Below the pieces are notes generated by a model. That model made no database searches. It was not told the DNA's origin and saw nothing but the letters and a program-made list of their open reading frames with translations. A DNA stretch of 64,000 nt from Symbiodinium sp. CCMP2592 (Eukaryota; Sar; Dinophyceae; Suessiales; Symbiodiniaceae): positions 236,001-300,000 of the forward strand of contig CAJNDT010005824.1 of NCBI GenBank assembly GCA_905221615.1, written 5' to 3'. The position numbers and the translations under genes are program-made. Positions 1 to 64,000 of the stretch are shown here, piece after piece (the first letter of the stretch is position 1; each line of letters opens with the position of its first letter).

Positions 1-266
1 TAGGTTCCGGAAGTCCAATCTCGAATCAGTCTCATCATCACAAGGACAGTTGCAAAGGTACGTCGCATTTTGACGCTCAGCGGGTTGAAGCCCCAAAGTG
101 CAAAGCCTCAAACCTAAAGCTTTATAATTTGAAACCCTAAATCCTACACAACCCGGACACGACCCTCAAATTCCCCAGCCAAACCTGAAGCTCTCCAGGC
201 ACCAACACCTGCACCTGCCCGCTGAGTGGGTTAAAGAGTGAGGCCGGGTCGAGTCTGACAGCTTGA

Positions 267-358
267 CTTACCTTTGGTTAGTAGGGAATGGGAGAACGGT
301 AGTAATAGTAGTTATATTTGTACCCCATTCCTCCATTCCCTGCTAACGAAAGTTAAGT
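267..358. repeat. Foldback element, 'AATGG' family
   Basis: The left arm (267-292) and right arm (333-358) are inverted copies with about three mismatches and contain the words GTAGGGAATGG and CCATTCCCTGC. Related copies or half copies lie near 420-450, 35415-35515, 40508-40585, 58055-58105 and 63770-63865. The form is that of a non-autonomous MITE-like element. No coding capacity. Confidence 0.65.
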
Positions 359-580
359 TACAGGATTATTAAGGCCCCCATATTATAGTACCCTTATAGA
401 TCCCTTATAGTAACCCTTCTCTCCATTCCCTGCTAACGAAAGGTAAGTTGATGGGCTGCAGGGTTCCTGTCTATGTCTCATAGGAGGCCAAAAGGGTTTT
501 AGCCTATCGGGGTTTAGTAGGGATTGGGGTTCGCATAATGGGATTCATATTAAGGCTTCCCTACCCCAAGAATCTTATTA

Positions 581-681
581 GAGGTTCATGGGTAGTTATA
601 AGTGGGGTTATAAGTCCCTCATATGGGTTATAAGTATGGTTACCCTACTTATAACTCTGCTTATAACTACCCATGAACCTC
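581..681. repeat. Foldback element, 'GGAGGTTCA' family
   Basis: The arms begin GAGGTTCATGGGTAG and end CTACCCATGAACCTC, with a TTATAAGT-rich interior. This is the most abundant foldback family in the window. Other copies are at 5871-6064, 31592-31780, 41211-41328, 42890-43251 (compound), 44382-44580, 47964-48138, 50441-50550, 51090-51177, 54788-54990, 55461-55562 and 55682-55881. It abuts a truncated copy of the GGAGGCC family (from 479), suggesting one inserted into the other. Confidence 0.75.
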
Positions 682-2122
682 CAAGTATGTCTGGGCTTCC
701 GAATTTGTCTTGTTGTTAAGTTTTGCAAAGTTTTGAGTGCTTTCACACTGACACCGAGCCCGAACTCTTGAACAGAAGAGCTTCTCCCGATAGATCTCAA
801 GCCTTCGAGCACAGAGAGACAGAAACACAAAAGGCCGCAAGTGTTGAAACGCCCTCGCGATCCCGTTTTCAGGTTTATGTTGGGCGGTCTGCGGATTAGG
901 ACTTTCTGTTGACGATTTTAGGTTTCAGTATGGTGGTCCAGGGTTGGGAGATAAGGGTTTAGGATTAAGGGTTTGGAATTTCGGGTTAGGGTTTAGGGCA
1001 GCTAAGGTTGGTCTAGGGCTCAGGGATCAGCTTTCGGCATAGACTCCCCAAGATGCGCGTCAGAGCAACGGAAATACGAAGAGGCCTCGAAGCCTGGTGC
1101 CACAGTGGAGATGGAATCCTTTTTCCTTTCGATCTATGCTGTCGTCTACTTGCAACGGGAGTCCGCTCTAAGCTTTCAGAAGAGCACAGCGGCGCGGACC
1201 TTAGGGTGGGCGCTCTGTTGGCACGCTTGGTGGAACAGTTTCTTCAAGGCTTCATGGACAGATTCCACTCGTCCAAGAGCCACGCGAAGGCAAGTACCAC
1301 AGGGGCCTAGATATTACTTACCAGTTTCAATACTATTTTGGGTGGGTCCTGATTGTAATTATGGCATAATTTGCTCTCGAAACCCTATTCTGATTATTAA
1401 GGCCCCCATAGTACACCCTATAATTCGTGACACTTTGTGGATGCCTCGGCGATGCATTGGGGTTCAGTGCTTGAATGGAACCCCTGGCTTAAGCAAAAGC
1501 TTTTTGTGCCCCAGAACCGAGGACCCGTAACAAAGGGGCCTTACTTTGGGGCGCATGATGCCATAATTATAATGAGGAACCCCCAAGATAGTAGTATTGG
1601 TAGTTATTTAGGCCCCTATACTAGCCATACTATAATTACAATAAGGAACCCCCCCAAGATAGTTTTCGTAATTATTTAGGCCTCTTACAGTAACCTGAAG
1701 CTGTTGACCCGAGAACCCGAACCTCTTCGGCCCTTAAATCGAGCACCCTCGGTACCAGACATCCTACGCCCCAAAAAGGGGCCTTAAATTTCCGGAAAGC
1801 CCTTCAAAACCGCAACTAAACCCTCGGACACTGCTTCAGGTCTTGGGGTGGGCGAAAGGTTTAGGGTTTAGAGCTTCGGAGCCAGAAGCAGCCTGACATA
1901 GCAGGCCTCGATTTGGGATATTTGTTAATCTAGGGTTGGCTTTAGGGTTAACTTCGCTATAAATACTTTTGGTGACTATTGGAATCGACACCTAGCACCC
2001 CAAAAACCTTAAATCCTAAACCTAAACCCTAAAATCCCGTGAACCCTTAAAGGAACTGTTGATAGGAATCTTTATATAGAAACCTCCAGGCCTTTTTTCG
2101 CCTTATACACCCTACACCTACG

Positions 2123-2219
2123 GTTGATGATATAAATCCTGCATTACCCATAATAAGGAATCTACCATAACTTCCATAGTGTAGGGTCCTTAAGGTAATG
2201 CAGGATTTATATCATCAAC
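2123..2219. repeat. Perfect 26-bp inverted repeat
   Basis: The arms 2123-2148 and 2194-2219 are exact reverse complements and start GTTGATGATATAAATCC. The spacer is about 45 bp. Perfect arms suggest a recent insertion or active hairpin maintenance. I did not see another copy in the window. Confidence 0.8.
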
Positions 2220-2559
2220 AGTATTTGGGGGGGTTCCTTATTATAAGTACACCGTAATGGGCCCCAAAACCCTATTCTAAACTACCTCGTAGCATGGCTT
2301 TCCAAGTGAGAGGCTCGATGCACGGCGCTCCCATGCCCAAGTCAGGCGCCAACGCGCTCGAGAATGGAGGGGTTTTCTTGAGCGAATTGGTACTGTTGCT
2401 CTGGTTTTTAGGCAGTACCATATCATAGCATGATTTTGTCGTTGTTATTCTTATCACTGTTATTGTAGCTGATGTATGTATTGTTGCAGTTGTTGATCTT
2501 TTTGTTCATGCTGTTCTTGTTTGTGTTATAGTTCTTGTTGTTGCTGCTGCTGCTGCTTG

Positions 2560-2591
<32 letters not shown>

Positions 2592-3532
2592 GTTCTGAGT
2601 GTAAATGAGTATTGTCATGCTTATGTGTTGGTAGCATTGTGCTCATTAGTATTAACACACTTATGATGATGATGATGTGTCTTATTCTACTGCTTCTTCT
2701 TGTGAGCTTTATCATTAGTATTATACTTGTTAGTAACTAGTCTTTTCACTGGCACTATGCTCACCATCATCATGAACAGTATCATTGTAATATCACTGGT
2801 TGCATTTTTTGTTGTTGTTAATGTGGCTATTATTGTCAACGTTACTATCATTGCCACTATTGTTACTACTATCATCAGTGTCATTGTCCGCGTCACTGTT
2901 ATTGTTTTTGCTATTGCTGTTATTGTTGTTATTGCTGGTTATGACCTTTATTCTGATTCTTGCGATGGTTCTCACGACCTGAAGTCTCTTGGCACCTACT
3001 CTCAGGCCTCTGCTTCAATTTGTTCGTTAGAGCTTTCTGGCTTTAGGCTTAAGAGTTTTATGTGTTTTTTGGGTTTAAAGTAGGAGTTTTAGGGCTTTTT
3101 TGGATTAGGCTTAGAATTCTCTTGCATTAGGGGCGGGTGGAAGGGGATGGGGTGTTTTGGGGCTTAGGGCTTTGGGGTTCTTGGTTTCGGATGTTGAGTC
3201 TGCGGTGTGTTTGAGGCATGAGGAACACTGCGACGTGCGGCCGATGCTTTGGATTTCCTGTAGGTTTGGGTCGCCAGCAATCTCCCTAGAATGTACCCCT
3301 AAATGTCTCCGTATCTCTTTAATCGGGCCAGAGGGGTTCTGGCCACCCCTGACCAACCCTAGCTGTCTTTGCTTATGGCTTATGGCGGCTTTGGTGCATG
3401 TCAAAATCTACGGTTGTGGTTCTTTTTTTTGCGAACCCCTGCGCACAGAAAGTGTTTTCTCAGCTCGTGCCATTTGGGAGATTGCAGCCTTTCGCGCTTC
3501 TCCCCTCCAAGCCTCCATGCAACAACCCGAAT

Positions 3533-3692
3533 GGGAGTTTCCGAAAATAGGGGATCTAACAGGGTACCCTAAACAGTAGGATCCTTAGTATGAGGCCCCT
3601 AAGATATTGATCCTAATATGGTATACCCTAAGTAGTAGGATCCTCAGTATAATGACCCTAAGATAAGGTACCCCTGATTTTCAAAAACTTCC
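3533..3692. repeat. Foldback element, 'GGGAGTTTCCGAAAATAGG' family
   Basis: The left end is GGGAGTTTCCGAAAATAGG and the right end is the approximate complement, with ACCCCT inside. Other copies are at 38358-38457, 48670-48771 and 51226-51327. The interior carries repeated GTAGGATCCTTA words, so this copy may include an internal duplication. Confidence 0.65.
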
Positions 3693-4053
3693 AAATGTCT
3701 CCAGGCCCTCCGGGCCTGAAGCCCCAACACCCGAGGCCTAAGCGCTTGATCCCAAAACACACAGACATAACTAGTGAATCTCAGGAAGATCTAGATATAT
3801 CTAGATCTATATTGGTTTCGTACAGCAACCTATTCACATGCTAAACCCTAAACCCCAAAAAACCACCCAAAAAGCCCCAAAACCCTACACCCACACCCCA
3901 AAGTAACACCCCAAGGCGCAGACCTGACCTCCGAAACCCCTGAAACCCCAGCCTGAGAGCCGAATCCTGGATTGACCTTGCGCCATGGATCCTCATTAGG
4001 GTTTAGGGTTTAGGGGCTTAGGGTTCAGGGTGTAGGGGTTTGGGGTTTAGGGT

Positions 4054-4170
4054 TACAGTAAACCCCTTAAAGTTGGAAACCGGATGAAGGCCAAATAGTG
4101 CTGGGACTCCCTATACATTACGCTTAAGGATTGAGGCTATGGGGTTTCCAACTCTTGGGCTTCTACTGTA
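4054..4170. repeat. Foldback element, 'TACAGTA...GTTGGAAAC' family
   Basis: Imperfect inverted arms (TACAGTA...AGTTGGAAAC and GTTTCCAACT...TACTGTA) flank an interior with GCTGGGACTCCCTATACATTA. Related copies are near 4950-5043, 45475-45575 and 55880-55995. A further inverted repeat follows at about 4177-4280 (GGTACGGCCCCCAC...CAGTAACAGT against its complement). Confidence 0.6.
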
Positions 4171-5704
4171 CCTTGGGTACGGCCCCCACTCAGTAACAGT
4201 TGGATAATATTCGTAATGTAGTTGTATTAGGCCCTCTATAGCAGCCCTATTATAGACTGTTACTGTATGGGGCCGTGCCCAACTCATACCTTATGCCTTA
4301 CCCAAAGGGTCCACGTATCGTTATGGCATATACTCAGAGCCCCCAAATACCCTATAAGTATATAGCATAATGACCCTTTCGGTTATAGTGCAGTAGAGTC
4401 GAGTCTAGTCTAGTAGAATAGAGAGTATAGTAGAGTATAGTATGATACAGTATTATAGTATGATATAGTATGGTGTAGTATAGCAGAGCATAGTATAGTG
4501 TAGTACGGTATAGTACAGTATTGTATAACATAATGCCAAGTGCCTTCAGGGACAGGCTTCTCCCTGTACGTATAGCATGCTTCGGCAATTCTGCTTCGGC
4601 AGGGATTCCTCGGCAGGTTTCGCTGTTTCATGGTCAGACAGGGTATTCCTCAGTGTTGTTTGGTAAGAACATGCAGTATGGTGTAGTATAGAATCGTATG
4701 GTATAGTATAGATAGTACAGCATGGTATGAAATCCTCAAGCCCCCAATCCTTAGACCCAAAATCCTACACCCCAGGTCGCAAACCTTGAGCCCCAAACCC
4801 TCCGCCCGACATCGCAGGAAACACAACAACTCCAAAGCACCTTCACAAGGAATGCACCTCAAACTACACACAGGATCTGCGTAATTTGGGTTGAATTCCT
4901 TGATTCAGCAGTGCTGAAGTCTTCCGAAGCCCTACAGTGAACCCCAGAAGGAACATGGGTTTAGGATGATTAGTGCGGGGATTCCCTCTCCCATACCTTA
5001 AAGGTATGGGGATAATGATGTTCCAACTTTATGGCTTCCACTGTAAACCCCTAGACCCTGAACCCTAACCCCGAACCCAAAACTCTTTGGGAATCCTATG
5101 GGCAGGATCATGTCCTGCTGCCCTGAGAGCGGAGCTTCGGACGAAGCATCCAAGCTTGAACTCGGCCGAGTGTCCAGACCAGGGAGTCCATGTAGGGGCC
5201 GCCCTTGCCTGCCTTATATAGGGGCCTTCATCGTAGGGATCCTTTCAAAGGGTTCCCTTAAAAGGGGTTTTTCAGGGATCTTTAATAGGGTTCCACGATA
5301 TATGGACCTTATTTATTAGACTAGGGTTTTGGGGTCCACTATACTATAAATATATAAGGAACCCAAAAATGGTCTGGGTATTTATTCAGGCCCCTATACT
5401 GACTGTCTAGGCCAGGACTGGGATGGTTTTAGATCCCGGGATTTAGGTTTTCAGAGCTTTGGTCTTTCGTTCCAAGCACTTGCTCAACATCAAGGTGCGC
5501 CTGGAGTTCCGGGTTTAAGATGTTGAGTTCAAGGTACATTGCAAGCATACCTCGCACAAAACCTCTGCTTGTGGGCTGCTAGTAGGGTTTAGGGTTTTAC
5601 GGTTCAAGGTTTCGGGTACCCTCAACCCTAAACCCTAAAACCTTACACCCTAAACCCTGAACCCATTAGACTGGCACCCCCTCCCCCCCCAACTTTTGAG
5701 TCAT

Positions 5705-5817
5705 CTAGGATGCCCAGTAGTACCCTTCTTCCCTTTTTGTAGTCCCAGGTTCCTTATAAAGTTACCCAACACCAAAAAAGAGAGGCCTTTTTATTCTTAG
5801 GTTACTGGGTATCCTAG
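5705..5817. repeat. Foldback element, 'CTAGGATGCCCAGTA' family
   Basis: The ends CTAGGATGCCCAGTAG and TACTGGGTATCCTAG pair imperfectly, with an interior CCTTTTTGTAGTCCCAGG. Other copies are at 51585-51696 and 56479-56590. Related elements ending CTAGG...CTGAGTAGT are at about 48235-48350 and 53636-53750. Confidence 0.65.
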
Positions 5818-5870
5818 TCTTTGGACCTTATGGGACACTTCGCTTTAGCGCCTCAAAGTCCACGTCCAAG

Positions 5871-6064
5871 TACTTGGAGGTTCATGGGCAGTTTTAAGTG
5901 GGTTCTAAAGGGGTCTATAGGGTTCCTTTAAGGGTTCTATAAGGTTTAGGGTTTAGGGTTTAGGGTAGTTATTAGTAGGGTTATAAGGTAGGTGACTATA
6001 CTTATATAACCCGGATTTGGGGGACTTATAACCCCACTTATGACTACCCCTGAACCTCCAAGTA
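5871..6064. repeat. Foldback element, 'GGAGGTTCA' family, long form
   Basis: The ends TACTTGGAGGTTCATGGG and CCTGAACCTCCAAGTA pair. The interior contains GGTTCCTTTAAGGG and three tandem TTTAGGG units. It is the last flank-type element before the motif island begins about 400 bp downstream. Confidence 0.7.
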
Positions 6065-6479
6065 GGGCTCCTATTAACTACTTTGTAGGGCTTTGGAACA
6101 TTTTATATCTTCCCTCATTGGGCTTGAGAGGATTTTATTTACTAAGATTTTTCAAAGGCTTTAAAGCACCACCTAGACGACTTTGCTTAATCAGTTGCAA
6201 CTTGTTTGGGTTTTATTACTGTGTCTTTTCCTTTTTGTTTATTACCTTGTTTGCTTCTTACCTTAAGCCAATTCTTGTGGTCAGGTCTATGATTAATGTT
6301 ACAACGATCATTCTTATTATTGCAGATATCATGACCAGTATGACTACTAATTATCAGTCTTTATTTTTACGATTGCTATTATTCTTATTACTACTATCAT
6401 TCTTCTGGGCTGTGCTTTCGGAGTGTTTTTAATTTCTGTGGTTTTGCTGGGTCTTGGTATACAACGATTGATTGTATGG
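6065..6479. other. Unassigned AT-rich stretch before the island
   Basis: An open frame covers most of it (to about 6432), but it is rich in Leu, Phe and Ile from T-rich composition and I recognise no domain. No GNGTCA motif is present. I treat it as non-coding. Confidence 0.4.
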
Positions 6480-6527
6480 TTTGTAGTGTCAAACAACCAT
6501 AAGTTTGTAGTGTCAAACAACCATAAG
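6480..6527 (+). repeat. 24-bp direct repeat, two exact copies, at island left edge
   Basis: The unit begins TTTGTAGTGTCAAACAACC and occurs at 6480-6503 and 6504-6527 with no difference. Each copy carries one AGTGTCA, and these are the first motif occurrences of the island. It could mark the integration edge or simply be a small tandem duplication. Confidence 0.85.
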
Positions 6528-6546
6528 CCACGTTAGCTCAAGCTGC

Positions 6547-6599
6547 CACTCGAAACGAATTGTCAGTGGTAATTTACCACTGACAATTCGCTTCGAGTG
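6547..6599. repeat. 53-bp near-perfect palindrome at island left edge
   Basis: Two 26-nt arms, starting CACTCGAAACGAATTGTCAG and ending its complement, are separated by one T and differ at one position. It lies 20 bp after the 24-bp direct repeat and immediately before the satellite. A cruciform, protein-binding site or element terminus are all possible. The sequence does not decide between them. Confidence 0.85.
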
Positions 6600-9500
6600 T
6601 CAGCAAGCTTCTCATGTGAACATCGCCCTCACCGTGGATCACCTCGAGTGTCAGCGTGGAGCCCTAGAGTGCAGAGTCATGCTGGTGTTTGCGGCAAGAC
6701 CCATTCGCCGCTGCGGCAAGACCCATTCGCCGCTAGCAGGGTCAGGGTCTGAGGGTAGCATCTAAGAGAGAGTCATGCGGCATGGACCATTCGCCGCCGA
6801 GAGCTAGGATGAGAGTCATGTTCTTATCGTCTGCTAGAGTCAGATGCCATAGGTAGGTCGGCAGAGTGTCATAGCAGTGACTTGCAAGAGCAGTTTGTCA
6901 GTGTCAGGTACCACATTGCATCACCGAGGCCAGACCTTCCAGTGTCAAGCGATGGCAGGACACTGAGCGATTGCAGTCAGGGTCATCGCCTGAGAGCGCA
7001 GATGCATCCGGAGTGCAGTGTCATTTTGTGCGGCATGACCCATTCGCCGCTAGCAGTGTCAGGGTTTGAGTGTAGCATCTAATCTAAGAAAGAGTCATGC
7101 GGCATGGACCATTCGCCGCCGAGAGCTAGGATGAGAGTCATGTTGTTCAATGATTATTTTCGTCGTCGTCTATTTTAATAATTAAATGACATATTTAGTT
7201 TAATATTTAAATTTAATTATAATAAATAAATATTATTCAATAAATGATGCCATAGGTAGGTCGGCAGAGTGTCATAGCAGTGACTTGCAAGAGCAGTTTT
7301 TGTCAGTGTCACATATAACAATAATAATTTCAATTTAATATAATAATTAAACACATTGCATCACCGAGGCCCGACCTTCCAGTGTCAAGCGATGGCAGGA
7401 CACTGGGCGATAGCAGTCGGGGTCATCGCTTCAGAGTGCAGTGTCATTTTGTTGCGGCATGACCCATTCGCCACTAGCAGTGTCAGGGTTTGAGTGTAGC
7501 ATCTAAGAGAGAGTCATGCGGCATGGACCATTCGCCGCCGAGAGCTAGGATGAGAGTCATGTTCAATCATCATCTAAGCTGCTAGAGTCACATGCCAAGA
7601 GTGTCACAGCAGTGACTTGCAAGAGCAGTTTGTGAGTGTCACATGCATCACATTGCATCACTGAGGCCAGACATTCCAGTGTCAAGCGATGGCAGGACAC
7701 CGAGCGATTGCAGTCAGGGTCAGCGCCTGAGAGCACAGAGGCATCCAGGGTGTAGTGTCATGTTGTTGCGGCATGACCCATTCGCCGCTAGCAGTGTCAT
7801 GGTCTGAGGGTAGCATCTAAAAGAGTCATGCGGCATGGACCATTCGCCGCCGAGAGCTAGGATGAGAGTCATGTTCTTATCATCTATCTGCTAGAGTCAG
7901 ATGCCATAGGTAGGTCGGCAGAGTGTCATGGCAGTGACTTGCAAGAGCAGTTTTTGTCAGTGTCACATAATATATCACATTGCATCACCGAGGCCCGACC
8001 TTCCAGTGTCAAGCGATGGCAGGACATTGGGCGATTGCAGTCAGGGTCATCGCTTCAGAGTGTAGTGTCATTTGGTTGCGGCATGACCCATTCGCCGCTA
8101 GCAGTGTCAGGGTTTGAGTGTAGCATCTAAGAGAGAGTCATGCGGCATGGACCATTCGCTGCCGAGAGCTAGGATGAGAGTCATATTGTTCAATTATCGT
8201 CTATTAATCTGCTAGAGTCACGTGCCATAGGTAGGCCGGCAGAGTGTCATAGCAGTGACTTGCAAGAGCAGTTTTGTGAGTGTCACATGTATCACATTGC
8301 ATCACTGAGGCCAGACCTTCCAGTGTCAAGCGATGGCAGGACACCGAGCGATTGCAGTCAGGGTCAGCGCCTGAGAGCACAGAGGCATCCAGGGTGTAGT
8401 GTCATGTTGTTGCGGCATGACCGAATTCGCCGCTAGCAGTGTCATGGTTTGAGGGCAAAATCTAAGAGAGTCATGCGGCATGGACCATTCGCCGCCGAGA
8501 GCTAGGATGAGAGTCATGTTCTTATCGTCTATTATTATCTGCTAGAGTCAGATGCCATAGGTAGGTCGGCTGAGTGTCATAGCACTGACTTGCAAGAGTT
8601 GTATTATCAGTGTCACATGTATCACATTGCATCACCGAGGCCCGACCTTCCAGTGTCAAGCGATGGCAGGGCACTGGGCGATTGCAGTCAGGGTCATCAT
8701 CGCTTCAGAGTGCAGTGTCATTTTGTTGCGGCATGACCCATTCGCCGCTAGCAGTGTCAGGGTTTGAGTGTAGCATCTAAGAGAGAGTCATGCGGCATGG
8801 ACCATTCGCTGCCGAGAGCTAGGATGAGAGTCATATTGTTCAATTAAATTATCGTCTATTAATCTGCTAGAGTCACATGCCATAGGTAGGCCGGCAGAGT
8901 GTCATAGCAGTGCCTTGCAAGAGCAGTTTTGTGAGTGTCACATGTATCACATTGCATCACTGAGGCCAGACCTTCCAGTGTCAAGCGATGGCAGGACACC
9001 GAGCGATTGCAGTCAGGGTCAGCGCCTGAGAGCACAGAGGCATCCAGGGTGTAGTGTCATGTTGTTGCGGCATGACCCATTCGCCGCTAGCAGTGTCATG
9101 GTCTGAGGGTAGCATCTAAAAGAGTCATGCGGCATGGACCATTCGCCGCCGAGAGCTAGGATGAGAGTCATGTTCTTATCATCTATCTGCTAGAGTCAGA
9201 TGCCATAGGTAGGTCGGCAGAGTGTCATGGCAGTGACTTGCAAGAGCAGTTTTTGTCAGTGTCACATAATATATCACATTGCATCACCGAGGCCCGACCT
9301 TCCAGTGTCAAGCGATGGCAGGACATTGGGCGATTGCAGTCAGGGTCATCGCTTCAGAGTGTAGTGTCATTTGGTTGCGGCATGACCCATTCGCCGCTAG
9401 CAGTGTCAGGGTTTGAGTGTAGCACCTAAGAGAGAGTCATGCGGCATGGACCATTCGCTGCCGAGAGCTAGGATGAGAGTCATATTGTTCAATTATCGTC

Positions 9501-10735
9501 TATTAATCTGCTAGAGTCACGTGCCATAGGTAGGCCGGCAGAGTGTCATAGCAGTGACTTGCAAGAGCAGTTTTGTGAGTGTCACATGTATCACATTGCA
9601 TCACTGAGGCCAGACCTTCCAGTGTCAAGCGATGGCAGGACACCGAGCGATTGCAGTCAGGGTCAGCGCCTGAGAGCACAGAGGCATCCAGGGTGTAGTG
9701 TCATGTTGTTGCGGCATGACCGAATTCGCCGCTAGCAGTGTCATGGTTTGAGGGCAAAATCTAAGAGAGTCATGCGGCATGGACCATTCGCCGCCGAGAG
9801 CTAGGATGAGAGTCATGTTCTTATCGTCTATTATTATCTGCTAGAGTCAGATGCCATAGGTAGGTCGGCTGAGTGTCATAGCACTGACTTGCAAGAGTTG
9901 TATTATCAGTGTCACATGTATCACATTGCATCACCGAGGCCCGACCTTCCAGTGTCAAGCGATGGCAGGGCACTGGGCGATTGCAGTCAGGGTCATCATC
10001 GCTTCAGAGTGCAGTGTCATTTTGTTGCGGCATGACCCATTCGCCGCTAGCAGTGTCAGGGTTTGAGTGTAGCATCTAAGAGAGAGTCATGCGGCATGGA
10101 CCATTCGCTGCCGAGAGCTAGGATGAGAGTCATATTGTTCAATTAAATTATCGTCTATTAATCTGCTAGAGTCACATGCCATAGGTAGGCCGGCAGAGTG
10201 TCATAGCAGTGCCTTGCAAGAGCAGTTTTGTGAGTGTCACATGTATCACATTGCATCACTGAGGCCAGACCTTCCAGTGTCAAGCGATGGCAGGACACCG
10301 AGCGATTGCAGTCAGGGTCAGCGCCTGAGAGCACAGAGGCATCCAGGGTGTAGTGTCATGTTGTTGCGGCATGACCCATTCGCCGCTAGCAGTGTCATGG
10401 TCTGAGGGTAGCATCTAAAAGAGTCATGCGGCATGGACCATTCGCCGCCGAGAGCTAGGATGAGAGTCATGTTCTTATCATCTATCTGCTAGAGTCAGAT
10501 GCCATAGGTAGGTCGGCAGAGTGTCATGGCAGTGACTTGCAAGAGCAGTTTTTGTCAGTGTCACATAATATATCACATTGCATCACCGAGGCCCGACCTT
10601 CCAGTGTCAAGCGATGGCAGGACATTGGGCGATTGCAGTCAGGGTCATCGCTTCAGAGTGTAGTGTCATTTGGTTGCGGCATGACCCATTCGCCGCTAGC
10701 AGTGTCAGGGTCTGAGGGTAGCATCTGAGAGTCAT
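6600..10735 (+). repeat. Satellite of ~325-bp monomers, motif-saturated
   Basis: About 13 head-to-tail monomers can be followed by the landmark GTGTCATAGCAGTGACTTGC, at about 6860, 7265, 7605, 7920, 8242, 8570, 8893, 9220, 9542, 9869, 10192, 10519 and 10828. Typical spacing is 323-327 bp; the first two monomers are longer because of AT-rich insertions (7138-7246 and about 7313-7352). A monomer at 8556-8880 holds nine GNGTCA motifs, all in + orientation. Each monomer also carries paired words GCGGCATG(A/G) and CCATTCGCCGC. Small open frames repeat with the satellite and are not genes. Confidence 0.9.
7610..10705 (+). repeat. 1299-bp higher-order repeat (four monomers), ~2.4 copies
   Basis: Blocks at about 7610-8908 and 8909-10207, and the partial block 10208-10705, line up at a constant offset of 1299 bp. 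Copies are nearly identical; one difference seen is GCATCTAAG at 8110 against GCACCTAAG at 9421. Monomers within a block diverge more than whole blocks do. That is the pattern of recent block amplification of an older satellite. Confidence 0.88.
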
Positions 10736-11543
10736 GCGGCATGAACCAGAGCTAGGAAGAGAGTCATGTTCTGATTCAAGGTGCTGACTTTAAAAATCTG
10801 CTAGAGTCACATGCCATAGGTATGTCGGCAGGGTGTCATAGCAGTGACTTGCAAGAGCAGTTTTTTGCCAGTGTCATGTGTCAGATTGCATCACTGAGGC
10901 CAGACCTTCCAGTGTCAGGCGATGGCAGGACGCTGAGCGATTGCAGAGTCAAGGTTGTCGCCTGAGGGTGCAGTGTTACGGTGTTGCGGCATGACAAATT
11001 CGCCGTGGCAGTGTCATGGCCAATGGCTTGAGAGTGGTATTTGAGAGTCATGCGGCAAGAACCATACGCTGCCTAAGTAGCAGAGTCAGGAGGGGCAGTG
11101 GTCATTGTCATCCATTGCCCAGGGACAGTCAGCGGTAACAGTGGAGTGCAGCAGTGTCACAGCCAGCATGCTTGCGCAAGTGACTGTGGAGTGTCATGGC
11201 TGCTGAGTGTCAGATGCATGACGTCTGAGGCCAGACCCCTCCACAGCCAGAGTCACAGGCAGACTGGAGAGCAAGCCGCTGAGAGTCAGCGGCTTGCCCT
11301 CCAATCTTCTTGATGGCAGGGCGCTGAGTGCTTCCCACCAGAGTCACTGCAAGTTAAGATGGCCGATGATTGCACATGGCTTGAGTGTCATTGGTTGGCA
11401 TGGACAGATTGGCTTTGGGCCCAGGGCAGAGTCATTTGACATTGCCATTGAACACGTACACACTCGTTATATACCAAAGCTACAGCAGTGTCATCTTTAT
11501 CCCTGACCTCCTTGATCATCGTAGCCTCACCAGTGTCACAGCC
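10736..11543 (+). other. Diverged satellite then motif-rich non-coding DNA
   Basis: Up to about 11100 the sequence is recognisable as decayed satellite monomers (GCGGCATGACAAATTCGCCG near 10986, a variant near 11053). Beyond that the monomer is lost but GNGTCA stays dense (for example 11153, 11191, 11382, 11481, 11533). Open frames here overlap in all phases and none is convincing. The final part may be the promoter or 5' leader of the coiled-coil gene. Confidence 0.6.
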
Positions 11544-12668
11544 ATGGTGAATCGCCTCCGTGGACGTGGCAGCAAGGGTGAGAAGGGGGAAAGGACTGTT
11601 GTGATTGAGGGATCATGGAAATTTAGTTTTTAGTGTCAGTGCTCGGAATGCAGCAGTCACAAGTTGCATTCCCCGCAGGACTGAGAGCACATCCTCCCAA
11701 CTGCGAGGGTCAATGCACCGATGTGCACAAAATATGCTGGGCCGACTGGAATTGGAGAACGAGCGTCAGCAGGACATCTGAAATAAGAATTGTAAATTCT
11801 AATTCATTAATACTAAGAATGAGACTATATCAGTGCCATGATACAATATTATGTCGTCAAGTTTTATTATAATATTTAATTATTTGTTTCTCATTCCTGA
11901 ACAGGAACAGCTGGCCCGAGCCCAAGCGGAGCTAGAGTCACGAGAACGTCGATGGCGTCAGGAAAAATCTGAGATGGAAGAACACCACAGCAGAGTCATT
12001 CAGGACAACTTGTTTCAACTGCATAAGACTCAGGGTTTTAGAAATTAGACTACTAACTTACTTTACTATCTTATAACTGACCATTGATCAAATACAGATT
12101 TAATATTGTTAAACCTTCTCCATGTGTTCTTTGCTTGCCCGAAGGATCTCAAGAATGACCACGCAAAGAAATTCGCCCTGCAGGAGGTAGAGTCATTGGC
12201 ACAACAGGACAAGAGGGAGGAAGTCCACACAAAGAGGGTCAAGCGCTTGGAGGACAGCCTCGAGGCGGAGCAGTCAGAGCATAAGAAGTGCAAGCTCTTT
12301 CTGGAGGACCGGTGTGTCATGAGCAATTGTTAATTATTATAATAATGAATTCAAATATATTAATTACTACGCTGAAAATAACATGGATTCTGAAACTGCT
12401 CGCCCCGAAGGAGTGTCAAGGCGCACTGAAAAAGCAGAAGGAAGATCGCGACTTTGAGCAGGGTCAGCGCATAAAATTGCGAGAGCAGTTGGAGGAGAGT
12501 CAGAAGCAATGCAACCGCTACAAAGCAGAGCGTGACAAGCTCAAAGGGTCAGCGGGCAAAGCGAACGTTGTGCCCACCAAAGCCCAGACACCTTCTGTCG
12601 CAAAGACAGTGTCAGGCGACCCAAAACCTCCTGTGCAAACGGCAAACCCAGAGTCAGCCAAGAAGTAG
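11544..12668 (+). CDS. Coiled-coil protein, five exons, 230 aa
   Basis: Exons can be joined in frame as 11544-11593, 11679-11772, 11905-12033, 12145-12306 and 12411-12668, giving 693 nt including the stop (230 aa). Each junction keeps the frame. The short basic N-terminus (MVNRLRGRGSKGEKGE) is followed by a Glu/Lys/Arg/Gln-rich helix typical of a long coiled coil across exons 2 to 5, then a Lys/Pro/Thr/Ser-rich tail ending SAKK. No catalytic motif is seen; a structural or scaffold role is inferred. The four introns are 85, 132, 111 and 104 bp, AT-rich, with donors AG|GACTG, AG|GACAT, AG|GGTTT and AG|GACCG and acceptors AG|GA, so AGG(A) is directly repeated at both ends. GNGTCA is frequent in the exons and rarer in the introns. 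The ATG choice is plausible, but an upstream exon is not excluded. Confidence 0.72.
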
Positions 12669-13770
12669 CTGCCAGTCCTTGCTTCAGTGTCATTAATTTT
12701 AATAACTAATTAATTTATTGAGCTTAGCAATTTTATCTAGGCACCACATGGTCGGATGACTCAGGGTCATGCCATCGCACTCCGTTAGCTATAGAAGCCG
12801 GAGTGTCAGTGTAGACTTTTTGACGAATCGCAGCTCTAGTGCCTTTCGAGCCGACTGTGGGCACTGTCAAAAAAAGTGTTTCGGTGAGTCCCTGCGAGTG
12901 CATGTTTGCTTCTATTAGTGTCATTGATTGCCTTTGCACTGAGGCACATCGACAATGGCCGCAGCGGAGAGGCCAGGAGGTCATGAGAGTCATGTTGCAG
13001 CAGGGGTCAGTGCAGTGAAGCTGCTTGCAGAGTAGTGTGATTCATTGTCATCTTATCGCCCCAACGTGTGCCAGGCTTCCACATTCCAGTGTCATCCTGC
13101 CAGATGCAGCAGGTGCCAGCCCCTTTCTGCTTTGCTCAGTGTCAGACTGTCAGACTTGCGGAGTCATGCCATGTGTTGCATTGAATTGCTATCCTCTGCA
13201 AGATCGTGGGCTCGCTGTGTCAACATGAGCATGTGAAGTTGTCAGCGACCAGAACATCAGAAACAGATATTTTGCAGCATTGCAGTTAGAGTTAAGTGAT
13301 TTTCGACTACTCTGTCTCAGTCATTTAGTGTCAGGAGATTGTTGGCACAGAGCAAGCTAACGCCTTTTTTGGTTCATGGCCGACTGGCGACCTCAGGGTC
13401 AGTCTCGCGCCTTCACCCTGCTGCCTCCGAACCACCAAGTGTCAGCTGAGGGTTGTGACCGTGGTGCGGTGCAGGTGTGTTTGAGACATGGCAATGCACA
13501 GTTTGAGTGTCACTTGTGCTGTTAGTTTTGTCAACTGACACTGCTTGTCAGGTCTTCTTCCTCCTGCACTTCATTTCCCCAGAGTCAGGGGCAGACGTGG
13601 CTCGCCATTTGTGCGAGCAGGAGAAGTCAAACAAGTCCGGGTGGTGTATCAAGACAGTTCAAACGAACTTGCGAGAGTCACTTGTTTGCAGTTGGTTTTA
13701 ATGTGTGCCGCTCAGAGTCAACTGCCACGGTTTGCCAGTGTCAGATCGCAACTAAGGTTAAACCGCCAAT
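12669..13770 (+). other. Motif-rich intergenic DNA, possible lost exon
   Basis: This 1.1-kb stretch has an AT-rich patch at 12690-12735 and then dense GNGTCA in + orientation. A frame at about 13570-13700, after a CCCCAG acceptor-like site, reads as an ordinary soluble peptide (ESGADVARHLCEQEK), but no start or partner exon could be fixed. I see no RNA gene or foldback element here. Confidence 0.45.
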
Positions 13771-13873
13771 ATGGCTTCCCCGACATCTAAGAGTCACGGT
13801 CAGGCCAATATGGATTCCCGGACATCTCAGGGTCAGGAAGGTTACGAGGACGACATGGCTTCCCAGGCACGAG
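13771..13873 (+). CDS. Candidate first exon of the Gln-rich gene
   Basis: An ATG at 13771 opens a Ser/Gln/Gly-rich frame (MASPTSKSHGQANMDS...) that stops near 13890 if unspliced. Splicing after CGAG at 13873 (AG|GG donor, like intron 3 of the coiled-coil gene) to the acceptor TTTGCAG|CC at about 13945 joins it in frame to the main open frame. The composition matches the downstream protein. The ATG at 13963 would serve equally well as a start, so this exon is a suggestion only. Confidence 0.35.
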
Positions 13874-13962
13874 GGTCACTCACATTATAGTGTGTTTGAA
13901 TTAATACACAGTGTCATGCATTTGCACAGTGTCTTGCATTTGCAGCCCCCTGCCAGTGGTCA

Positions 13963-15552
13963 ATGGGGCAGACGGTCAGCTCCTTGGAGATCCAGGGGGA
14001 CAGTGTCAGCTCGGTGAGACCTCCAGACGCAGCGTCAGGGACCCAGCACCGGACCTACCAGGCCTCCCAGACCCAGAGTCATGCGTCAGCGACCCAGCAG
14101 CACTACCCGCCCCAGAGTCATCATGAGACGATCCAAGACATGACTCAGAGTAGTCACTGGGGATATGTCAGCCAAAGGGAGGTTCCGGTTCCCGACTCCA
14201 TGGCCAACAGTGCTCAGTGGATCAGCGTCACTGAGGAGCCGGAGTCTGCACCGGGTTTGTGGGATGCACCGCCGCAGAGTCAGACTGAAGCACCCCCGGG
14301 TTTGTGGGAAGCACCGCAGCAGAGTCAGACTGAACAGCAGCCCCAGAGTCCACAGCAGCCCGAGAGTCCACCCGAGGGTCAACAGCAGGCTGAGACCGTT
14401 GACTTGACCTATGAGGACCAGGGTCACGGTCAAGCTGCCACCAGTGACCAACCCTCCGAGGAGCAGAGTCGGGAGACTGAAGCACCTGCCGACCAGAGTC
14501 AAGCCCCCACCGATCCAGCACAGGACGAGCCAACGGAGGAGCCGCAGGACGAGCCGTCTGAGAGTCAGGTACCGCAGGGCGACTGGGGTGCGGACCGATG
14601 GCCGCCAAGCCAGCAGCAGCGTCAGGATCAGAGCAGCCTGCCACAGCAGCAAGACCAGCAACAGCCACAGCCGCAGCAGGCACAGGGTCAACAGCGGCAA
14701 GACCAGCCACAGCCGCAGCAGCCGCAGCAGCCCCAGGGTCAAGCTGATGCCAATACCAACTACTATGACCCCAACGCCAACAACTACTACTGGAACCAGG
14801 GTCAGGGTCAGCAAGACCAGATTTGGAATCACGGCCAACAGGGTCGGGGTCGCAACCGATCAGGCTCCAACAGGCGAAATCGAGCCCAGGGTCAGGAGCA
14901 ATGGCAGAATTGGGGTCAGGGTCAAGGCAATGGTTGGGGCTGGCATCAGCAGCAGCAGAGTCAGAACAACTCACAGCAGCAGACGCAGCAGGGTCAGGAC
15001 GACTGGAGCAGGCGCTCCCCGAGGAATCAGCAATGGAACCGCTGGTGGGAAGCGTCATCCTTTCCCAGGAACGACCCGCAACACCTGGGACACGAGTGGG
15101 AAGACAGTGTCAATACTGACTTCAACTACCCCAGCCGTCAGCGTCAGCCAGCTACCCCGTCCCAGGCCGCTGCAGCAGCGTCATCGACCCAGGCCGATCC
15201 GAACCAAGCCGGAAAGGGTCAGCGACCAAAAGGGGCTGGCCGTGGTCTGGGCCCAAGAGACGTGGACTACCCACGTCTCCCACGGCCGAACCCAGTGTCA
15301 AGACGCACTGAAACCGACTTCCGCAGTGTCATGTGGCCTAGCTGCATATTTTCCTGTCATGTGGATTCCAGAGTCATTGCCTTTCTGTCTGATTCTTGGC
15401 TCAGGGACGAGATGATGGATGACATCGCCTTCTCCGAGGAGACCAAAAACAGCGTCAGGGATCTTCTGGCGTTTGGCCGCAAGGGTCATGTACGTGCAGG
15501 TCTGATTATGCTGCTTGGTTTGCAAAAACATCATGCCAATCTCGAGTGTTAG
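13963..15552 (+). CDS. Gln-rich, prion-like disordered protein
   Basis: Open frame of 529 aa from ATG 13963. The N-terminus is MGQTVSS, a Met-Gly start compatible with N-myristoylation. Residues ~95-125 contain a tandem repeat of about 15 residues with core PGLW(D/E)AP.QSQTE. Residues ~130-390 are low complexity: Gln, Ser, Gly, Asn, Tyr and Trp rich with interspersed Arg (RGRNRSGSNRRNR), as in prion-like RNA-granule proteins. The tail turns acidic and helical (DEMMDDIAFSEETKNSVRDLL). Many Gly-Gln and Ser-Gln pairs come from in-frame AGGGTCA and AGAGTCA motifs. The out-of-character hydrophobic stretch encoded at about 15325-15400 may be a retained intron ending CTCAG|G at 15401. An additional last exon may lie at 15615-15737 (TQALQAKWQKPYGRY...), whose junction I could not resolve. 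Function unknown; RNA binding is an inference. Confidence 0.6.
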   Translation: MGQTVSSLEIQGDSVSSVRPPDAASGTQHRTYQASQTQSHASATQQHYPPQSHHETIQDMTQSSHWGYVSQREVPVPDSMANSAQWISVTEEPESAPGLWDAPPQSQTEAPPGLWEAPQQSQTEQQPQSPQQPESPPEGQQQAETVDLTYEDQGHGQAATSDQPSEEQSRETEAPADQSQAPTDPAQDEPTEEPQDEPSESQVPQGDWGADRWPPSQQQRQDQSSLPQQQDQQQPQPQQAQGQQRQDQPQPQQPQQPQGQADANTNYYDPNANNYYWNQGQGQQDQIWNHGQQGRGRNRSGSNRRNRAQGQEQWQNWGQGQGNGWGWHQQQQSQNNSQQQTQQGQDDWSRRSPRNQQWNRWWEASSFPRNDPQHLGHEWEDSVNTDFNYPSRQRQPATPSQAAAAASSTQADPNQAGKGQRPKGAGRGLGPRDVDYPRLPRPNPVSRRTETDFRSVMWPSCIFSCHVDSRVIAFLSDSWLRDEMMDDIAFSEETKNSVRDLLAFGRKGHVRAGLIMLLGLQKHHANLEC

Positions 15553-16126
15553 TCAGTGTCATGCTTACATACAGTGGCAGATCCAGTGAGAGTGTCATTT
15601 GCACCGGCTTGCAGCCAAGGACACAAGCGTTACAGGCCAAATGGCAAAAGCCATATGGCCGGTACGACAGCTGGGCAAGGTTCAGAGCCATACAAGACCT
15701 AGAAATGCTGCAGGAAGACGCAGCGTCAACGCAGTAGTGTCAGCCAGCCAGCCATAAATAATAAAACTCCTATTCTGATTCTACTGATGTTTAATCAGTG
15801 TCAGAGTCATACTTCTTGAACTTGGTGAGTTGCAGAGTCACCTGGCTGACACTGGCACACGGAATCCTCTGGTGACAAGCGAGCACTCCTAGTGTCAACC
15901 ATTGTACATTGGACACTTTTACACTTTTTTGGCATGTGCCACAGTGTGTCGGAGTCTCGTGACCAGAGCCGAGAGTCATGAAAATCGAGTGCGTGTGCTG
16001 TCGGACTTCTCAGAGTCAAGATTTACCACATGGATTCAGATTCGATGTGTGTCTTTGCGCAGGTGCTTGGCCCGGCCAACGGCAGAGGCAGGAACGTCTG
16101 CAGCAGGGTCACCTTGCAAGTGCTTG

Positions 16127-16132
<6 letters not shown>
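15553..16132 (+). other. 3' region of the Gln-rich gene and intergenic DNA
   Basis: It includes a possible terminal exon to the TAG at 15735-15737. An AT patch with AATAATAAAAC at about 15757 follows, then motif-bearing non-coding sequence. No other gene is supported. Confidence 0.4.
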
Positions 16133-16205
<73 letters not shown>

Positions 16206-16217
16206 TGTGTGTGTGTG
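16133..16217. repeat. (GA)n-(GT)n microsatellite
   Basis: About 35 GA units are followed by about 8 GT units. Open frames across it (Arg-Glu or Ser-Leu alternation) are artefacts. Confidence 0.97.
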
Positions 16218-16235
16218 CAGTTTGGCCCCCAGGTA

Positions 16236-16288
16236 GGTGTCTGGCACATTCGGCTATGAGGATCTCTTGGCCGAATGTGCCAGACACC
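16236..16288. repeat. 19-bp perfect inverted repeat
   Basis: Arm 16236-16254 (GGTGTCTGGCACATTCGGC) is exactly complementary to 16270-16288, with a 15-bp loop. It lies just downstream of the GA microsatellite. It could be a transcript hairpin or a foldback insertion. Confidence 0.85.
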
Positions 16289-16475
16289 CACTCGTCCGAG
16301 CCATTTGGCAGACGTCCGTTGGAAGCCCAGGAACAGCTGAGGGAATGGAGTGTTGCCTTGCAGCTGCTAGAGTGAATTAGAGGTATACTTGGCCTGTATA
16401 AGAGAGTCAGAGAGACGTGAGGGTGTAGTCACCACTCCATGCATGGCCGAGGCTGACAGTGTCAACATCATCCTG

Positions 16476-16544
16476 CCACAACTTCTCCAACAAAGGCAAA
16501 GCTTATGGGACTCATAAGCCTTGCCTTTGTTCGAGAAGATGTGG
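16476..16544. repeat. Imperfect ~32-bp inverted repeat
   Basis: The arms 16476-16507 and 16513-16544 pair with about three mismatches and a very short loop (around GGACT). The stem contains ACAAAGGCAAAGCTTATG. This is the second hairpin within 300 bp. Neither matches the flank foldback families. Confidence 0.75.
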
Positions 16545-16890
16545 AGCAAGACCTGAGGCGGGGCCTGCGAGTGTTGTCCTGTGCCAGTGGTCATGTCATT
16601 CAGCACTTTCAGTGTCATTTTGCTCAGTCAATCAATGAAGGCCGTTAGCAGAGTCAGCAAAACCTGCTCGCAGAACGACGACAACACAGGAAGTTGCTCA
16701 GAACAACCACATCGGGTCAACTGTTAAATCTCATTGTATTGCTACTGTGTTCATAGTGCAATGACAGCCAGACAATCAAAGTTAAGTTCAATGACTAGTC
16801 ACCAGTCAGTACCTTAGTCGTCGTATTACAGTAGTGTCAGTTTCGAGAAGTTCAGATAATAAGAAATCATTGCTTTACAGAGCCAGAGTC
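16545..16890 (+). other. Leader region upstream of the cysteine-motif gene
   Basis: Non-coding, with scattered GNGTCA. It ends with TTGCTTTACAG|AGCCAGAGTC just before an ATG. That acceptor-like site could be used by a cis intron or, if this is a dinoflagellate, by spliced-leader trans-splicing. The alternative is not testable from sequence alone. Confidence 0.4.
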
Positions 16891-17595
16891 ATGGCTGGGT
16901 TTGCCTGCCGTTTGTGCGGTGCCAGAACGTTTCGGCGCAAGCCGAATAACTACTGTGAAGGCTGCCGCAGTAGTCATCGCGGGCGACACAAGAAGAAGCC
17001 ATGCCGTAGACTGCGTCTCAAAGTGTCAGTTGACCAGGAGGGTCATGCCAAGCCTGAGGGCAGTGTCAAATATCAATGGTCTGGTCCGTCTGCTACAGCA
17101 ATGACAGAGTCAGCAAAGACACCTTGTGGGAGAACCACATCCCGGATGCAGAGTGAACCTCGATGTGGGACAGCGTCAGAGCCTTTGCCAGCACACTCTT
17201 CTGAAAGTCAGTGTCATGATGGCGCCTCCTCTGCAGTGTCAGAACACCCAGTAGCGACGACTGGGATTTACCAGACAATGCGGTTGAGGCTCGAGAGTCA
17301 GATTGCTGAGCTGAAAAGCTTATTCGGTGATGCTGTTGCCTATAGTGTCATCGCTTCAGCAATGTCAATCGTGGAACGATTTGAGCGTCATGGACAGCAG
17401 CTGCCAGGATGTGTCAGAAGCCTCGTCTCATTCTCGTTTGCCTGTTCCAGTGTCAAAGACGAAGACGAGTGCCGCAAGAAATATTTGGCAGTGTCAGTCG
17501 AAAAAAAGCTCACGACCGTGAAGAACATGAGAGCAGGTGAGTGTCACTGGGCTATGGGGTGCCCTTTTAGTAGACAAGATGGACTGCCAGAGTAA
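16891..17595 (+). CDS. Small protein with CxxC-x12-CxxC motif
   Basis: From ATG 16891 the frame encodes 234 aa to the stop at 17593-17595. Cys6, Cys9, Cys22 and Cys25 form a CxxC-x12-CxxC pattern typical of a zinc ribbon, followed by a strongly basic stretch (HRGRHKKKPCRRLRLK), so nucleic-acid binding is likely. The middle is Ser/Thr-rich with no recognised domain. The C-terminal part (about residues 120-210) is mixed and helix-prone. A classic donor-like GCAG|GTGAGT at about 17540 suggests the real coding exon ends after VKNMRA and continues downstream, where I could not place the next exon. All three codon phases carry GNGTCA. I assign no family. Confidence 0.55.
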   Translation: MAGFACRLCGARTFRRKPNNYCEGCRSSHRGRHKKKPCRRLRLKVSVDQEGHAKPEGSVKYQWSGPSATAMTESAKTPCGRTTSRMQSEPRCGTASEPLPAHSSESQCHDGASSAVSEHPVATTGIYQTMRLRLESQIAELKSLFGDAVAYSVIASAMSIVERFERHGQQLPGCVRSLVSFSFACSSVKDEDECRKKYLAVSVEKKLTTVKNMRAGECHWAMGCPFSRQDGLPE

Positions 17596-18580
17596 GCGTC
17601 AAAACAGTCAGTGCTCTGAATGCTGCCATCGTCACGACAGTCATATCAATTTAAGATCAGCCAGCATTTCATTGCCAAACATGACCCACTGCTGTGACAG
17701 GCCTGTGGTGATCTGCCTGTGGATGAGTGATGAGTCAGCCAGAGCCCCGTCTGACTGCACTAAATTAAATAAGATATATAATAATTCAGGAGCCGTTGCT
17801 GGTTTCAGGAAATTCAGAGTCTTATCTTGCCCCATTTGGCTGGGTGCCTGCAAGCTTTTGCCAGGTAGCGAGCTGGAGCACCTGGTGTGGATAGCCCTGT
17901 GCTGAGTTTTCCCTGTGTAAAACCGAATTGAGAGCCACAGTCCTTTCCTGTTCGCGGCATGTCCCATTCGCCGCTAGTAGTTAATCTTCCAATAATTCCA
18001 CTAAGTAGCACTTTGTGCGGCAAGTCCCATTCGCTGCCAGAGCTCACAACTACTAGTTGTCTTTGTTGTCTTCAGCCTCAAGCCTTAGATTCCAGCAGCA
18101 ATAACAAATAGAGTCAAACTCAGTGGCATATGTTGGCTTACTTGAGCCCCATGGCAGCATGCATGTACCAATCGAAGCCTAGCAGGGCATCTATCGCAGG
18201 CAAGTGGCAGGTCATGTTCATGTCCCATCCCCTCGGTTCCTCAGATCTTCGAAACAGTCAGTATAAGTATTACCCATGGTCAAGTGTCAGATCACTGTGT
18301 TGTTTTTTGCAAAAACCCAACTCGCACCCAAGTCGCACACTAATATTTTAGTCACAGGTGGTCAGCCTGACCGCACAGTGCCACTTGCTCAGTCTGTGTG
18401 TGGGTGTGCACTGCGAGCGTTGGTGTGCTGCCGCTTGTTTCTATCTACACCCAGTGTCATTGGGCCAGGAGATTTTCGACAGCTGAGGGGTTTCGGGTCT
18501 TTGAGACTTGACAAGTAGGATTTCAGTGTCAAGCAATTCTGATTCAAATTGTCATTCTTGAGTCCCTTAATAATAATAGC
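17596..18580 (+). other. Intergenic, with two satellite-related hairpin words
   Basis: No convincing coding exon is seen. At 17954-17974 and 18017-18037 lie copies of the satellite core GCGGCAWG...CCATTCGCYGC, each able to form a 5-bp GCGGC/GCYGC stem. The GNGTCA motif continues at lower density. An AT-rich patch lies at 17757-17787. Confidence 0.5.
17954..18037 (+). repeat. Two dispersed copies of the satellite core word
   Basis: Two 21-bp words beginning GCGGCAWG and ending CCATTCGCYGC are 63 bp apart. The same word occurs twice in most satellite monomers between 6.7 and 11.1 kb. Here it stands alone in unique DNA, 7 kb from the satellite. Confidence 0.75.
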
Positions 18581-18640
18581 ATGGAGCAGCCAACTGCCTC
18601 AGGTGTTGAAGCCCTTTCGCCGGCGGATGCCCAGCGGGTC
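18581..18640 (+). CDS. Candidate first exon of the hAT-like transposase
   Basis: The ATG at 18581 opens MEQPTASGVEALSPADAQR, an ordinary N-terminal peptide that becomes non-plausible and stops in the following 100 bases. A splice near CCCAGCGG|GTCAGC to an acceptor such as TTCTCAG at about 18893 would join it to the long frame that follows. Phase and junction are not proven. Confidence 0.3.
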
Positions 18641-18865
18641 AGCAGGCCTTCTTGGCACGGTTGCACTGTTGTGATTTATAGTCCTCTGCCAGGTTTGCTC
18701 CAATTGAATACAAGCGGGGAAGCAGAGACGCCTTAGCAATTTGCTGCTGCGGAGATGTCATAATGAGTAAGTCCTGTCTCGCGATCCAAAATTCTGCCTT
18801 GAACACATTAATGGGAGGCACTTGGCCAAAATACGACAATGAGCCGTCCGCAACAGTAGGTAATT

Positions 18866-21193
18866 TTGGATCCGTTGAAGTTATTTGGATTCTCAGTGCT
18901 TCAGGTCAGTCAAAGTCAACATTCAAAGGATTCTTCAGATAGCACACGGTGTGGGTTGGAAACAGTGTGTCTCCAAGAAGTGTCAGCAACTGAGCATTTC
19001 AGAACAAACAGCAGAGTCAGAGTCATCGCTGCCATGCTGAGACGTGCGCATTGTGCACCCTCCAAACTGCAGAAGTGTTACGACAACAAGGTGTTCCCTT
19101 CGTCTGGCAAAGTGTCAACTTCCATGGTCAGAACTCGTTCTGCTGCAGCTGCAGAGTCAGCACTTCAAGTTTCCTGCTCGGACAGACCCAAGAGTCAGAA
19201 GCTGGCATCTGCACATGGCACCAAGAGAAAGATGACAGCTTTCAACAACACCAGTGTCAGCGTCCAGACAGAAAGCAATGGCAAGTGTCATGACGAGTTC
19301 GATCAGTCCTGTCCAAGATGTTGGTTCCAGAGATTCAGAGTCAAATGGTGTCAGAGTCACGGCTCTTTTCTGCAGACACGTGCTGGCAAGAGGGTCAGAG
19401 TCACATGGCTCCAAGAAAGACCCAAGAAAATGGGAGGGCCATGGGGTCTCGGATGTGCTGCCTGCGCAGCCCTTCGAGCCCGCTCTCTCAGTGTCAAGGT
19501 CACAGGCAGCAGGAAGAGTCATCGCTGGGATTCCAAATGGGCCAGATATGAGATCCGAGCACTGAGTCAGATGCAAGCGTCAGCGTTGTACCAGCACTCG
19601 CAGTGTCAGATGCACCGACGAGCAGTGCATATGATGCAGTGTCCGGATGAGCCTCTCAGTTGCAGCGTCATGATGCCTCGAGAGGACGAGGATCGACTGA
19701 AGGGTCATGTTCCTGAGTTGGCAGACTGGCTTCGTGCGTGGAGGATGGTGCAGAGCCCAGTGTCATTCTTGAAAGCAGAGTGTCAGTCCCGGACCGAGTC
19801 GTTCATCGGACTTCGCCAGGGTCAGTGCTCGCGAAAAATGTACAAGCAGATGGTTCAGATCATGACAGAAGTCACTCGCAGGCGAAAGCGAAGTGTCATT
19901 CGGTCAGCAAAGTTTATTTCAGTGTCGTTGGATGACAAGGCCCCCTTCAGGGTCATTCGCTTCAGAGCAGTTGCTGGCGAGAGGAAGTCCTCTGAAGACG
20001 AATCCGAAGAGTCACACTGCCCTGTCTTCACCGGCGTCCTTGCAGTTCTCACACACCATGGAAAAGCGTCAGAGACGGATTTGCAAGATCTGGAAGAAGA
20101 CTACAGTGTGAAGGTTTCTGACAGTGTCAAGGTTGGCATTGAGAAGCTTTCCGTGGTGCTTGATGAAGAGTCAGTCGACCTTGACTTGGTGACACACTTC
20201 CTCTCGAGTGTCAGATCCTGCTCGACAGACGGAGCGAAATGTATGAAGAAAAGCATGAGTGTCATGCGAGCAACTTGCCTGCCGAACCTCCAGATCAGCG
20301 TCATAGACCGGGCACATCAGTTCAGACGTGCTGGCTTGCCACTGACAATGGAGAGTCAGTTTGCAGAGTTTTGGCAGCACTTCTGCAGAGTCATTCCGAG
20401 TTTGCAAAACTCGGAACAGTGGAAGCTCAAGTTCCGAGCGATCCAGGCTGAGTGTCAGCCTAACTCTTCGCACAGTGAGAGTGTCAAGCGTGCAATCAGC
20501 ACCCTGAGCTTTGCCAAACAGCGTTTCGACAGCTGTGCTAAGCCACAGAGTCAATATGTTCGGCTCCTGGAGCCGATTGCTCTGCTTCTCGCCTACCAAG
20601 CGTCAGATGTCAGGCTTACACCAAATATGCGATGGAGTTGTCAGCAACTCCTTGAGCAAATGACAGCGAAGCACGTCTTGACAGCAGGAGTGTCTGCCGA
20701 CTTCCACTGTGAACTCCTCAGGGTCATTCGTTTCTGTGACGTTGCCGACCACGACATCAGCAAGTGTCAAGCGGAGAAAGACGACTTTGTCCACAGGGTC
20801 ACAAAGCTTTTCATAGAAGGCCACGTGCTCGCAGATCTTCCAGCTTCAGCAACAGGGTCAGATGAAACCACATGGTCTTTGTTGGCTGTGCAGAATGCCA
20901 TGAAAGCGTCAGCTGTAAGCTATTCTGGAAAGCTGCACCATTTGTGGGGACCTTTGTCCAAGAAACAGTGTCAAGATGTCATGCAGTCGGTTTCCGCTGC
21001 TGCTGATGCCTGCATTGCCAGAGTCAATGCCGACCACCACACTGGTGACCTGCACATGGTGTTTACAGTCTTCGACTTAGTGTCATGGGACAAAGCCAAG
21101 CGAGCTTTGGATCGTGGAGAGTCAGATACGTGGCAGCAACTTCTGCAGATGGCTCGCATTCGCTTGAAAAAGCTGTACCTTGGATCGGCTTAG
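18866..21193 (+). CDS. hAT-like transposase, N-terminal and catalytic part
   Basis: Long frame; the first in-frame ATG is at 19034, so the N-terminus is either there or in an upstream exon. A TTF/BED-like zinc-finger region is visible: PWGLGCAACAALRAR, then SKWARYE-type helix and LYQHSQCQMHRRAV, supplying C-x2-C and H-x5-H. Further on lie three blocks in hAT order: FISVSLDDKAP (first acidic residue), SCSTDGAKCMKK (second) and ISVIDRAHQFRRA, at the position of the usual hAT C.AH.LNL block. I recall DRAH..R-type proteins as common in dinoflagellate proteomes (recollection, not a search). By eye it contains about 50 GNGTCA motifs in all codon phases. The frame ends without a dimerisation domain, which is in the next open frame. 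Intact frames suggest a recently active or domesticated transposase. Confidence 0.6.
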   Translation: MDPLKLFGFSVLQVSQSQHSKDSSDSTRCGLETVCLQEVSATEHFRTNSRVRVIAAMLRRAHCAPSKLQKCYDNKVFPSSGKVSTSMVRTRSAAAAESALQVSCSDRPKSQKLASAHGTKRKMTAFNNTSVSVQTESNGKCHDEFDQSCPRCWFQRFRVKWCQSHGSFLQTRAGKRVRVTWLQERPKKMGGPWGLGCAACAALRARSLSVKVTGSRKSHRWDSKWARYEIRALSQMQASALYQHSQCQMHRRAVHMMQCPDEPLSCSVMMPREDEDRLKGHVPELADWLRAWRMVQSPVSFLKAECQSRTESFIGLRQGQCSRKMYKQMVQIMTEVTRRRKRSVIRSAKFISVSLDDKAPFRVIRFRAVAGERKSSEDESEESHCPVFTGVLAVLTHHGKASETDLQDLEEDYSVKVSDSVKVGIEKLSVVLDEESVDLDLVTHFLSSVRSCSTDGAKCMKKSMSVMRATCLPNLQISVIDRAHQFRRAGLPLTMESQFAEFWQHFCRVIPSLQNSEQWKLKFRAIQAECQPNSSHSESVKRAISTLSFAKQRFDSCAKPQSQYVRLLEPIALLLAYQASDVRLTPNMRWSCQQLLEQMTAKHVLTAGVSADFHCELLRVIRFCDVADHDISKCQAEKDDFVHRVTKLFIEGHVLADLPASATGSDETTWSLLAVQNAMKASAVSYSGKLHHLWGPLSKKQCQDVMQSVSAAADACIARVNADHHTGDLHMVFTVFDLVSWDKAKRALDRGESDTWQQLLQMARIRLKKLYLGSA

Positions 21194-21239
21194 TCCGTTT
21201 TTTGTGTCATCCAAAACTTTGATTATTAAAGCTTACAGT

Positions 21240-22333
21240 CATGAGTTATTCTTGATGCGCTGGATTCCAGATTCAGGTCAAGAGCTGTCAATGTCAGCAG
21301 TTCAGATGCTTTTCAGCAGTTCGAAGGAGTCATGTCAGAGTTGGTGTCAGATCCTAGCACAGTGTCAAAAGCAGCGAAACAGCACGACAACAGACCTGCC
21401 TGGGCCAGGGTCCTTGGGATTGGCACTGCACTGCAAGGCAGTCGTCATTTGACATTGTCAGATGCACTCCCTCAGATAGTGTCATTTTACCTGTCCATCT
21501 TGGACGGGGAATGTTGTGTGGAGAGAGATTTGAGTCTGCTGCGCAATTTCCTGCAAGTGTCAAAGGGTCCACTTGACTTGGATGGCATTACTGTGTCAGA
21601 CCTGCTTGAACTTCGATTGGATGGGCCCAAGGAAGAGTCAGAGGTGGCCACCCCCATTCATGTCCCTGGGTACAGTGTGAACGAAGCCGATGTGTCAGAG
21701 TCAAAGACCTTGTCGTTCACACAGTTTACACGCGATTGTGCTGACCTGTGGCTTCAGCGTCATGGCAGGCGCTTTCGAAGCTACAAGCAGAGAGCTGACA
21801 AGGGCACTGTCAGAGTCAAGAAGAAAGGGACCTTCGCTGCACTGCAGCAGAGTCAGAGAGCAGGAATCCGAACTTTAGTGTCGGGCAAGGCCCCTGAACA
21901 AACATTTTTCGGGTTCAGTGTCAAGGAAGTGCACCGGAAGGAGTGTCACAAGATGGAAAAAAACCCCAAGTGGAACAAGGCATTGCAGGACTTCCACAGA
22001 GTCACTGTCCTCCGAGAGCAGAACAGCCAGGTGGAGCGTCAGAGAAATATGCTCAGAATCAAGCCAAGTCTTCCACCGCTACGGAGAGGCAGTGTCATGA
22101 AGCAATATTCTGGACAGTGTCATGTTACAGTGCCACAGTTTGGAGACAACGATTTGGTTCTGGACTTGACCAAAGACGGTGTCAGTGACATTCCCTCCAT
22201 CGTCACATACAAGCGTCCTCGAGAATTGGCCAAGGTCGACTTTGCAGAGGTCAGGAAGGCAAATCTTCTTGTGGTCGATGACAGTGTCAAAATGGAACAG
22301 CTCCGTTCATCGAATCTCGATTGTGAGGCTTAA
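21240..22333 (+). CDS. hAT-like transposase, C-terminal exon with dimerisation domain
   Basis: The frame with ATG 21332 extends upstream in frame to about 21270 (SRAVNVSSSDAFQQFEGVM), after acceptor-like GGATTCCAG. I therefore read it as the exon after an intron of about 80-100 bp starting near 21190. Exact ends are unresolved. Residues 45-95 (counted from ATG 21332) contain SFYLSILDGECCVERDLSLL followed by a helix and SDLLELRLDGP, matching the layout of the hAT C-terminal dimerisation region, including the Glu-Arg pair that carries the catalytic glutamate. The rest is basic and Gln-rich. Together with 18866-21193 it makes a protein of roughly 1,100 residues, long for hAT. No terminal inverted repeats or 8-bp target duplications were identified. 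Confidence 0.55.
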
Positions 22334-22593
22334 TGACCAGTATCGGATTTGTTTGTTGAGATGGGTTATTTAATTAATAATAATTGCTACAGTTTACAGA
22401 GTGTCAGAGAATACTAAGTTTAATTTAATGTGTGTCACTTTAATATTATTCAATACACAGTCAATATTTAAGTGTGTTGGCCCGGGCTTGATCATTTTCC
22501 CAAAACGATTGATTCATGTAGTCAGGTCTGAGACTAAGACCAACACTTGATAAGTGCAACAACCTTCCAAATACCTCAAGGCTTGGCAGTGTC
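22334..22593 (+). other. AT-rich intergenic DNA
   Basis: AT-rich with TTAATTAATAATAATTGC at 22370-22386 and reduced motif density. It probably holds the transposase 3' end and the next gene's leader. Confidence 0.5.
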
Positions 22594-22995
22594 ATGGCCT
22601 ATCTGACTCTGGTGGCATATGGTGGTGGCTTGATCGGGAAGAAAGACTGGCAGAGTCAGTCCAGGATGGAAAGTATCAGACACTACAAGCCCGCAGCATT
22701 CACTGGAGAGTCAATAATATTTTGTCTAACCCCAGTGTTTCAGCACAACTACCCGAGTGTCAGCAGAGTCATGAAACACATTTGCCAAAATCGTGAATCT
22801 GTTTGGACACTCAGTTGTCAGGCTTCAGAAGCCCGCTTTGAGATAAGTGACTTAGAGTCACTACACACTGCAATGGCAGCAGTCAGGCGTTTGTGCCCAA
22901 GGCGACAGGTGCCTGGAAAGAAAGGCAATGCTTGGCACTTTGGAGTGTCAGCTCCAGTAGCCAAGAAGCCAAAAACAAGGGTCAAGAAGGGTTAG
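22594..22995 (+). CDS. Small basic protein of unknown function, 133 aa
   Basis: ATG 22594 to the TAG at 22993-22995. The first half is hydrophobic and Gly-containing (MAYLTLVAYGGGLIG). The second half has a helix (SDLESLHTAMAAVRRL) and a very basic tail (KKPKTRVKKG) like a nuclear localisation signal. An overlapping frame, 22554-22796, is less protein-like. It may be one exon of a longer gene continuing into the Trp/Gln exon at 23091. No family recognised. Confidence 0.4.
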   Translation: MAYLTLVAYGGGLIGKKDWQSQSRMESIRHYKPAAFTGESIIFCLTPVFQHNYPSVSRVMKHICQNRESVWTLSCQASEARFEISDLESLHTAMAAVRRLCPRRQVPGKKGNAWHFGVSAPVAKKPKTRVKKG

Positions 22996-23045
22996 TGTCA
23001 GTGTCAATCCTACCTAGAAGATACGAATAGTACGAGCCTTCTCTA

Positions 23046-23155
23046 CTAGGGTTTGTTAGACACTAACCTTTCTGAGTTTCCTTCACTCAGTTGTCAGACC
23101 CACAGCTGTGGTCGTATCGAGAGCAATGGGGAGCATGGGGGAAAATGGAGGGTCA
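23046..23155 (+). repeat. Duplicated exon plus upstream intron end, copy 1
   Basis: From TAGGGTTTGTTAGACACTAA through the acceptor-like ACTCAG to GGGGGAAAATGGAG, this matches 23491-23595 with a few substitutions. The duplicated block includes the presumed 3' splice site, so it duplicated as a splice unit. Confidence 0.85.
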
Positions 23156-23290
23156 ACAGTCATTATTGGCGTTTGCTGTCTGGAGAGTTCAGATTGCATG
23201 TCCTTCCGGAGAGTCAGCACAGTTCAAAGATGCAGATGTCTTGCCAGGTCGGGCCCCAGCAGCTTGTGCAGGCAGGGTGTTGTGCAGCAG
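23091..23290 (+). CDS. Exon encoding a Trp/Gln-rich peptide, copy 1
   Basis: After CTTCACTCAG the frame reads LSDPQLWSYREQWGAWGK and continues open through PGRAPAACAGRVL. There is no ATG at its start, so it is an internal exon or a relic. Partner exons are unknown; 22594-22995 upstream and the region after 23600 are candidates. Confidence 0.4.
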
Positions 23291-23490
23291 TGTCATTAGT
23301 CCAGTGAAATTTTGTTGCAGAGATGCCTCTTCAAATTGCTTCGTCACCTCATTTTAATTAGTTAGATTGGAATTGTATAAAAAGCAACTCAACATTTCTG
23401 TATTATTCTATACTAATAAGTCGTCAATCTTGTGACTTCGCAGTCAGGAAAGCCTTCCCAGGGGCCAAGCATCCATCACATGAAGACTAA

Positions 23491-23640
23491 TAGGGTTTGT
23501 TAGACACTAATATCTTTCTGAGTTTCATTGAGTTGTCAGACCCACAGCTGTGGGCGTTTCGAGAGCAATGGGGACCTTGGGGGAAAATGGAGTGTCAGGC
23601 CCCAGCAGCTTGTGCATGCCGGGTTTGCACAGTTGTGCCC
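23491..23640 (+). repeat. Duplicated exon, copy 2, with ~100-bp internal deletion
   Basis: The copy of 23046-23155 resumes with GGCCCCAGCAGCTTGTGCA at 23598, which in copy 1 lies about 100 bp further downstream (23252). Copy 2 thus lacks the middle part of the exon. It still reads LSDPQLWAFREQWGPWGK and then APAACACRVC in one frame. Confidence 0.8.
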
Positions 23641-23725
23641 GCTTCAGGTAACGCCCATCCAGAGTCACATCGTCGAGAGAACCAAGGCCCGCTGCACATC
23701 AGAGGGCAGACTTCGCTGTAAAAGG

Positions 23726-23815
23726 TATTGGCATATGCATACTGGGTATGCCAATACCTCGATCGTTGGCGCCAACGGCCGAGGTATTGGCATACCCAGT
23801 ATGCATATGCCAATA
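23726..23815. repeat. 90-bp inverted repeat with perfect 36-bp arms
   Basis: Arms 23726-23761 and 23780-23815 are exact reverse complements starting TATTGGCATATGCATACTGG. Each arm is itself a small hairpin (GGTATTGGCATA against TATGCCAATACC). The 18-bp centre contains the palindrome CGTTGGCGCCAACG. Confidence 0.93.
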
Positions 23816-23916
23816 GCGTCAACACTTGTCTGAGCTCTTTGAGGTATTGGCTCATGCGTTCTGCACATGTCAATAGGTCGGCCGTTGGCGCCAACGATCG
23901 AGGTATTGGCATACCC
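23744..23916. repeat. Overlapping inverted repeat with perfect 38-bp arms
   Basis: Arm 23744-23781 (starting GGGTATGCCAATACCTCG) is exactly complementary to 23879-23916. It overlaps the 90-bp inverted repeat, so the same DNA can fold in two mutually exclusive ways. The GGCGCC-centred palindrome appears once in each arm. Confidence 0.93.
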
Positions 23917-23990
23917 CAGAACATAAAGAGTCGCAGATCTTGCCATCTAGGATCATTCGAGCCACTAGCACAGAGTCAGTGTCATCCGCC

Positions 23991-24539
23991 ATGGTCAACC
24001 CTGCCCCGAAAGTGGTGCAGCCAAGACGGGCCCCGAAAAAGCCTGACACAGGGTCAGTGCCAGAGCAGAAAGAGCCTTCAGGGTCAGTGCTGAAACTGAA
24101 AGAGCCTTCAGGGTCAGTGCCACAACAGAAAGAGCCTTTGGTGCAGCCTTCCGAATCGCCCAAGAGTCAGCTGCCTCCAAGGCCTCAGGCGACTCCCCAG
24201 CAGGGGTCACAGAAGCCAGCTTCACCTCCAGCGTCACCGACAGTGAAAATGGCTGAGCAAGAGCCAGAAGTGTCACCTCCAGTTGACGATTTGGTTATTC
24301 CTGTGGAAAAGTTGAAGGCAAAGGAGAGCACACCAGTGTCAACTCGCATGCACATGCCTGCACTTCCGGACGAGGAAGAGTCAAAGACGACTGGAGCGTA
24401 CATTTTCATGAAGAGTGTCATTCGCTTTGTGCTTGGCTCTGAAATTAGCAACAGATTTAGTTTGCCAGTGTTTCTTAGGGGATTTTATACGCAGACGTCT
24501 GACAAATCTAGACAGTGTCAGTTTTATGTTGTAGTTTGA
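23991..24539 (+). CDS. Pro/Ser-rich protein, first coding exon
   Basis: ATG 23991 encodes MVNPAPKVVQPRRAPKK and then a disordered Pro/Ser/Gln/Lys-rich stretch with about three repeats of a unit with core (K)EPSGSV..QK (24040-24140), each built around CAGGGTCAGTGC. The last 50 codons before the stop look intron-like. Splicing near 24410 (FMK|) to the acceptor TGTCAG|GTGCACC at 24569/24570 would join it to the exon that follows. The donor is unresolved. The gene starts about 75 bp after the nested palindrome, which may be in its promoter or leader. Confidence 0.5.
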   Translation: MVNPAPKVVQPRRAPKKPDTGSVPEQKEPSGSVLKLKEPSGSVPQQKEPLVQPSESPKSQLPPRPQATPQQGSQKPASPPASPTVKMAEQEPEVSPPVDDLVIPVEKLKAKESTPVSTRMHMPALPDEEESKTTGAYIFMKSVIRFVLGSEISNRFSLPVFLRGFYTQTSDKSRQCQFYVVV

Positions 24540-24569
24540 TTTGACAATTGATGTCAGTGTCAGTGTCAG

Positions 24570-25328
24570 GTGCACCAACAACGTCCAGAGCGACTCCAGA
24601 GTCATGGCCAGAAGCTGCATGACATCCCGCCCTTGGAGATCACATGTGACAAGGCCAGAGTCACGAACTACAAGGAGGTGTGGAACCCTGACAATTGCAG
24701 TGTCAGTGTCACAAGAACCTCGATGTATGAAGCTGGTGGATCCATCTACTGGCTGGACCCGTTTCCCTTGTTTCTCCAGGGTCAGGGTCATCCGGGCCAC
24801 AACCTTCTTCTTGAAGAACCTTCGGTGTCAGAGGTCATTGAGGTTCAGACTGCCTTGATGCACAGTGTCAGCAACAACTCCAAGAAAGTGTCAGGAGTCA
24901 GGCTGCATTTCTCAGACCCGTTCCTGGCAGAGTCAAAAGATCTCGGTCGACTTCCTGTGTGGCCTAAAGGGTTGCAGCTCATTGCAGGGTCAGCCAGGCT
25001 TTTCGCTTGGTACTTGAGCATGGGCCAGGCTTTGGATGAAGAGTCAAAGGCCACTGTGCTACCGCCCCTGGAAGAGTCAAGAGTCTGGGAGCTCCACACA
25101 ATGGCCTTGAGTGTCACGATTCGGGCATTCAATCTTGATGAGAAAGAGTTAATCATAGAGGCCTTGAAGCACTCAGAGAGAGTCAGGGTCGGTGCTTTGG
25201 CGGATAGCTTCCACACCTTCGCAAAGAGGGTCAATGCGGTCGCTTCTGAGGGCAGCCAAGCATCTGTGTTGAAGCGCTTTGAAGAGTCAGGTGTGAAGTT
25301 CAATGGTCAGAGAGTCAACACGACCATG
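24570..25328 (+). CDS. Unknown globular protein exon, cut by assembly gap
   Basis: The open frame runs from the acceptor TGTCAG|GTG into the N run, so its 3' end is missing. About 250 residues are visible and look globular: CSVSVTRTSMYEAGG, YWLDPFPLFLQGQGHPGHN, then helices such as RVGALADSFHTFAKRVNAV. I recognise no family. It is probably the second exon of the gene starting at 23991. Motif density stays high right up to the gap. Confidence 0.5.
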
Positions 25329-25428
25329 NNNNNNNNNNNNNNNNNNNNNNNNNNNNNNNNNNNNNNNNNNNNNNNNNNNNNNNNNNNNNNNNNNNNNNNN
25401 NNNNNNNNNNNNNNNNNNNNNNNNNNNN
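25329..25428. other. Assembly gap (100 N)
   Basis: A run of exactly 100 N, the usual placeholder for a gap of unknown size. The motif island is seen only to its left. Confidence 0.99.
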
Positions 25429-26131
25429 CGGGGACTTGCGTTCATGGTCGATAATTGATGGTCATGAATGCCGGAGGGCACAGAGGGCTCAATCTGCACT
25501 TCAAACCACCGTCCACACTTCCGAAGCATCACATGTCCAATACAAACATAAAACCTACTGATTTTTTCAGACCAGATTCAAAACTTAACCTTGCAGCGTT
25601 CGATTCTGAGAACATACTCGTCTCCCTAGGATCTATTATCTATTACCGAGGTTTGTCTGAATTCGCGCATTCTAAGTGATATTTCAGTAGTACAACCCAG
25701 ACCTGAACAACTCACTCCATGTGCAATTTCAACTGCTCCAAGTAGTGCAATATTTGCGGACAGGGACGTTACAAAACAGAACAAACGCAGCGAAAAAGGC
25801 ACAGGGACGGCACGTAAAGGGATTTCTGAAAGGGATTTTGTGAAGGGTCTTAAGGCGACAACTACAAAAAATCAAGGGGAAAACTAGGGGAAATCCCAAA
25901 TGATTTAGGGGATGGTCTAGGGGATTTTATAGTAGTCGCAAGAACCGTACTCAAAGTCGTAGGGGAAAATGAAGGGGAATTCTACGCGAAACTAAAGGGA
26001 AATCGGATTTCCCTTAAGCCAGACATTTGAGGGAAAATCCCCTTAAACTGGCTCTTTGTACCAATTCGCGGGTACCTTGTTGTGTGAAGCATTGGCCGTG
26101 GAATGGCGTAGAAGCGGTAGGATTTCCTTCA
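25429..26131. other. Unassigned DNA after the gap
   Basis: No gene supported and no GNGTCA island character. At 25800-26040 lie repeats of AGGGGAAA/GGGATTT words with partial inverted symmetry. Confidence 0.5.
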
Positions 26132-29100
26132 CTTAATTCGAGACCGAGGCCGCAGGATTCAAATGAATTAAATGCGGAGCACTCCACAAAGATCCCAAGC
26201 CATTGAAAGAATTAAGGGAAATGCTGGCTATTGATTCTGTTATTTCATTTGAATAGGGGCGTGGGGCACAGAATGAACAATTGTAAATGAGATGAATGCG
26301 GAGCGCCTTTCAGAGCTCCCAGACCATTCAAAAAACGAACGTGTTAAACGAGTTAATTGAATTAGTTGAAGTAATTCCTATTTCATTTAGTTCATTTAAT
26401 TCGGGGCCTGGGCCACAGAATCAAAAGAATTAAATGAATTAAATGCATACCGCTCTCAGAGCTCCCAGTCCATTTCAAGAATTAAATGAATCAATATTGA
26501 ATGAACTAGTTGAATTAATTAGTTCTAATTCATTTAACTCACTTTATTCTGCGGCCCGAGCCCCGAGTTAAATGAATTAACTAAATTAATTACGTAATTC
26601 ATTCATTTAATTCTGTGGCCCGAGTCCTGAATTAAATGAATTAATTAATTAATTCCTTTAATTCACTTGATTCATTTTATTCTGTGAAAGGCCTAGCAGC
26701 CACCCCCAGGAGGCCGGATTTAATTCATTTAATTCGGGGCCTGGGCCGCAGAATTAAAAGAATTAAATGCCCGCTTTCAGAGCTCCCAGGCCATTTAAAG
26801 AATTAAATGAATGAATTAATTGAATTAATTGAAATAATTGAATTGATTAAGTAATTCATTTAATTCATGTATTTCTGCGGCCCGAGCCCCGAATTAAATG
26901 AATTAAATGAATTAATTAATTAATTCATTTAATTCTGCGGCCCGAGTCCCGAATTAAAGGAATTAAAAGAATTAAATAATTAGTTCTATTGATTCAATTA
27001 ATTCATTTAATTCATTTGATTTTGTAAATGGCTCAGGAGCCACTCCCAGGAGGCCGGATTTAATTCATTTAATTCATTTAATTCGGGGCCTGGGCCACAG
27101 AATTAAATGAATTAAATGAATTAAATGCCGACCGCTCTCAGGGCTCCCAGGCCATTTAAAGAATTAAATGAATTAAATGAATTAATTGAATTAATAGAAT
27201 TAATTAATTAATTCATTTTATTCATTTAATTCTGCGGCCCGAGCCCCGAATTAAATGAACTAAATGAATTAATTAATTAATTCATTTAATTCATTTAATT
27301 CTGCGGCCCGAGCCCCGAATTAAATGAATTAAATGAATCAATTAATTAATTCATTTAATTCAATTAATTCAATTAATTCAATTAATTCATTTAATTCTGT
27401 AAATGGCCTAGTAGCCACCCCCAGGAGGCCGGATTTAATTCATTTAATTCATTTAATTCGGGGCCTGGGCCACAGAATTAAAAGAATTAAATGAATTAAA
27501 TGCCGACTGCTCTCAGGGCTCCCAGGCCATTTAAAGAATTAAATGAATTAAATGAATTAATTGAATTAATAGAATTAATTAATTAATTCATTTAATTCTG
27601 CGGCCCGAGCCCCGAATTAAATGAATTAAATGAATTAATTCATTAATTCATTTAATTCATTTAATTCTGCGGCCCGAGCCCCGAATTAAATGCATTAAAT
27701 GAATTAATTAATTAATTCATTTAATTCAATTAATTCAATTAATTCATTTAATTCTGTAAATGGCCTAGTAGCCACCCCCAGGAGGCCGGATTTAATTCAT
27801 TTAATTCGGGGCCTGGGCCACAGAATTAAAAGAATTAAATGAATTAAATGCCGACCGCTCTCAGGGCTCCCAGGCCATTTAAAGAATTAAATGAATTAAA
27901 TGAATTAATTGAATTAATAGAATTAATTAATTAATTCATTTAATTCATTTAATTCTGCGGCCCGAGCCCCGAATTAAATGAATTAAATGAATCAATTAAT
28001 TAATTCATTTAATTCAATTAATTCAATTAATTCAATTAATTCATTTAATTCTGTAAATGGCCTAGTAGCCACCCCCAGGAGGCCGGATTTAATTCATTTA
28101 ATTCATTTAATTCGGGGCCTGGGCCACAGAATTAAAAGAATTAAATGAATTAAATGCCGACTGCTCTCAGGGCTCCCAGGCCATTTAAAGAATTAAATGA
28201 ATTAAATGAATTAATTGAATTAATAGAATTAATTAATTAATTCATTTAATTCTGCGGCCCGAGCCCCGAATTAAATGAATTAAATGAATTAATTCATTAA
28301 TTCATTTAATTCATTTAATTCTGCGGCCCGAGCCCCGAATTAAATGCATTAAATGAATTAATTAATTAATTCATTTAAATCAATTAATTCAATTAATCCA
28401 TTTAATTCTGTAAATGGCCTAGTAGCCACCCCCAGGAGGCCGGATTTAATTCATTTAATTCGGGGCCTGGGCCACAGAATTAAAAGAATTAAATGAATTA
28501 AATGCCGACCGCTCTCAGGGCTCCCAGGCCATTTAAAGAATTAAATGAATTAATTGAATTAATAGAGTTAATTAATTAATTCATTTAATTCATTTAATTC
28601 TGCGGCCAGAGCCCCGAATTAAATGAATTAAATGAATTAATTAATTAATTCATTTAATTCATTTAATTCTGCGGCCCGAATTAAATGAATTAAAAGAATT
28701 AATTAATTAATTCATTTAATTCAAGTAATTCAAGTACTTCAATTAATTCAATTAATTCAATTAATTCATTTAATTCATTTAATTCATTTAATTCATTTAA
28801 TTCATTTAATTCATTTAATTCTGTAAATGGCCTAGCAGCCACCCCCAGGAGGACGGATTTAATTCATTTAATTCGGGGCCTGGGCCACAGAATTAAATGA
28901 ATTAAATGAATTAAATGCCGACCGCTCTCAGGGCTCCCAGGCCATTTAAAGAATTACATGAATTAAATGAATTAATTGAATTAACTAATTAATTCATTTA
29001 GTTCATTTAATTCTGCGACCCGAGCCCTGAATTAAATGAATTAAATGAATTAATTAATTAGTTCATTTAATTCAATTAATTCAATTAATTCATTTAATTC

Positions 29101-29995
29101 TGTAAATGGCCTAGGAGCCATCCCCAGGAGTCTGAGATTTAATTCATTTAATTCATTTAATTCGGGGCCTGGGCCACAGAATTAAAAGAATTAAATGAAC
29201 TAAATGCCGACCGCTCTCAGGGCTCCCAGGCCATTTAAAGAATTAAATGAAATAAATGAATTAAATGAATTATTGAACTAATTAATTATTTCATTTAATT
29301 CATTTAATTCTGCGGCCCGAGCCCCGAATTAAATGAATTAATTGAATTAATTAATTAATTAATTCATTTAATTCTGCGGCCCGAGTCCCGAATTAAATGA
29401 ATTAATTAATTGATTCATTTAATTCAATTAATTCATTTAATTCATTTAATTCTGTAAATGGCCCAGCAGCCACCCCAGGAGGCCGGATTTAATTTAATTC
29501 GCGGCCTGGGCCACAGAATTAAAAGAATTAAATGAATTAAATGCCGACCGCTCTCAGGGCTCCCAGGCCATTTAAAGAATTACATGAATTAAATGAATTA
29601 AATGAATTAATAAGAATTAATTAATTATTTCATTTAATTCATTTAATTCTGCGGCCCGAGCCCCGAATTAAATGAACTAAATGAATTAATTAATTAATTC
29701 ATTTAATTCATTTAATTCTGCGGCCCGAGCCCCGAATTAAATGAATTAATTAATTGATTCATTTAATTCAAGTAGTTCAATTAATTCAATTAATTCAATT
29801 AATTCATTTAATTCATTTAATTCACTTAATTCTGTAAATGGCCTAGCAGCCACCCCCAGGAGGCCGGATTTAATTCATTTAATTCATTTAATTCGGGGCC
29901 TGGGCCACAGAATTAAATGAATTAATTAATTAATTCATTTAATTCATTTAATTCGGAGCTCAAGAAGCAGAATTAAAAGAATTTAATGAATTAAT
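26132..29995. repeat. AT-rich satellite, (AATTAAATG)n with GC-rich punctuation
   Basis: Short AATTAAATGAATTAA / TTCATTTAATT tracts alternate with conserved GC-rich blocks: CCCCCAGGAGGCCGGATTT, TCGGGGCCTGGGCCACAG, GGGCTCCCAGGCCATTTAAAG and CTGCGGCCCGAGCCCCG. The GCCGGATTT block recurs at about 26713, 27053, 27430, 27787, 28083, 28440, 28850, 29140, 29483 and 29861. A doublet period of about 653 bp links 27430 with 28083 and 27787 with 28440. Both strands look alike because the AT tracts are self-complementary. Confidence 0.92.
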
Positions 29996-30029
29996 GGGGC
30001 AGTGGCCAAATAGACCCCAAAGGCCCCTC

Positions 30030-30060
<31 letters not shown>

Positions 30061-30460
30061 CGTATACATATACATACATATATATATATACACACACATA
30101 TATATATATACATATTATACACACATCTCATATGCAGGATAATATAAACACAAAAAAGTATTGTGTAAGATTGTGGCTGTGGTATCAAATAGTACAGTGT
30201 AGTACCGAATAACATAATTTCGTATAGTCTCGTGTAGTATAAGAAGGTATAGTATAGCAAAAGTTTAATACAACATAACACGTTGTACTATGATATAATA
30301 TAATAACAAAGATAACAGCATAACAAATTGCATTCAGAATTAAAGTAGTATGACATTATATATTAGACTACAGTGCAATACAATATAACGCAGTAAAGTA
30401 TAATTTCAACATGATACTCTATATATATATATATATGTATACTTTATACGTTATTTGTTC
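30030..30460. repeat. (TA)n/(TACATA)n microsatellites and TAGTA-rich run
   Basis: TATATA and ACATATACATA tracts at 30032-30120, TAGTATA-type sequence to 30400 and another (TA)n at 30420-30435. No gene. Confidence 0.85.
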
Positions 30461-31591
30461 ATGCAATTGCTTAAAGTGTGGGCCCCCTGCAAGGGCTTTG
30501 CTCGGCAAGCAACGGGATTGCTGCAGCTTCTGCAGAGGCCCTGCGATCGGGTAACCTGGGCAGTGATAGTCTTAGATATTGAGCGCGGGAACTTTAAACT
30601 TTTTGGCCTTATATATTCGCTCTATCTCAGAAAGTTTCAGCTTGCTGAGGTCCGGTTGTTGAAGAAAAGACCATCATTCCCTATTGGGGCCTATTGCTCC
30701 GTAAATTGTCAGCAAGAAGCACAACACGCGACCTAAGTTTTGAGGCGGTACTTGCTACAGTGTAGCATGGTATAGTCTAGCACCGGATAGCATAATGTGG
30801 TATAGGTCAGGATAGTATTAGATGACCGGACAACTCGAATCGGGCCTAGGCAGATAGTCTATGCGAGTTATAAGTTCACGGTTACATGGGGTTTAGGTTT
30901 CCTTTAAGGGTTCTGTAAGGTTTAGGGTAGCTATAAGTAGGGTTATAAGAGAAACATGGCGGTTGCAGAGGCAGGATTCTGTCGAGTAAGGGGAGGTGAG
31001 GGCTTGTGCAAAGGCGATATAAATCGTGGAATTATTAGAGTCCAGGCTTCAGGTCATTACACATACCCACAGGGATTAAGGGTTTATCTTCATTGGGTTA
31101 GGGTTTACGGGTTGGGATTCATCATCGTCAGGGTTTAGGGTTTATCATCATCATCATCATCATGGCCATCGTGGGCAAGGTGATGATCGTTAACAGACTT
31201 GTCGTCGCGCCTCGCTACGTTTCTGTCTCAGGTTTCGCTGCTATTGAGAAGTCTTGGTGGGATGGCTCGGATGCCCAAGGGCAATTCAGGAATATGAGTT
31301 CTTGTTAAGGGGTTTAAGATGCCATAATAATAGGGACCTATTGCAAATAATATAGTTTCCTTATTATGGTAACTTCATTCAAATCCCGGAACAAGAACCT
31401 AAACCCTAAACCCCAAACCAGAGATCCCAATACCCCTTAATTAATTAAGGAATATATACCTTAAATCATATTAGGGGTCCTACGATAATATAGGGTATAT
31501 TCCTAAAGTAAGGGATATAGGGAAACCAAACCCTACAGCCTAAACCCCAAACCTTAAACCCTAAACCCTCAACTTCAAACCTGCGAGGCTC
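30461..31591. other. Gene-poor flank, 30.5-31.6 kb
   Basis: Contains a foldback fragment near 30862-30950, TTTAGGG-like tracts at 31070-31140 and a (CAT)n run at 31141-31163. Short open frames here have no features of genes. Confidence 0.5.
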
Positions 31592-31780
31592 GCTTGGAGG
31601 TTTATGGGTAGTTATAAGTAGGGTTTTAAGGGGTTTAGGGAGTTTAGGGTTCCTTTAAGAGTTCTATCGGGTTTAGGGTTTAGGGTTTTTGTAAGTAGGG
31701 TTATAAGTAGGGTAACTATACTTATAACCCATATTAGGGGACTGATAGCCCCACTTGTAGCTAGCCCTGAACCTCCAAGC
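31592..31780. repeat. Foldback element, 'GGAGGTTCA' family, long form
   Basis: CTTGGAGGTTTATGGGTAG at the left pairs with CTAGCCCTGAACCTCCAAG at the right. The interior holds TTTAGGG units and GTTCCTTTAAGAG, the same architecture as 5871-6064. Confidence 0.7.
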
Positions 31781-32089
31781 AACATCCGGTAGGCCCTTAG
31801 AATGAACACTACTTCTATAGTGTCCTTAGGCATTATTTTTCGTTTCGTTCATAAGAACTGTTTAGAACGAAAGAGAAGATTGACAATGCTGTTTTTGTCA
31901 ATGGTTCTAATGGGGTTTAGACTTCAGCCTAAATACCCCACTTGAGAGCCCCGTAACCCTGAAGCCGAAAGCCCAAACTCTGAAACCCAAAGCCCTGTAG
32001 GGTTTAGGGTGTTTCAATTCTTTCGTCTTTAGGAACACCCCCTGAAGGCTCAACTCTGGACCAAAAAATGCTCAATCCAGCCCGTCCCT

Positions 32090-33150
32090 AAAGCCTGAAC
32101 TCTACTCCCCAAACCCCAAAAACCCTAAGCCCCAGACCCCGGAACCCTAAACCCCTATAAGCCCTAAACCCCACACCCCCAAACGCCTAAAGCGGTAAAC
32201 CCTAAACCCCAAACCCCTAAGGCCTACACCCACTAAAGCCTAAACTCCGAAGCCCCTAAACCCCTAAACCCTGACTCCCTGAGCCCCTAAACCCTTAACC
32301 CCACACACCTAAAGCCTACAACCTAAACCACCAAACCCCAAACCCCTAAGGCCTACACCCACTAAAGCCTAAACTCCGAAGCCCCTAACCCCTAAACCCT
32401 AGCTCCCTGAGCCCCTAAAGCCTTAAAGCTCAGCCTCGGAGGCGCCTCAGGGTGCTTCCGCCTGGGGCTCGCCCGGAAACAGTGCTGGCCTGAGTCGATG
32501 GGGTTTGGGGGTGTAGGGGCTCAGGGAGTTAGGGTTTAGGGGTTAGGGGTTTATGGGTTTAGGGCGCCAGGGTTTGGAGGTTTGGGGGTTTAGGGGCTCA
32601 GGGTGTCAGGATTTAGGGGTTCGGGGTCTAGGGAGTGAGGGTTTTAGGGGTTAGGGGTTTAGGGAGTGAGGGTTTAGGGGTTCGGATTAGGAACCTTGGG
32701 CGCCTTTTTTCGGGCTCCTTTAAAGGGGTCTTCAAGGGTTAGGGGTTTTAGGGGGTTAGGGGGGTTCGGATTCGGAACCTGATTAAGAAACCTTGGGCCT
32801 TTATCAGGGTTCCTTATATGTATGCAACTATTTTGGGGTTAGGGGTTTAGGGGCTGGGGGAGTTTGGGTTTAGGGGTTTAGAGGATCAGATCAGGGGCTC
32901 AGGGTTTAGGGGTTTAGGGGCTCAGGGAGTCAGGGTTTAGGGGTTAGGGGTTTAGAGGCTCGGGGAGTTAGGATTTAGGGGCTAGGGGTTTAGAGGCTCG
33001 GGGAGTCAGGATTTAGGGGCTAGGGGTTTAGAGGCTCAGGGAGTTTGGGTTTAGGGGTTTAGAGGGAGTGAGGATTACGGGGTTTGGGGTGTATAGGTTC
33101 AAGGCTTTGGGGCTTGGGGGTTTATGGATTTAGGGGTTAGGATTAAGGGT
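32090..33150. repeat. Opposed telomere-like arrays
   Basis: From 32090 to about 32425 the sequence is C-rich (CCCTAAACCCC, GAGCCCCTAAA words). After a spacer of about 70 bp of mixed GC-rich sequence (32430-32500) it becomes G-rich (TTTAGGGGTT, GGGGCTCAGGGAG words) to about 33150. The C-rich half repeats CTAAGGCCTACACCCACTA; the G-rich half repeats GGCTCGGGGAGTYAGGATTT. The two halves are roughly inverted relatives with degenerate units. Confidence 0.75.
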
Positions 33151-33508
33151 AGTATCGTATAGTAGAGCATATTATGGGTAGTTCTCTCAATGCGGGTCCC
33201 TTTGTTTGTAGGGCCCCTTGAAAGAGACTTATAGCGGTATGAGGGTACTACGTGGCTAGTTCTCTATATTAGGGTCTCATTTGGGGTCCTTTGTAATATG
33301 GGTGCCGTAAGAGGGATCCTAATTTAGATAACTACCCCTATGCTGGGGATGAACACGGTTGGGGGTGTTGGGTTTGGGTTCCATCTAATCCTTTCTCAGG
33401 TAGTGTCTTGTGGTTGACTTCCTAGGCCTTGGCAGCGTTGTCTTCGGGGTGAACACCTGCATACATACATGGCGCGCCCTCAGGTTGGCTTTCTATTTTC
33501 CTTATTAT
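33151..33508. other. Gene-poor flank, 33.2-33.5 kb
   Basis: Contains part of a foldback with GGTTCTCTNAATGCGGGTCCC words (also near 60388-60480). No gene. Confidence 0.4.
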
Positions 33509-33609
33509 GGGTGGTTGTCAAAATTAGGGTCCCGTTTTGGGTCCTTCTTATAATACGGCACCTAATATGTAGGGTACCCAGAAAGGGACCCTAATTTTGA
33601 CAACCACCC
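33509..33609. repeat. Foldback element, 'GGGTGGTTGTCAAAATTAGG' family
   Basis: Perfect 25-bp arms start GGGTGGTTGTCAAAATTAGG. Other copies are at 35997-36100 (diverged), about 42790-42867 and 45738-45910 (compound). Perfect arms in this copy suggest recent origin. Confidence 0.8.
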
Positions 33610-34199
33610 TTATGGAACCTTTGAAGACCCCAAAATAAGTTAGTAGATACCTTATGGACCCATTCCTTAATTAAGGGGTATTAGAATCCCCTAGACCCTA
33701 AACCCTTTAGATCCCCCTTAAGGGATCCCTTTAAGGAACCCCGGGTTATCCTTATGGAACCAATTTGAAAGCGACACCCAGGTCCTGGCGCCCAAGAAGC
33801 TGCGGAACTTGGATCGCGCGGGATGCCCCAGTCCGATGAGGTAGAGCTTACCCATAGGCCCCAAAGTAGTTCCTTTTTGGGATTACCTTGTAGGATTCTA
33901 TTTTTGAATCCCAAAAAGGTTACCTTAAGCCGGGATAGGGATAGCCTACCTTGTTGAGGACTTAAAAAAATCATTATAAGGAACCCTGAAAAGGTAGGTT
34001 CTTCAGGGTTAAGATATAGATAGGATGTGTATTGAAGGGGCCGAAGCTTAGCACCTGTTTGCGCCTGTGTGTGTTGTGGGTATGGGTACGCGGTGTCAGG
34101 GTTTAATTACGAAGGTATTTCATAAGAAGTTGCAGTGATGCAGAGCGTCCCAGGAGCATGTTCACATAATCCTTAACTCTAAGCTGTGGCCCTAGTCCC

Positions 34200-34342
34200 T
34201 ACAATTTGTTTGCTCACCCTATACGGGTGGATGGCTGGCTGGGTGGATGGATGGATGGATGGCTGGATGGCTTGATGGGTAGTTGCACATACAGCCGGTT
34301 AGTTGGATAGAGAGCGCCAGAGAGAGAAAGAGAGAGAGAGAG

Positions 34343-34375
<33 letters not shown>

Positions 34376-34379
34376 GAGA

Positions 34380-34411
<32 letters not shown>

Positions 34412-34640
34412 CAGAGAGAGAGAGACACAGAGACAGAGACAGAGACAGAGGCAGAGGCAGAGGCAGAGGCAGAGGCAGAGGCAGAGACAGAGAGATAGAT
34501 AGATAGGCAGGCAGGCAGGTAGCTAGGGGAGGTAGGTAGATAGGGTGGGCGTAATGTAGACAAGTAGGTAGATCGGCGGATAGGTAGGCACATGGATAGA
34601 CAGATAGATAGGATACGATAGGATAGGATAGATCTAGATA
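34200..34640. repeat. GGAT and AGAGAC/AGGCAG microsatellites
   Basis: GGATGGAT tracts at 34228-34270, AGAGAGACAGAG tracts at 34318-34500 and GATAG/GTAGG tracts to 34640. Long open frames on both strands are low-complexity artefacts. Confidence 0.95.
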
Positions 34641-35996
34641 CACAGGTAGATAGCCTTGTACAAAGATAGTTGTAGAAATTAGTAGTTATTAAAATAGATC
34701 GACAGAAAGAATGATGCATGTGTACATATGTAAGATTACCTACTGCATGTACTTGCACGTGATCATAGGTGCGCGTATGCAAGCACGGGTGCGCTTGCGT
34801 ATGTATGCTTGCATCTATCTATTCGTTATCTTTCTAGCTCGCTGTCTAGCTCTCTAGACTTAGATATAAACAGCTAGCTAAGCACCTATAACAAAGCTAG
34901 CCAGCTATCCAGGTAGCTAGCCAGCTGACTGATTGACTAACTAAGGAACAGACAAACTGGCTAATCTCTCTAGCCTAGCTAAATTAATGAACGGCCTAAC
35001 TATCTATCTGTCTGTCTCTCTGTCTCCCTAGTAGTAGAGTAGGCAACCTTTAAGCTTTTTTGGGAAGTATAGTCCCTATATAATCCCTATATAACCAACA
35101 AAAGTTGACCTTTAGTTCTATCCAAGCCCAAAACCCTAAACCCCTAAAGCCCTACAACCCTAAACCCTAAGTGAACCAAGGAGAACCCGATGCCGAAACC
35201 CGCAGTTTTGCAGGCCCTTAGTCGCATGACCTTCTTTCAGCTGCTGCGTCTGGCACCACAGGACAGGGTTTAGGTAGGGTTTGTGTTTAGGAGGGAGTAG
35301 GGTTGGGGTTTAGGGTTTGGGTTTGGGTTTAGGCTTTAGTATTGATGGCATTGTGTCAAGTACTGCGCACATTCGCTTCTTCTCCCTGGTGACCTGGTGC
35401 TTCGTAGTCGTAGTTAACGGGGGAATGGATCCCTATAGCAGCCCCCATAAAATACCCAATAGTCGTCTCCACAACCCATTCCCCATTCCCTAGTAAGAAC
35501 CAGACAGCCTACTAAGAACCCAAAGCCTATAGTATAACCCTTATAGTAGCCCCTATAGTATATTCCCCGTAAAGGAACCCTTATATAAAGGCACAGAATA
35601 AGAACCCACCAGTCTTTTGAAAGTCTGACAAGTCGACTTGCAGCCTGCGGCCGCCGGAAGAAACCAAGCAGCGGACAGCAGCGGTCATCTGGGTTGCGGC
35701 GGTCTTGTGTCAGTAGGTTTTGGGGCCCATTATACTATATTTATAATAAGGAACCCCCCAAAATAGCATAGGTAGTCTCTTAATGTAGAGTCCTTAATAG
35801 TTGCGTCTACTATTGTGGGATTCCTTATTATAGTTACAGTGTAATATACCCCAAACCCTATTGTAATTATTAAGGCCCCTATTTGTACGGTGACAATCGT
35901 CCTTGAAGCCAGGACGACCAGCAGGGGCATGCTATCGCGCAGGCGATTTACGAGCTTCGGCGTGCTGCCGTCTGAGGTGGAGGCCAGAGCCTACAT
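34641..35996. other. Gene-poor flank with two foldback types
   Basis: CTAGCTAGC-type runs lie at 34830-35030. At 35033-35118 is a foldback with AGGCAACCTTTAAGCTTTTT whose relative is at about 49088-49168. At about 35717-35867 is a foldback with ATAATAAGGAACCCCCC arms. CCCTAAACCC words are at 35130-35170. No gene. Confidence 0.55.
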
Positions 35997-36100
35997 GGGT
36001 GGTTGTCAAAGTTGTGGTCCCTTCTTGGGTCCCTAAAACAATACGGCACCTAATTTCTATAGGGTGCCCAAAAAAAGGGACCGAATTTTCACAACTACCC

Positions 36101-39000
36101 AGATCTATTCCAGGAGGTAGGGGCTTAGGATACAGAAAGTTGGAGGATCTTCAGGGTTTGGGGTATGGCGGAAGTGGCTTTCCCGAACGTCGGTTGAGAT
36201 TACGCCCGGTTGGGGCCGCTCTTCGATTTCTTCGAAAGTGCTGTTTAGGGTTTAGGTCGCTTAGCACCGATACCGGGTCCCTCATTCATTTTCGGAACTC
36301 GCAGGTGAAGTTGCACTCGTGTTCATGTCTAGATAAATAATTAACACCAGTATGTTCTATAGAAACCATGTAATATATGCATGTATTACATATAAACATA
36401 TCTGATGGGTAATGCTTTTGAGCAGAATTTAGGGCATTGAGAAGGTTCCCACACGCTAGTGCGCTTTTTGCCCTGGAGGTTCGATTCCCAGTGAGCCACA
36501 ATGGAGAAGTCAGAAGCCCGCGTGCCTTTTAGCAGTGTTCGCCCGTTTCAGAGGGGCATCCGGGCTACTTTGTAAAGCCATCCTTCATGTCGAGGCAAGC
36601 TGACGTTTCTCACGCCCCGAGTGGAGAAGTCTAAGTTTCACAGCGGTCAGGTTTCGTCTGATATGACTGCTCTCAGCGACGCTGCTTTGGAGCGTAGGGT
36701 ATCGCTTCCCCGCAAGTCCTCGAAACCACGAGCCACAAAGACTCACAGGCTGGACCCCAATGTAGAGGAAACCTTCCTCCATCTCTTACGCTGGAGGTGG
36801 TCTCCCAAGCACGTGGCAATGAACGAGTCAAGCTAAACCGATGAGTTTCTTCGTATATGTCGATATACTTTGATATACTACTAGAGTATGCTAGAAAATC
36901 TCATATTGTAGTAAAACTCAAATCCTAGCAGTTGCGCAGTCTTCCGTTCCTCTCGGAGGAGAAGGCTTGAACCGTATCGAACCTTAAACTCGCCTTGAAG
37001 CCCGAAGTCTTGCGTTGAAATCTTTCAGCTCACGGGGCTATGGAGGGCGCCAGCCTGCTTTCTCGGAGTTCTTGCGAGCTGAGCGGCAGGATGTCGGTTT
37101 TGTTCCATTCATAGGAGGCCAAAAAGGGTTGTAGCCTATGTGGGTTTAGTAGGGATTAGGGTTCCCATAATAGGGTTCATATTAAGGAATCCTTACCCCA
37201 AGAATCGTAAACCCCCCTTTTGGCCTCTCATCATCCATGCGTAGAAAGTCATTCTCTGCCGGCAGCTGCGGCTGGGCTTCGGAGGCTGTCCCTGGGCTTT
37301 AGGTTTTTGTTGCCATAGGTTTCCGAGCGCAATGCTGGAGACCAGGTACAGCTTTGGGTCAGGTTAATCGGGTTCATGTGTAACGAACATACTATAGTGT
37401 AATATACTATAGCATAATATTGTATATATGTAATATATATATATATATATATATATAGATAGATAGATAGATAGATAGATAGTATGATCACGATGCTCCG
37501 CCGGAGCTGCGGTCGAAATGACCTGTGCAGAGCGATCCGCCGCCCATACGCATGTTTCGAGCCTTCCAGAGGGTCCTACCAATAGTCTTGTGGGGGGGTC
37601 CTTATGAACGGTTTAGGGTTTAGGGTAACTTATCATATTTGTAAAAGTAGGGTCCCCGAAACCCTGTTCCAACCAGCAAGGAACCCAGAGTAGGTGTCTG
37701 AATATCTACAGCCTCGCATTGCCCCCCCTACGTTGCCACGAGAACATCTGCCCCCAAACCCTGTATCTGTTAACGAGGCCATGGCTTGTGCACATTTTCG
37801 GTGGTTGTCGGATGTTTGCTTAATGTGCTGTTCTGCTTTGGCGGAGCCTGTGTAATCAAGAGCACCTGAGCACTTAAACACAACCCAACAGTCAAACGAG
37901 CCAAACCGAACACATGAAGCAGAACCCTTGGAGAAAGCAGCAACCACGTAGAACAGCGACCCCAAGCCTGGGTCCCACACCCAGGTTTCCCACTCTATTG
38001 AAAGTAAGTTCAGTAGCGCCATCAGCAACTCAGCAACCGTAAACCCTGGTTGGTTTAGGGCGTGCATGACTAGTTCTGTATGACATATGGCCACGCTCCA
38101 TGCCACACCCTACTATAGGGGCCTAAATCAAAACCTATCCTATTTTGGGGGTTCCTTTTTATAAGTAGAGTCTAGTGAGTCTAGTGGGCCCCAAAGCCCT
38201 ATTCTAACTATTAAGGCACCGATAAAGCTACGTGTGTCCGTCAGCCAGCTCAAAAACACCCAAAACCCTTGAACCCTACACGCTGAATCCGAGCTCAAAC
38301 CCTAAAGAGAACATGAAAGCCCTCAAGCCCCAAAGCAGACCTTGCAGTAACGGATAAGGGAGTTTCCGAAAATAGGATCCCTCATATAGTATCTTAATAG
38401 CAGGATCCTTATTTCCGGACCCCCAAAATAGGCACCCCCCAGTTTTCGGAAACTCCCATACAGGAACCCACATGCCGGAGCCCGCGATGGCAACCGCCCT
38501 TTTCAACTCACCACCCACACTGAGAATTCCCTCAAAGGCCCCTTTTCTGGCACCAGGCCTCCATCAACCCAAAACGCGAAACCCGAAACCCCAAGCCCTT
38601 AAACCCTAAACCCCAAATCCAGCTCGTGCGACAGAAAAGGCACTCAAAAAAAAACGAAAAAACACACATCCATGGCTTCTCCCTGAGCCTCAAACCCTTT
38701 CAATCCCGAAGCGGCCTCTGAAATCCGACTGGAGACCAAATAAGGATCCTTCCACTTCGCAGGCTCTCTGAGTATTCTCTCAGACTCTTCGCAGTTCCTT
38801 GTGGCAAACCTCCTGGATTCCCAGACCCCCTGGAGGATCTAGAAAGTAGATCCCTTAATTTGGGGCCCTATACTACTAAGGGTACTTTATAAAAACCCCC
38901 ATTAAGGGATCTACTTTTTGGATCCTCCCGGGGGTCTGGGTTATGTAGATCCGCGCGGGTTGCAAGTCCGACGAAGCAGAGGATAGGAGCCACGGCTTTC
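36101..39000. other. Gene-poor flank, 36-39 kb
   Basis: Includes foldbacks at 37109-37231 (TCATAGGAGGCC family; other copies 53458-53580 and a truncated one at 479), 38112-38222 (AGGGGCCTAAAT family) and 38358-38457, plus a (TA)n/(GATA)n run at 37430-37480. Open frames at 36621-36836 and on the minus strand at 37633-38106 lack an ATG or domain support and are not called. Confidence 0.5.
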
Positions 39001-39160
39001 GTGCGTCCCAGGGGGCCTCTTGGGGTTTTGGGGATTAGGGTTTAGGGTTTGGGGTTTAGGGTTTAGGGTTTGGGGTTTAGGGTTTAGGGTTTAGGGTTTA
39101 GGGTTGGTTTAGGGTTTAGGGCTCGGGTTTTGGGGATCAGGTTTAGGGTCTTGTTAGACC
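39001..39160 (+). repeat. TTTAGGG telomere-like tract
   Basis: About ten TTTAGGG or TTTGGGG units, several in perfect tandem at 39045-39110. Interstitial rather than terminal, because other sequence continues on both sides. Confidence 0.9.
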
Positions 39161-39589
39161 CTCAGGCCCTACACCCTGCGCCCTGAGCCTAAACCCCTGA
39201 ATCCCAAGATGCTGCACTACTGTTCCTGCTGTTGTGACGAGTGTCTTTGGTCAAATGAAGCAAATATCTGCTTTCTGGCCCGGCGGTGACACCCTAAGTA
39301 AATCTCAGTCAGACCCGACATGCTGCTTCGTAAGCTCCGTGAAGTAACTTAGATAGTGGACTTTGAATATTTGGCCTTATATATTAGTTCTATCCCACAA
39401 AGTTTGAACTTTTTGGGGCCCGGTTGTTGAAGAAGAGAGGTAAAGGCAAATAAACCAGCAAAGGCAAGTAAACATATACACCCCTAAGGTTTGGAGTTTC
39501 TTCATAACAACCCTATATCCGGTTTTGGTAAGCTTTCTGTATACATATGTATGTGCACACACAGAATATGCGTATATGTGTACATTTAT

Positions 39590-39740
39590 TAGTGTGTGTG
39601 TGTGTGTGGATGCATGTATGTATAGATATATGTATGTATGCATGTATGTATGCATGCATGTATGCTTGTATGTATGTATGCATGTATGCATGTATGCATG
39701 TATGCATGCATGCATGCATGCATGCATGCATGCATGTATG

Positions 39741-39771
<31 letters not shown>

Positions 39772-40190
39772 TGTAATGTATGTCATGTACGTAATGTCTG
39801 TATTGTATGTATTGTATGTAATGTATGTGATGTAAGTGTATAATGTAATGTATGTAATGTAACGCATGTAATAGAATGTATGTAGTGTAATGTACGTAAT
39901 GTAATGTATGTAACGTAGTGTATGTAACATACTGTGTGTAGTGTAATGTGATGTATGTACTATAATGTATGCAATGTAATGTATGAAAAGTAATGTATGT
40001 AATGTAGTGTAGTGTAATGTAGTGTAATGTAATGTACGGCAATGTAAGGCAATGTAATGTACTGGAACGTAATGGTGTGTAGTGTAATGTAATGTAGTGC
40101 AAGGTAATGGTATGTCGGTCTGTCTGTATGTATGTATGCATGCATGTATGTATGTACATATCCCTCCATCCACACATACATACATCCATG
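39590..40190. repeat. TGTA/TGCA microsatellite and ATGTAATG-rich run
   Basis: (GTATGCAT)n-type repeats at 39605-39770, then degenerate GTAATGTAATG to about 40185. Open frames on both strands (Cys-Met-Tyr-Val or His-Ile-Thr-Tyr repeats) are artefacts. Confidence 0.95.
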
Positions 40191-43100
40191 GTCGGGTTTA
40201 GGAGTCCAGGAGGTTCTGCGAGTTTCTTCAGCTCCGCCTTTCCATGGTGCAGGGCGCCACACACAACTCCAAGCCTCGAAGCCTTCACCTCAAAATTGAT
40301 GGTCATGAGCATTCTAACATGCCATTCCCAAAATCACAGGTTCGACTAGAGACGATTCCAGGAAAAAAGTGGGAATAGTTGGCACCAAAGCCTTCTTTGG
40401 GGCTTGGGACTTATGTATCGGGGTTTGGAAGAAGTTTAGGGTCTGCGGGGTTCAGGGCTTTGGGCTCGAGGGTGCAGGTTCTCAGGGTATTCAGTGCACT
40501 TGCCTTGGGTAAGTCGGGAATGGAGGAATGGGGTACAACTATAACTATTACTACCTTTCTTCCATTCCCTGCTAACCAGAGGTAAGTACAGGGGCTTAGG
40601 GTTTAGGGTTTCTGCGGTGGCAGTGATTCGAAAAAAGAAGCTTAGGCTCCTGCAGCTCAGGGGAAGGAACTCAAGCTCGCCGGAAACGATCCCTCATGTA
40701 GGGTTTAGGATGGGTTTAGGGTTTAAGGTGGGTTTCGGGTTTAGGGTGGAGGGGTCCCGCATTGTCTTAAGATCCAACATTTTTAGGTACTCGAGGTACT
40801 TGGATTTAGAGCAGTAGTAGTGTAGGTAAGTTCCTGGAAAAAGTGTGTGAGGTTACCAGGTACTTGGACACTTGGGGCACGTTAGGAATGCTGGCTTCAT
40901 ATGCTTACCAAGCGGTAATTTAGGGTATTCAAGGCGACGTAGGACTGTGTCCGTCAACAGTAACAGTTGTCAGTAGTCTGCCCATAGGCCCCAAAGTAGT
41001 TCCTGTTTGGGACTACCTTATAGCACTCCATATGTGTTTCCCCAAAATTGGGGGCTTTGGGTGGTCCTCATGCCAGAGCGCATGAAACGTCCAGTACGGC
41101 CACTGAACCTCAAACCCCGGCACCCCAGACCCTGAAAGGTTCGTAGAGGAGCCTACGCAACTAAGAACAAATGATTCCTCTAGAGCCTTAGGGAGGCAAA
41201 CGCACAAGCATACCTGGAGGTTCAGGGGTAGTTATAAGTGGGGTTACAAGTCCACTAACATGGGTTATAAGTATAGTTACCCTGCTTAAAACCCTACTAA
41301 AATATAACTAACCATGAACCTTCAAGTACTCCTGCTTATTGAGTGCGTCGGAAACGTGAAGGCGCCCTGCAGTGTGGGAGTGGCCAGTCGACTTTGGGGC
41401 ACGACTCCGGTACGTCTCAGTGCCGCGGTCGGCTCGCACGCCGCAAGTGGTGGTTAGGGCAACTGTCTATGGCTGTGGGCTTCAGTGCTTTGTATAGGGT
41501 ATTACTGTAGGTACGGTGTACTATACCCGCAGAAACCCTGCTCTAATTATCAAGGGGTCCCTACATTAAGCTTTCGGGTTCCGGCTGCTTCTGAACATTA
41601 TAGGGTTTCTGCTTCTGGGAGCTTCTGCGGCTCCGATTCTGTAGTACGGGACGGTTGCTGTTGGATGAACTCATGCCGTGCTACTGCTATAAGGGTTTAG
41701 AGCTGACTCGTTTAGGGTTTAGGGGCGGCTCGTTTTGGAATTATGGTTTAGGGATTCCACAATTACTTGTAGGGTGTAAGGTACAACCTGCCGGTTTGAG
41801 TTGAGCTTGTGGGTCCCGAATCAAACGAACGGGGTGTTGGCGCTTGCTTCGCTACAAGAAACTTGTCAGAACCCAGAGTCAAGACCAACTGTAGTTTTGC
41901 TTGGGGCTCGTGTGTCCAGATCGCTTCACTTCAAGCTTGCTGAGTTTACTGGCGTCTTCAACTTTGATTCTTCCGCCTTTGGTGGGTTCGACTACCAATT
42001 TTTGGAATCTCAAAAACGGCCCATGATACGCAATCGTCCTTCGAAGTGGGTGCTACACGTCTATATGGGGTTCCATGCCAGATTCAAGCAGGTAGGCATT
42101 GGCACGCTGGCTTCAAGTAGCTCGAATGCATCTCTGCTTTTTTTTGGATGTGGGACTGGACTGTAGGACGTTTCGGGTTAAGCAGTATAGGTTTAGGCTC
42201 GTTTTCGGGGTGTAGCGCTTCGGGCTTGGATGTTTCGGAGATGTTGGTGCGCGGGTGCGGTTTCAGAGTGTGGTTTTTGTTAGGGCTTAGGCTTTAGGGT
42301 TTATAGGGTTTAGGGAGGCCTTAGCCACCTTGGCCTTCGGGCGGTTTGCCAGCAAACCGGGATACACATGCTGCTTCCGCCATTCGCAAGGGGGGCCTCG
42401 GGGTCTGCAGACCCCGCGCTTTAGGCCCTAAACCCTAAACCCGAAACCCGAAACCCTAAACCCTAAACCGCAAGTATGGAAGCGTCTTCGATCATAATGA
42501 GAGACGGCTCTTTTTTTCAGTCTGGGAGTTATTGCGGTTTGGAGTCTCCAAGAATGTGCCTTGATAAGGTCTCCAGCGTGGGTCTAAGGTAGGAACCTGA
42601 TTAAGAAACGCTGGGCCCATAACCCCGAAATAGTAGGATTCATATAAGGAACCCTAATAAAGGCCCAAGGTTCTCAATCAGGTTCCTACACTATTATAGT
42701 GTAGGTGTAGATCCCCTATAGTAACCCTTAAAGAGCCCTTCAAAGGAATTCTAAAAAAAGGCCCAAGGTTTCTCAAAAAAATATGGTCCCTTTTTGGGTC
42801 CCTAATATTGTACGGCACCTATTATTTAGGGTACCCAAAAAGGGACCCTAATTTTGACAACCACCCATTAGGGTTTCAAAAGGATCTACTTGGAGGTTCA
42901 GGGGTAGCCATAAGGGGTTTAGGGCCATTTCGTGGGTTTGGGGTTTAGGGGTTTAGGGTTGAGGTTTTAGGGTGCTATACTTGGAGGTTCAGGGTCAGGG
43001 GTAGCTATAAGTAGGCTTATAAGGGCTCTATGGGGTTCCTTTCAGGGTTCTATAGGATTTAGGAGGTTCAGGGGTAGGTTTTTGAGTAGGGTTACAAGTC

Positions 43101-45240
43101 ACCTAATATGGGTTATAAGTATATACTTACCTACTTATGAGTTATAAGTATATACTTACCCTATAGCTACCCTAAACCCTATAGAACCCTTAGAGGAACC
43201 GTGACACCCCTTAACAGCACCCTACTTATAGCTACCCATGAGCCTCCCAGTCGACAGTGTTTGGGCTTTATGGCGGTTTTTGATGTTGGCGTCGGAGTAG
43301 TGTAGATCGCATTACTTCAGTTCTATCTTGGTGGCATGTCATCTTCGTAGATACGGTCGACCCCAAATTGTTTTGGGAACCAGTTATGCCTTCGCATGAG
43401 AGGCAAAGGAATCTCTATCTTGCCCAGAGGTAAGATCGGATACAGTGAGAGGAATTGATTCCAGGTGGGTTTCGATGTCAAATGCTGTCCTCGAAAGGCA
43501 AAGCTCAATACGTTAATAAGTGTCTGGTCGCCCCACCAGGCGAAGGGAAAGGGCCCGTCACACAATTCTCATTGTAGATGTGTTGTCTCAGGCGTTTATC
43601 GCAAATGCTGCGGGCCGAAGCAATAATGCACAGCTGCTGAGCAACCCGCTTTGATACACTGTCACATCATCGTGGTTCCTGAGGCTCCGCTGCCCTATAA
43701 TCCCCGGACTGATGCGGAGAAGCCTTAGTTCAGCTCAATTCATTGTGAGGACCCCGTGGCCCATTTCGTTGTGCAAAGGTTTGCGCGGGAGCATCGCCCA
43801 GGAACAGCTGGGAACTTGGAACCCCTGTGGAGGATCCTTCGTGAACACGATTGTTTGTTGGCACACCGGTTAAAGGCTAACATCTTCTCGTCATAATCGC
43901 GAAATGCACTTTGCTCAAGTGCCTTCCTGGGCCTAGACCCTATAAACCCGATCGGCAGCTTTTGTTAGTGTCCGTTTTTCAGCGCTTGGTAGCCTAATAT
44001 ATGGGCCTTTGCAATTAGAAGTTTGGGGGCCCATTATTCTATAATTATAATCCGGGATCCCCAGAATAGTATTGCTAATTATTTTGGCCCCTATGCCATA
44101 GAATCCTACTTTAGATCCCTTATATACCCCTTTTAAGGAACCCTAAGGAATAGCATTGGTAATTAGTAGGCCCCTTTTTTTCGTACCCATCTAGTAACCC
44201 TTATAGTCCCCTTTAAGGAACCCTTTAAAGGGCCCCCTAAAATAGTATAGATTTCTTATAGAACCCTCTAAAGGAACCCTATTCTAATTATTTAGGACCG
44301 TATGTTAACGCCTCCTGCCGCTGGGCCTGCTTTCGTCTCTGTTCGGCCAAGTTGAATCGCTTTCGAAACGGGTGCTACACTTCGAGGTTCAGGGGTAGCT
44401 ATAAGGGGTTTAGGGTTTAGGAGTTGAGGGGTTTAGGGTTGAGGCTTTAGGGTGCTATACTTGGAGGTGCAGGGTCAGGGGTAGCTATAAGTAGGCTTAT
44501 AAGGGTCTATAGGGTTCCTCTAAGGGTTCTATAGGGTTTAGGAGGTTCAGGGTAGCTATAAGTAGGGTTATAAGTTGGTACGCTTTTGGGAGAATATTTT
44601 CTGTACTACTCATTTAGGGACCTGAAATTCAATACTCGACTAGTAGCCGTGTCCCCTTTAGTCCCGACCGTTTACACTAGCGTTTACCCCCAAACTCTAG
44701 TCTAGTATTGTGCACCGATATTGTCGCACTTGTTGCTGCTGTTACTGATGTTGGCATCAGTGGGTAGCTTCTTGTGATTAGTTATATGTGTCTTGCCCGA
44801 TGATTGCGCCAATTTGCTGTTGGGCCAGGCATCGCACAACTAGAGTTTTGTTTAAGCAGGTGTTTTCGGAGGTTCCCTAACCCCAAGCCCAAGAACCTAA
44901 GTCCCGTATTTAGAGCCGGAGCGAAGAGCATGCTGTAACCCTGAGATCCTTTTGGGGTTCTGCCATGCAATGATCTCTCCTTGACTTGCTGGGGCCTTCG
45001 TCCGGGGCCCCTACCCCCAAAGTCAAAAAGGCCGCAACAGTTTCAGCAACCCGAAGCCCGATGCTTGGCCCTAAAGCGGACCAAACGGATGAAGGCCAGC
45101 TAGATGCAGCCCTGTCTGCAACCGCGGTAGGGGCTTGGATTGACGGATTTCAAGGGTTTAAAACGGCGGATGCCCCTGAGGAGAAATCCCTGGGCCTGGG
45201 TTTCCTTAAACCCCAGGCCCGGACCTTTCTTAAACGTAGA
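40191..45240. other. Gene-poor flank, 40.2-45.2 kb
   Basis: Contains many foldbacks (about 40508-40585, 40979-41060, 41211-41328, 42585-42690, 42790-42867, 42890-43251, 44029-44300, 44382-44580) and TTTAGGG-like tracts (40690-40750, 42290-42320, 42425-42475). A minus-strand frame at 43323-43565 reads like ordinary protein (LPLMRRHNWFPKQFGVDRI) but starts without ATG and has no partner, so it could be a gene relic. No gene is called. Confidence 0.45.
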
Positions 45241-45390
45241 TATTGCACTCGAAGAATTCGTAGTAGTCGGAGTTTGTAGTAGTAGTGGTGCTAGTAGTAG
45301 TCGTAGTAATAGTCATAGTAGTCGTCGTCGTCGTCGTCTTCTACTAAGGCTCCCTGTAATATGTTCGTAGTTGTAGTATCAACGTATCCC
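45241..45390. repeat. (GTA/GTC)n trinucleotide run
   Basis: GTAGTAGT and CGTCGTCGTC tracts at about 45260-45345. Confidence 0.8.
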
Positions 45391-48300
45391 AAACCTGAGC
45401 CTAGGTAGACTCTCCCATTCTCCGAGAAGTAACCCGGTACTTACATCATTCCCCGAGGTTTCTAATATAGTAAACCAACAAATGGACAACCGGGTTAAGG
45501 ACAATTAGTGCTGGGATTCCCTATACATTAGTCTTACAAGGATCGAGGCTACTGGGTTTTCAAGTTATGGGTTAACCGTAAAATTGTGCACAGTCGTGTT
45601 ATTTTTGGGGCTTTCGCGGTAAGGCATTGGAGTTGCAGGTTTTTTGTATCAGGATCTGGGATTTGGGGATGCCGGGCTTTGGGAGATCCCAGACCCAACT
45701 GTCCCCTTGGGTAGATAGCCCTCCCGAGACTGTCATATGGGTGTCAAAATTATGATCCCTTTTTGAGTCCCTATTAGAGCCCTTCAAAGGAATCCTAAAA
45801 AAAGGCCCAAGGTTTCTTAAAAAAATATGGTCCCTTTTTGGGTCCCTATTATAATACGGCACCTATGATTTAGGGTACTCAAAAAGGGAACCTAATTTTG
45901 ACAATCACCCATGTATCTCACTTTCATCTTGGAAAGATGTTCCCTTGAAGTGTCAATGTGTGGCTCACACCAATGGGATGTCCGCTTCACCACACTTTCC
46001 AAAGGAATTCCTGCCCAAGTTTGATGGCTGTCTGGCAGAAGACTCCCTGGCACTCTATAAGTTATACAGGTTCAGGCTTTAGGGTTATCCGATTGTTGGC
46101 CATTGGTTGATCAAGTAGTAGAGAACCCGCAGCATCGCGCCTAGACCTAGACTGCCAAAAGAGTTTCCCTAAGGGGCTAATCACCTGTCGCCATTGGGAG
46201 AAGCCACGCTCCTTAGGCCCGAAAGCATCCGAAGCCCTGAACCCTACGCCCGCAACCCTGCACCTCTACGCAAAACTCCGGGTCTGCGGTCTGAAGAGCT
46301 ACGCGTCACATATTCGAGCCTCAGCGTTCTATCCAGGGACGAGTAGCATCTTTGCTTAGCCGCGCCTTCGCGGCCAGACATCTCCGACATGTGAGTCCAG
46401 GGTGGATAGAGCCGTGAGCCAGTTTGGGCACCTTGCATGTGCTCGCTCTTGCTGCCGACAACGGCATCACTGGAGGCTTTTACCATACGGTGACTCCGAC
46501 ACCCAAACGCCCTGACATAGGAATGCTGGAGTATGGGGTACTGTGCTTTGTTGGCGGCTGTGGGTGGTTTAGGAGGTTTTTGCACGCCTTCGGGCTTGTT
46601 GGAATGAATCACAACAACTACTTTTTAAAAGCATGTAGAACTGCATTCGTTGGTTTAAACTTCAAGCCGCATTTCCGTTTACACTTTGTAGCTGCAAGAT
46701 TATGCAAAGCCACTATAAGCTCTGTTTAAAACCGTGTAGAGCCCCATGTCGCAAGGCCCTGTAGGGTTTCACTCAGGTGTGCATTACACAGTCCCTCACG
46801 TTTTAGAGATGGAAAAGTAAAACATAGGGCTGAGATATCCGTGTCCCTTCCATGCCTTCGCTCTTCTCGCTTCCTCTTCATTTCCAGCTCCGGTCTCCCT
46901 TTCTGACTGTATTCCTTTTTCTTTATGATCTGTGGTGAGAGGTGGGCATCGGACGACCGAGAAACAAGAACAGAAGAGACAAAAGGAAGTGAGGTCCTCT
47001 CCCATTATTTAAACTTCCTTCATGGAAGACACAGAGGGGAAGACTAAATACAAAGATAGCAGGGGGAGAGGAGCAAAGAACGGACAGGTAATCATTTGTT
47101 GGGGGGGTAGGGGGAGGGGGTAGGGGGCCTTCGTGCCTATAATACAGACTTAACAGGCCTATTTGAGGAAGTATAGTCCCCTACCCTCTCAAGGATCCCT
47201 GAAGGGTCACTGTGAGGTCAGGAGGAGCTCTTCCCTCCTCTGCGTGGCTTCTGCTTTTCTCCCTGTGGTCTTCCTCAGTCGTTTCTTTTACCTGTCGCTT
47301 GTGAAAACTTGGAAATTGAAACAGGTTTACTATAGGGACCTAAATAATTCCCTATACTATTTTGGGGGATTGGGATTCCTGAGTATAATTGTAGTTAATA
47401 TACCCCCAAAGCCCCATTCTGATTATTGAGGCACCTACAATGCTTTCGAAGCCTCAGGGAGCAGGCGAGACCCAAATTGAACCGAATGATCCCTCACGCA
47501 AAGCCCAATATGTATTTAAGGCTTATTAAATCTAGGGGCCCCCAGACGACACAAGCATTTTCTCTGCGTTTCGGGTTCTTGCCGTTTCGGGGTTTAGGAT
47601 TGTTTAGAGTGAGATCTCTGGATTTGTGCTTGGAACGCACGTTTAAAAACGCATGTATGGTCTCTGCTTATGTGTGTGGGTTGTGTGGGCCCGTGGCAAC
47701 CGGATTGCTTGCTCTGCCACGTTGAAGCATCCCAGTCGGTGTGAAACTTGAAATCTAAGCTTCAAGCTGGTTTTAACCCATAAACCGTACTAAAGCAAAA
47801 CGTAAATCCTGAACTCAACCTTTGGCTTCCTGTGGCACTGAGACCCTGCAGACTTCAAGACCCGACTCGCAAAGCCCTTGAAGCTAAGCTGCAGAAATAG
47901 CTTCCACCGAGGGTGCTGAGAATTCAGGCTTACTGACAAGGGGTTTAGGATTTCCTGAAACCCTACTTGGAGGTTCAGGGGTACTTATAAGTGAGGTTAT
48001 AAGTCCCTAATATGGGTTATAAGTATAGTTACCCTACTTATAGCCCTACTTATAACTGCCCTAAACCCGATAGAACCCTTAGAGGAATCGTAAAACCCCT
48101 TAGAACCCTACTGACAACTACCCCTGAAACTCCAAGTAAACTGGCCCTAACCCCGGACAGAAATCGAAGGGTAGTACCCTTAAAGGGCTCCTCAAACGGT
48201 TCCACATGGGATCTAGGGGAGTTGAGAGTCTACTGGGTTCCTGAGTAGTACCCTTTTGCCCTTTTTTTTAGGGTTTAGGGTTTAGGGTCCTATGAAAACC

Positions 48301-48900
48301 GAATATCAGGAACAAGTTTAACCTTGTTATGAATGTGCTACTCAGGAACCTAGGGTTTTCTCAGCCGCTCTTAATCCGTAAGAAAAGGGCTTAAATTATT
48401 CCCAATACCATTTTGGGTGGGTTTATTCCAGTTATCGTAAAATGTGCCCCGAGACGCTATTCTAATTAGTAAGGTCCCCTACATTGTGGAACTCTATTAT
48501 GGATCCTTTATGGAACCCTTTACAAAGCCCTAAGTTCTTGGCACAGACTCCGACAGATGCTGTGGATCTGGCATTTAGTCGATGTCACCTCCAGCTTCAC
48601 GTGCTCGGATTCCGGGGGTTTGTCCATTTGCGCGGTTACCTCAACATTTGTTTGCTGTTGTTGTGATAAGGGAGTTTCCGAAAATAGGGAAGCCTAATAT
48701 ATTCCCCTAAATACTAGGGCCATCATTATAAGGACAGCAAAACAAGGTACCCCTAATTTTCGAAAACTCACATAAACAAAGGATCGCAAATATGGTGTTG
48801 TGCGATTTGGGGGGATTGGGCTTTCGGGCTTAGGCTATGGGCGGCACTAAGCTTCAAGAGTACAGATAGCATCCTGCTCTGAGCTTTACGGCAGGACCCA
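45391..48900. other. Gene-poor flank, 45.4-48.9 kb
   Basis: Foldbacks at about 45475-45575, 45738-45910, 47334-47430, 47964-48138, 48235-48350, 48396-48480 and 48670-48771. A G-rich run lies at 47100-47130. No gene is supported. Confidence 0.5.
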
Positions 48901-48904
48901 CTTG

Positions 48905-49012
48905 CGTGCACCCTAAACCCTAAACCCCAACCCTAAACCCTAACCCTGAACCCTAACCCTAAACCCTGAACCCTAACCCTAAACCCTAAGCCCTAAACCC
49001 TAAACCCTACGA
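48905..49012 (-). repeat. CCCTAAA telomere-like tract
   Basis: About fourteen CCCTAAA/CCCTAA/CCCTGAA units in tandem, the longest C-rich telomere-like tract in the window. Orientation is opposite to that at 39.0 kb. Confidence 0.9.
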
Positions 49013-49379
49013 ATCCATATACTTCAGACGCGGGCCATGCTCAGCAGTTAGGTTATGGTAGTGTTGGGGGGTAGCTTAATAACCTAGCAGTAGAGTAGGC
49101 AACCTTTAGCCTTTTTTGGGAGGTATAGCCCCTATATAATCCCTATATAACCAAAAAGGTTAACCTTTAGTTGCCCATGATACCCTAAAACCTTAAGCCC
49201 GTTAACCCTAAACCCTTTCACTTATAGAACCCTAAAACCCTAAATCCCATGATACCCGACAAGTAGCTAATTATAGAACCCTATAGATCCCTTTAAGGAA
49301 CCTCTAGATCAATTTGGGTCCCTTGAAGGAGCCCTTAATAAAGGGTCTCGGCTTTGCAGGTTGTTTAGGTTTAGGGGTT

Positions 49380-49665
49380 TAGGGTTTAGTGGTTTCAGGG
49401 CTTTGGGTTTAGGGTTTATGGTGTTTAGTGGTTTCAGGGCTTTGGGTTTAGGGTTTATGGTGTTTAGTGGTTTCAGGGCTTTGGGTTTAGGGTTTATAGG
49501 GTGTTTAGTGGTTTCAGGGCTTTGGGTTTAGGGTTTATGGTGTTTAGTGGTTTCAGGGCTTTGGGTTTAGGGTTTAGGGTGTTTAGTGGTTTCAGGGCTT
49601 TGGGTTTAGGGTTTAGGGTGTTTAGTGGTTTGAGGGCTTTGGGTTTAGGTCCTACTCCGAAGGGT
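49380..49665 (+). repeat. 39-bp tandem repeat derived from TTTAGGG
   Basis: About seven copies of a 39-bp unit with TGGTTTCAGGGCTTTGGG followed by TTTAGGG-like words. Because 39 is divisible by three, a repetitive open frame (VFSGFRALGLGF) stays open. It is a by-product of the repeat rather than a gene. Confidence 0.9.
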
Positions 49666-49790
49666 TTAGGCTCTAGCGTTTAAGAGGTTCGTTTCTTTCA
49701 AGCTGGGAGTCGTCAGGGGCTGTGAGTGGCTGAGGTTTTAGTTGTTAGGGCAATCTGGGAGAATACTAAAGGGGCCTTGATAACTTTATA

Positions 49791-49923
49791 TCAAAGGGGA
49801 AAAGGAGGGACCCTTGATAAGGACCCCTAGGTATACACCCTTAATATAGCCATTATCTACCCATTATATAGCCCCATTATCGGGTAGGGGTCCCCATTAA
49901 GGGTCCCTCCTTTTCCCCTTTGA
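49791..49923. repeat. Foldback element, 'TCAAAGGGGAAAAGGAGGG' family
   Basis: Perfect 25-bp arms. Other copies are at 59901-60025 and 62530-62733. The last has an internal duplication of the TATACCC...CCATTATATAGCCC segment with a TTTAGGG scar between the two copies. Confidence 0.85.
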
Positions 49924-52900
49924 TTATAGTTATGGTATCAGATAGCCCCCAATACCCTATTCTAGTTATCAAGTCAAGGCCCCTACGTTACCTTCCAACC
50001 GAGATGGTAGGGTTCAGACTACTTTGTGAAGCGGCTGTAGGAGCTGGAGGGCCGTTGATCTTGCTCTGAATGTGGGCACTTGGCTTCGCAAGACGAGGTG
50101 TAAAGCGTCTGTGCCGCAGTACAACAGAAGTCCAAGCGATTTTGGGATTTTAGGGTTTCAGGGGCTTCAGGACGCTCAGGGTTTTTGGGATGGAAAACTG
50201 CAGGCCGGCCAGTTCCAGAACCCCAGTCACCGAATCCCAAACTCCCCCCCATAGCGATGAGTATATACATAAATTTATATAGACAGATAGATAGATATAC
50301 TTATATGTATGTCTATTTGGCTAAAATTTTTAACGCCCGAAACCGTAGCTTGAAAGGACCGTGGCTTCAGTCACTCAGAGACACAATCGCTTGGAGCATG
50401 AGTGGTGTTGGGGCTTTGAAGGTTCTTGGTCCATGGAAGGTACTTGGAGGTTCAGGGGTAACTAGTCATAAGTGGGGTCGTAAGCCCCCTAGTTTGGGTT
50501 ACAAGTATAGTTACCCTATATACAACCCACTGCCCATGAACCTCCAAGTATCTTCCACCGGCGTTCAGATCTGCATCATCTAGCAGCCTTCGCCACGCCA
50601 AACCCTTGTGCTCTGCCTTCAACACGCCCCACAGACTCGAGACCCAAACGATATCGGTTCGAAACAAGGAGCTCCTGTAAGGCGATAATTATAGAACCGC
50701 TAGAAATAGCATCGTCCGGAAAGCCCTGCACCCTAAGCTCTGACTCTAATCCCCATAGTCCCAGCAGACCCACAGGGCCTACTACAAGAACCAAGAATGA
50801 CCATATCAATAGCAGCTACAGGAGACATAGTGTAGAGACAACAAGAAAGCTACACCCGAAAACCCCCCAAACCCCCATACAATTCGACCCAGGAACCTCC
50901 TTCAAAGTCCCACCAGCAGGAACTTGAGGACAGCAAACCCTAAACCCTAGACCCAACTTGAGGCCCAAAAACCCTAAAGCCCAACTTCACGCCCCCCCCC
51001 CCGCAAACCCTAAACGCAACTTGAGGCCCCTAAACCCTCAACCCTGAACCCTAGAGCCTGAAGCCTCAAAGCCAGCTTGAGGCCACTTTGGACCTCATAA
51101 GTAGGGTAGCTACACTTATAAGCCATATTAGGGGACCTATAAACCCACTTATACCTATTCCTGAACCTCCAAGTAGACTTCAAACCCTACTGACTTCCTA
51201 AACCCTCTAACCTCAAACCCTATATGGGAGTTTCCAAAAATAGGGGACCCTAATATAGTAACCAAAATAGTAGGATCCTTATTATAAGGACCCACAAAAA
51301 GGTACCCCTAATTTTCGGAAACCCCCATATAAATCCTAAAAGCCACTTCGAAAAACTCGAGGCCACGTTGGACCTCTTCTTCGACCTCGCCACGGAGCGA
51401 CCGGCGCCCTCCACGCTGCTTTTGAAGCTCCCTGAGGCGACTGGAGGGCTTAGGGTTTAGGGTTCCAGGGGTTTAGGGTTTAGGGTTCTAGGCTTTAGGG
51501 TTTTAGGGTTTAGGGTTTCAGGGGTTTAGGGTTTAGGGTTCCAGGCTTTAGGGTTTTAGGGTTTAGGCTTTAGGGCTTAGTTTACTAGGCCTCCCACTGG
51601 GCCCTTTTTTCCCTTTTTGTAGTCTTAGGTTCCTTGTAAGGTAACCCAATACCAAAAAGGGAGCTTCTTTTATTCCTAGGTTACTGGACATCCTAGTTTA
51701 GGGGTCAAGAAACTTCATGTAATGGCTGCTGATAATAATTAATTATACATACATATACTATACTAATTATATATATATATACATTTCATATATACACGTA
51801 CAGGTACTTAGATATACAGATACGTACAATCTGTATGTATATATATACACACACACTCATAATTACTGAGTATACATGTGTATTTTTACTTCACTGGTTG
51901 ATTTACATGTACACTTAGCTTCATACAGTTAGTTCAGATAAGGTATAGAGTTTAGGCTTTGGAGTTGCAGGTGGCTGGGGTTTTGTATTTTTTGGTTAGC
52001 ATGTTGCAGAGTGTTGAGGGGGCTTGTTTTCTTCGACAACTCGCCTGGTTCAGGCTTTAGGGTTATTTAGGGTTTAGGGTTTAGGGGGCCACCGGGGCCT
52101 GGCATTGCACCGGCCAATCAAAACGCGGAATCAAAACGCGGATTCTGCGCTTTTCAACCGCTCTTCGCATGTGCAGAGCGCCTGGCAGAAGCCCCACAAA
52201 AAAAGACCGCCATGAAGCCATGGAGCGCCACGGTATCAGTCTTCTGGTCTCTCCGTAGCAGTATATAGTTTGATCCTACGCGACATCGTAAATCCTTGTG
52301 GAGTTTGATTCGCCTACCCGCAGCCCAGAACACGCAGCCCCCGGGGCACCGGAACAACCCGTGAACCTTAAGCCCTAAAGCCCTAAACCAAACAACTTGC
52401 ATCTAATGGGCGACACACCGCACATTACGGTATCAAACCATGAGAGCTCAGCGCTGAACCCTGAATGCCATTAACCCTACTCTTTAAGCCCTAAACCTTA
52501 AAAAACCACATAAAATCTTTTGAGATCTAATACTGAGCTTTACAATATCGAATAGTAATTAGGTGCAATTCAACAATAGATATGTTAGAAAAAGCTTCGG
52601 ATTCCGAACCGGGCAATCGCTCAGGCTTTCCCACATCCGGAGTCTTGCGATGCCGTGCCATTGACGCCGTGGCTTCGGCAGGACGAGGCTGCAAAGGGGT
52701 TCGGGCTTATGGGGTCAGGGGTTTGGGGAGTATGGTTTCGGGTTTTGGGGCTCTTTACAGAATCCCCGGCAGCACGGAGTGTGACGTAGCTCACATGGTT
52801 TAGGGAAGTTTAAGCTTTGCGTGTCGGGAATCCGGCTTGAAACCAGGTCAGTGTTTAGCTTGCTTTATGGCTAGAGTTTCCGTATAGTACCCAACACCAA

Positions 52901-54787
52901 TGTGCAGGTTATAACACCAGAAAGCCCACATACAAGAAAGAGCAACGACCCAAAAACGAATCCACGGGTCTATTTTTCGGGGATTTGCGGTTTAAGGCTT
53001 GCAGGGTTTTAGGGGTTTTGGGTTTGGGGTTTCCTGCATGGGGTTTAGCTTTGGGTGTAAGTGTCTCGACTTCAGAGCATAGAGGCATAGAGTTTACATA
53101 GGGTTTGCAGGTCTGTACAGTTTGCGGTTAAAAGCCCATAGCCTCACATGACAGTTCCTTTCTGATAGCCGTTCAGGTTCAAGGCTACAGAATAAAATTC
53201 AGTAAGCAGCATGACAGTATGATTCCGTGACCTACGGAAGAGTAGGATATTGCTTAAGTATAATACAGGAGCCCTTAGAACCCCTCAGGACCCAAACCGT
53301 AAGCCCCAAAGGTCTTGGCCTCAAAATACCCTAAACTTTAAACCCTAAACCCTGAACCCTAAATCCTAAACCCTAAATCCTAAACCCTAAACCCTAAACC
53401 GTAAGCCCCAAAGGCCTTGGCCTCAAAATAGAGCTACAGGCGAACTCCAGCCCATCTCTCATAGGAGGCCAAAAGGAGTTTAGCCTATGAGAGTTTAGTA
53501 GGGATTAGGGCTCCCATAATAGGGTTCATATTAAGGAATCCCCACCCCAGGAATCTTAAACCCCCCTTTTGGCCTCCCATCAAACTCCAGTCATTTCGAG
53601 CAGCAAGCCGCGAAGTGTGAACTTTGAACCCTTGCTAGGCTCCTGAGTAGTGCCCCTTTTTTGTTATAAGTTAGAGTTCCCTCATCAAAGCCAAACAGTA
53701 TTGAAAAGGGTACCTTTTTTTGATAATGGGGCTATTGAGGAACCTAGCTTATACCTTCCTAGGATATCGGAACAATCAGCAATCATTTCCCCGAATATTC
53801 GCTACATGCGTACACTGCAGAATACCCCCGAACCATGTTTAAAAGGGTCAAGGTACCCAGGACGTTGCCGCAAGTCATGACTTGTCAGCCCTGCAAATCC
53901 TAAACCCGGCTGGGATTGTTGGCCCGAAACCTTGAACCCCTAAATCTTAAACTCTAAGACTCTAAGCTTCCACTCTTGCGGCCATGATGCGACTGAGGTG
54001 TCCTGTGCCGTGAATGGGACTGAGGCTGGGGCCCAAAGACTTATGAGGCTGCTTATGTTTATGGGTCAGGGTTTAGAGTTTATAGGGTCCAGGTTTAAGG
54101 GTTTAGGGTTGCAGGGTTTAGGGTTTATGGTTGTAGGATTTGGGGTTGTTGAGGTATCTCTGGCCCTGAAAAGAAGCATACTGGCCTGACTCACAGTAGT
54201 TTGATAAGGACCTCTTCAAGACGAAGGTCCCGAAATTCGGAGTCCTTATAGGAGAGTTCCAGGGAGCCCTACTTCAGGATCTATATTCACGACCCCCCGG
54301 TGTCTCGCACAGATCGTCTAAGCGCGCGAAAGTATTCCCGATAGTCCTTCCTTCAAACGACGCTTTCAGCCTTACAACAACCCCCTATATTGAGACATTG
54401 AGCCATCGTCCAATGGGCGCCATAATTTTTGGGAACCACGCCCTAAGCCCTAAACCCTCAAGCTTTAAACCCCCAAAACCCTAAACCATGTTCACATCCT
54501 GGAGCGCCTTGGCTATGGCTGGAAGGTCATTCGAAAGGCCGCTTCTCTGCTTGTCTTGTGCACAGCCGAACGTGAAACACACAGATGTTTGCAGGAAGAC
54601 GGCAGCGAGGGATACTGCAGGGGAATCATTTTCAGAATAGGATTGACGAATCGGCTTTGGGTATTTTATACTATAGGAGTATTGGTAATCATTCAAGACC
54701 CTCTAGTTGTTTTCTTCCTTCCTGGCTCTTTGATTAGCTGCGGCGCCTTGGCCGGCTGGGTGCTCACGCTGGGAGAATGTAAAGCCT
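49924..54787. other. Gene-poor flank, 49.9-54.8 kb
   Basis: Foldbacks at 50441-50550, 51090-51177, 51226-51327, 51585-51696, 53458-53580 and about 53636-53750. TTTAGGG-like tracts at 51450-51580, 52060-52090 and 54080-54140; a CCCTAAA-like tract at 53335-53400. TA/CATA microsatellites at 51735-51870 and 50270-50310. No gene supported. Confidence 0.5.
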
Positions 54788-54990
54788 GCCTGGAGGTTCA
54801 GGGGTACCCATAGGCCCCAAAGTAGTTCCTTTTTGTGATTACCTTATAGGATTCTATATATGAATCCCCAAAAGGAACTACTTTGGGGCCTTTGGGTAGG
54901 GTTATAAGTTATAAGTGGTGTAGCTGTACTTACAACCCATATTAGGGGACTTTATAGCCCTACTTATAACTAACCCTGCACCTCCAAGTG
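54788..54990. repeat. Nested foldbacks: 'GGCCCCAAAGTAG' element inside a 'GGAGGTTCA' element
   Basis: The outer ends TGGAGGTTCAGGGGTA and AACCCTGCACCTCCAAG pair. Just inside the left end sits a complete second foldback at 54806-54897, with arms starting ACCCATAGGCCCCAAAGTAG. Relatives of the inner element are at about 33848-33935, 40979-41060 and 57971-58053. Confidence 0.75.
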
Positions 54991-57900
54991 GGCATCGCAA
55001 CTCGGCGGCGGGCCGCAAAGCAATCGCCAGGAGGAAGCCATGTATGCAGCTACCAGCACGGTGTCAATGATTAGTAGTCTATGATTAATTATGACATTCA
55101 ATCGTTGCAGGGTATAGCCGCAAGTCCTTGGATATTGGGAGCCATAACGACCCACAAGTAAACTCTGAGCCTTAAGGTTTCTTGGGCCCTTCCCCATCGA
55201 ACCTGAAATCCTGCCACCCAGACCTTAAACCCTCAACATGAAACCCCGCGCCTGAGACCTCGAATCTTGAATCCTAGACCTTTAACTCTTTCCCTGAAAC
55301 CCTAAACCTCAAACCCGAAGGGTTAACCCCCAGACCTGGCACCAAAGCCTTAAAACCCTAGCCTTTTAACCCTAAGCCGTGAACCTGAACCCCTAAACCT
55401 TAAAACCCCAAGCCTTGCACCCTAAAGCCCTACATTGAAAAAGACCTTTGAAAAGAACCTTACTTGGAGGTTCAGGGATAGTTATAAGTAGGATTATAAG
55501 CCCCATAATATGGGTTATAAGTATAGTTACCCTACTTATAACTACCCATGAACCTTCAAGTAAGACTGACTCCCACGCTCGAGGTCTTCGTGCACTTCGC
55601 CGCCTACCTCGGCGCTGGTGCGGCCCTGGCTCTTCGCCTTGCTCCGACCGGAACCCCAGGAAGCCGAAGCGTAGAGGGGTGTACTTGAAGGTTCATGGGT
55701 AGTTATTTAAGTAGGGTAACTATAAGTAGGGTTTAGGGATCCTTTAAAGGGATCTTTATAGGGTTATAGGGTTTAGGGTTTACGGTAGTTATAAGTAGGG
55801 ATATAAGTAGGGTAACTATATTTATAGCCCACATTAGGGGGCTTATAACCCTACTTATAACTATCCCTGAACCTCCAAGTAGGGGTTCCGCATAAAGTTG
55901 GAAGCCGCATTAAGGCCAAATAGAGCTGGGATTCCCTAGACATTACTCTTAAGGCTTGAGGTCATTGGGTTTCCAACTCTTGGGCTTCTACTGTAGAGGG
56001 GTTTAGGGGCTTAGGGGTTAAGCGTTTAGGGGTTCTAAGGGTTTGGGGGATAAGGTTTTTCGGTGTTTGGGGGGCTTGTCGTGCGCCTTGAACAGGGTTT
56101 TCGAGGAGTTCTAACTTAGTAAGGGCTTCATCCGCGCGTTATACCCAAGCCTCCTTGAAACAAGCGCAGATCCATCCCCACACGGTTAAGGGTTTAGGGT
56201 GGCGGATTCAGGACCGCGACCAAACTGAATGGTTTGCCCCAAACACTGGCGGGATTCAGGAGGATTCCGAAGCAGGGCCAAACTGTTTTCCCCCAAGCAC
56301 TTGCGGGATTCATGCATCGCGCCAAAGTGGGAGCCGCGACGTTTTTCCGCGCTCCCACCCTTACCAATTCGCTTGACAACGAACGTCAGAAACCAGTGTA
56401 TGCCACTGTTTGGGGACGAAGACAATCAGTTCTATTCTGCAGGCCCCAAGATGCAACCGGTAGGTGTACACCCCAAAGCTAGGATGCCCAGTGCTACCCT
56501 TATTCCTTTTTTGTAATCCTAGGTTCCTTATAAAGTTTCCCAATACCAAAAAGGGAGCCCTTTCTATTCCTAGGTTACTGGGCATCCTAGAAAGTGCTCA
56601 GGTATCTGACCCGTGGGTTCCAAGCCGAGTGCAAAAGCCATGAAATCAAGACTCTCTAGTAAGTAATTCGTGCGAGCGGTTCATACCTGCAGACCCACAC
56701 CCCAGAAGCTAGCCCGTCCAGACCCCTTAGGCCCTTAGTTACATAACATGTATAGTCAGGCTATTGGACCCGAGACCTTGCAAAACCTCACGTAAGACAA
56801 GCTTTATGGACACCCTGTCGCACAACCTAAACCGGGATAAACCCCAAACCGTGCGCTTGCATGGAGCACTCACTGCTGTCGAGGTTTCCACTACCTGTGG
56901 ACTTCGACGCTGTGCGGCCAGGGTGGGGCCTTCGAGATGAGATAGGGGATTCGGGAAGGGGGCGGTGAGGGGTTCCGGAGGTGTTCAGTTGTCGCGTGCT
57001 CTCTTCAGATTTGAGGTACCTTCTGTACCATCCCGTTCCTGTCTTTGGTGTCGACACGGTTGTTTAGGGGCGATTGAAGCATCTGTGAGGCTGCTACGTT
57101 TTCTGCTATAAGGGTTTGATAATGGTGGAGTTGCAGGGTTTTCTAGAATCAGCGGTGCCTTACTTGGGGCTCCCGATCACAACTATCCCACATACCATCT
57201 TATCAGGTTGGTCCCATATTTTTAGGAGGACCGCATTTTAAGAACATGTGTTTAGGCTTCATTTGAACGTGAATCTTTGTTGTGGGCTTGTGAAGATATA
57301 TCATGTTTTTCATCACTTCAAAAAAAAGCTGCTACCAGTAGCAGGGTTTTCGGGTCTGTCGACATTTGTTAGGTGTTTACAGGTTGCAGGGTTTATCTTA
57401 CAGGTTGATTCATCGGTTTCGCCTCTAATTCTATCTTGCGGGATTTGTCAGGTGCGCGGTTGCCCGAATTCTCGGCTTGATACATCACTCAACCCACTAC
57501 AGTACCTAAGACTCCTAGAACCTACGCATTTGCGAGCCTCAACATGAACCAATACATACATCCAAACTGTAGGGACCCAAGCCAGCAGCTTCATACTAAG
57601 AACCCAAATCTACACCATGCGAAGCTTTAACTAGCTTGACAAAAAAGAGACCATCGGTGTAGTCAGTGATGTTTGGGGGTTTAGGGTTGAAGGTGTAGGG
57701 TACCATAATAGCTTCGTTTTGCACCCCGAGCATCGGCAGCTACGTAGGAAGAACGCCCAACTGCACAGTGCAAATCACCATCCAGAGCAGACCTGGTCCA
57801 TACCGTCATCTATCTGAACCTCCATAGCACAATCGACAGAATAGAAGATAGTCCTACTTGCATAAATTCTTCATAATACACCCGAGCCGTTGTCAAGTGC

Positions 57901-60480
57901 TAACCTGAATCCACACTCTGCTGAACCCCAAAGTTCGTCTAAAACCCCAAGGCCATCAACCCTAAACCCTACCCTAAGGCTCCATAGTAGTTCCTGTTTA
58001 GGATTACCTTATAGGATTCTAAATATGAACCCTAAAAAGGAACTACTATGGAGTAGTAGTAGCTATAATCATACCCCATTCCTCCATTCCCTACTAAGCA
58101 AAGGAATGTAAACATAGACCCTGGAGAAGGCCCCTAAAGATAACATATATTATAGTACCCTTAATAGATCCCTTATAGTCAGCCTCTAACGGACCCCTTT
58201 AGAAGGAGCCTTACTCTAATTATTAAGGCCCCTTTAAACGATTAAGGCCCCTCTGTTATGCAGTCCGAAAGGTCCCAGACTTTGCAAGTTGCCAGGAGTG
58301 CCTCCTGGCTAAATCCCGTGGAGCCGCGGTCCCTGAACGTCCGCATGGAGTCCGCCAGCGTCCCCAGTGAGGGTGTGGGGTCAAAGGTGCCAGAAATGGG
58401 GATTTCGGGCCTTCCAAGGCGGAGTGTAACATTCTAAGGTCCGAGTCATGGTTCTATCTTCGCAGTATGTTCCTTACAGACTGTCTGGGGCCTGATGCAC
58501 GAGCCTGGGGTATTTGCGCGAAAATGGGATGATCTTGCCGGAATCAGTCAGAAATCTCCAGCAGGTTCAGAGTTTTCTCACGAACGTCTCAATCTTGGAG
58601 GCTAGGGGCCAGCAGACGCGGTTTCTTTCACAGGCCCTGAGTAGCGGGTCTCTGCTTATCCAGTTCAGGAATCCGTAATACAGGGGCCTACATAATTAAG
58701 TATACAATTATGGGGGTTTCTTACGATGATTATAGTATAATGGGCCCCCAAACCCTATTCCAATTATTAAGGCCCCTATATTATACGCCTGGTGTCAACC
58801 TCGCATTGTCTTGGAGGGCTTCATGTTGCTTTCTGCCCCCAAGGTCCCTGTTCTAGGATGGGCGAAGCATCTACAGTTACAAAAAAGCCTTTTATGATTC
58901 TGGTGGTGCTATGTTCATGGCATAGCGATAGCCGGGTGTGTCGTATTCCGCAGAGGCCACGAAGGGTCACCACTGAGTTTTGACACGATACCCTGCAATG
59001 CCCCCAGAGTTCACAAGTCCGGCGGTCCATGCCAAGTACCATAACAACTACAGCATCAAGGCCTGCATGACAAAATTTACCATCAGGGGCATGTTTTCTT
59101 GCAAAAGCTGCACGTACCATGAAACCTTCAACCGCCACCCTCAACCCTGGACCCGGCAGACGTGTTGGTTCCGAATCCTTTGCAGAGGTCGCACCTGGTG
59201 GCTACACCGATGCCTGTCATCCTGCCGCCGGGGCCTTATCTTGAGAGATTGCAGACAAGGCTCGCATGTTTCGGCGTCGGCTTTAAAATGTTTTAGTATG
59301 TAAGGTTCAGTGTTTTGGAGGCTGTGAGTTTCCGGTTTCGGATTTAAGGGTATGCTGTTCAAGCTAGATGCCGGGCATGACTCTAGGGAGGATGGCCGGC
59401 CTGCGGCCAGGGTTGGAGGTTTTAGAGTTTGACTGACACGATCTCGGAGTCTTTCTCCCTGCACAGAAAGAAGGTCGCATCCGACAGCAAGCCCTGTCCT
59501 TGGTAGAAGCCGCAAGCCTCAACAACAAAGATCTTGACATCGGAATTCCGGACGTTGAAGGGTGAGTTGATGAATGTGCTCCAAGCTCCGGCATCCAAAG
59601 ACCATTGCTGAAAAGTTTCACGTCCTCGGCAAAGTTGCCCCAAAACCCTAAACCCAAGACCGCAAACCCTAAACCCAAGACCCTGAACCTTTCCCCCTAA
59701 ACCCGAAACCCCTAGACCCTAAAGGCTAAACCCCTAGACCCTAAACCCCTAAACCCCCAAACCCTCCACGTCATGCAACCCAAGGATTCCCCAAAGCCCA
59801 AGAGAACACAAAAGCTGCCGTATCAGGTCTGGGCCTGCAGTCTGGAGCCGCCCGGATCTCAGAAAGTGCGAACCCTAAGGCCCTAAGGGTCCATATAGTC
59901 ATAGGGGAAAGGAGGGACCCTTAATGGACCCCTACCCTATAATGGGCTACATAATGGGTATATAATAGCTATATTAAGGGTATATACCTAGGGGTCCTTA
60001 TGAAGGGTCCCTCCTTTTACCCTTGGATATAGGATATACATTGGCCTTAAAGTACTCCGAATATAGGTACATTGAGCGCCAAGTATATGCTATATGGGTA
60101 CATGGACCCTTAGGGAAACATGAAGACTGCAGTGACTCTGATATGTAATATATAGGGGCCTAAATAATTACCAATTCTATTTTGGGGGCTCCTTATTATG
60201 ACTACAGTATAGGGCCCCAAAGCCCTATTTTAAATACTAAGGCCTCTATAGTATGTAGTATACTGTAGTATAATATAGTAAAATACTTTTGATTATAGCA
60301 GAGGAAACGCGTATAGCATAGTACTAGTACAGTATATAGTATATCATACTACAGTGGATCATAGCAGAGTGATTAGAATATGCGTGGTTCTCTAAATACG
60401 GGTCCCTTTTGGGGTCCCAAAACTAATACGGCGCCCTCATAAAGAGCTTTAAAAAGGACCCGAAAAGGGACATAATAGAA
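54991..60480. other. Gene-poor flank, 55-60.5 kb
   Basis: Foldbacks at 55461-55562, 55682-55881, about 55880-55995, 56479-56590, 57971-58053, 58682-58777, 59901-60025 and 60153-60248. CCCTAAA-like tracts at 55220-55440 and 59640-59770. A short tandem of GGGATTCAGGAGG/GGGATTCATGC words lies at 56250-56320. No gene is supported; frames near 58800-59300 are open on both strands but have no recognisable domain. Confidence 0.5.
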
Positions 60481-63400
60481 TTAGCTATATAGCATAGCAT
60501 AGTCTGGTATAGTGTCGTGTCATTGCGTATGGTATGATATGGTCTGGCATGGCATGGTACTGTAGGGTGGTGTGGTAGAGCGGAGTATAGTGGATACTAG
60601 ATTGTAGCAGTAGATAGTAGATAAGTGGAAAATGGGAGTACGTAGGAGAGTGGAAAAGAATAGCAATGTAAAGTATCGACCAGAGATGTACAAGCAGGGA
60701 GAAGCATTGCAAGAATTGCTGGCTCACGCCTCTAATATTTTGATGGTCGTCGTACTTGCTTGTATGGCTGTGATATACTGGTATTATTTAAAACTCGTGC
60801 TTGGTTGAGGCGAGCAGAGCAGCAAGAGTGGCCGTGGTCGTGACCGTGGCTGTGTTTTGTTGTTATGGTTGCCATGCTCGTTGCTTGTTTGTTGTCCGAA
60901 CCCTAAACCCTAAACCCTAAGCCCAGCGGCATCGGTGGGGTAGCATCAGCAGTCGCCGTCCTCGAAATCCCTGGCTCTGAAGCACTGGCTTAAGTTGTGC
61001 CAGGAGGTGGATCCTATCAGGAGAGCAGGCAAGCTTAAAGTGAACTCCATCCTTCGTGGATAACAAACTTCGTGTCCAAAGGTGCCAGCCCATCTAATTC
61101 CGGCAGCCACGTCCTTGCCTTCAGAACCAACCTGAGTAAGGACCTACTCTAGCAAGAGTGTTCTTAGCTCTGTGAGTTTGGAAGAGAAGGGTTAAAGTTG
61201 CTCGATTGAGTCGCGCGCGATGCCCCGAAAGCTTCAACTCGATAACATTTTGCTAGACAGCTTCAACCCGTCCCCTTGTCAAGGTCTAAACCTGAAGCCC
61301 CAAGCCCTTGGACCCTAAGCCCATCAACCCTCTAACCCCCAACAAATATAGGGGTCTCAACAACTACAAATACTGTTCTTCGTGTTCCTTATTCTGATGA
61401 ATAGTTGAATAGCATCATATACACCTGAAAAATCCTGTTCTGATTATGAAGGCCCCTACAAAAAACCCATAAGTCTGAGTTTCAGAGGTATTCAGAGGTC
61501 CCAGTTATAGCATAATAACGTACGCCAGTAAACCCTATGCCAAAAAAAGGCCCTTGCACAAAAACCCACAAGTCTTGCTTGCAGAGGTCTCGGGTCACAC
61601 CACGGCCCTCCCAAGAGCGCTTCGCAGCCTTTACGGCCTGAATCGCTGGGACGGGTGGGAGTCTGGGGTGTGGCGTAGAATAGCTCGTAGTAGCATGTAC
61701 GTCTGGTGCCTACATACGCACAGTAGGTTTTATGGTACAGTGATCCGAAAACCGCATTACACATGGCTACGATAAGTTCCAGGTGCTGTTAATCACTTCG
61801 GTATTCGGACCATACCTTAAAATAGGTTATGGTGGCTTATGATTTGGTACTTTGCGCCAGTTCAGGTGGGTGTAAGGTTTGGGGTTCAGAATTTACATAT
61901 GTTCTGGACATTAACCACTTTTGTGTACTGTTTTGTCCATGCCTTCGGTCTCTGGGAATGGCCGCCGGATAGAGGTACTGGGTTGCTGTTCAAACTCCGA
62001 ACATGTACCCGTTCTTCTTCAATCTTGCAAATCCGATACACCAGCTGCCCGACAGAAGAAAATCCCCAAGCCAGCTCCTATGTACCCTACCTGTCTTTTC
62101 CCCCCTCTGTCTAAATACAGCATCCATATATATTAAGTCGCCACGCATGTTTACACTGTCTTTCATGGTGCTGACTCGCATAGTCTGAAGCCAAAGGGTG
62201 AAGAGTGAGTTCTTCCCAAACCATGCTGGAACGCGCTTTCACCGGGTCGCGACATTCGAAGCCTAGCCACACCCTAAACTCCAGTGCCCTGAACCCTACC
62301 TGTGACCAAAAACCTTGAACCTCTGTCATGCCCTAAACCTTAGTCGCTTGAGCCCAAAGGCTGCAAACCCCAACGAATTGACTAATCTAGGGTGTTAAAC
62401 CCTCAGAGTGTTTCAGCGCTGAAGCCTACTACTGACTAAACCCCTAAACCCCTAAACCCCTAAACCCCTAAACCCCTAAACCCTGAACCCCGGAAGCCTT
62501 AGAGTCTTCCGACCTCCATCCCTCGATCGTCAAAGGGGAAAAGGATGGACCCTTTGTAAGGACCCCTAGGTATACACCCTCAATATAGCTATTATATACC
62601 CATTATATAGCCCATTATGGGGTTTAGGGTTAGGAACCCTAGGTATATACCCTTAATATAGCAGTTATATACCCATTATATAGCCCATTACGGGGTAGGG
62701 CTCCCCATTAAGGGTCCCTCCTTTTCCCCTTCGAGATTGTTGATGCAGGTTGAGGTTTCGCGCGCGGAGCCTTTGCTCCAACGTCGAGCCTGGGCGCTTC
62801 TGAGCTTCGAGGATCCCCCCTGAGTAATAGTTGAAAAATATTCATTATAAAATAGGTAAATTAGGACCTCAATAATAATTTGCCCCTTTATAGACTCGTA
62901 CTGTATGGTCCTTGTTGAGGGGTTTGCTTAAAGTTACCATAATTTATACGGAAACCATCTTTTTTTACCATAGATTAACAGAGGGTTCAGGGTTTCGGGT
63001 TTTGGGTTTAGGGGTTTAGGGTGGGGTAATTACTAGTTCTGCAACAGCAGGAAGCCAGGGTAAGTAACATAGGAGCCTCGGAGCAGGGTCTAGGAGCCCA
63101 TTATACCATATTCATACTAAGGAACACCCTAAATAGTATTGGTATCTATTTTAGCCCCCTATATTAGTAGAACTATTCGTTGGAGTTCTATTCGTTGGAG
63201 TTCACTGGTGCTCCGAAACTTATTCCACGTGTTACGGCTGCTACATGATCAACAAATCAGAGGGGCCTTATGTCTACTTGCACTTATAGTCTACACACGT
63301 ACATACATGCAAGCACGCATACATGCATGCATGCATGAATGCATGCATGCATGCATGCATGCATGCATGCATGATTCTGGATATGCATATACATACAGTT

Positions 63401-64000
63401 ACATACATACATACATACATATACATATACATATTCAAGACGTACCCCTCGCTTTCGGAAATCTGCATTTCAATAACGGGTTGGGGTTCTTCATGCACAT
63501 TCAGTTTTGAGGGTCCTCCAAAACTCTGGGACCCGCCGACCCGAAGTCAGGTATTGAGATCTCGACAGGGCCCGCCGAATTCGTAATATAGGGGAGGAAA
63601 TAAATACCAATACTATTTTGGGGACAAAAATTATAGTTTATTGGCCCCAAAACCCTATTCTAACTTTTAAGGCCCCTATAATTCCAGCCTTTGACGGCGA
63701 GCCCCGAAACTGCACAACCCTGAACTTGAGTCCTTCTTTCCGAAGCCGCAGAAGACCCCCCGGTGCTTAGTAGGGAATGGGGGAAGGGATGCTGTAGTAG
63801 TCCCTATGTAATCCCCAATATTCTATTGGTCTCCACAATCCATTCCCCCATTCCCTACTCAGAACCAGATGAATGCCCGACAGGTGAACACTAGCATCTC
63901 GCTACCCGGGGACCTCGAGGACATGGGCTTTAATAGTTAATTGGAATATGGTTCTGGGACATATTATACTAGAATTAGAATAAAGAATCCCCAAAATAGT
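60481..64000. other. Gene-poor flank, 60.5-64 kb
   Basis: TATAG/GTATGG-rich run at 60481-60600. Foldbacks at about 61360-61455, 62530-62733, 63587-63680 and 63770-63865. Tandem CCCCTAAA at 62435-62485. (CATG)n/(ATAC)n microsatellites at 63298-63440. The window ends inside another AGGGGCC-family element (about 63950 onward). No gene is supported. Confidence 0.5.

Follow-up and report, generated by a model that had tools for sequence, protein, structure and literature searches.

Background

The closest described precedent for a mobile element marked by a short word is the VANDAL/VANC system of Arabidopsis, in which, according to the sections of PMC5735166 considered here, the VANC motifs are dense, lie in the same orientation and are specific to the family. 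It is an anti-silencing system, and its motifs are found mainly in non-coding DNA (sections considered of PMC5735166 and PMC10398659). Enzymes of DNA modification have been described in other mobile elements: the Symbiodinium retrotransposons SymbioLINE-Dnmt and SymbioDIRS-Dnmt3 carry a cytosine-5 methyltransferase (PMC5890265, sections considered), and DNA transposons of fungi encode TET/JBP dioxygenases (PMC12730594, sections considered).

The locus analysed here belongs to Symbiodinium sp. CCMP2592 and lies in a window of 64,000 nucleotides, i.e. the whole stretch of contig CAJNDT010005824.1 from position 236,001 to 300,000. A preliminary description had reported an island at 6480–25328 saturated with the hexamer GNGTCA, and stated that no described system marks a region in this way. 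The marking by a short word is borne out by our analysis; the statement about described systems is too strong, because VANDAL/VANC arrays exist as a close precedent (PMC5735166, sections considered).

The element, its ends and its genes

The 19-kb island forms the left portion of a DNA transposon of about 34 kb (family A), larger than the region first delimited. Position 25328, previously taken as the right edge of the island, is where a gap of Ns begins; other copies extend to about 34 kb and contain, beyond the gap, orf459, a cytosine-5 methyltransferase, a right repeat region and the right end. Copies on five other contigs show 99.4–99.7% identity, with alignments beginning at 6403–6405, and the genome contains at least 58 matches to the transposase, including 30 that are full-length with 100% identity. 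The terminal inverted repeats are imperfect (13 of 17 bp equal), and all four copies in which both ends could be read are flanked by 4-bp target-site duplications (ACAT, CATA, ATCA and CATT); the right terminus of one copy (C8) reads GAG in place of CAG. The inverted repeats and the duplication of fixed length are those of a cut-and-paste DNA transposon. The features of the window are as follows.

6405–25328, + strand: DNA transposon of family A, left ~19 kb, cut by the assembly gap (from alignments, ends and duplications)
6405–6421, + strand: left terminal inverted repeat CTGGGCTGTGCTTTCGG; the right end of other copies, reversed, reads CTGGGATGGGCTTTGGC
6480–25328, + strand: AGNGTCA motif array, 336 on the + strand and 3 on the − strand
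7352–11016, + strand: left satellite, period about 325–330 bp; the single monomer counted has nine motifs
12285–12668, + strand: ORF of 127 aa, coiled-coil-like (by eye), without a family match
13900–15552, + strand: ORF of 550 aa, Q/W-rich, low complexity, motif-dense
16795–17595, + strand: zn266, with a zinc-ribbon-like CxxC..CxxC start (by eye), candidate DNA-binding protein without a Pfam match
18860–21193, + strand: transposase-like protein, 777 aa stop-to-stop, identified by its homologues
21245–22333, + strand: C-terminal part of the transposase; the match to P0002 spans both ORFs
22522–22995, + strand: orf157, small conserved protein; B, C and D each have a relative
23877–24539, + strand: low-complexity ORF of 220 aa, containing a motif-bearing tandem repeat of 30 bp
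24552–25328, + strand: start of orf494, conserved across four families, candidate reader
25329–25428, no strand: assembly gap of 100 N; the remainder of the element is missing from the window

The transposase-like protein has 10 homologues (best 62%), of which the named ones are all from Symbiodinium; it matched no Pfam or NCBIfam family above the cut-off and no PDB sequence. A genome search with the more distant transposase P0006 returned 72 matches, and among the matches listed all are places that also match family A. No homologue of orf494 was found at E ≤ 0.001 among 7999 protein candidates scored. Cytosine-5 methyltransferase is the sole Pfam family found above the cut-off in the ORFs scanned (34.3 bits in family A, cut-off 22), a missing match being weak evidence against membership in the MULE or VANC families; no reverse transcriptase was detected in the scanned ORFs, which are part of those of the element. 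Viral contigs gave two weak matches to the methyltransferase and none to the transposase.

The word, its strand and its spacing

Between 6480 and 25328 the + strand carries 336 copies of AGNGTCA and the − strand 3, as compared with 8 and 7, respectively, in the rest of the window; this strand specificity is absent from the preliminary description. A set of 91 kb of background DNA outside the element, which takes in 5 loci picked for matching the doublet AGNGTCAGAGTCA, contains 23 (+) and 18 (−). The doublet occurs at 601 places in the genome (389 for the reversed control), and none of the 11 loci fetched for it outside the element is an island, the maximum being 5 words in 2 kb. Thus, equal density everywhere, which would have spoken against the island, is not seen in the 91 kb of background and the 11 doublet loci.

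In the non-satellite part (11017–25328) AGNGTCA occurs 217 times, against 11.9 expected, with 3 on the opposite strand; this corresponds to 15 motifs per kb. It is the top 7-mer with one free inner position in this stretch, and its 18 one-base variants occur 1–13 times each. The correct unit is the heptamer and not the hexamer GNGTCA. The earlier counts are otherwise reproduced: "about 50" words at 18961–21140 correspond to 45 AGNGTCA or 47 GNGTCA (2.6 expected, first-order Markov), the satellite monomer at 8556–8880 has its nine motifs, and the first spacings in the transposase frame (34, 6, 92, 42, 38, 62 and 31 bp) are exact. At roughly one word per 50 bp, the motif fills satellites and coding sequence alike, the latter in all three frames. 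The copy C8 (34.3 kb) carries 528 motifs and 10 reversed ones, the outermost lying 80 bp from the left end and about 155 bp from the right, at 20–28 per kb in the left satellite, 14–18 in the right end region and up to 22 in the gene regions.

The spacing had been called irregular, which is right in so far as the array is aperiodic; it is not random, since gaps of 30–80 bp make up 70% of the spacings in family A (35±3% under random placement). Short gaps (8–29 bp) are avoided in families A and B, and not clearly in C or D; B and C lack the preference for 30–80 bp. Helical phasing was looked for and not found (a weak peak at 7.0 bp scored 7.2, with a 95% limit of 6.9). As stated earlier, the array is not a tandem repeat. 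Neither tandem repetition nor composition nor codon usage explains the marking, which is concentrated in the element.

Related families and variation among copies

The same genome contains three diverged relatives, families B, C and D (one locus each), which have the genes and the motif orientation in common with A. zn266 and both transposase ORFs have relatives in all three, B has a W/Q-rich ORF at a place similar to that of the 550-aa ORF (by eye), C has a 49-aa match to the 550-aa ORF, and a cytosine-5 DNA methyltransferase with the catalytic PC, ENV, RRPR and GN(T/S/A)M stretches is encoded by all four families. In each of them the motif runs in the sense of the genes, and the words themselves differ. 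Families A and C use AGNGTCA, which in C was predicted before the locus was retrieved (82 copies, 5.3 expected, 6 reversed). Family B uses AGNGTGA, which heads its ranked gapped 7-mers (101 copies, 10.6 expected, 2 reversed), and family D uses CAGTGTCA (45 copies, none reversed). The alignment of A with B contains five sites at which each family has its own word at the same place, where about 0.6 is expected (by hand). Such differences among relatives suggest a private code by which the element recognises itself.

Near-identical copies of A differ at 5 of 1293 motif columns and at 70 of 13019 others, and in three other copies the motif positions changed more than the remainder (9/1562 and 30/14642). 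Because motif sites are thus no better conserved than the rest among near-identical copies, the argument for selection comes from the words themselves and from the comparison between families. With regard to decay of methylated cytosines, among copies that are 99.4–99.9% identical C>T at motif position 6 was seen in two copies at one site, with 3 C>T elsewhere, and a second set of copies has none at motifs and 2 elsewhere; these changes are too few to judge. The ratio of CpG to expectation is 0.55 in A, 0.73 in B and 0.50–0.57 outside; TpG and CpA are raised inside (1.30–1.38, words masked) and not outside (0.91–0.98).

Imprint on codons and proteins

The coding DNA of family A contains 146 motifs in 8508 nt (17 per kb). 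The transposase ORF has 45 motifs, as compared with 8.6 (maximum 16) after synonymous shuffling; 7 of the 8 coding segments of A exceed the maximum of 500 synonymous shuffles, and the first methyltransferase exon equals it (7 and 7). In B, 6 of the 8 segments exceed it, the counts for mt1 and the zinc protein not being above the shuffles. In the context AGN GTx Ann the valine codon is GTC in 48 of 51 cases in A and GTG in 27 of 28 in B, whereas valine codons outside this context show similar usage in both. The motifs are spread over the coding phases as 48/45/53 in A and 27/29/0 in B (56 motifs), a visible coding constraint, because in B one frame would make TGA stops. Markov, synonymous-shuffle and codon-order controls led us to reject chance as a cause of the density, and likewise composition, codon usage or repetition in tandem.

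The proteins of the element have been bent to carry the DNA word, and the word is therefore legible from proteins alone in other species. From the sequence of the transposase protein, GTGA ranks 1 of 4096 in P0002 (S. natans) and GTCA ranks 1 of 4096 in P0003 (CCMP2456); both ranks hold after removal of the tripeptides identical to A, and when the residues of each protein were shuffled 60 times the word never ranked first. Among 89 homologues either of the two words comes first in 5, namely P0001–P0004 and the methyltransferase P0048. P0004 is not independent, because it is family C of the same genome, and P0001 loses rank 1 without the A-identical tripeptides (AGNGTCA 44th, AGNGTGA 8th). Two more distant transposases (P0005 and P0006) gave no clear word, and neither of the two words emerges from the 79 methyltransferase homologues when pooled (ranks 3572 and 1669).

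Possible function of the word

The explanation that we consider probable, although by no means certain, is an orientation-fixed word for self-recognition, read on DNA by a protein of the element and setting an epigenetic state. A family-specific heptamer or octamer in fixed orientation would span the whole giant Symbiodinium transposon, and an element-encoded protein would bind it along the double strand and so tell the element from host DNA. We infer such a reader and its epigenetic effect, which would most likely keep the element expressed and mobile against host silencing. Its own cytosine-5 DNA methyltransferase or the conserved partners orf494 and zn266 are candidate readers; with three words among four families, the sample is too small to tie the word to any one protein. 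As a tentative and rather doubtful refinement, the methyltransferase itself may read the word and methylate one strand, which would give a family-private, strand-asymmetric barcode over the whole element, including its protein genes. The target would then be the cytosine opposite G2 or G4 of AGNGTCA, both of which are common to AGNGTGA and CAGTGTCA.

A code at the level of RNA appears unlikely: AGNGUCA in the sense transcript would be bound by an RNA-binding protein of the element or the host, with a role in processing, export or escape from small-RNA silencing. The gene-sense orientation in all four families and the presence of the motif inside exons and in the methyltransferase intron agree with this, but the satellites, filled to within 80 bp (left) and about 155 bp (right) of the ends, would need to be transcribed. 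We find it quite unlikely that the word serves transposition itself, with the transposase or a helper coating the entire element so that its own copies alone are mobilised, by analogy with the subterminal repeats of CACTA elements. The word is dense in the element and not in other DNA examined, and it changes with the transposase family; however, known subterminal binding sites are close to element ends, whereas here the right end region (14–18 per kb) is not above some gene regions (up to 22), the left satellite alone being denser, and protein sequence carries the imprint. A biased writing or mutation process, which inserts the word or converts DNA to it without benefit to the element, could account for the very high density and broad coverage and for tandem amplification within satellites, yet it is improbable given the coding constraint on phases (27/29/0 in B), the avoidance of 8–29 bp gaps in A and B (not clearly in C and D) and the rarity of one-base-off forms. 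The satellite at 7352–11016 is a true tandem repeat and about 1/5 of the island, which would favour an ordinary cause such as composition, codon usage, tandem repetition or an assembly artefact. This can be dismissed in view of the Markov, shuffle and codon-order controls, since moreover the same element is found on many contigs and relatives bear different words.

If a self-recognition word is indeed read, the element offers a system for how a selfish element tells itself from its host and for the co-evolution of reader and word by single-base steps, in a culturable coral-symbiont alga. It also bears on the purpose of the cytosine methyltransferases carried by dinoflagellate elements; if the methylation reading is true, an element in a eukaryote would have a methylation dialect of its own.

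Comparison with known systems

The DNA uptake sequences of Neisseria and Pasteurellaceae are short words in coding and non-coding DNA with dialects between relatives; they are bacterial, chromosome-wide, present on both strands and serve self-recognition via an uptake protein. The element shares with them a dispersed word with dialects and a putative role in self-recognition, but its word lies almost always on one strand and is concentrated in the element. Type III restriction-modification in bacteria has an asymmetric site whose orientation matters and strand-specific adenine methylation; its sites are avoided or tolerated, whereas the similarly asymmetric and oriented word of the Symbiodinium element is accumulated.

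None of the titles and abstract openings consulted describes such an element. The fungal TET/JBP elements are likewise DNA transposons with a DNA-modification enzyme, but of the opposite type, and the sections considered of PMC12730594 mention no dispersed motif. SymbioLINE-Dnmt and SymbioDIRS-Dnmt3 are, like family A, Symbiodinium mobile elements with a cytosine-5 methyltransferase, but family A has inverted-repeat ends and 4-bp duplications and no reverse transcriptase in the ORFs tested; a dispersed motif is not described in the sections considered of PMC5890265.

With VANDAL/VANC the element shares a dense short motif in one orientation, family-specific variants and an array lying partly in tandem repeats (PMC5735166, sections considered). 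In the ORFs tested no VANC-like protein was recognised and no Pfam transposase model matched, which is weak evidence of a difference. The element differs in its dinoflagellate host, and in that the four families encode a DNA methyltransferase. It differs also in that its coding DNA is filled with the word in every permitted frame (17 per kb in family A, as compared with 15 in the whole non-satellite stretch); since the VANC motifs are mostly non-coding (PMC5735166, sections considered), the saturation of coding DNA here needs an extra reason.

The word in the window

The preliminary description had pointed to an island at 6480–25328 saturated with GNGTCA. In this stretch the + strand carries 336 copies of AGNGTCA (N, any base) and the – strand 3, while the rest of the window holds 8 on + and 7 on –. 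The recount bears out the density claimed for 18961–21140 (45 AGNGTCA, 47 GNGTCA; 2.6 expected), finds the nine words claimed for the satellite monomer at 8556–8880 and reproduces the quoted spacings exactly. In the non-satellite part (11017–25328) the word occurs 217 times against 11.9 expected, with 3 on the opposite strand, and ranks first among 7-mers with one free inner position. All six fixed positions are sharp, with only 1–13 copies of each of the 18 one-base variants, and the free position is most often T (87) or A (71), less often G (37) or C (22). In 91 kb examined outside the element the two strands carry 23 and 18 copies.

The element and its copies

6405–25328 (+), left ~19 kb of the family A element, a DNA transposon
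25329–25428, N gap

Searches of the genome assembly (1.098 Gb, 5383 contigs) identified stretches on five other contigs that align with the window at 99.4–99.7%, start at 6403–6405 and run on past the N gap at 25329. The copy on contig C8 gives an element length of ~34.3 kb, counting a 100-N gap. The ends are imperfect inverted repeats (CTGGGCTGTGCTTTCGG and CTGGGATGGGCTTTGGC, 13 of 17 positions equal), and all four copies with both ends read are flanked by 4-bp duplications (ACAT, CATA, ATCA, CATT). A translated search revealed at least 58 transposase matches (58 scored out of 638 first-look candidates), a count in which single copies are partly split over several matches and to which assembly duplicates near gaps may add others. 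As 30 of these are full-length and 100% identical, the sequences point to a recent burst of family A; no old copies were seen among those fetched.

The C8 copy carries 528 sense-oriented words against 10 reversed; they reach from 80 bp inside the left end to ~155 bp short of the right end. The word is amplified by the left satellite (period 325–330 bp) and by the right repeat region (82 in 5.3 kb, repeat copies offset by ~112 bp), and it occurs 146 times in 8508 nt of unique coding DNA (seven segments).

With the words masked, TpG and CpA reach 1.30–1.38 of expectation inside the element and 0.91–0.98 outside, while CpG is low both inside and in host DNA. Telomere-like TTTAGGG/CCCTAAA occurs in both orientations in host DNA (1–6400 and 28000–64000; ~2 to 11 per kb when binned at 4 kb), with none at 8001–24000 within the element. 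The satellite and gene region is broken up by nearly motif-free AT-rich stretches (TAATAA, TTTAAT; 7146–7245, 11800–11890, 22360–22480 and similar), which by eye resemble small insertions or introns; family B has an excess of similar words. Within the element, at 23720–23910, repeated and inverted copies of a TATTGGCATA unit surround a GGCGCCAACG core, foldback-like by eye. Right of the gap, at 26385–29995, AATTAAAT/ATTTAATTC repeats form an array that also holds GC-rich blocks (TGCGGCCCGAGCCCC) and has several nested periods.

Diverged families and their words

Searches of the same genome with homologues from other strains located three diverged families, each at one locus: B on contig C1335 (18 kb), C on C1180 (9.5+2.5 kb) and D on C2985 (9.5+2.5 kb). 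With 45 of 566 and 48 of 590 candidates scored, such families number at least three, and more may exist. In family B the first-ranked gapped 7-mer is AGNGTGA, with 101 copies in 18 kb against 10.6 expected, and 2 on the opposite strand; AGNGTCA occurs there only 10 times, and AGNGTGA 7 times in the window island. At five aligned sites A and B each carry their own word at the identical place, where ~0.6 would be expected by chance (calculated by hand from 58 x 30 sites over ~3100 positions). For family C the sequence of protein P0003 had led to a prediction of AGNGTCA, recorded before the DNA was fetched; the DNA agrees, with AGNGTCA in first place at 82 copies (5.3 expected) and 6 on the opposite strand. 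P0004, a protein annotated as coming from Symbiodinium sp. CCMP2592, matches contig C1180 at 100%. The family D word was read without prior prediction: AGNGTCA ranks seventh there, and the family's word narrows to CAGTGTCA (45 copies, none reversed), with T at the free position in 49 of 54 and C before the word in 48 of 54.

Imprint on coding DNA and proteins

In 500 synonymous shuffles, with protein and codon usage held fixed, the family A transposase ORF gave a mean of 8.6 words and a maximum of 16, against 45 observed. The shuffle maximum is exceeded by seven of the eight coding segments in family A, the first methyltransferase exon tying with it (7 vs 7), and by six of eight in family B, where mt1 ties (2 vs 2) and the zinc protein falls below it (1 vs 2). 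Shuffling codon order in family A leaves a mean of 0.4–2.1 words; therefore the amino acids too fit the word. Valine codons inside the word are GTC in 48 of 51 cases in A and GTG in 27 of 28 in B, while their usage outside it is similar in the two families. Family A words occupy all three reading phases; in B the phase that would create a TGA stop is used in none of 56 cases.

The imprint can be read from proteins alone, by ranking each of the 4096 words shaped xxNxxxx from the amino-acid sequence. AGNGTCA ranks first for the family A transposase and AGNGTGA for the family B proteins. Among homologues for which no DNA was used, AGNGTGA ranks first for P0002 (S. natans) and AGNGTCA for P0003 (CCMP2456) and P0001; after removal of tripeptides identical to family A, P0002 and P0003 still rank their words first and P0001 does not. 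Sixty residue shuffles apiece gave best ranks of 228 (P0002), 32 (P0003) and 65 (P0001). No imprint was seen in ten other homologues used as controls (nearest, P0040 at rank 30), and either word ranks first in 5 of 89 homologues. The transposase relative P0006 (1299 aa) repeats the peptide AGQTA several times, which might be the trace of another DNA word in its element; its imprint score is not decisive.

Spacing of the words

Word spacing in family A is non-random: 70% of gaps measure 30–80 bp, against 35±3% under random placement, and only 8% measure 8–29 bp, against 26±3%; no helical period was found in it. Short gaps (8–29 bp) are likewise avoided in B (2% vs 12±3%), hardly in C (11% vs 16±4%) and not in D (15% vs 12±4%). 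The 30–80 bp excess is present in D (38% vs 21±5%) and absent from B (21% vs 22%) and C (27% vs 28%).

Gene content

All four families share the gene order zinc-ribbon-like protein, transposase, orf157, orf494 (in C a 46-aa match only, at the border of the retrieved sequence), followed in each by a cytosine-5 methyltransferase, which in C and D was located with the family B order as a guide. In A this gene lies beyond the window's gap and matches Pfam DNA_methylase at 34.3 bits (cut-off 22); one exon in B reaches 29.4 bits. The sequences contain GTDC(S/A)GA, GFPC, ENV, RRPR and GN(T/S/A)M, which by eye we take to be the catalytic stretches of cytosine-5 methyltransferases. The transposase and orf494 had no above-cut-off match in the families searched. 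A further frame, orf459, is present in A and B; it had no family match above the cut-off, and beyond the window it carries VDLTPGSG in A and FDCTPGSG in B, resembling a nucleotide- or SAM-binding loop. Judged by sequence, orf459 is possibly a second modification enzyme.

Possible function and precedent

The word is best read as a candidate self-recognition code, which would be read, on DNA or RNA, by a putative element-encoded protein, because it keeps one orientation throughout the element, in satellites and genes alike, is imprinted on the amino acids, is altered one base at a time across related families and is rare in neighbouring DNA. The fixed orientation and the even filling of gaps in family A suggest that, along the element, the word is bound head to tail or modified on one strand. 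With the methyltransferase as the reader, the target cytosine would be expected opposite a G common to all three words.

The nearest precedent in the literature searched is the VANDAL/VANC system, in which VANC21 binds YAGTATTAY, a motif dense and same-oriented like the word described here, and the motif of VANC6 differs from it (PMC5735166; PMC10398659). The VANC motifs lie mostly outside coding DNA (PMC5735166; PMC10398659), whereas the word of the element also fills its genes.
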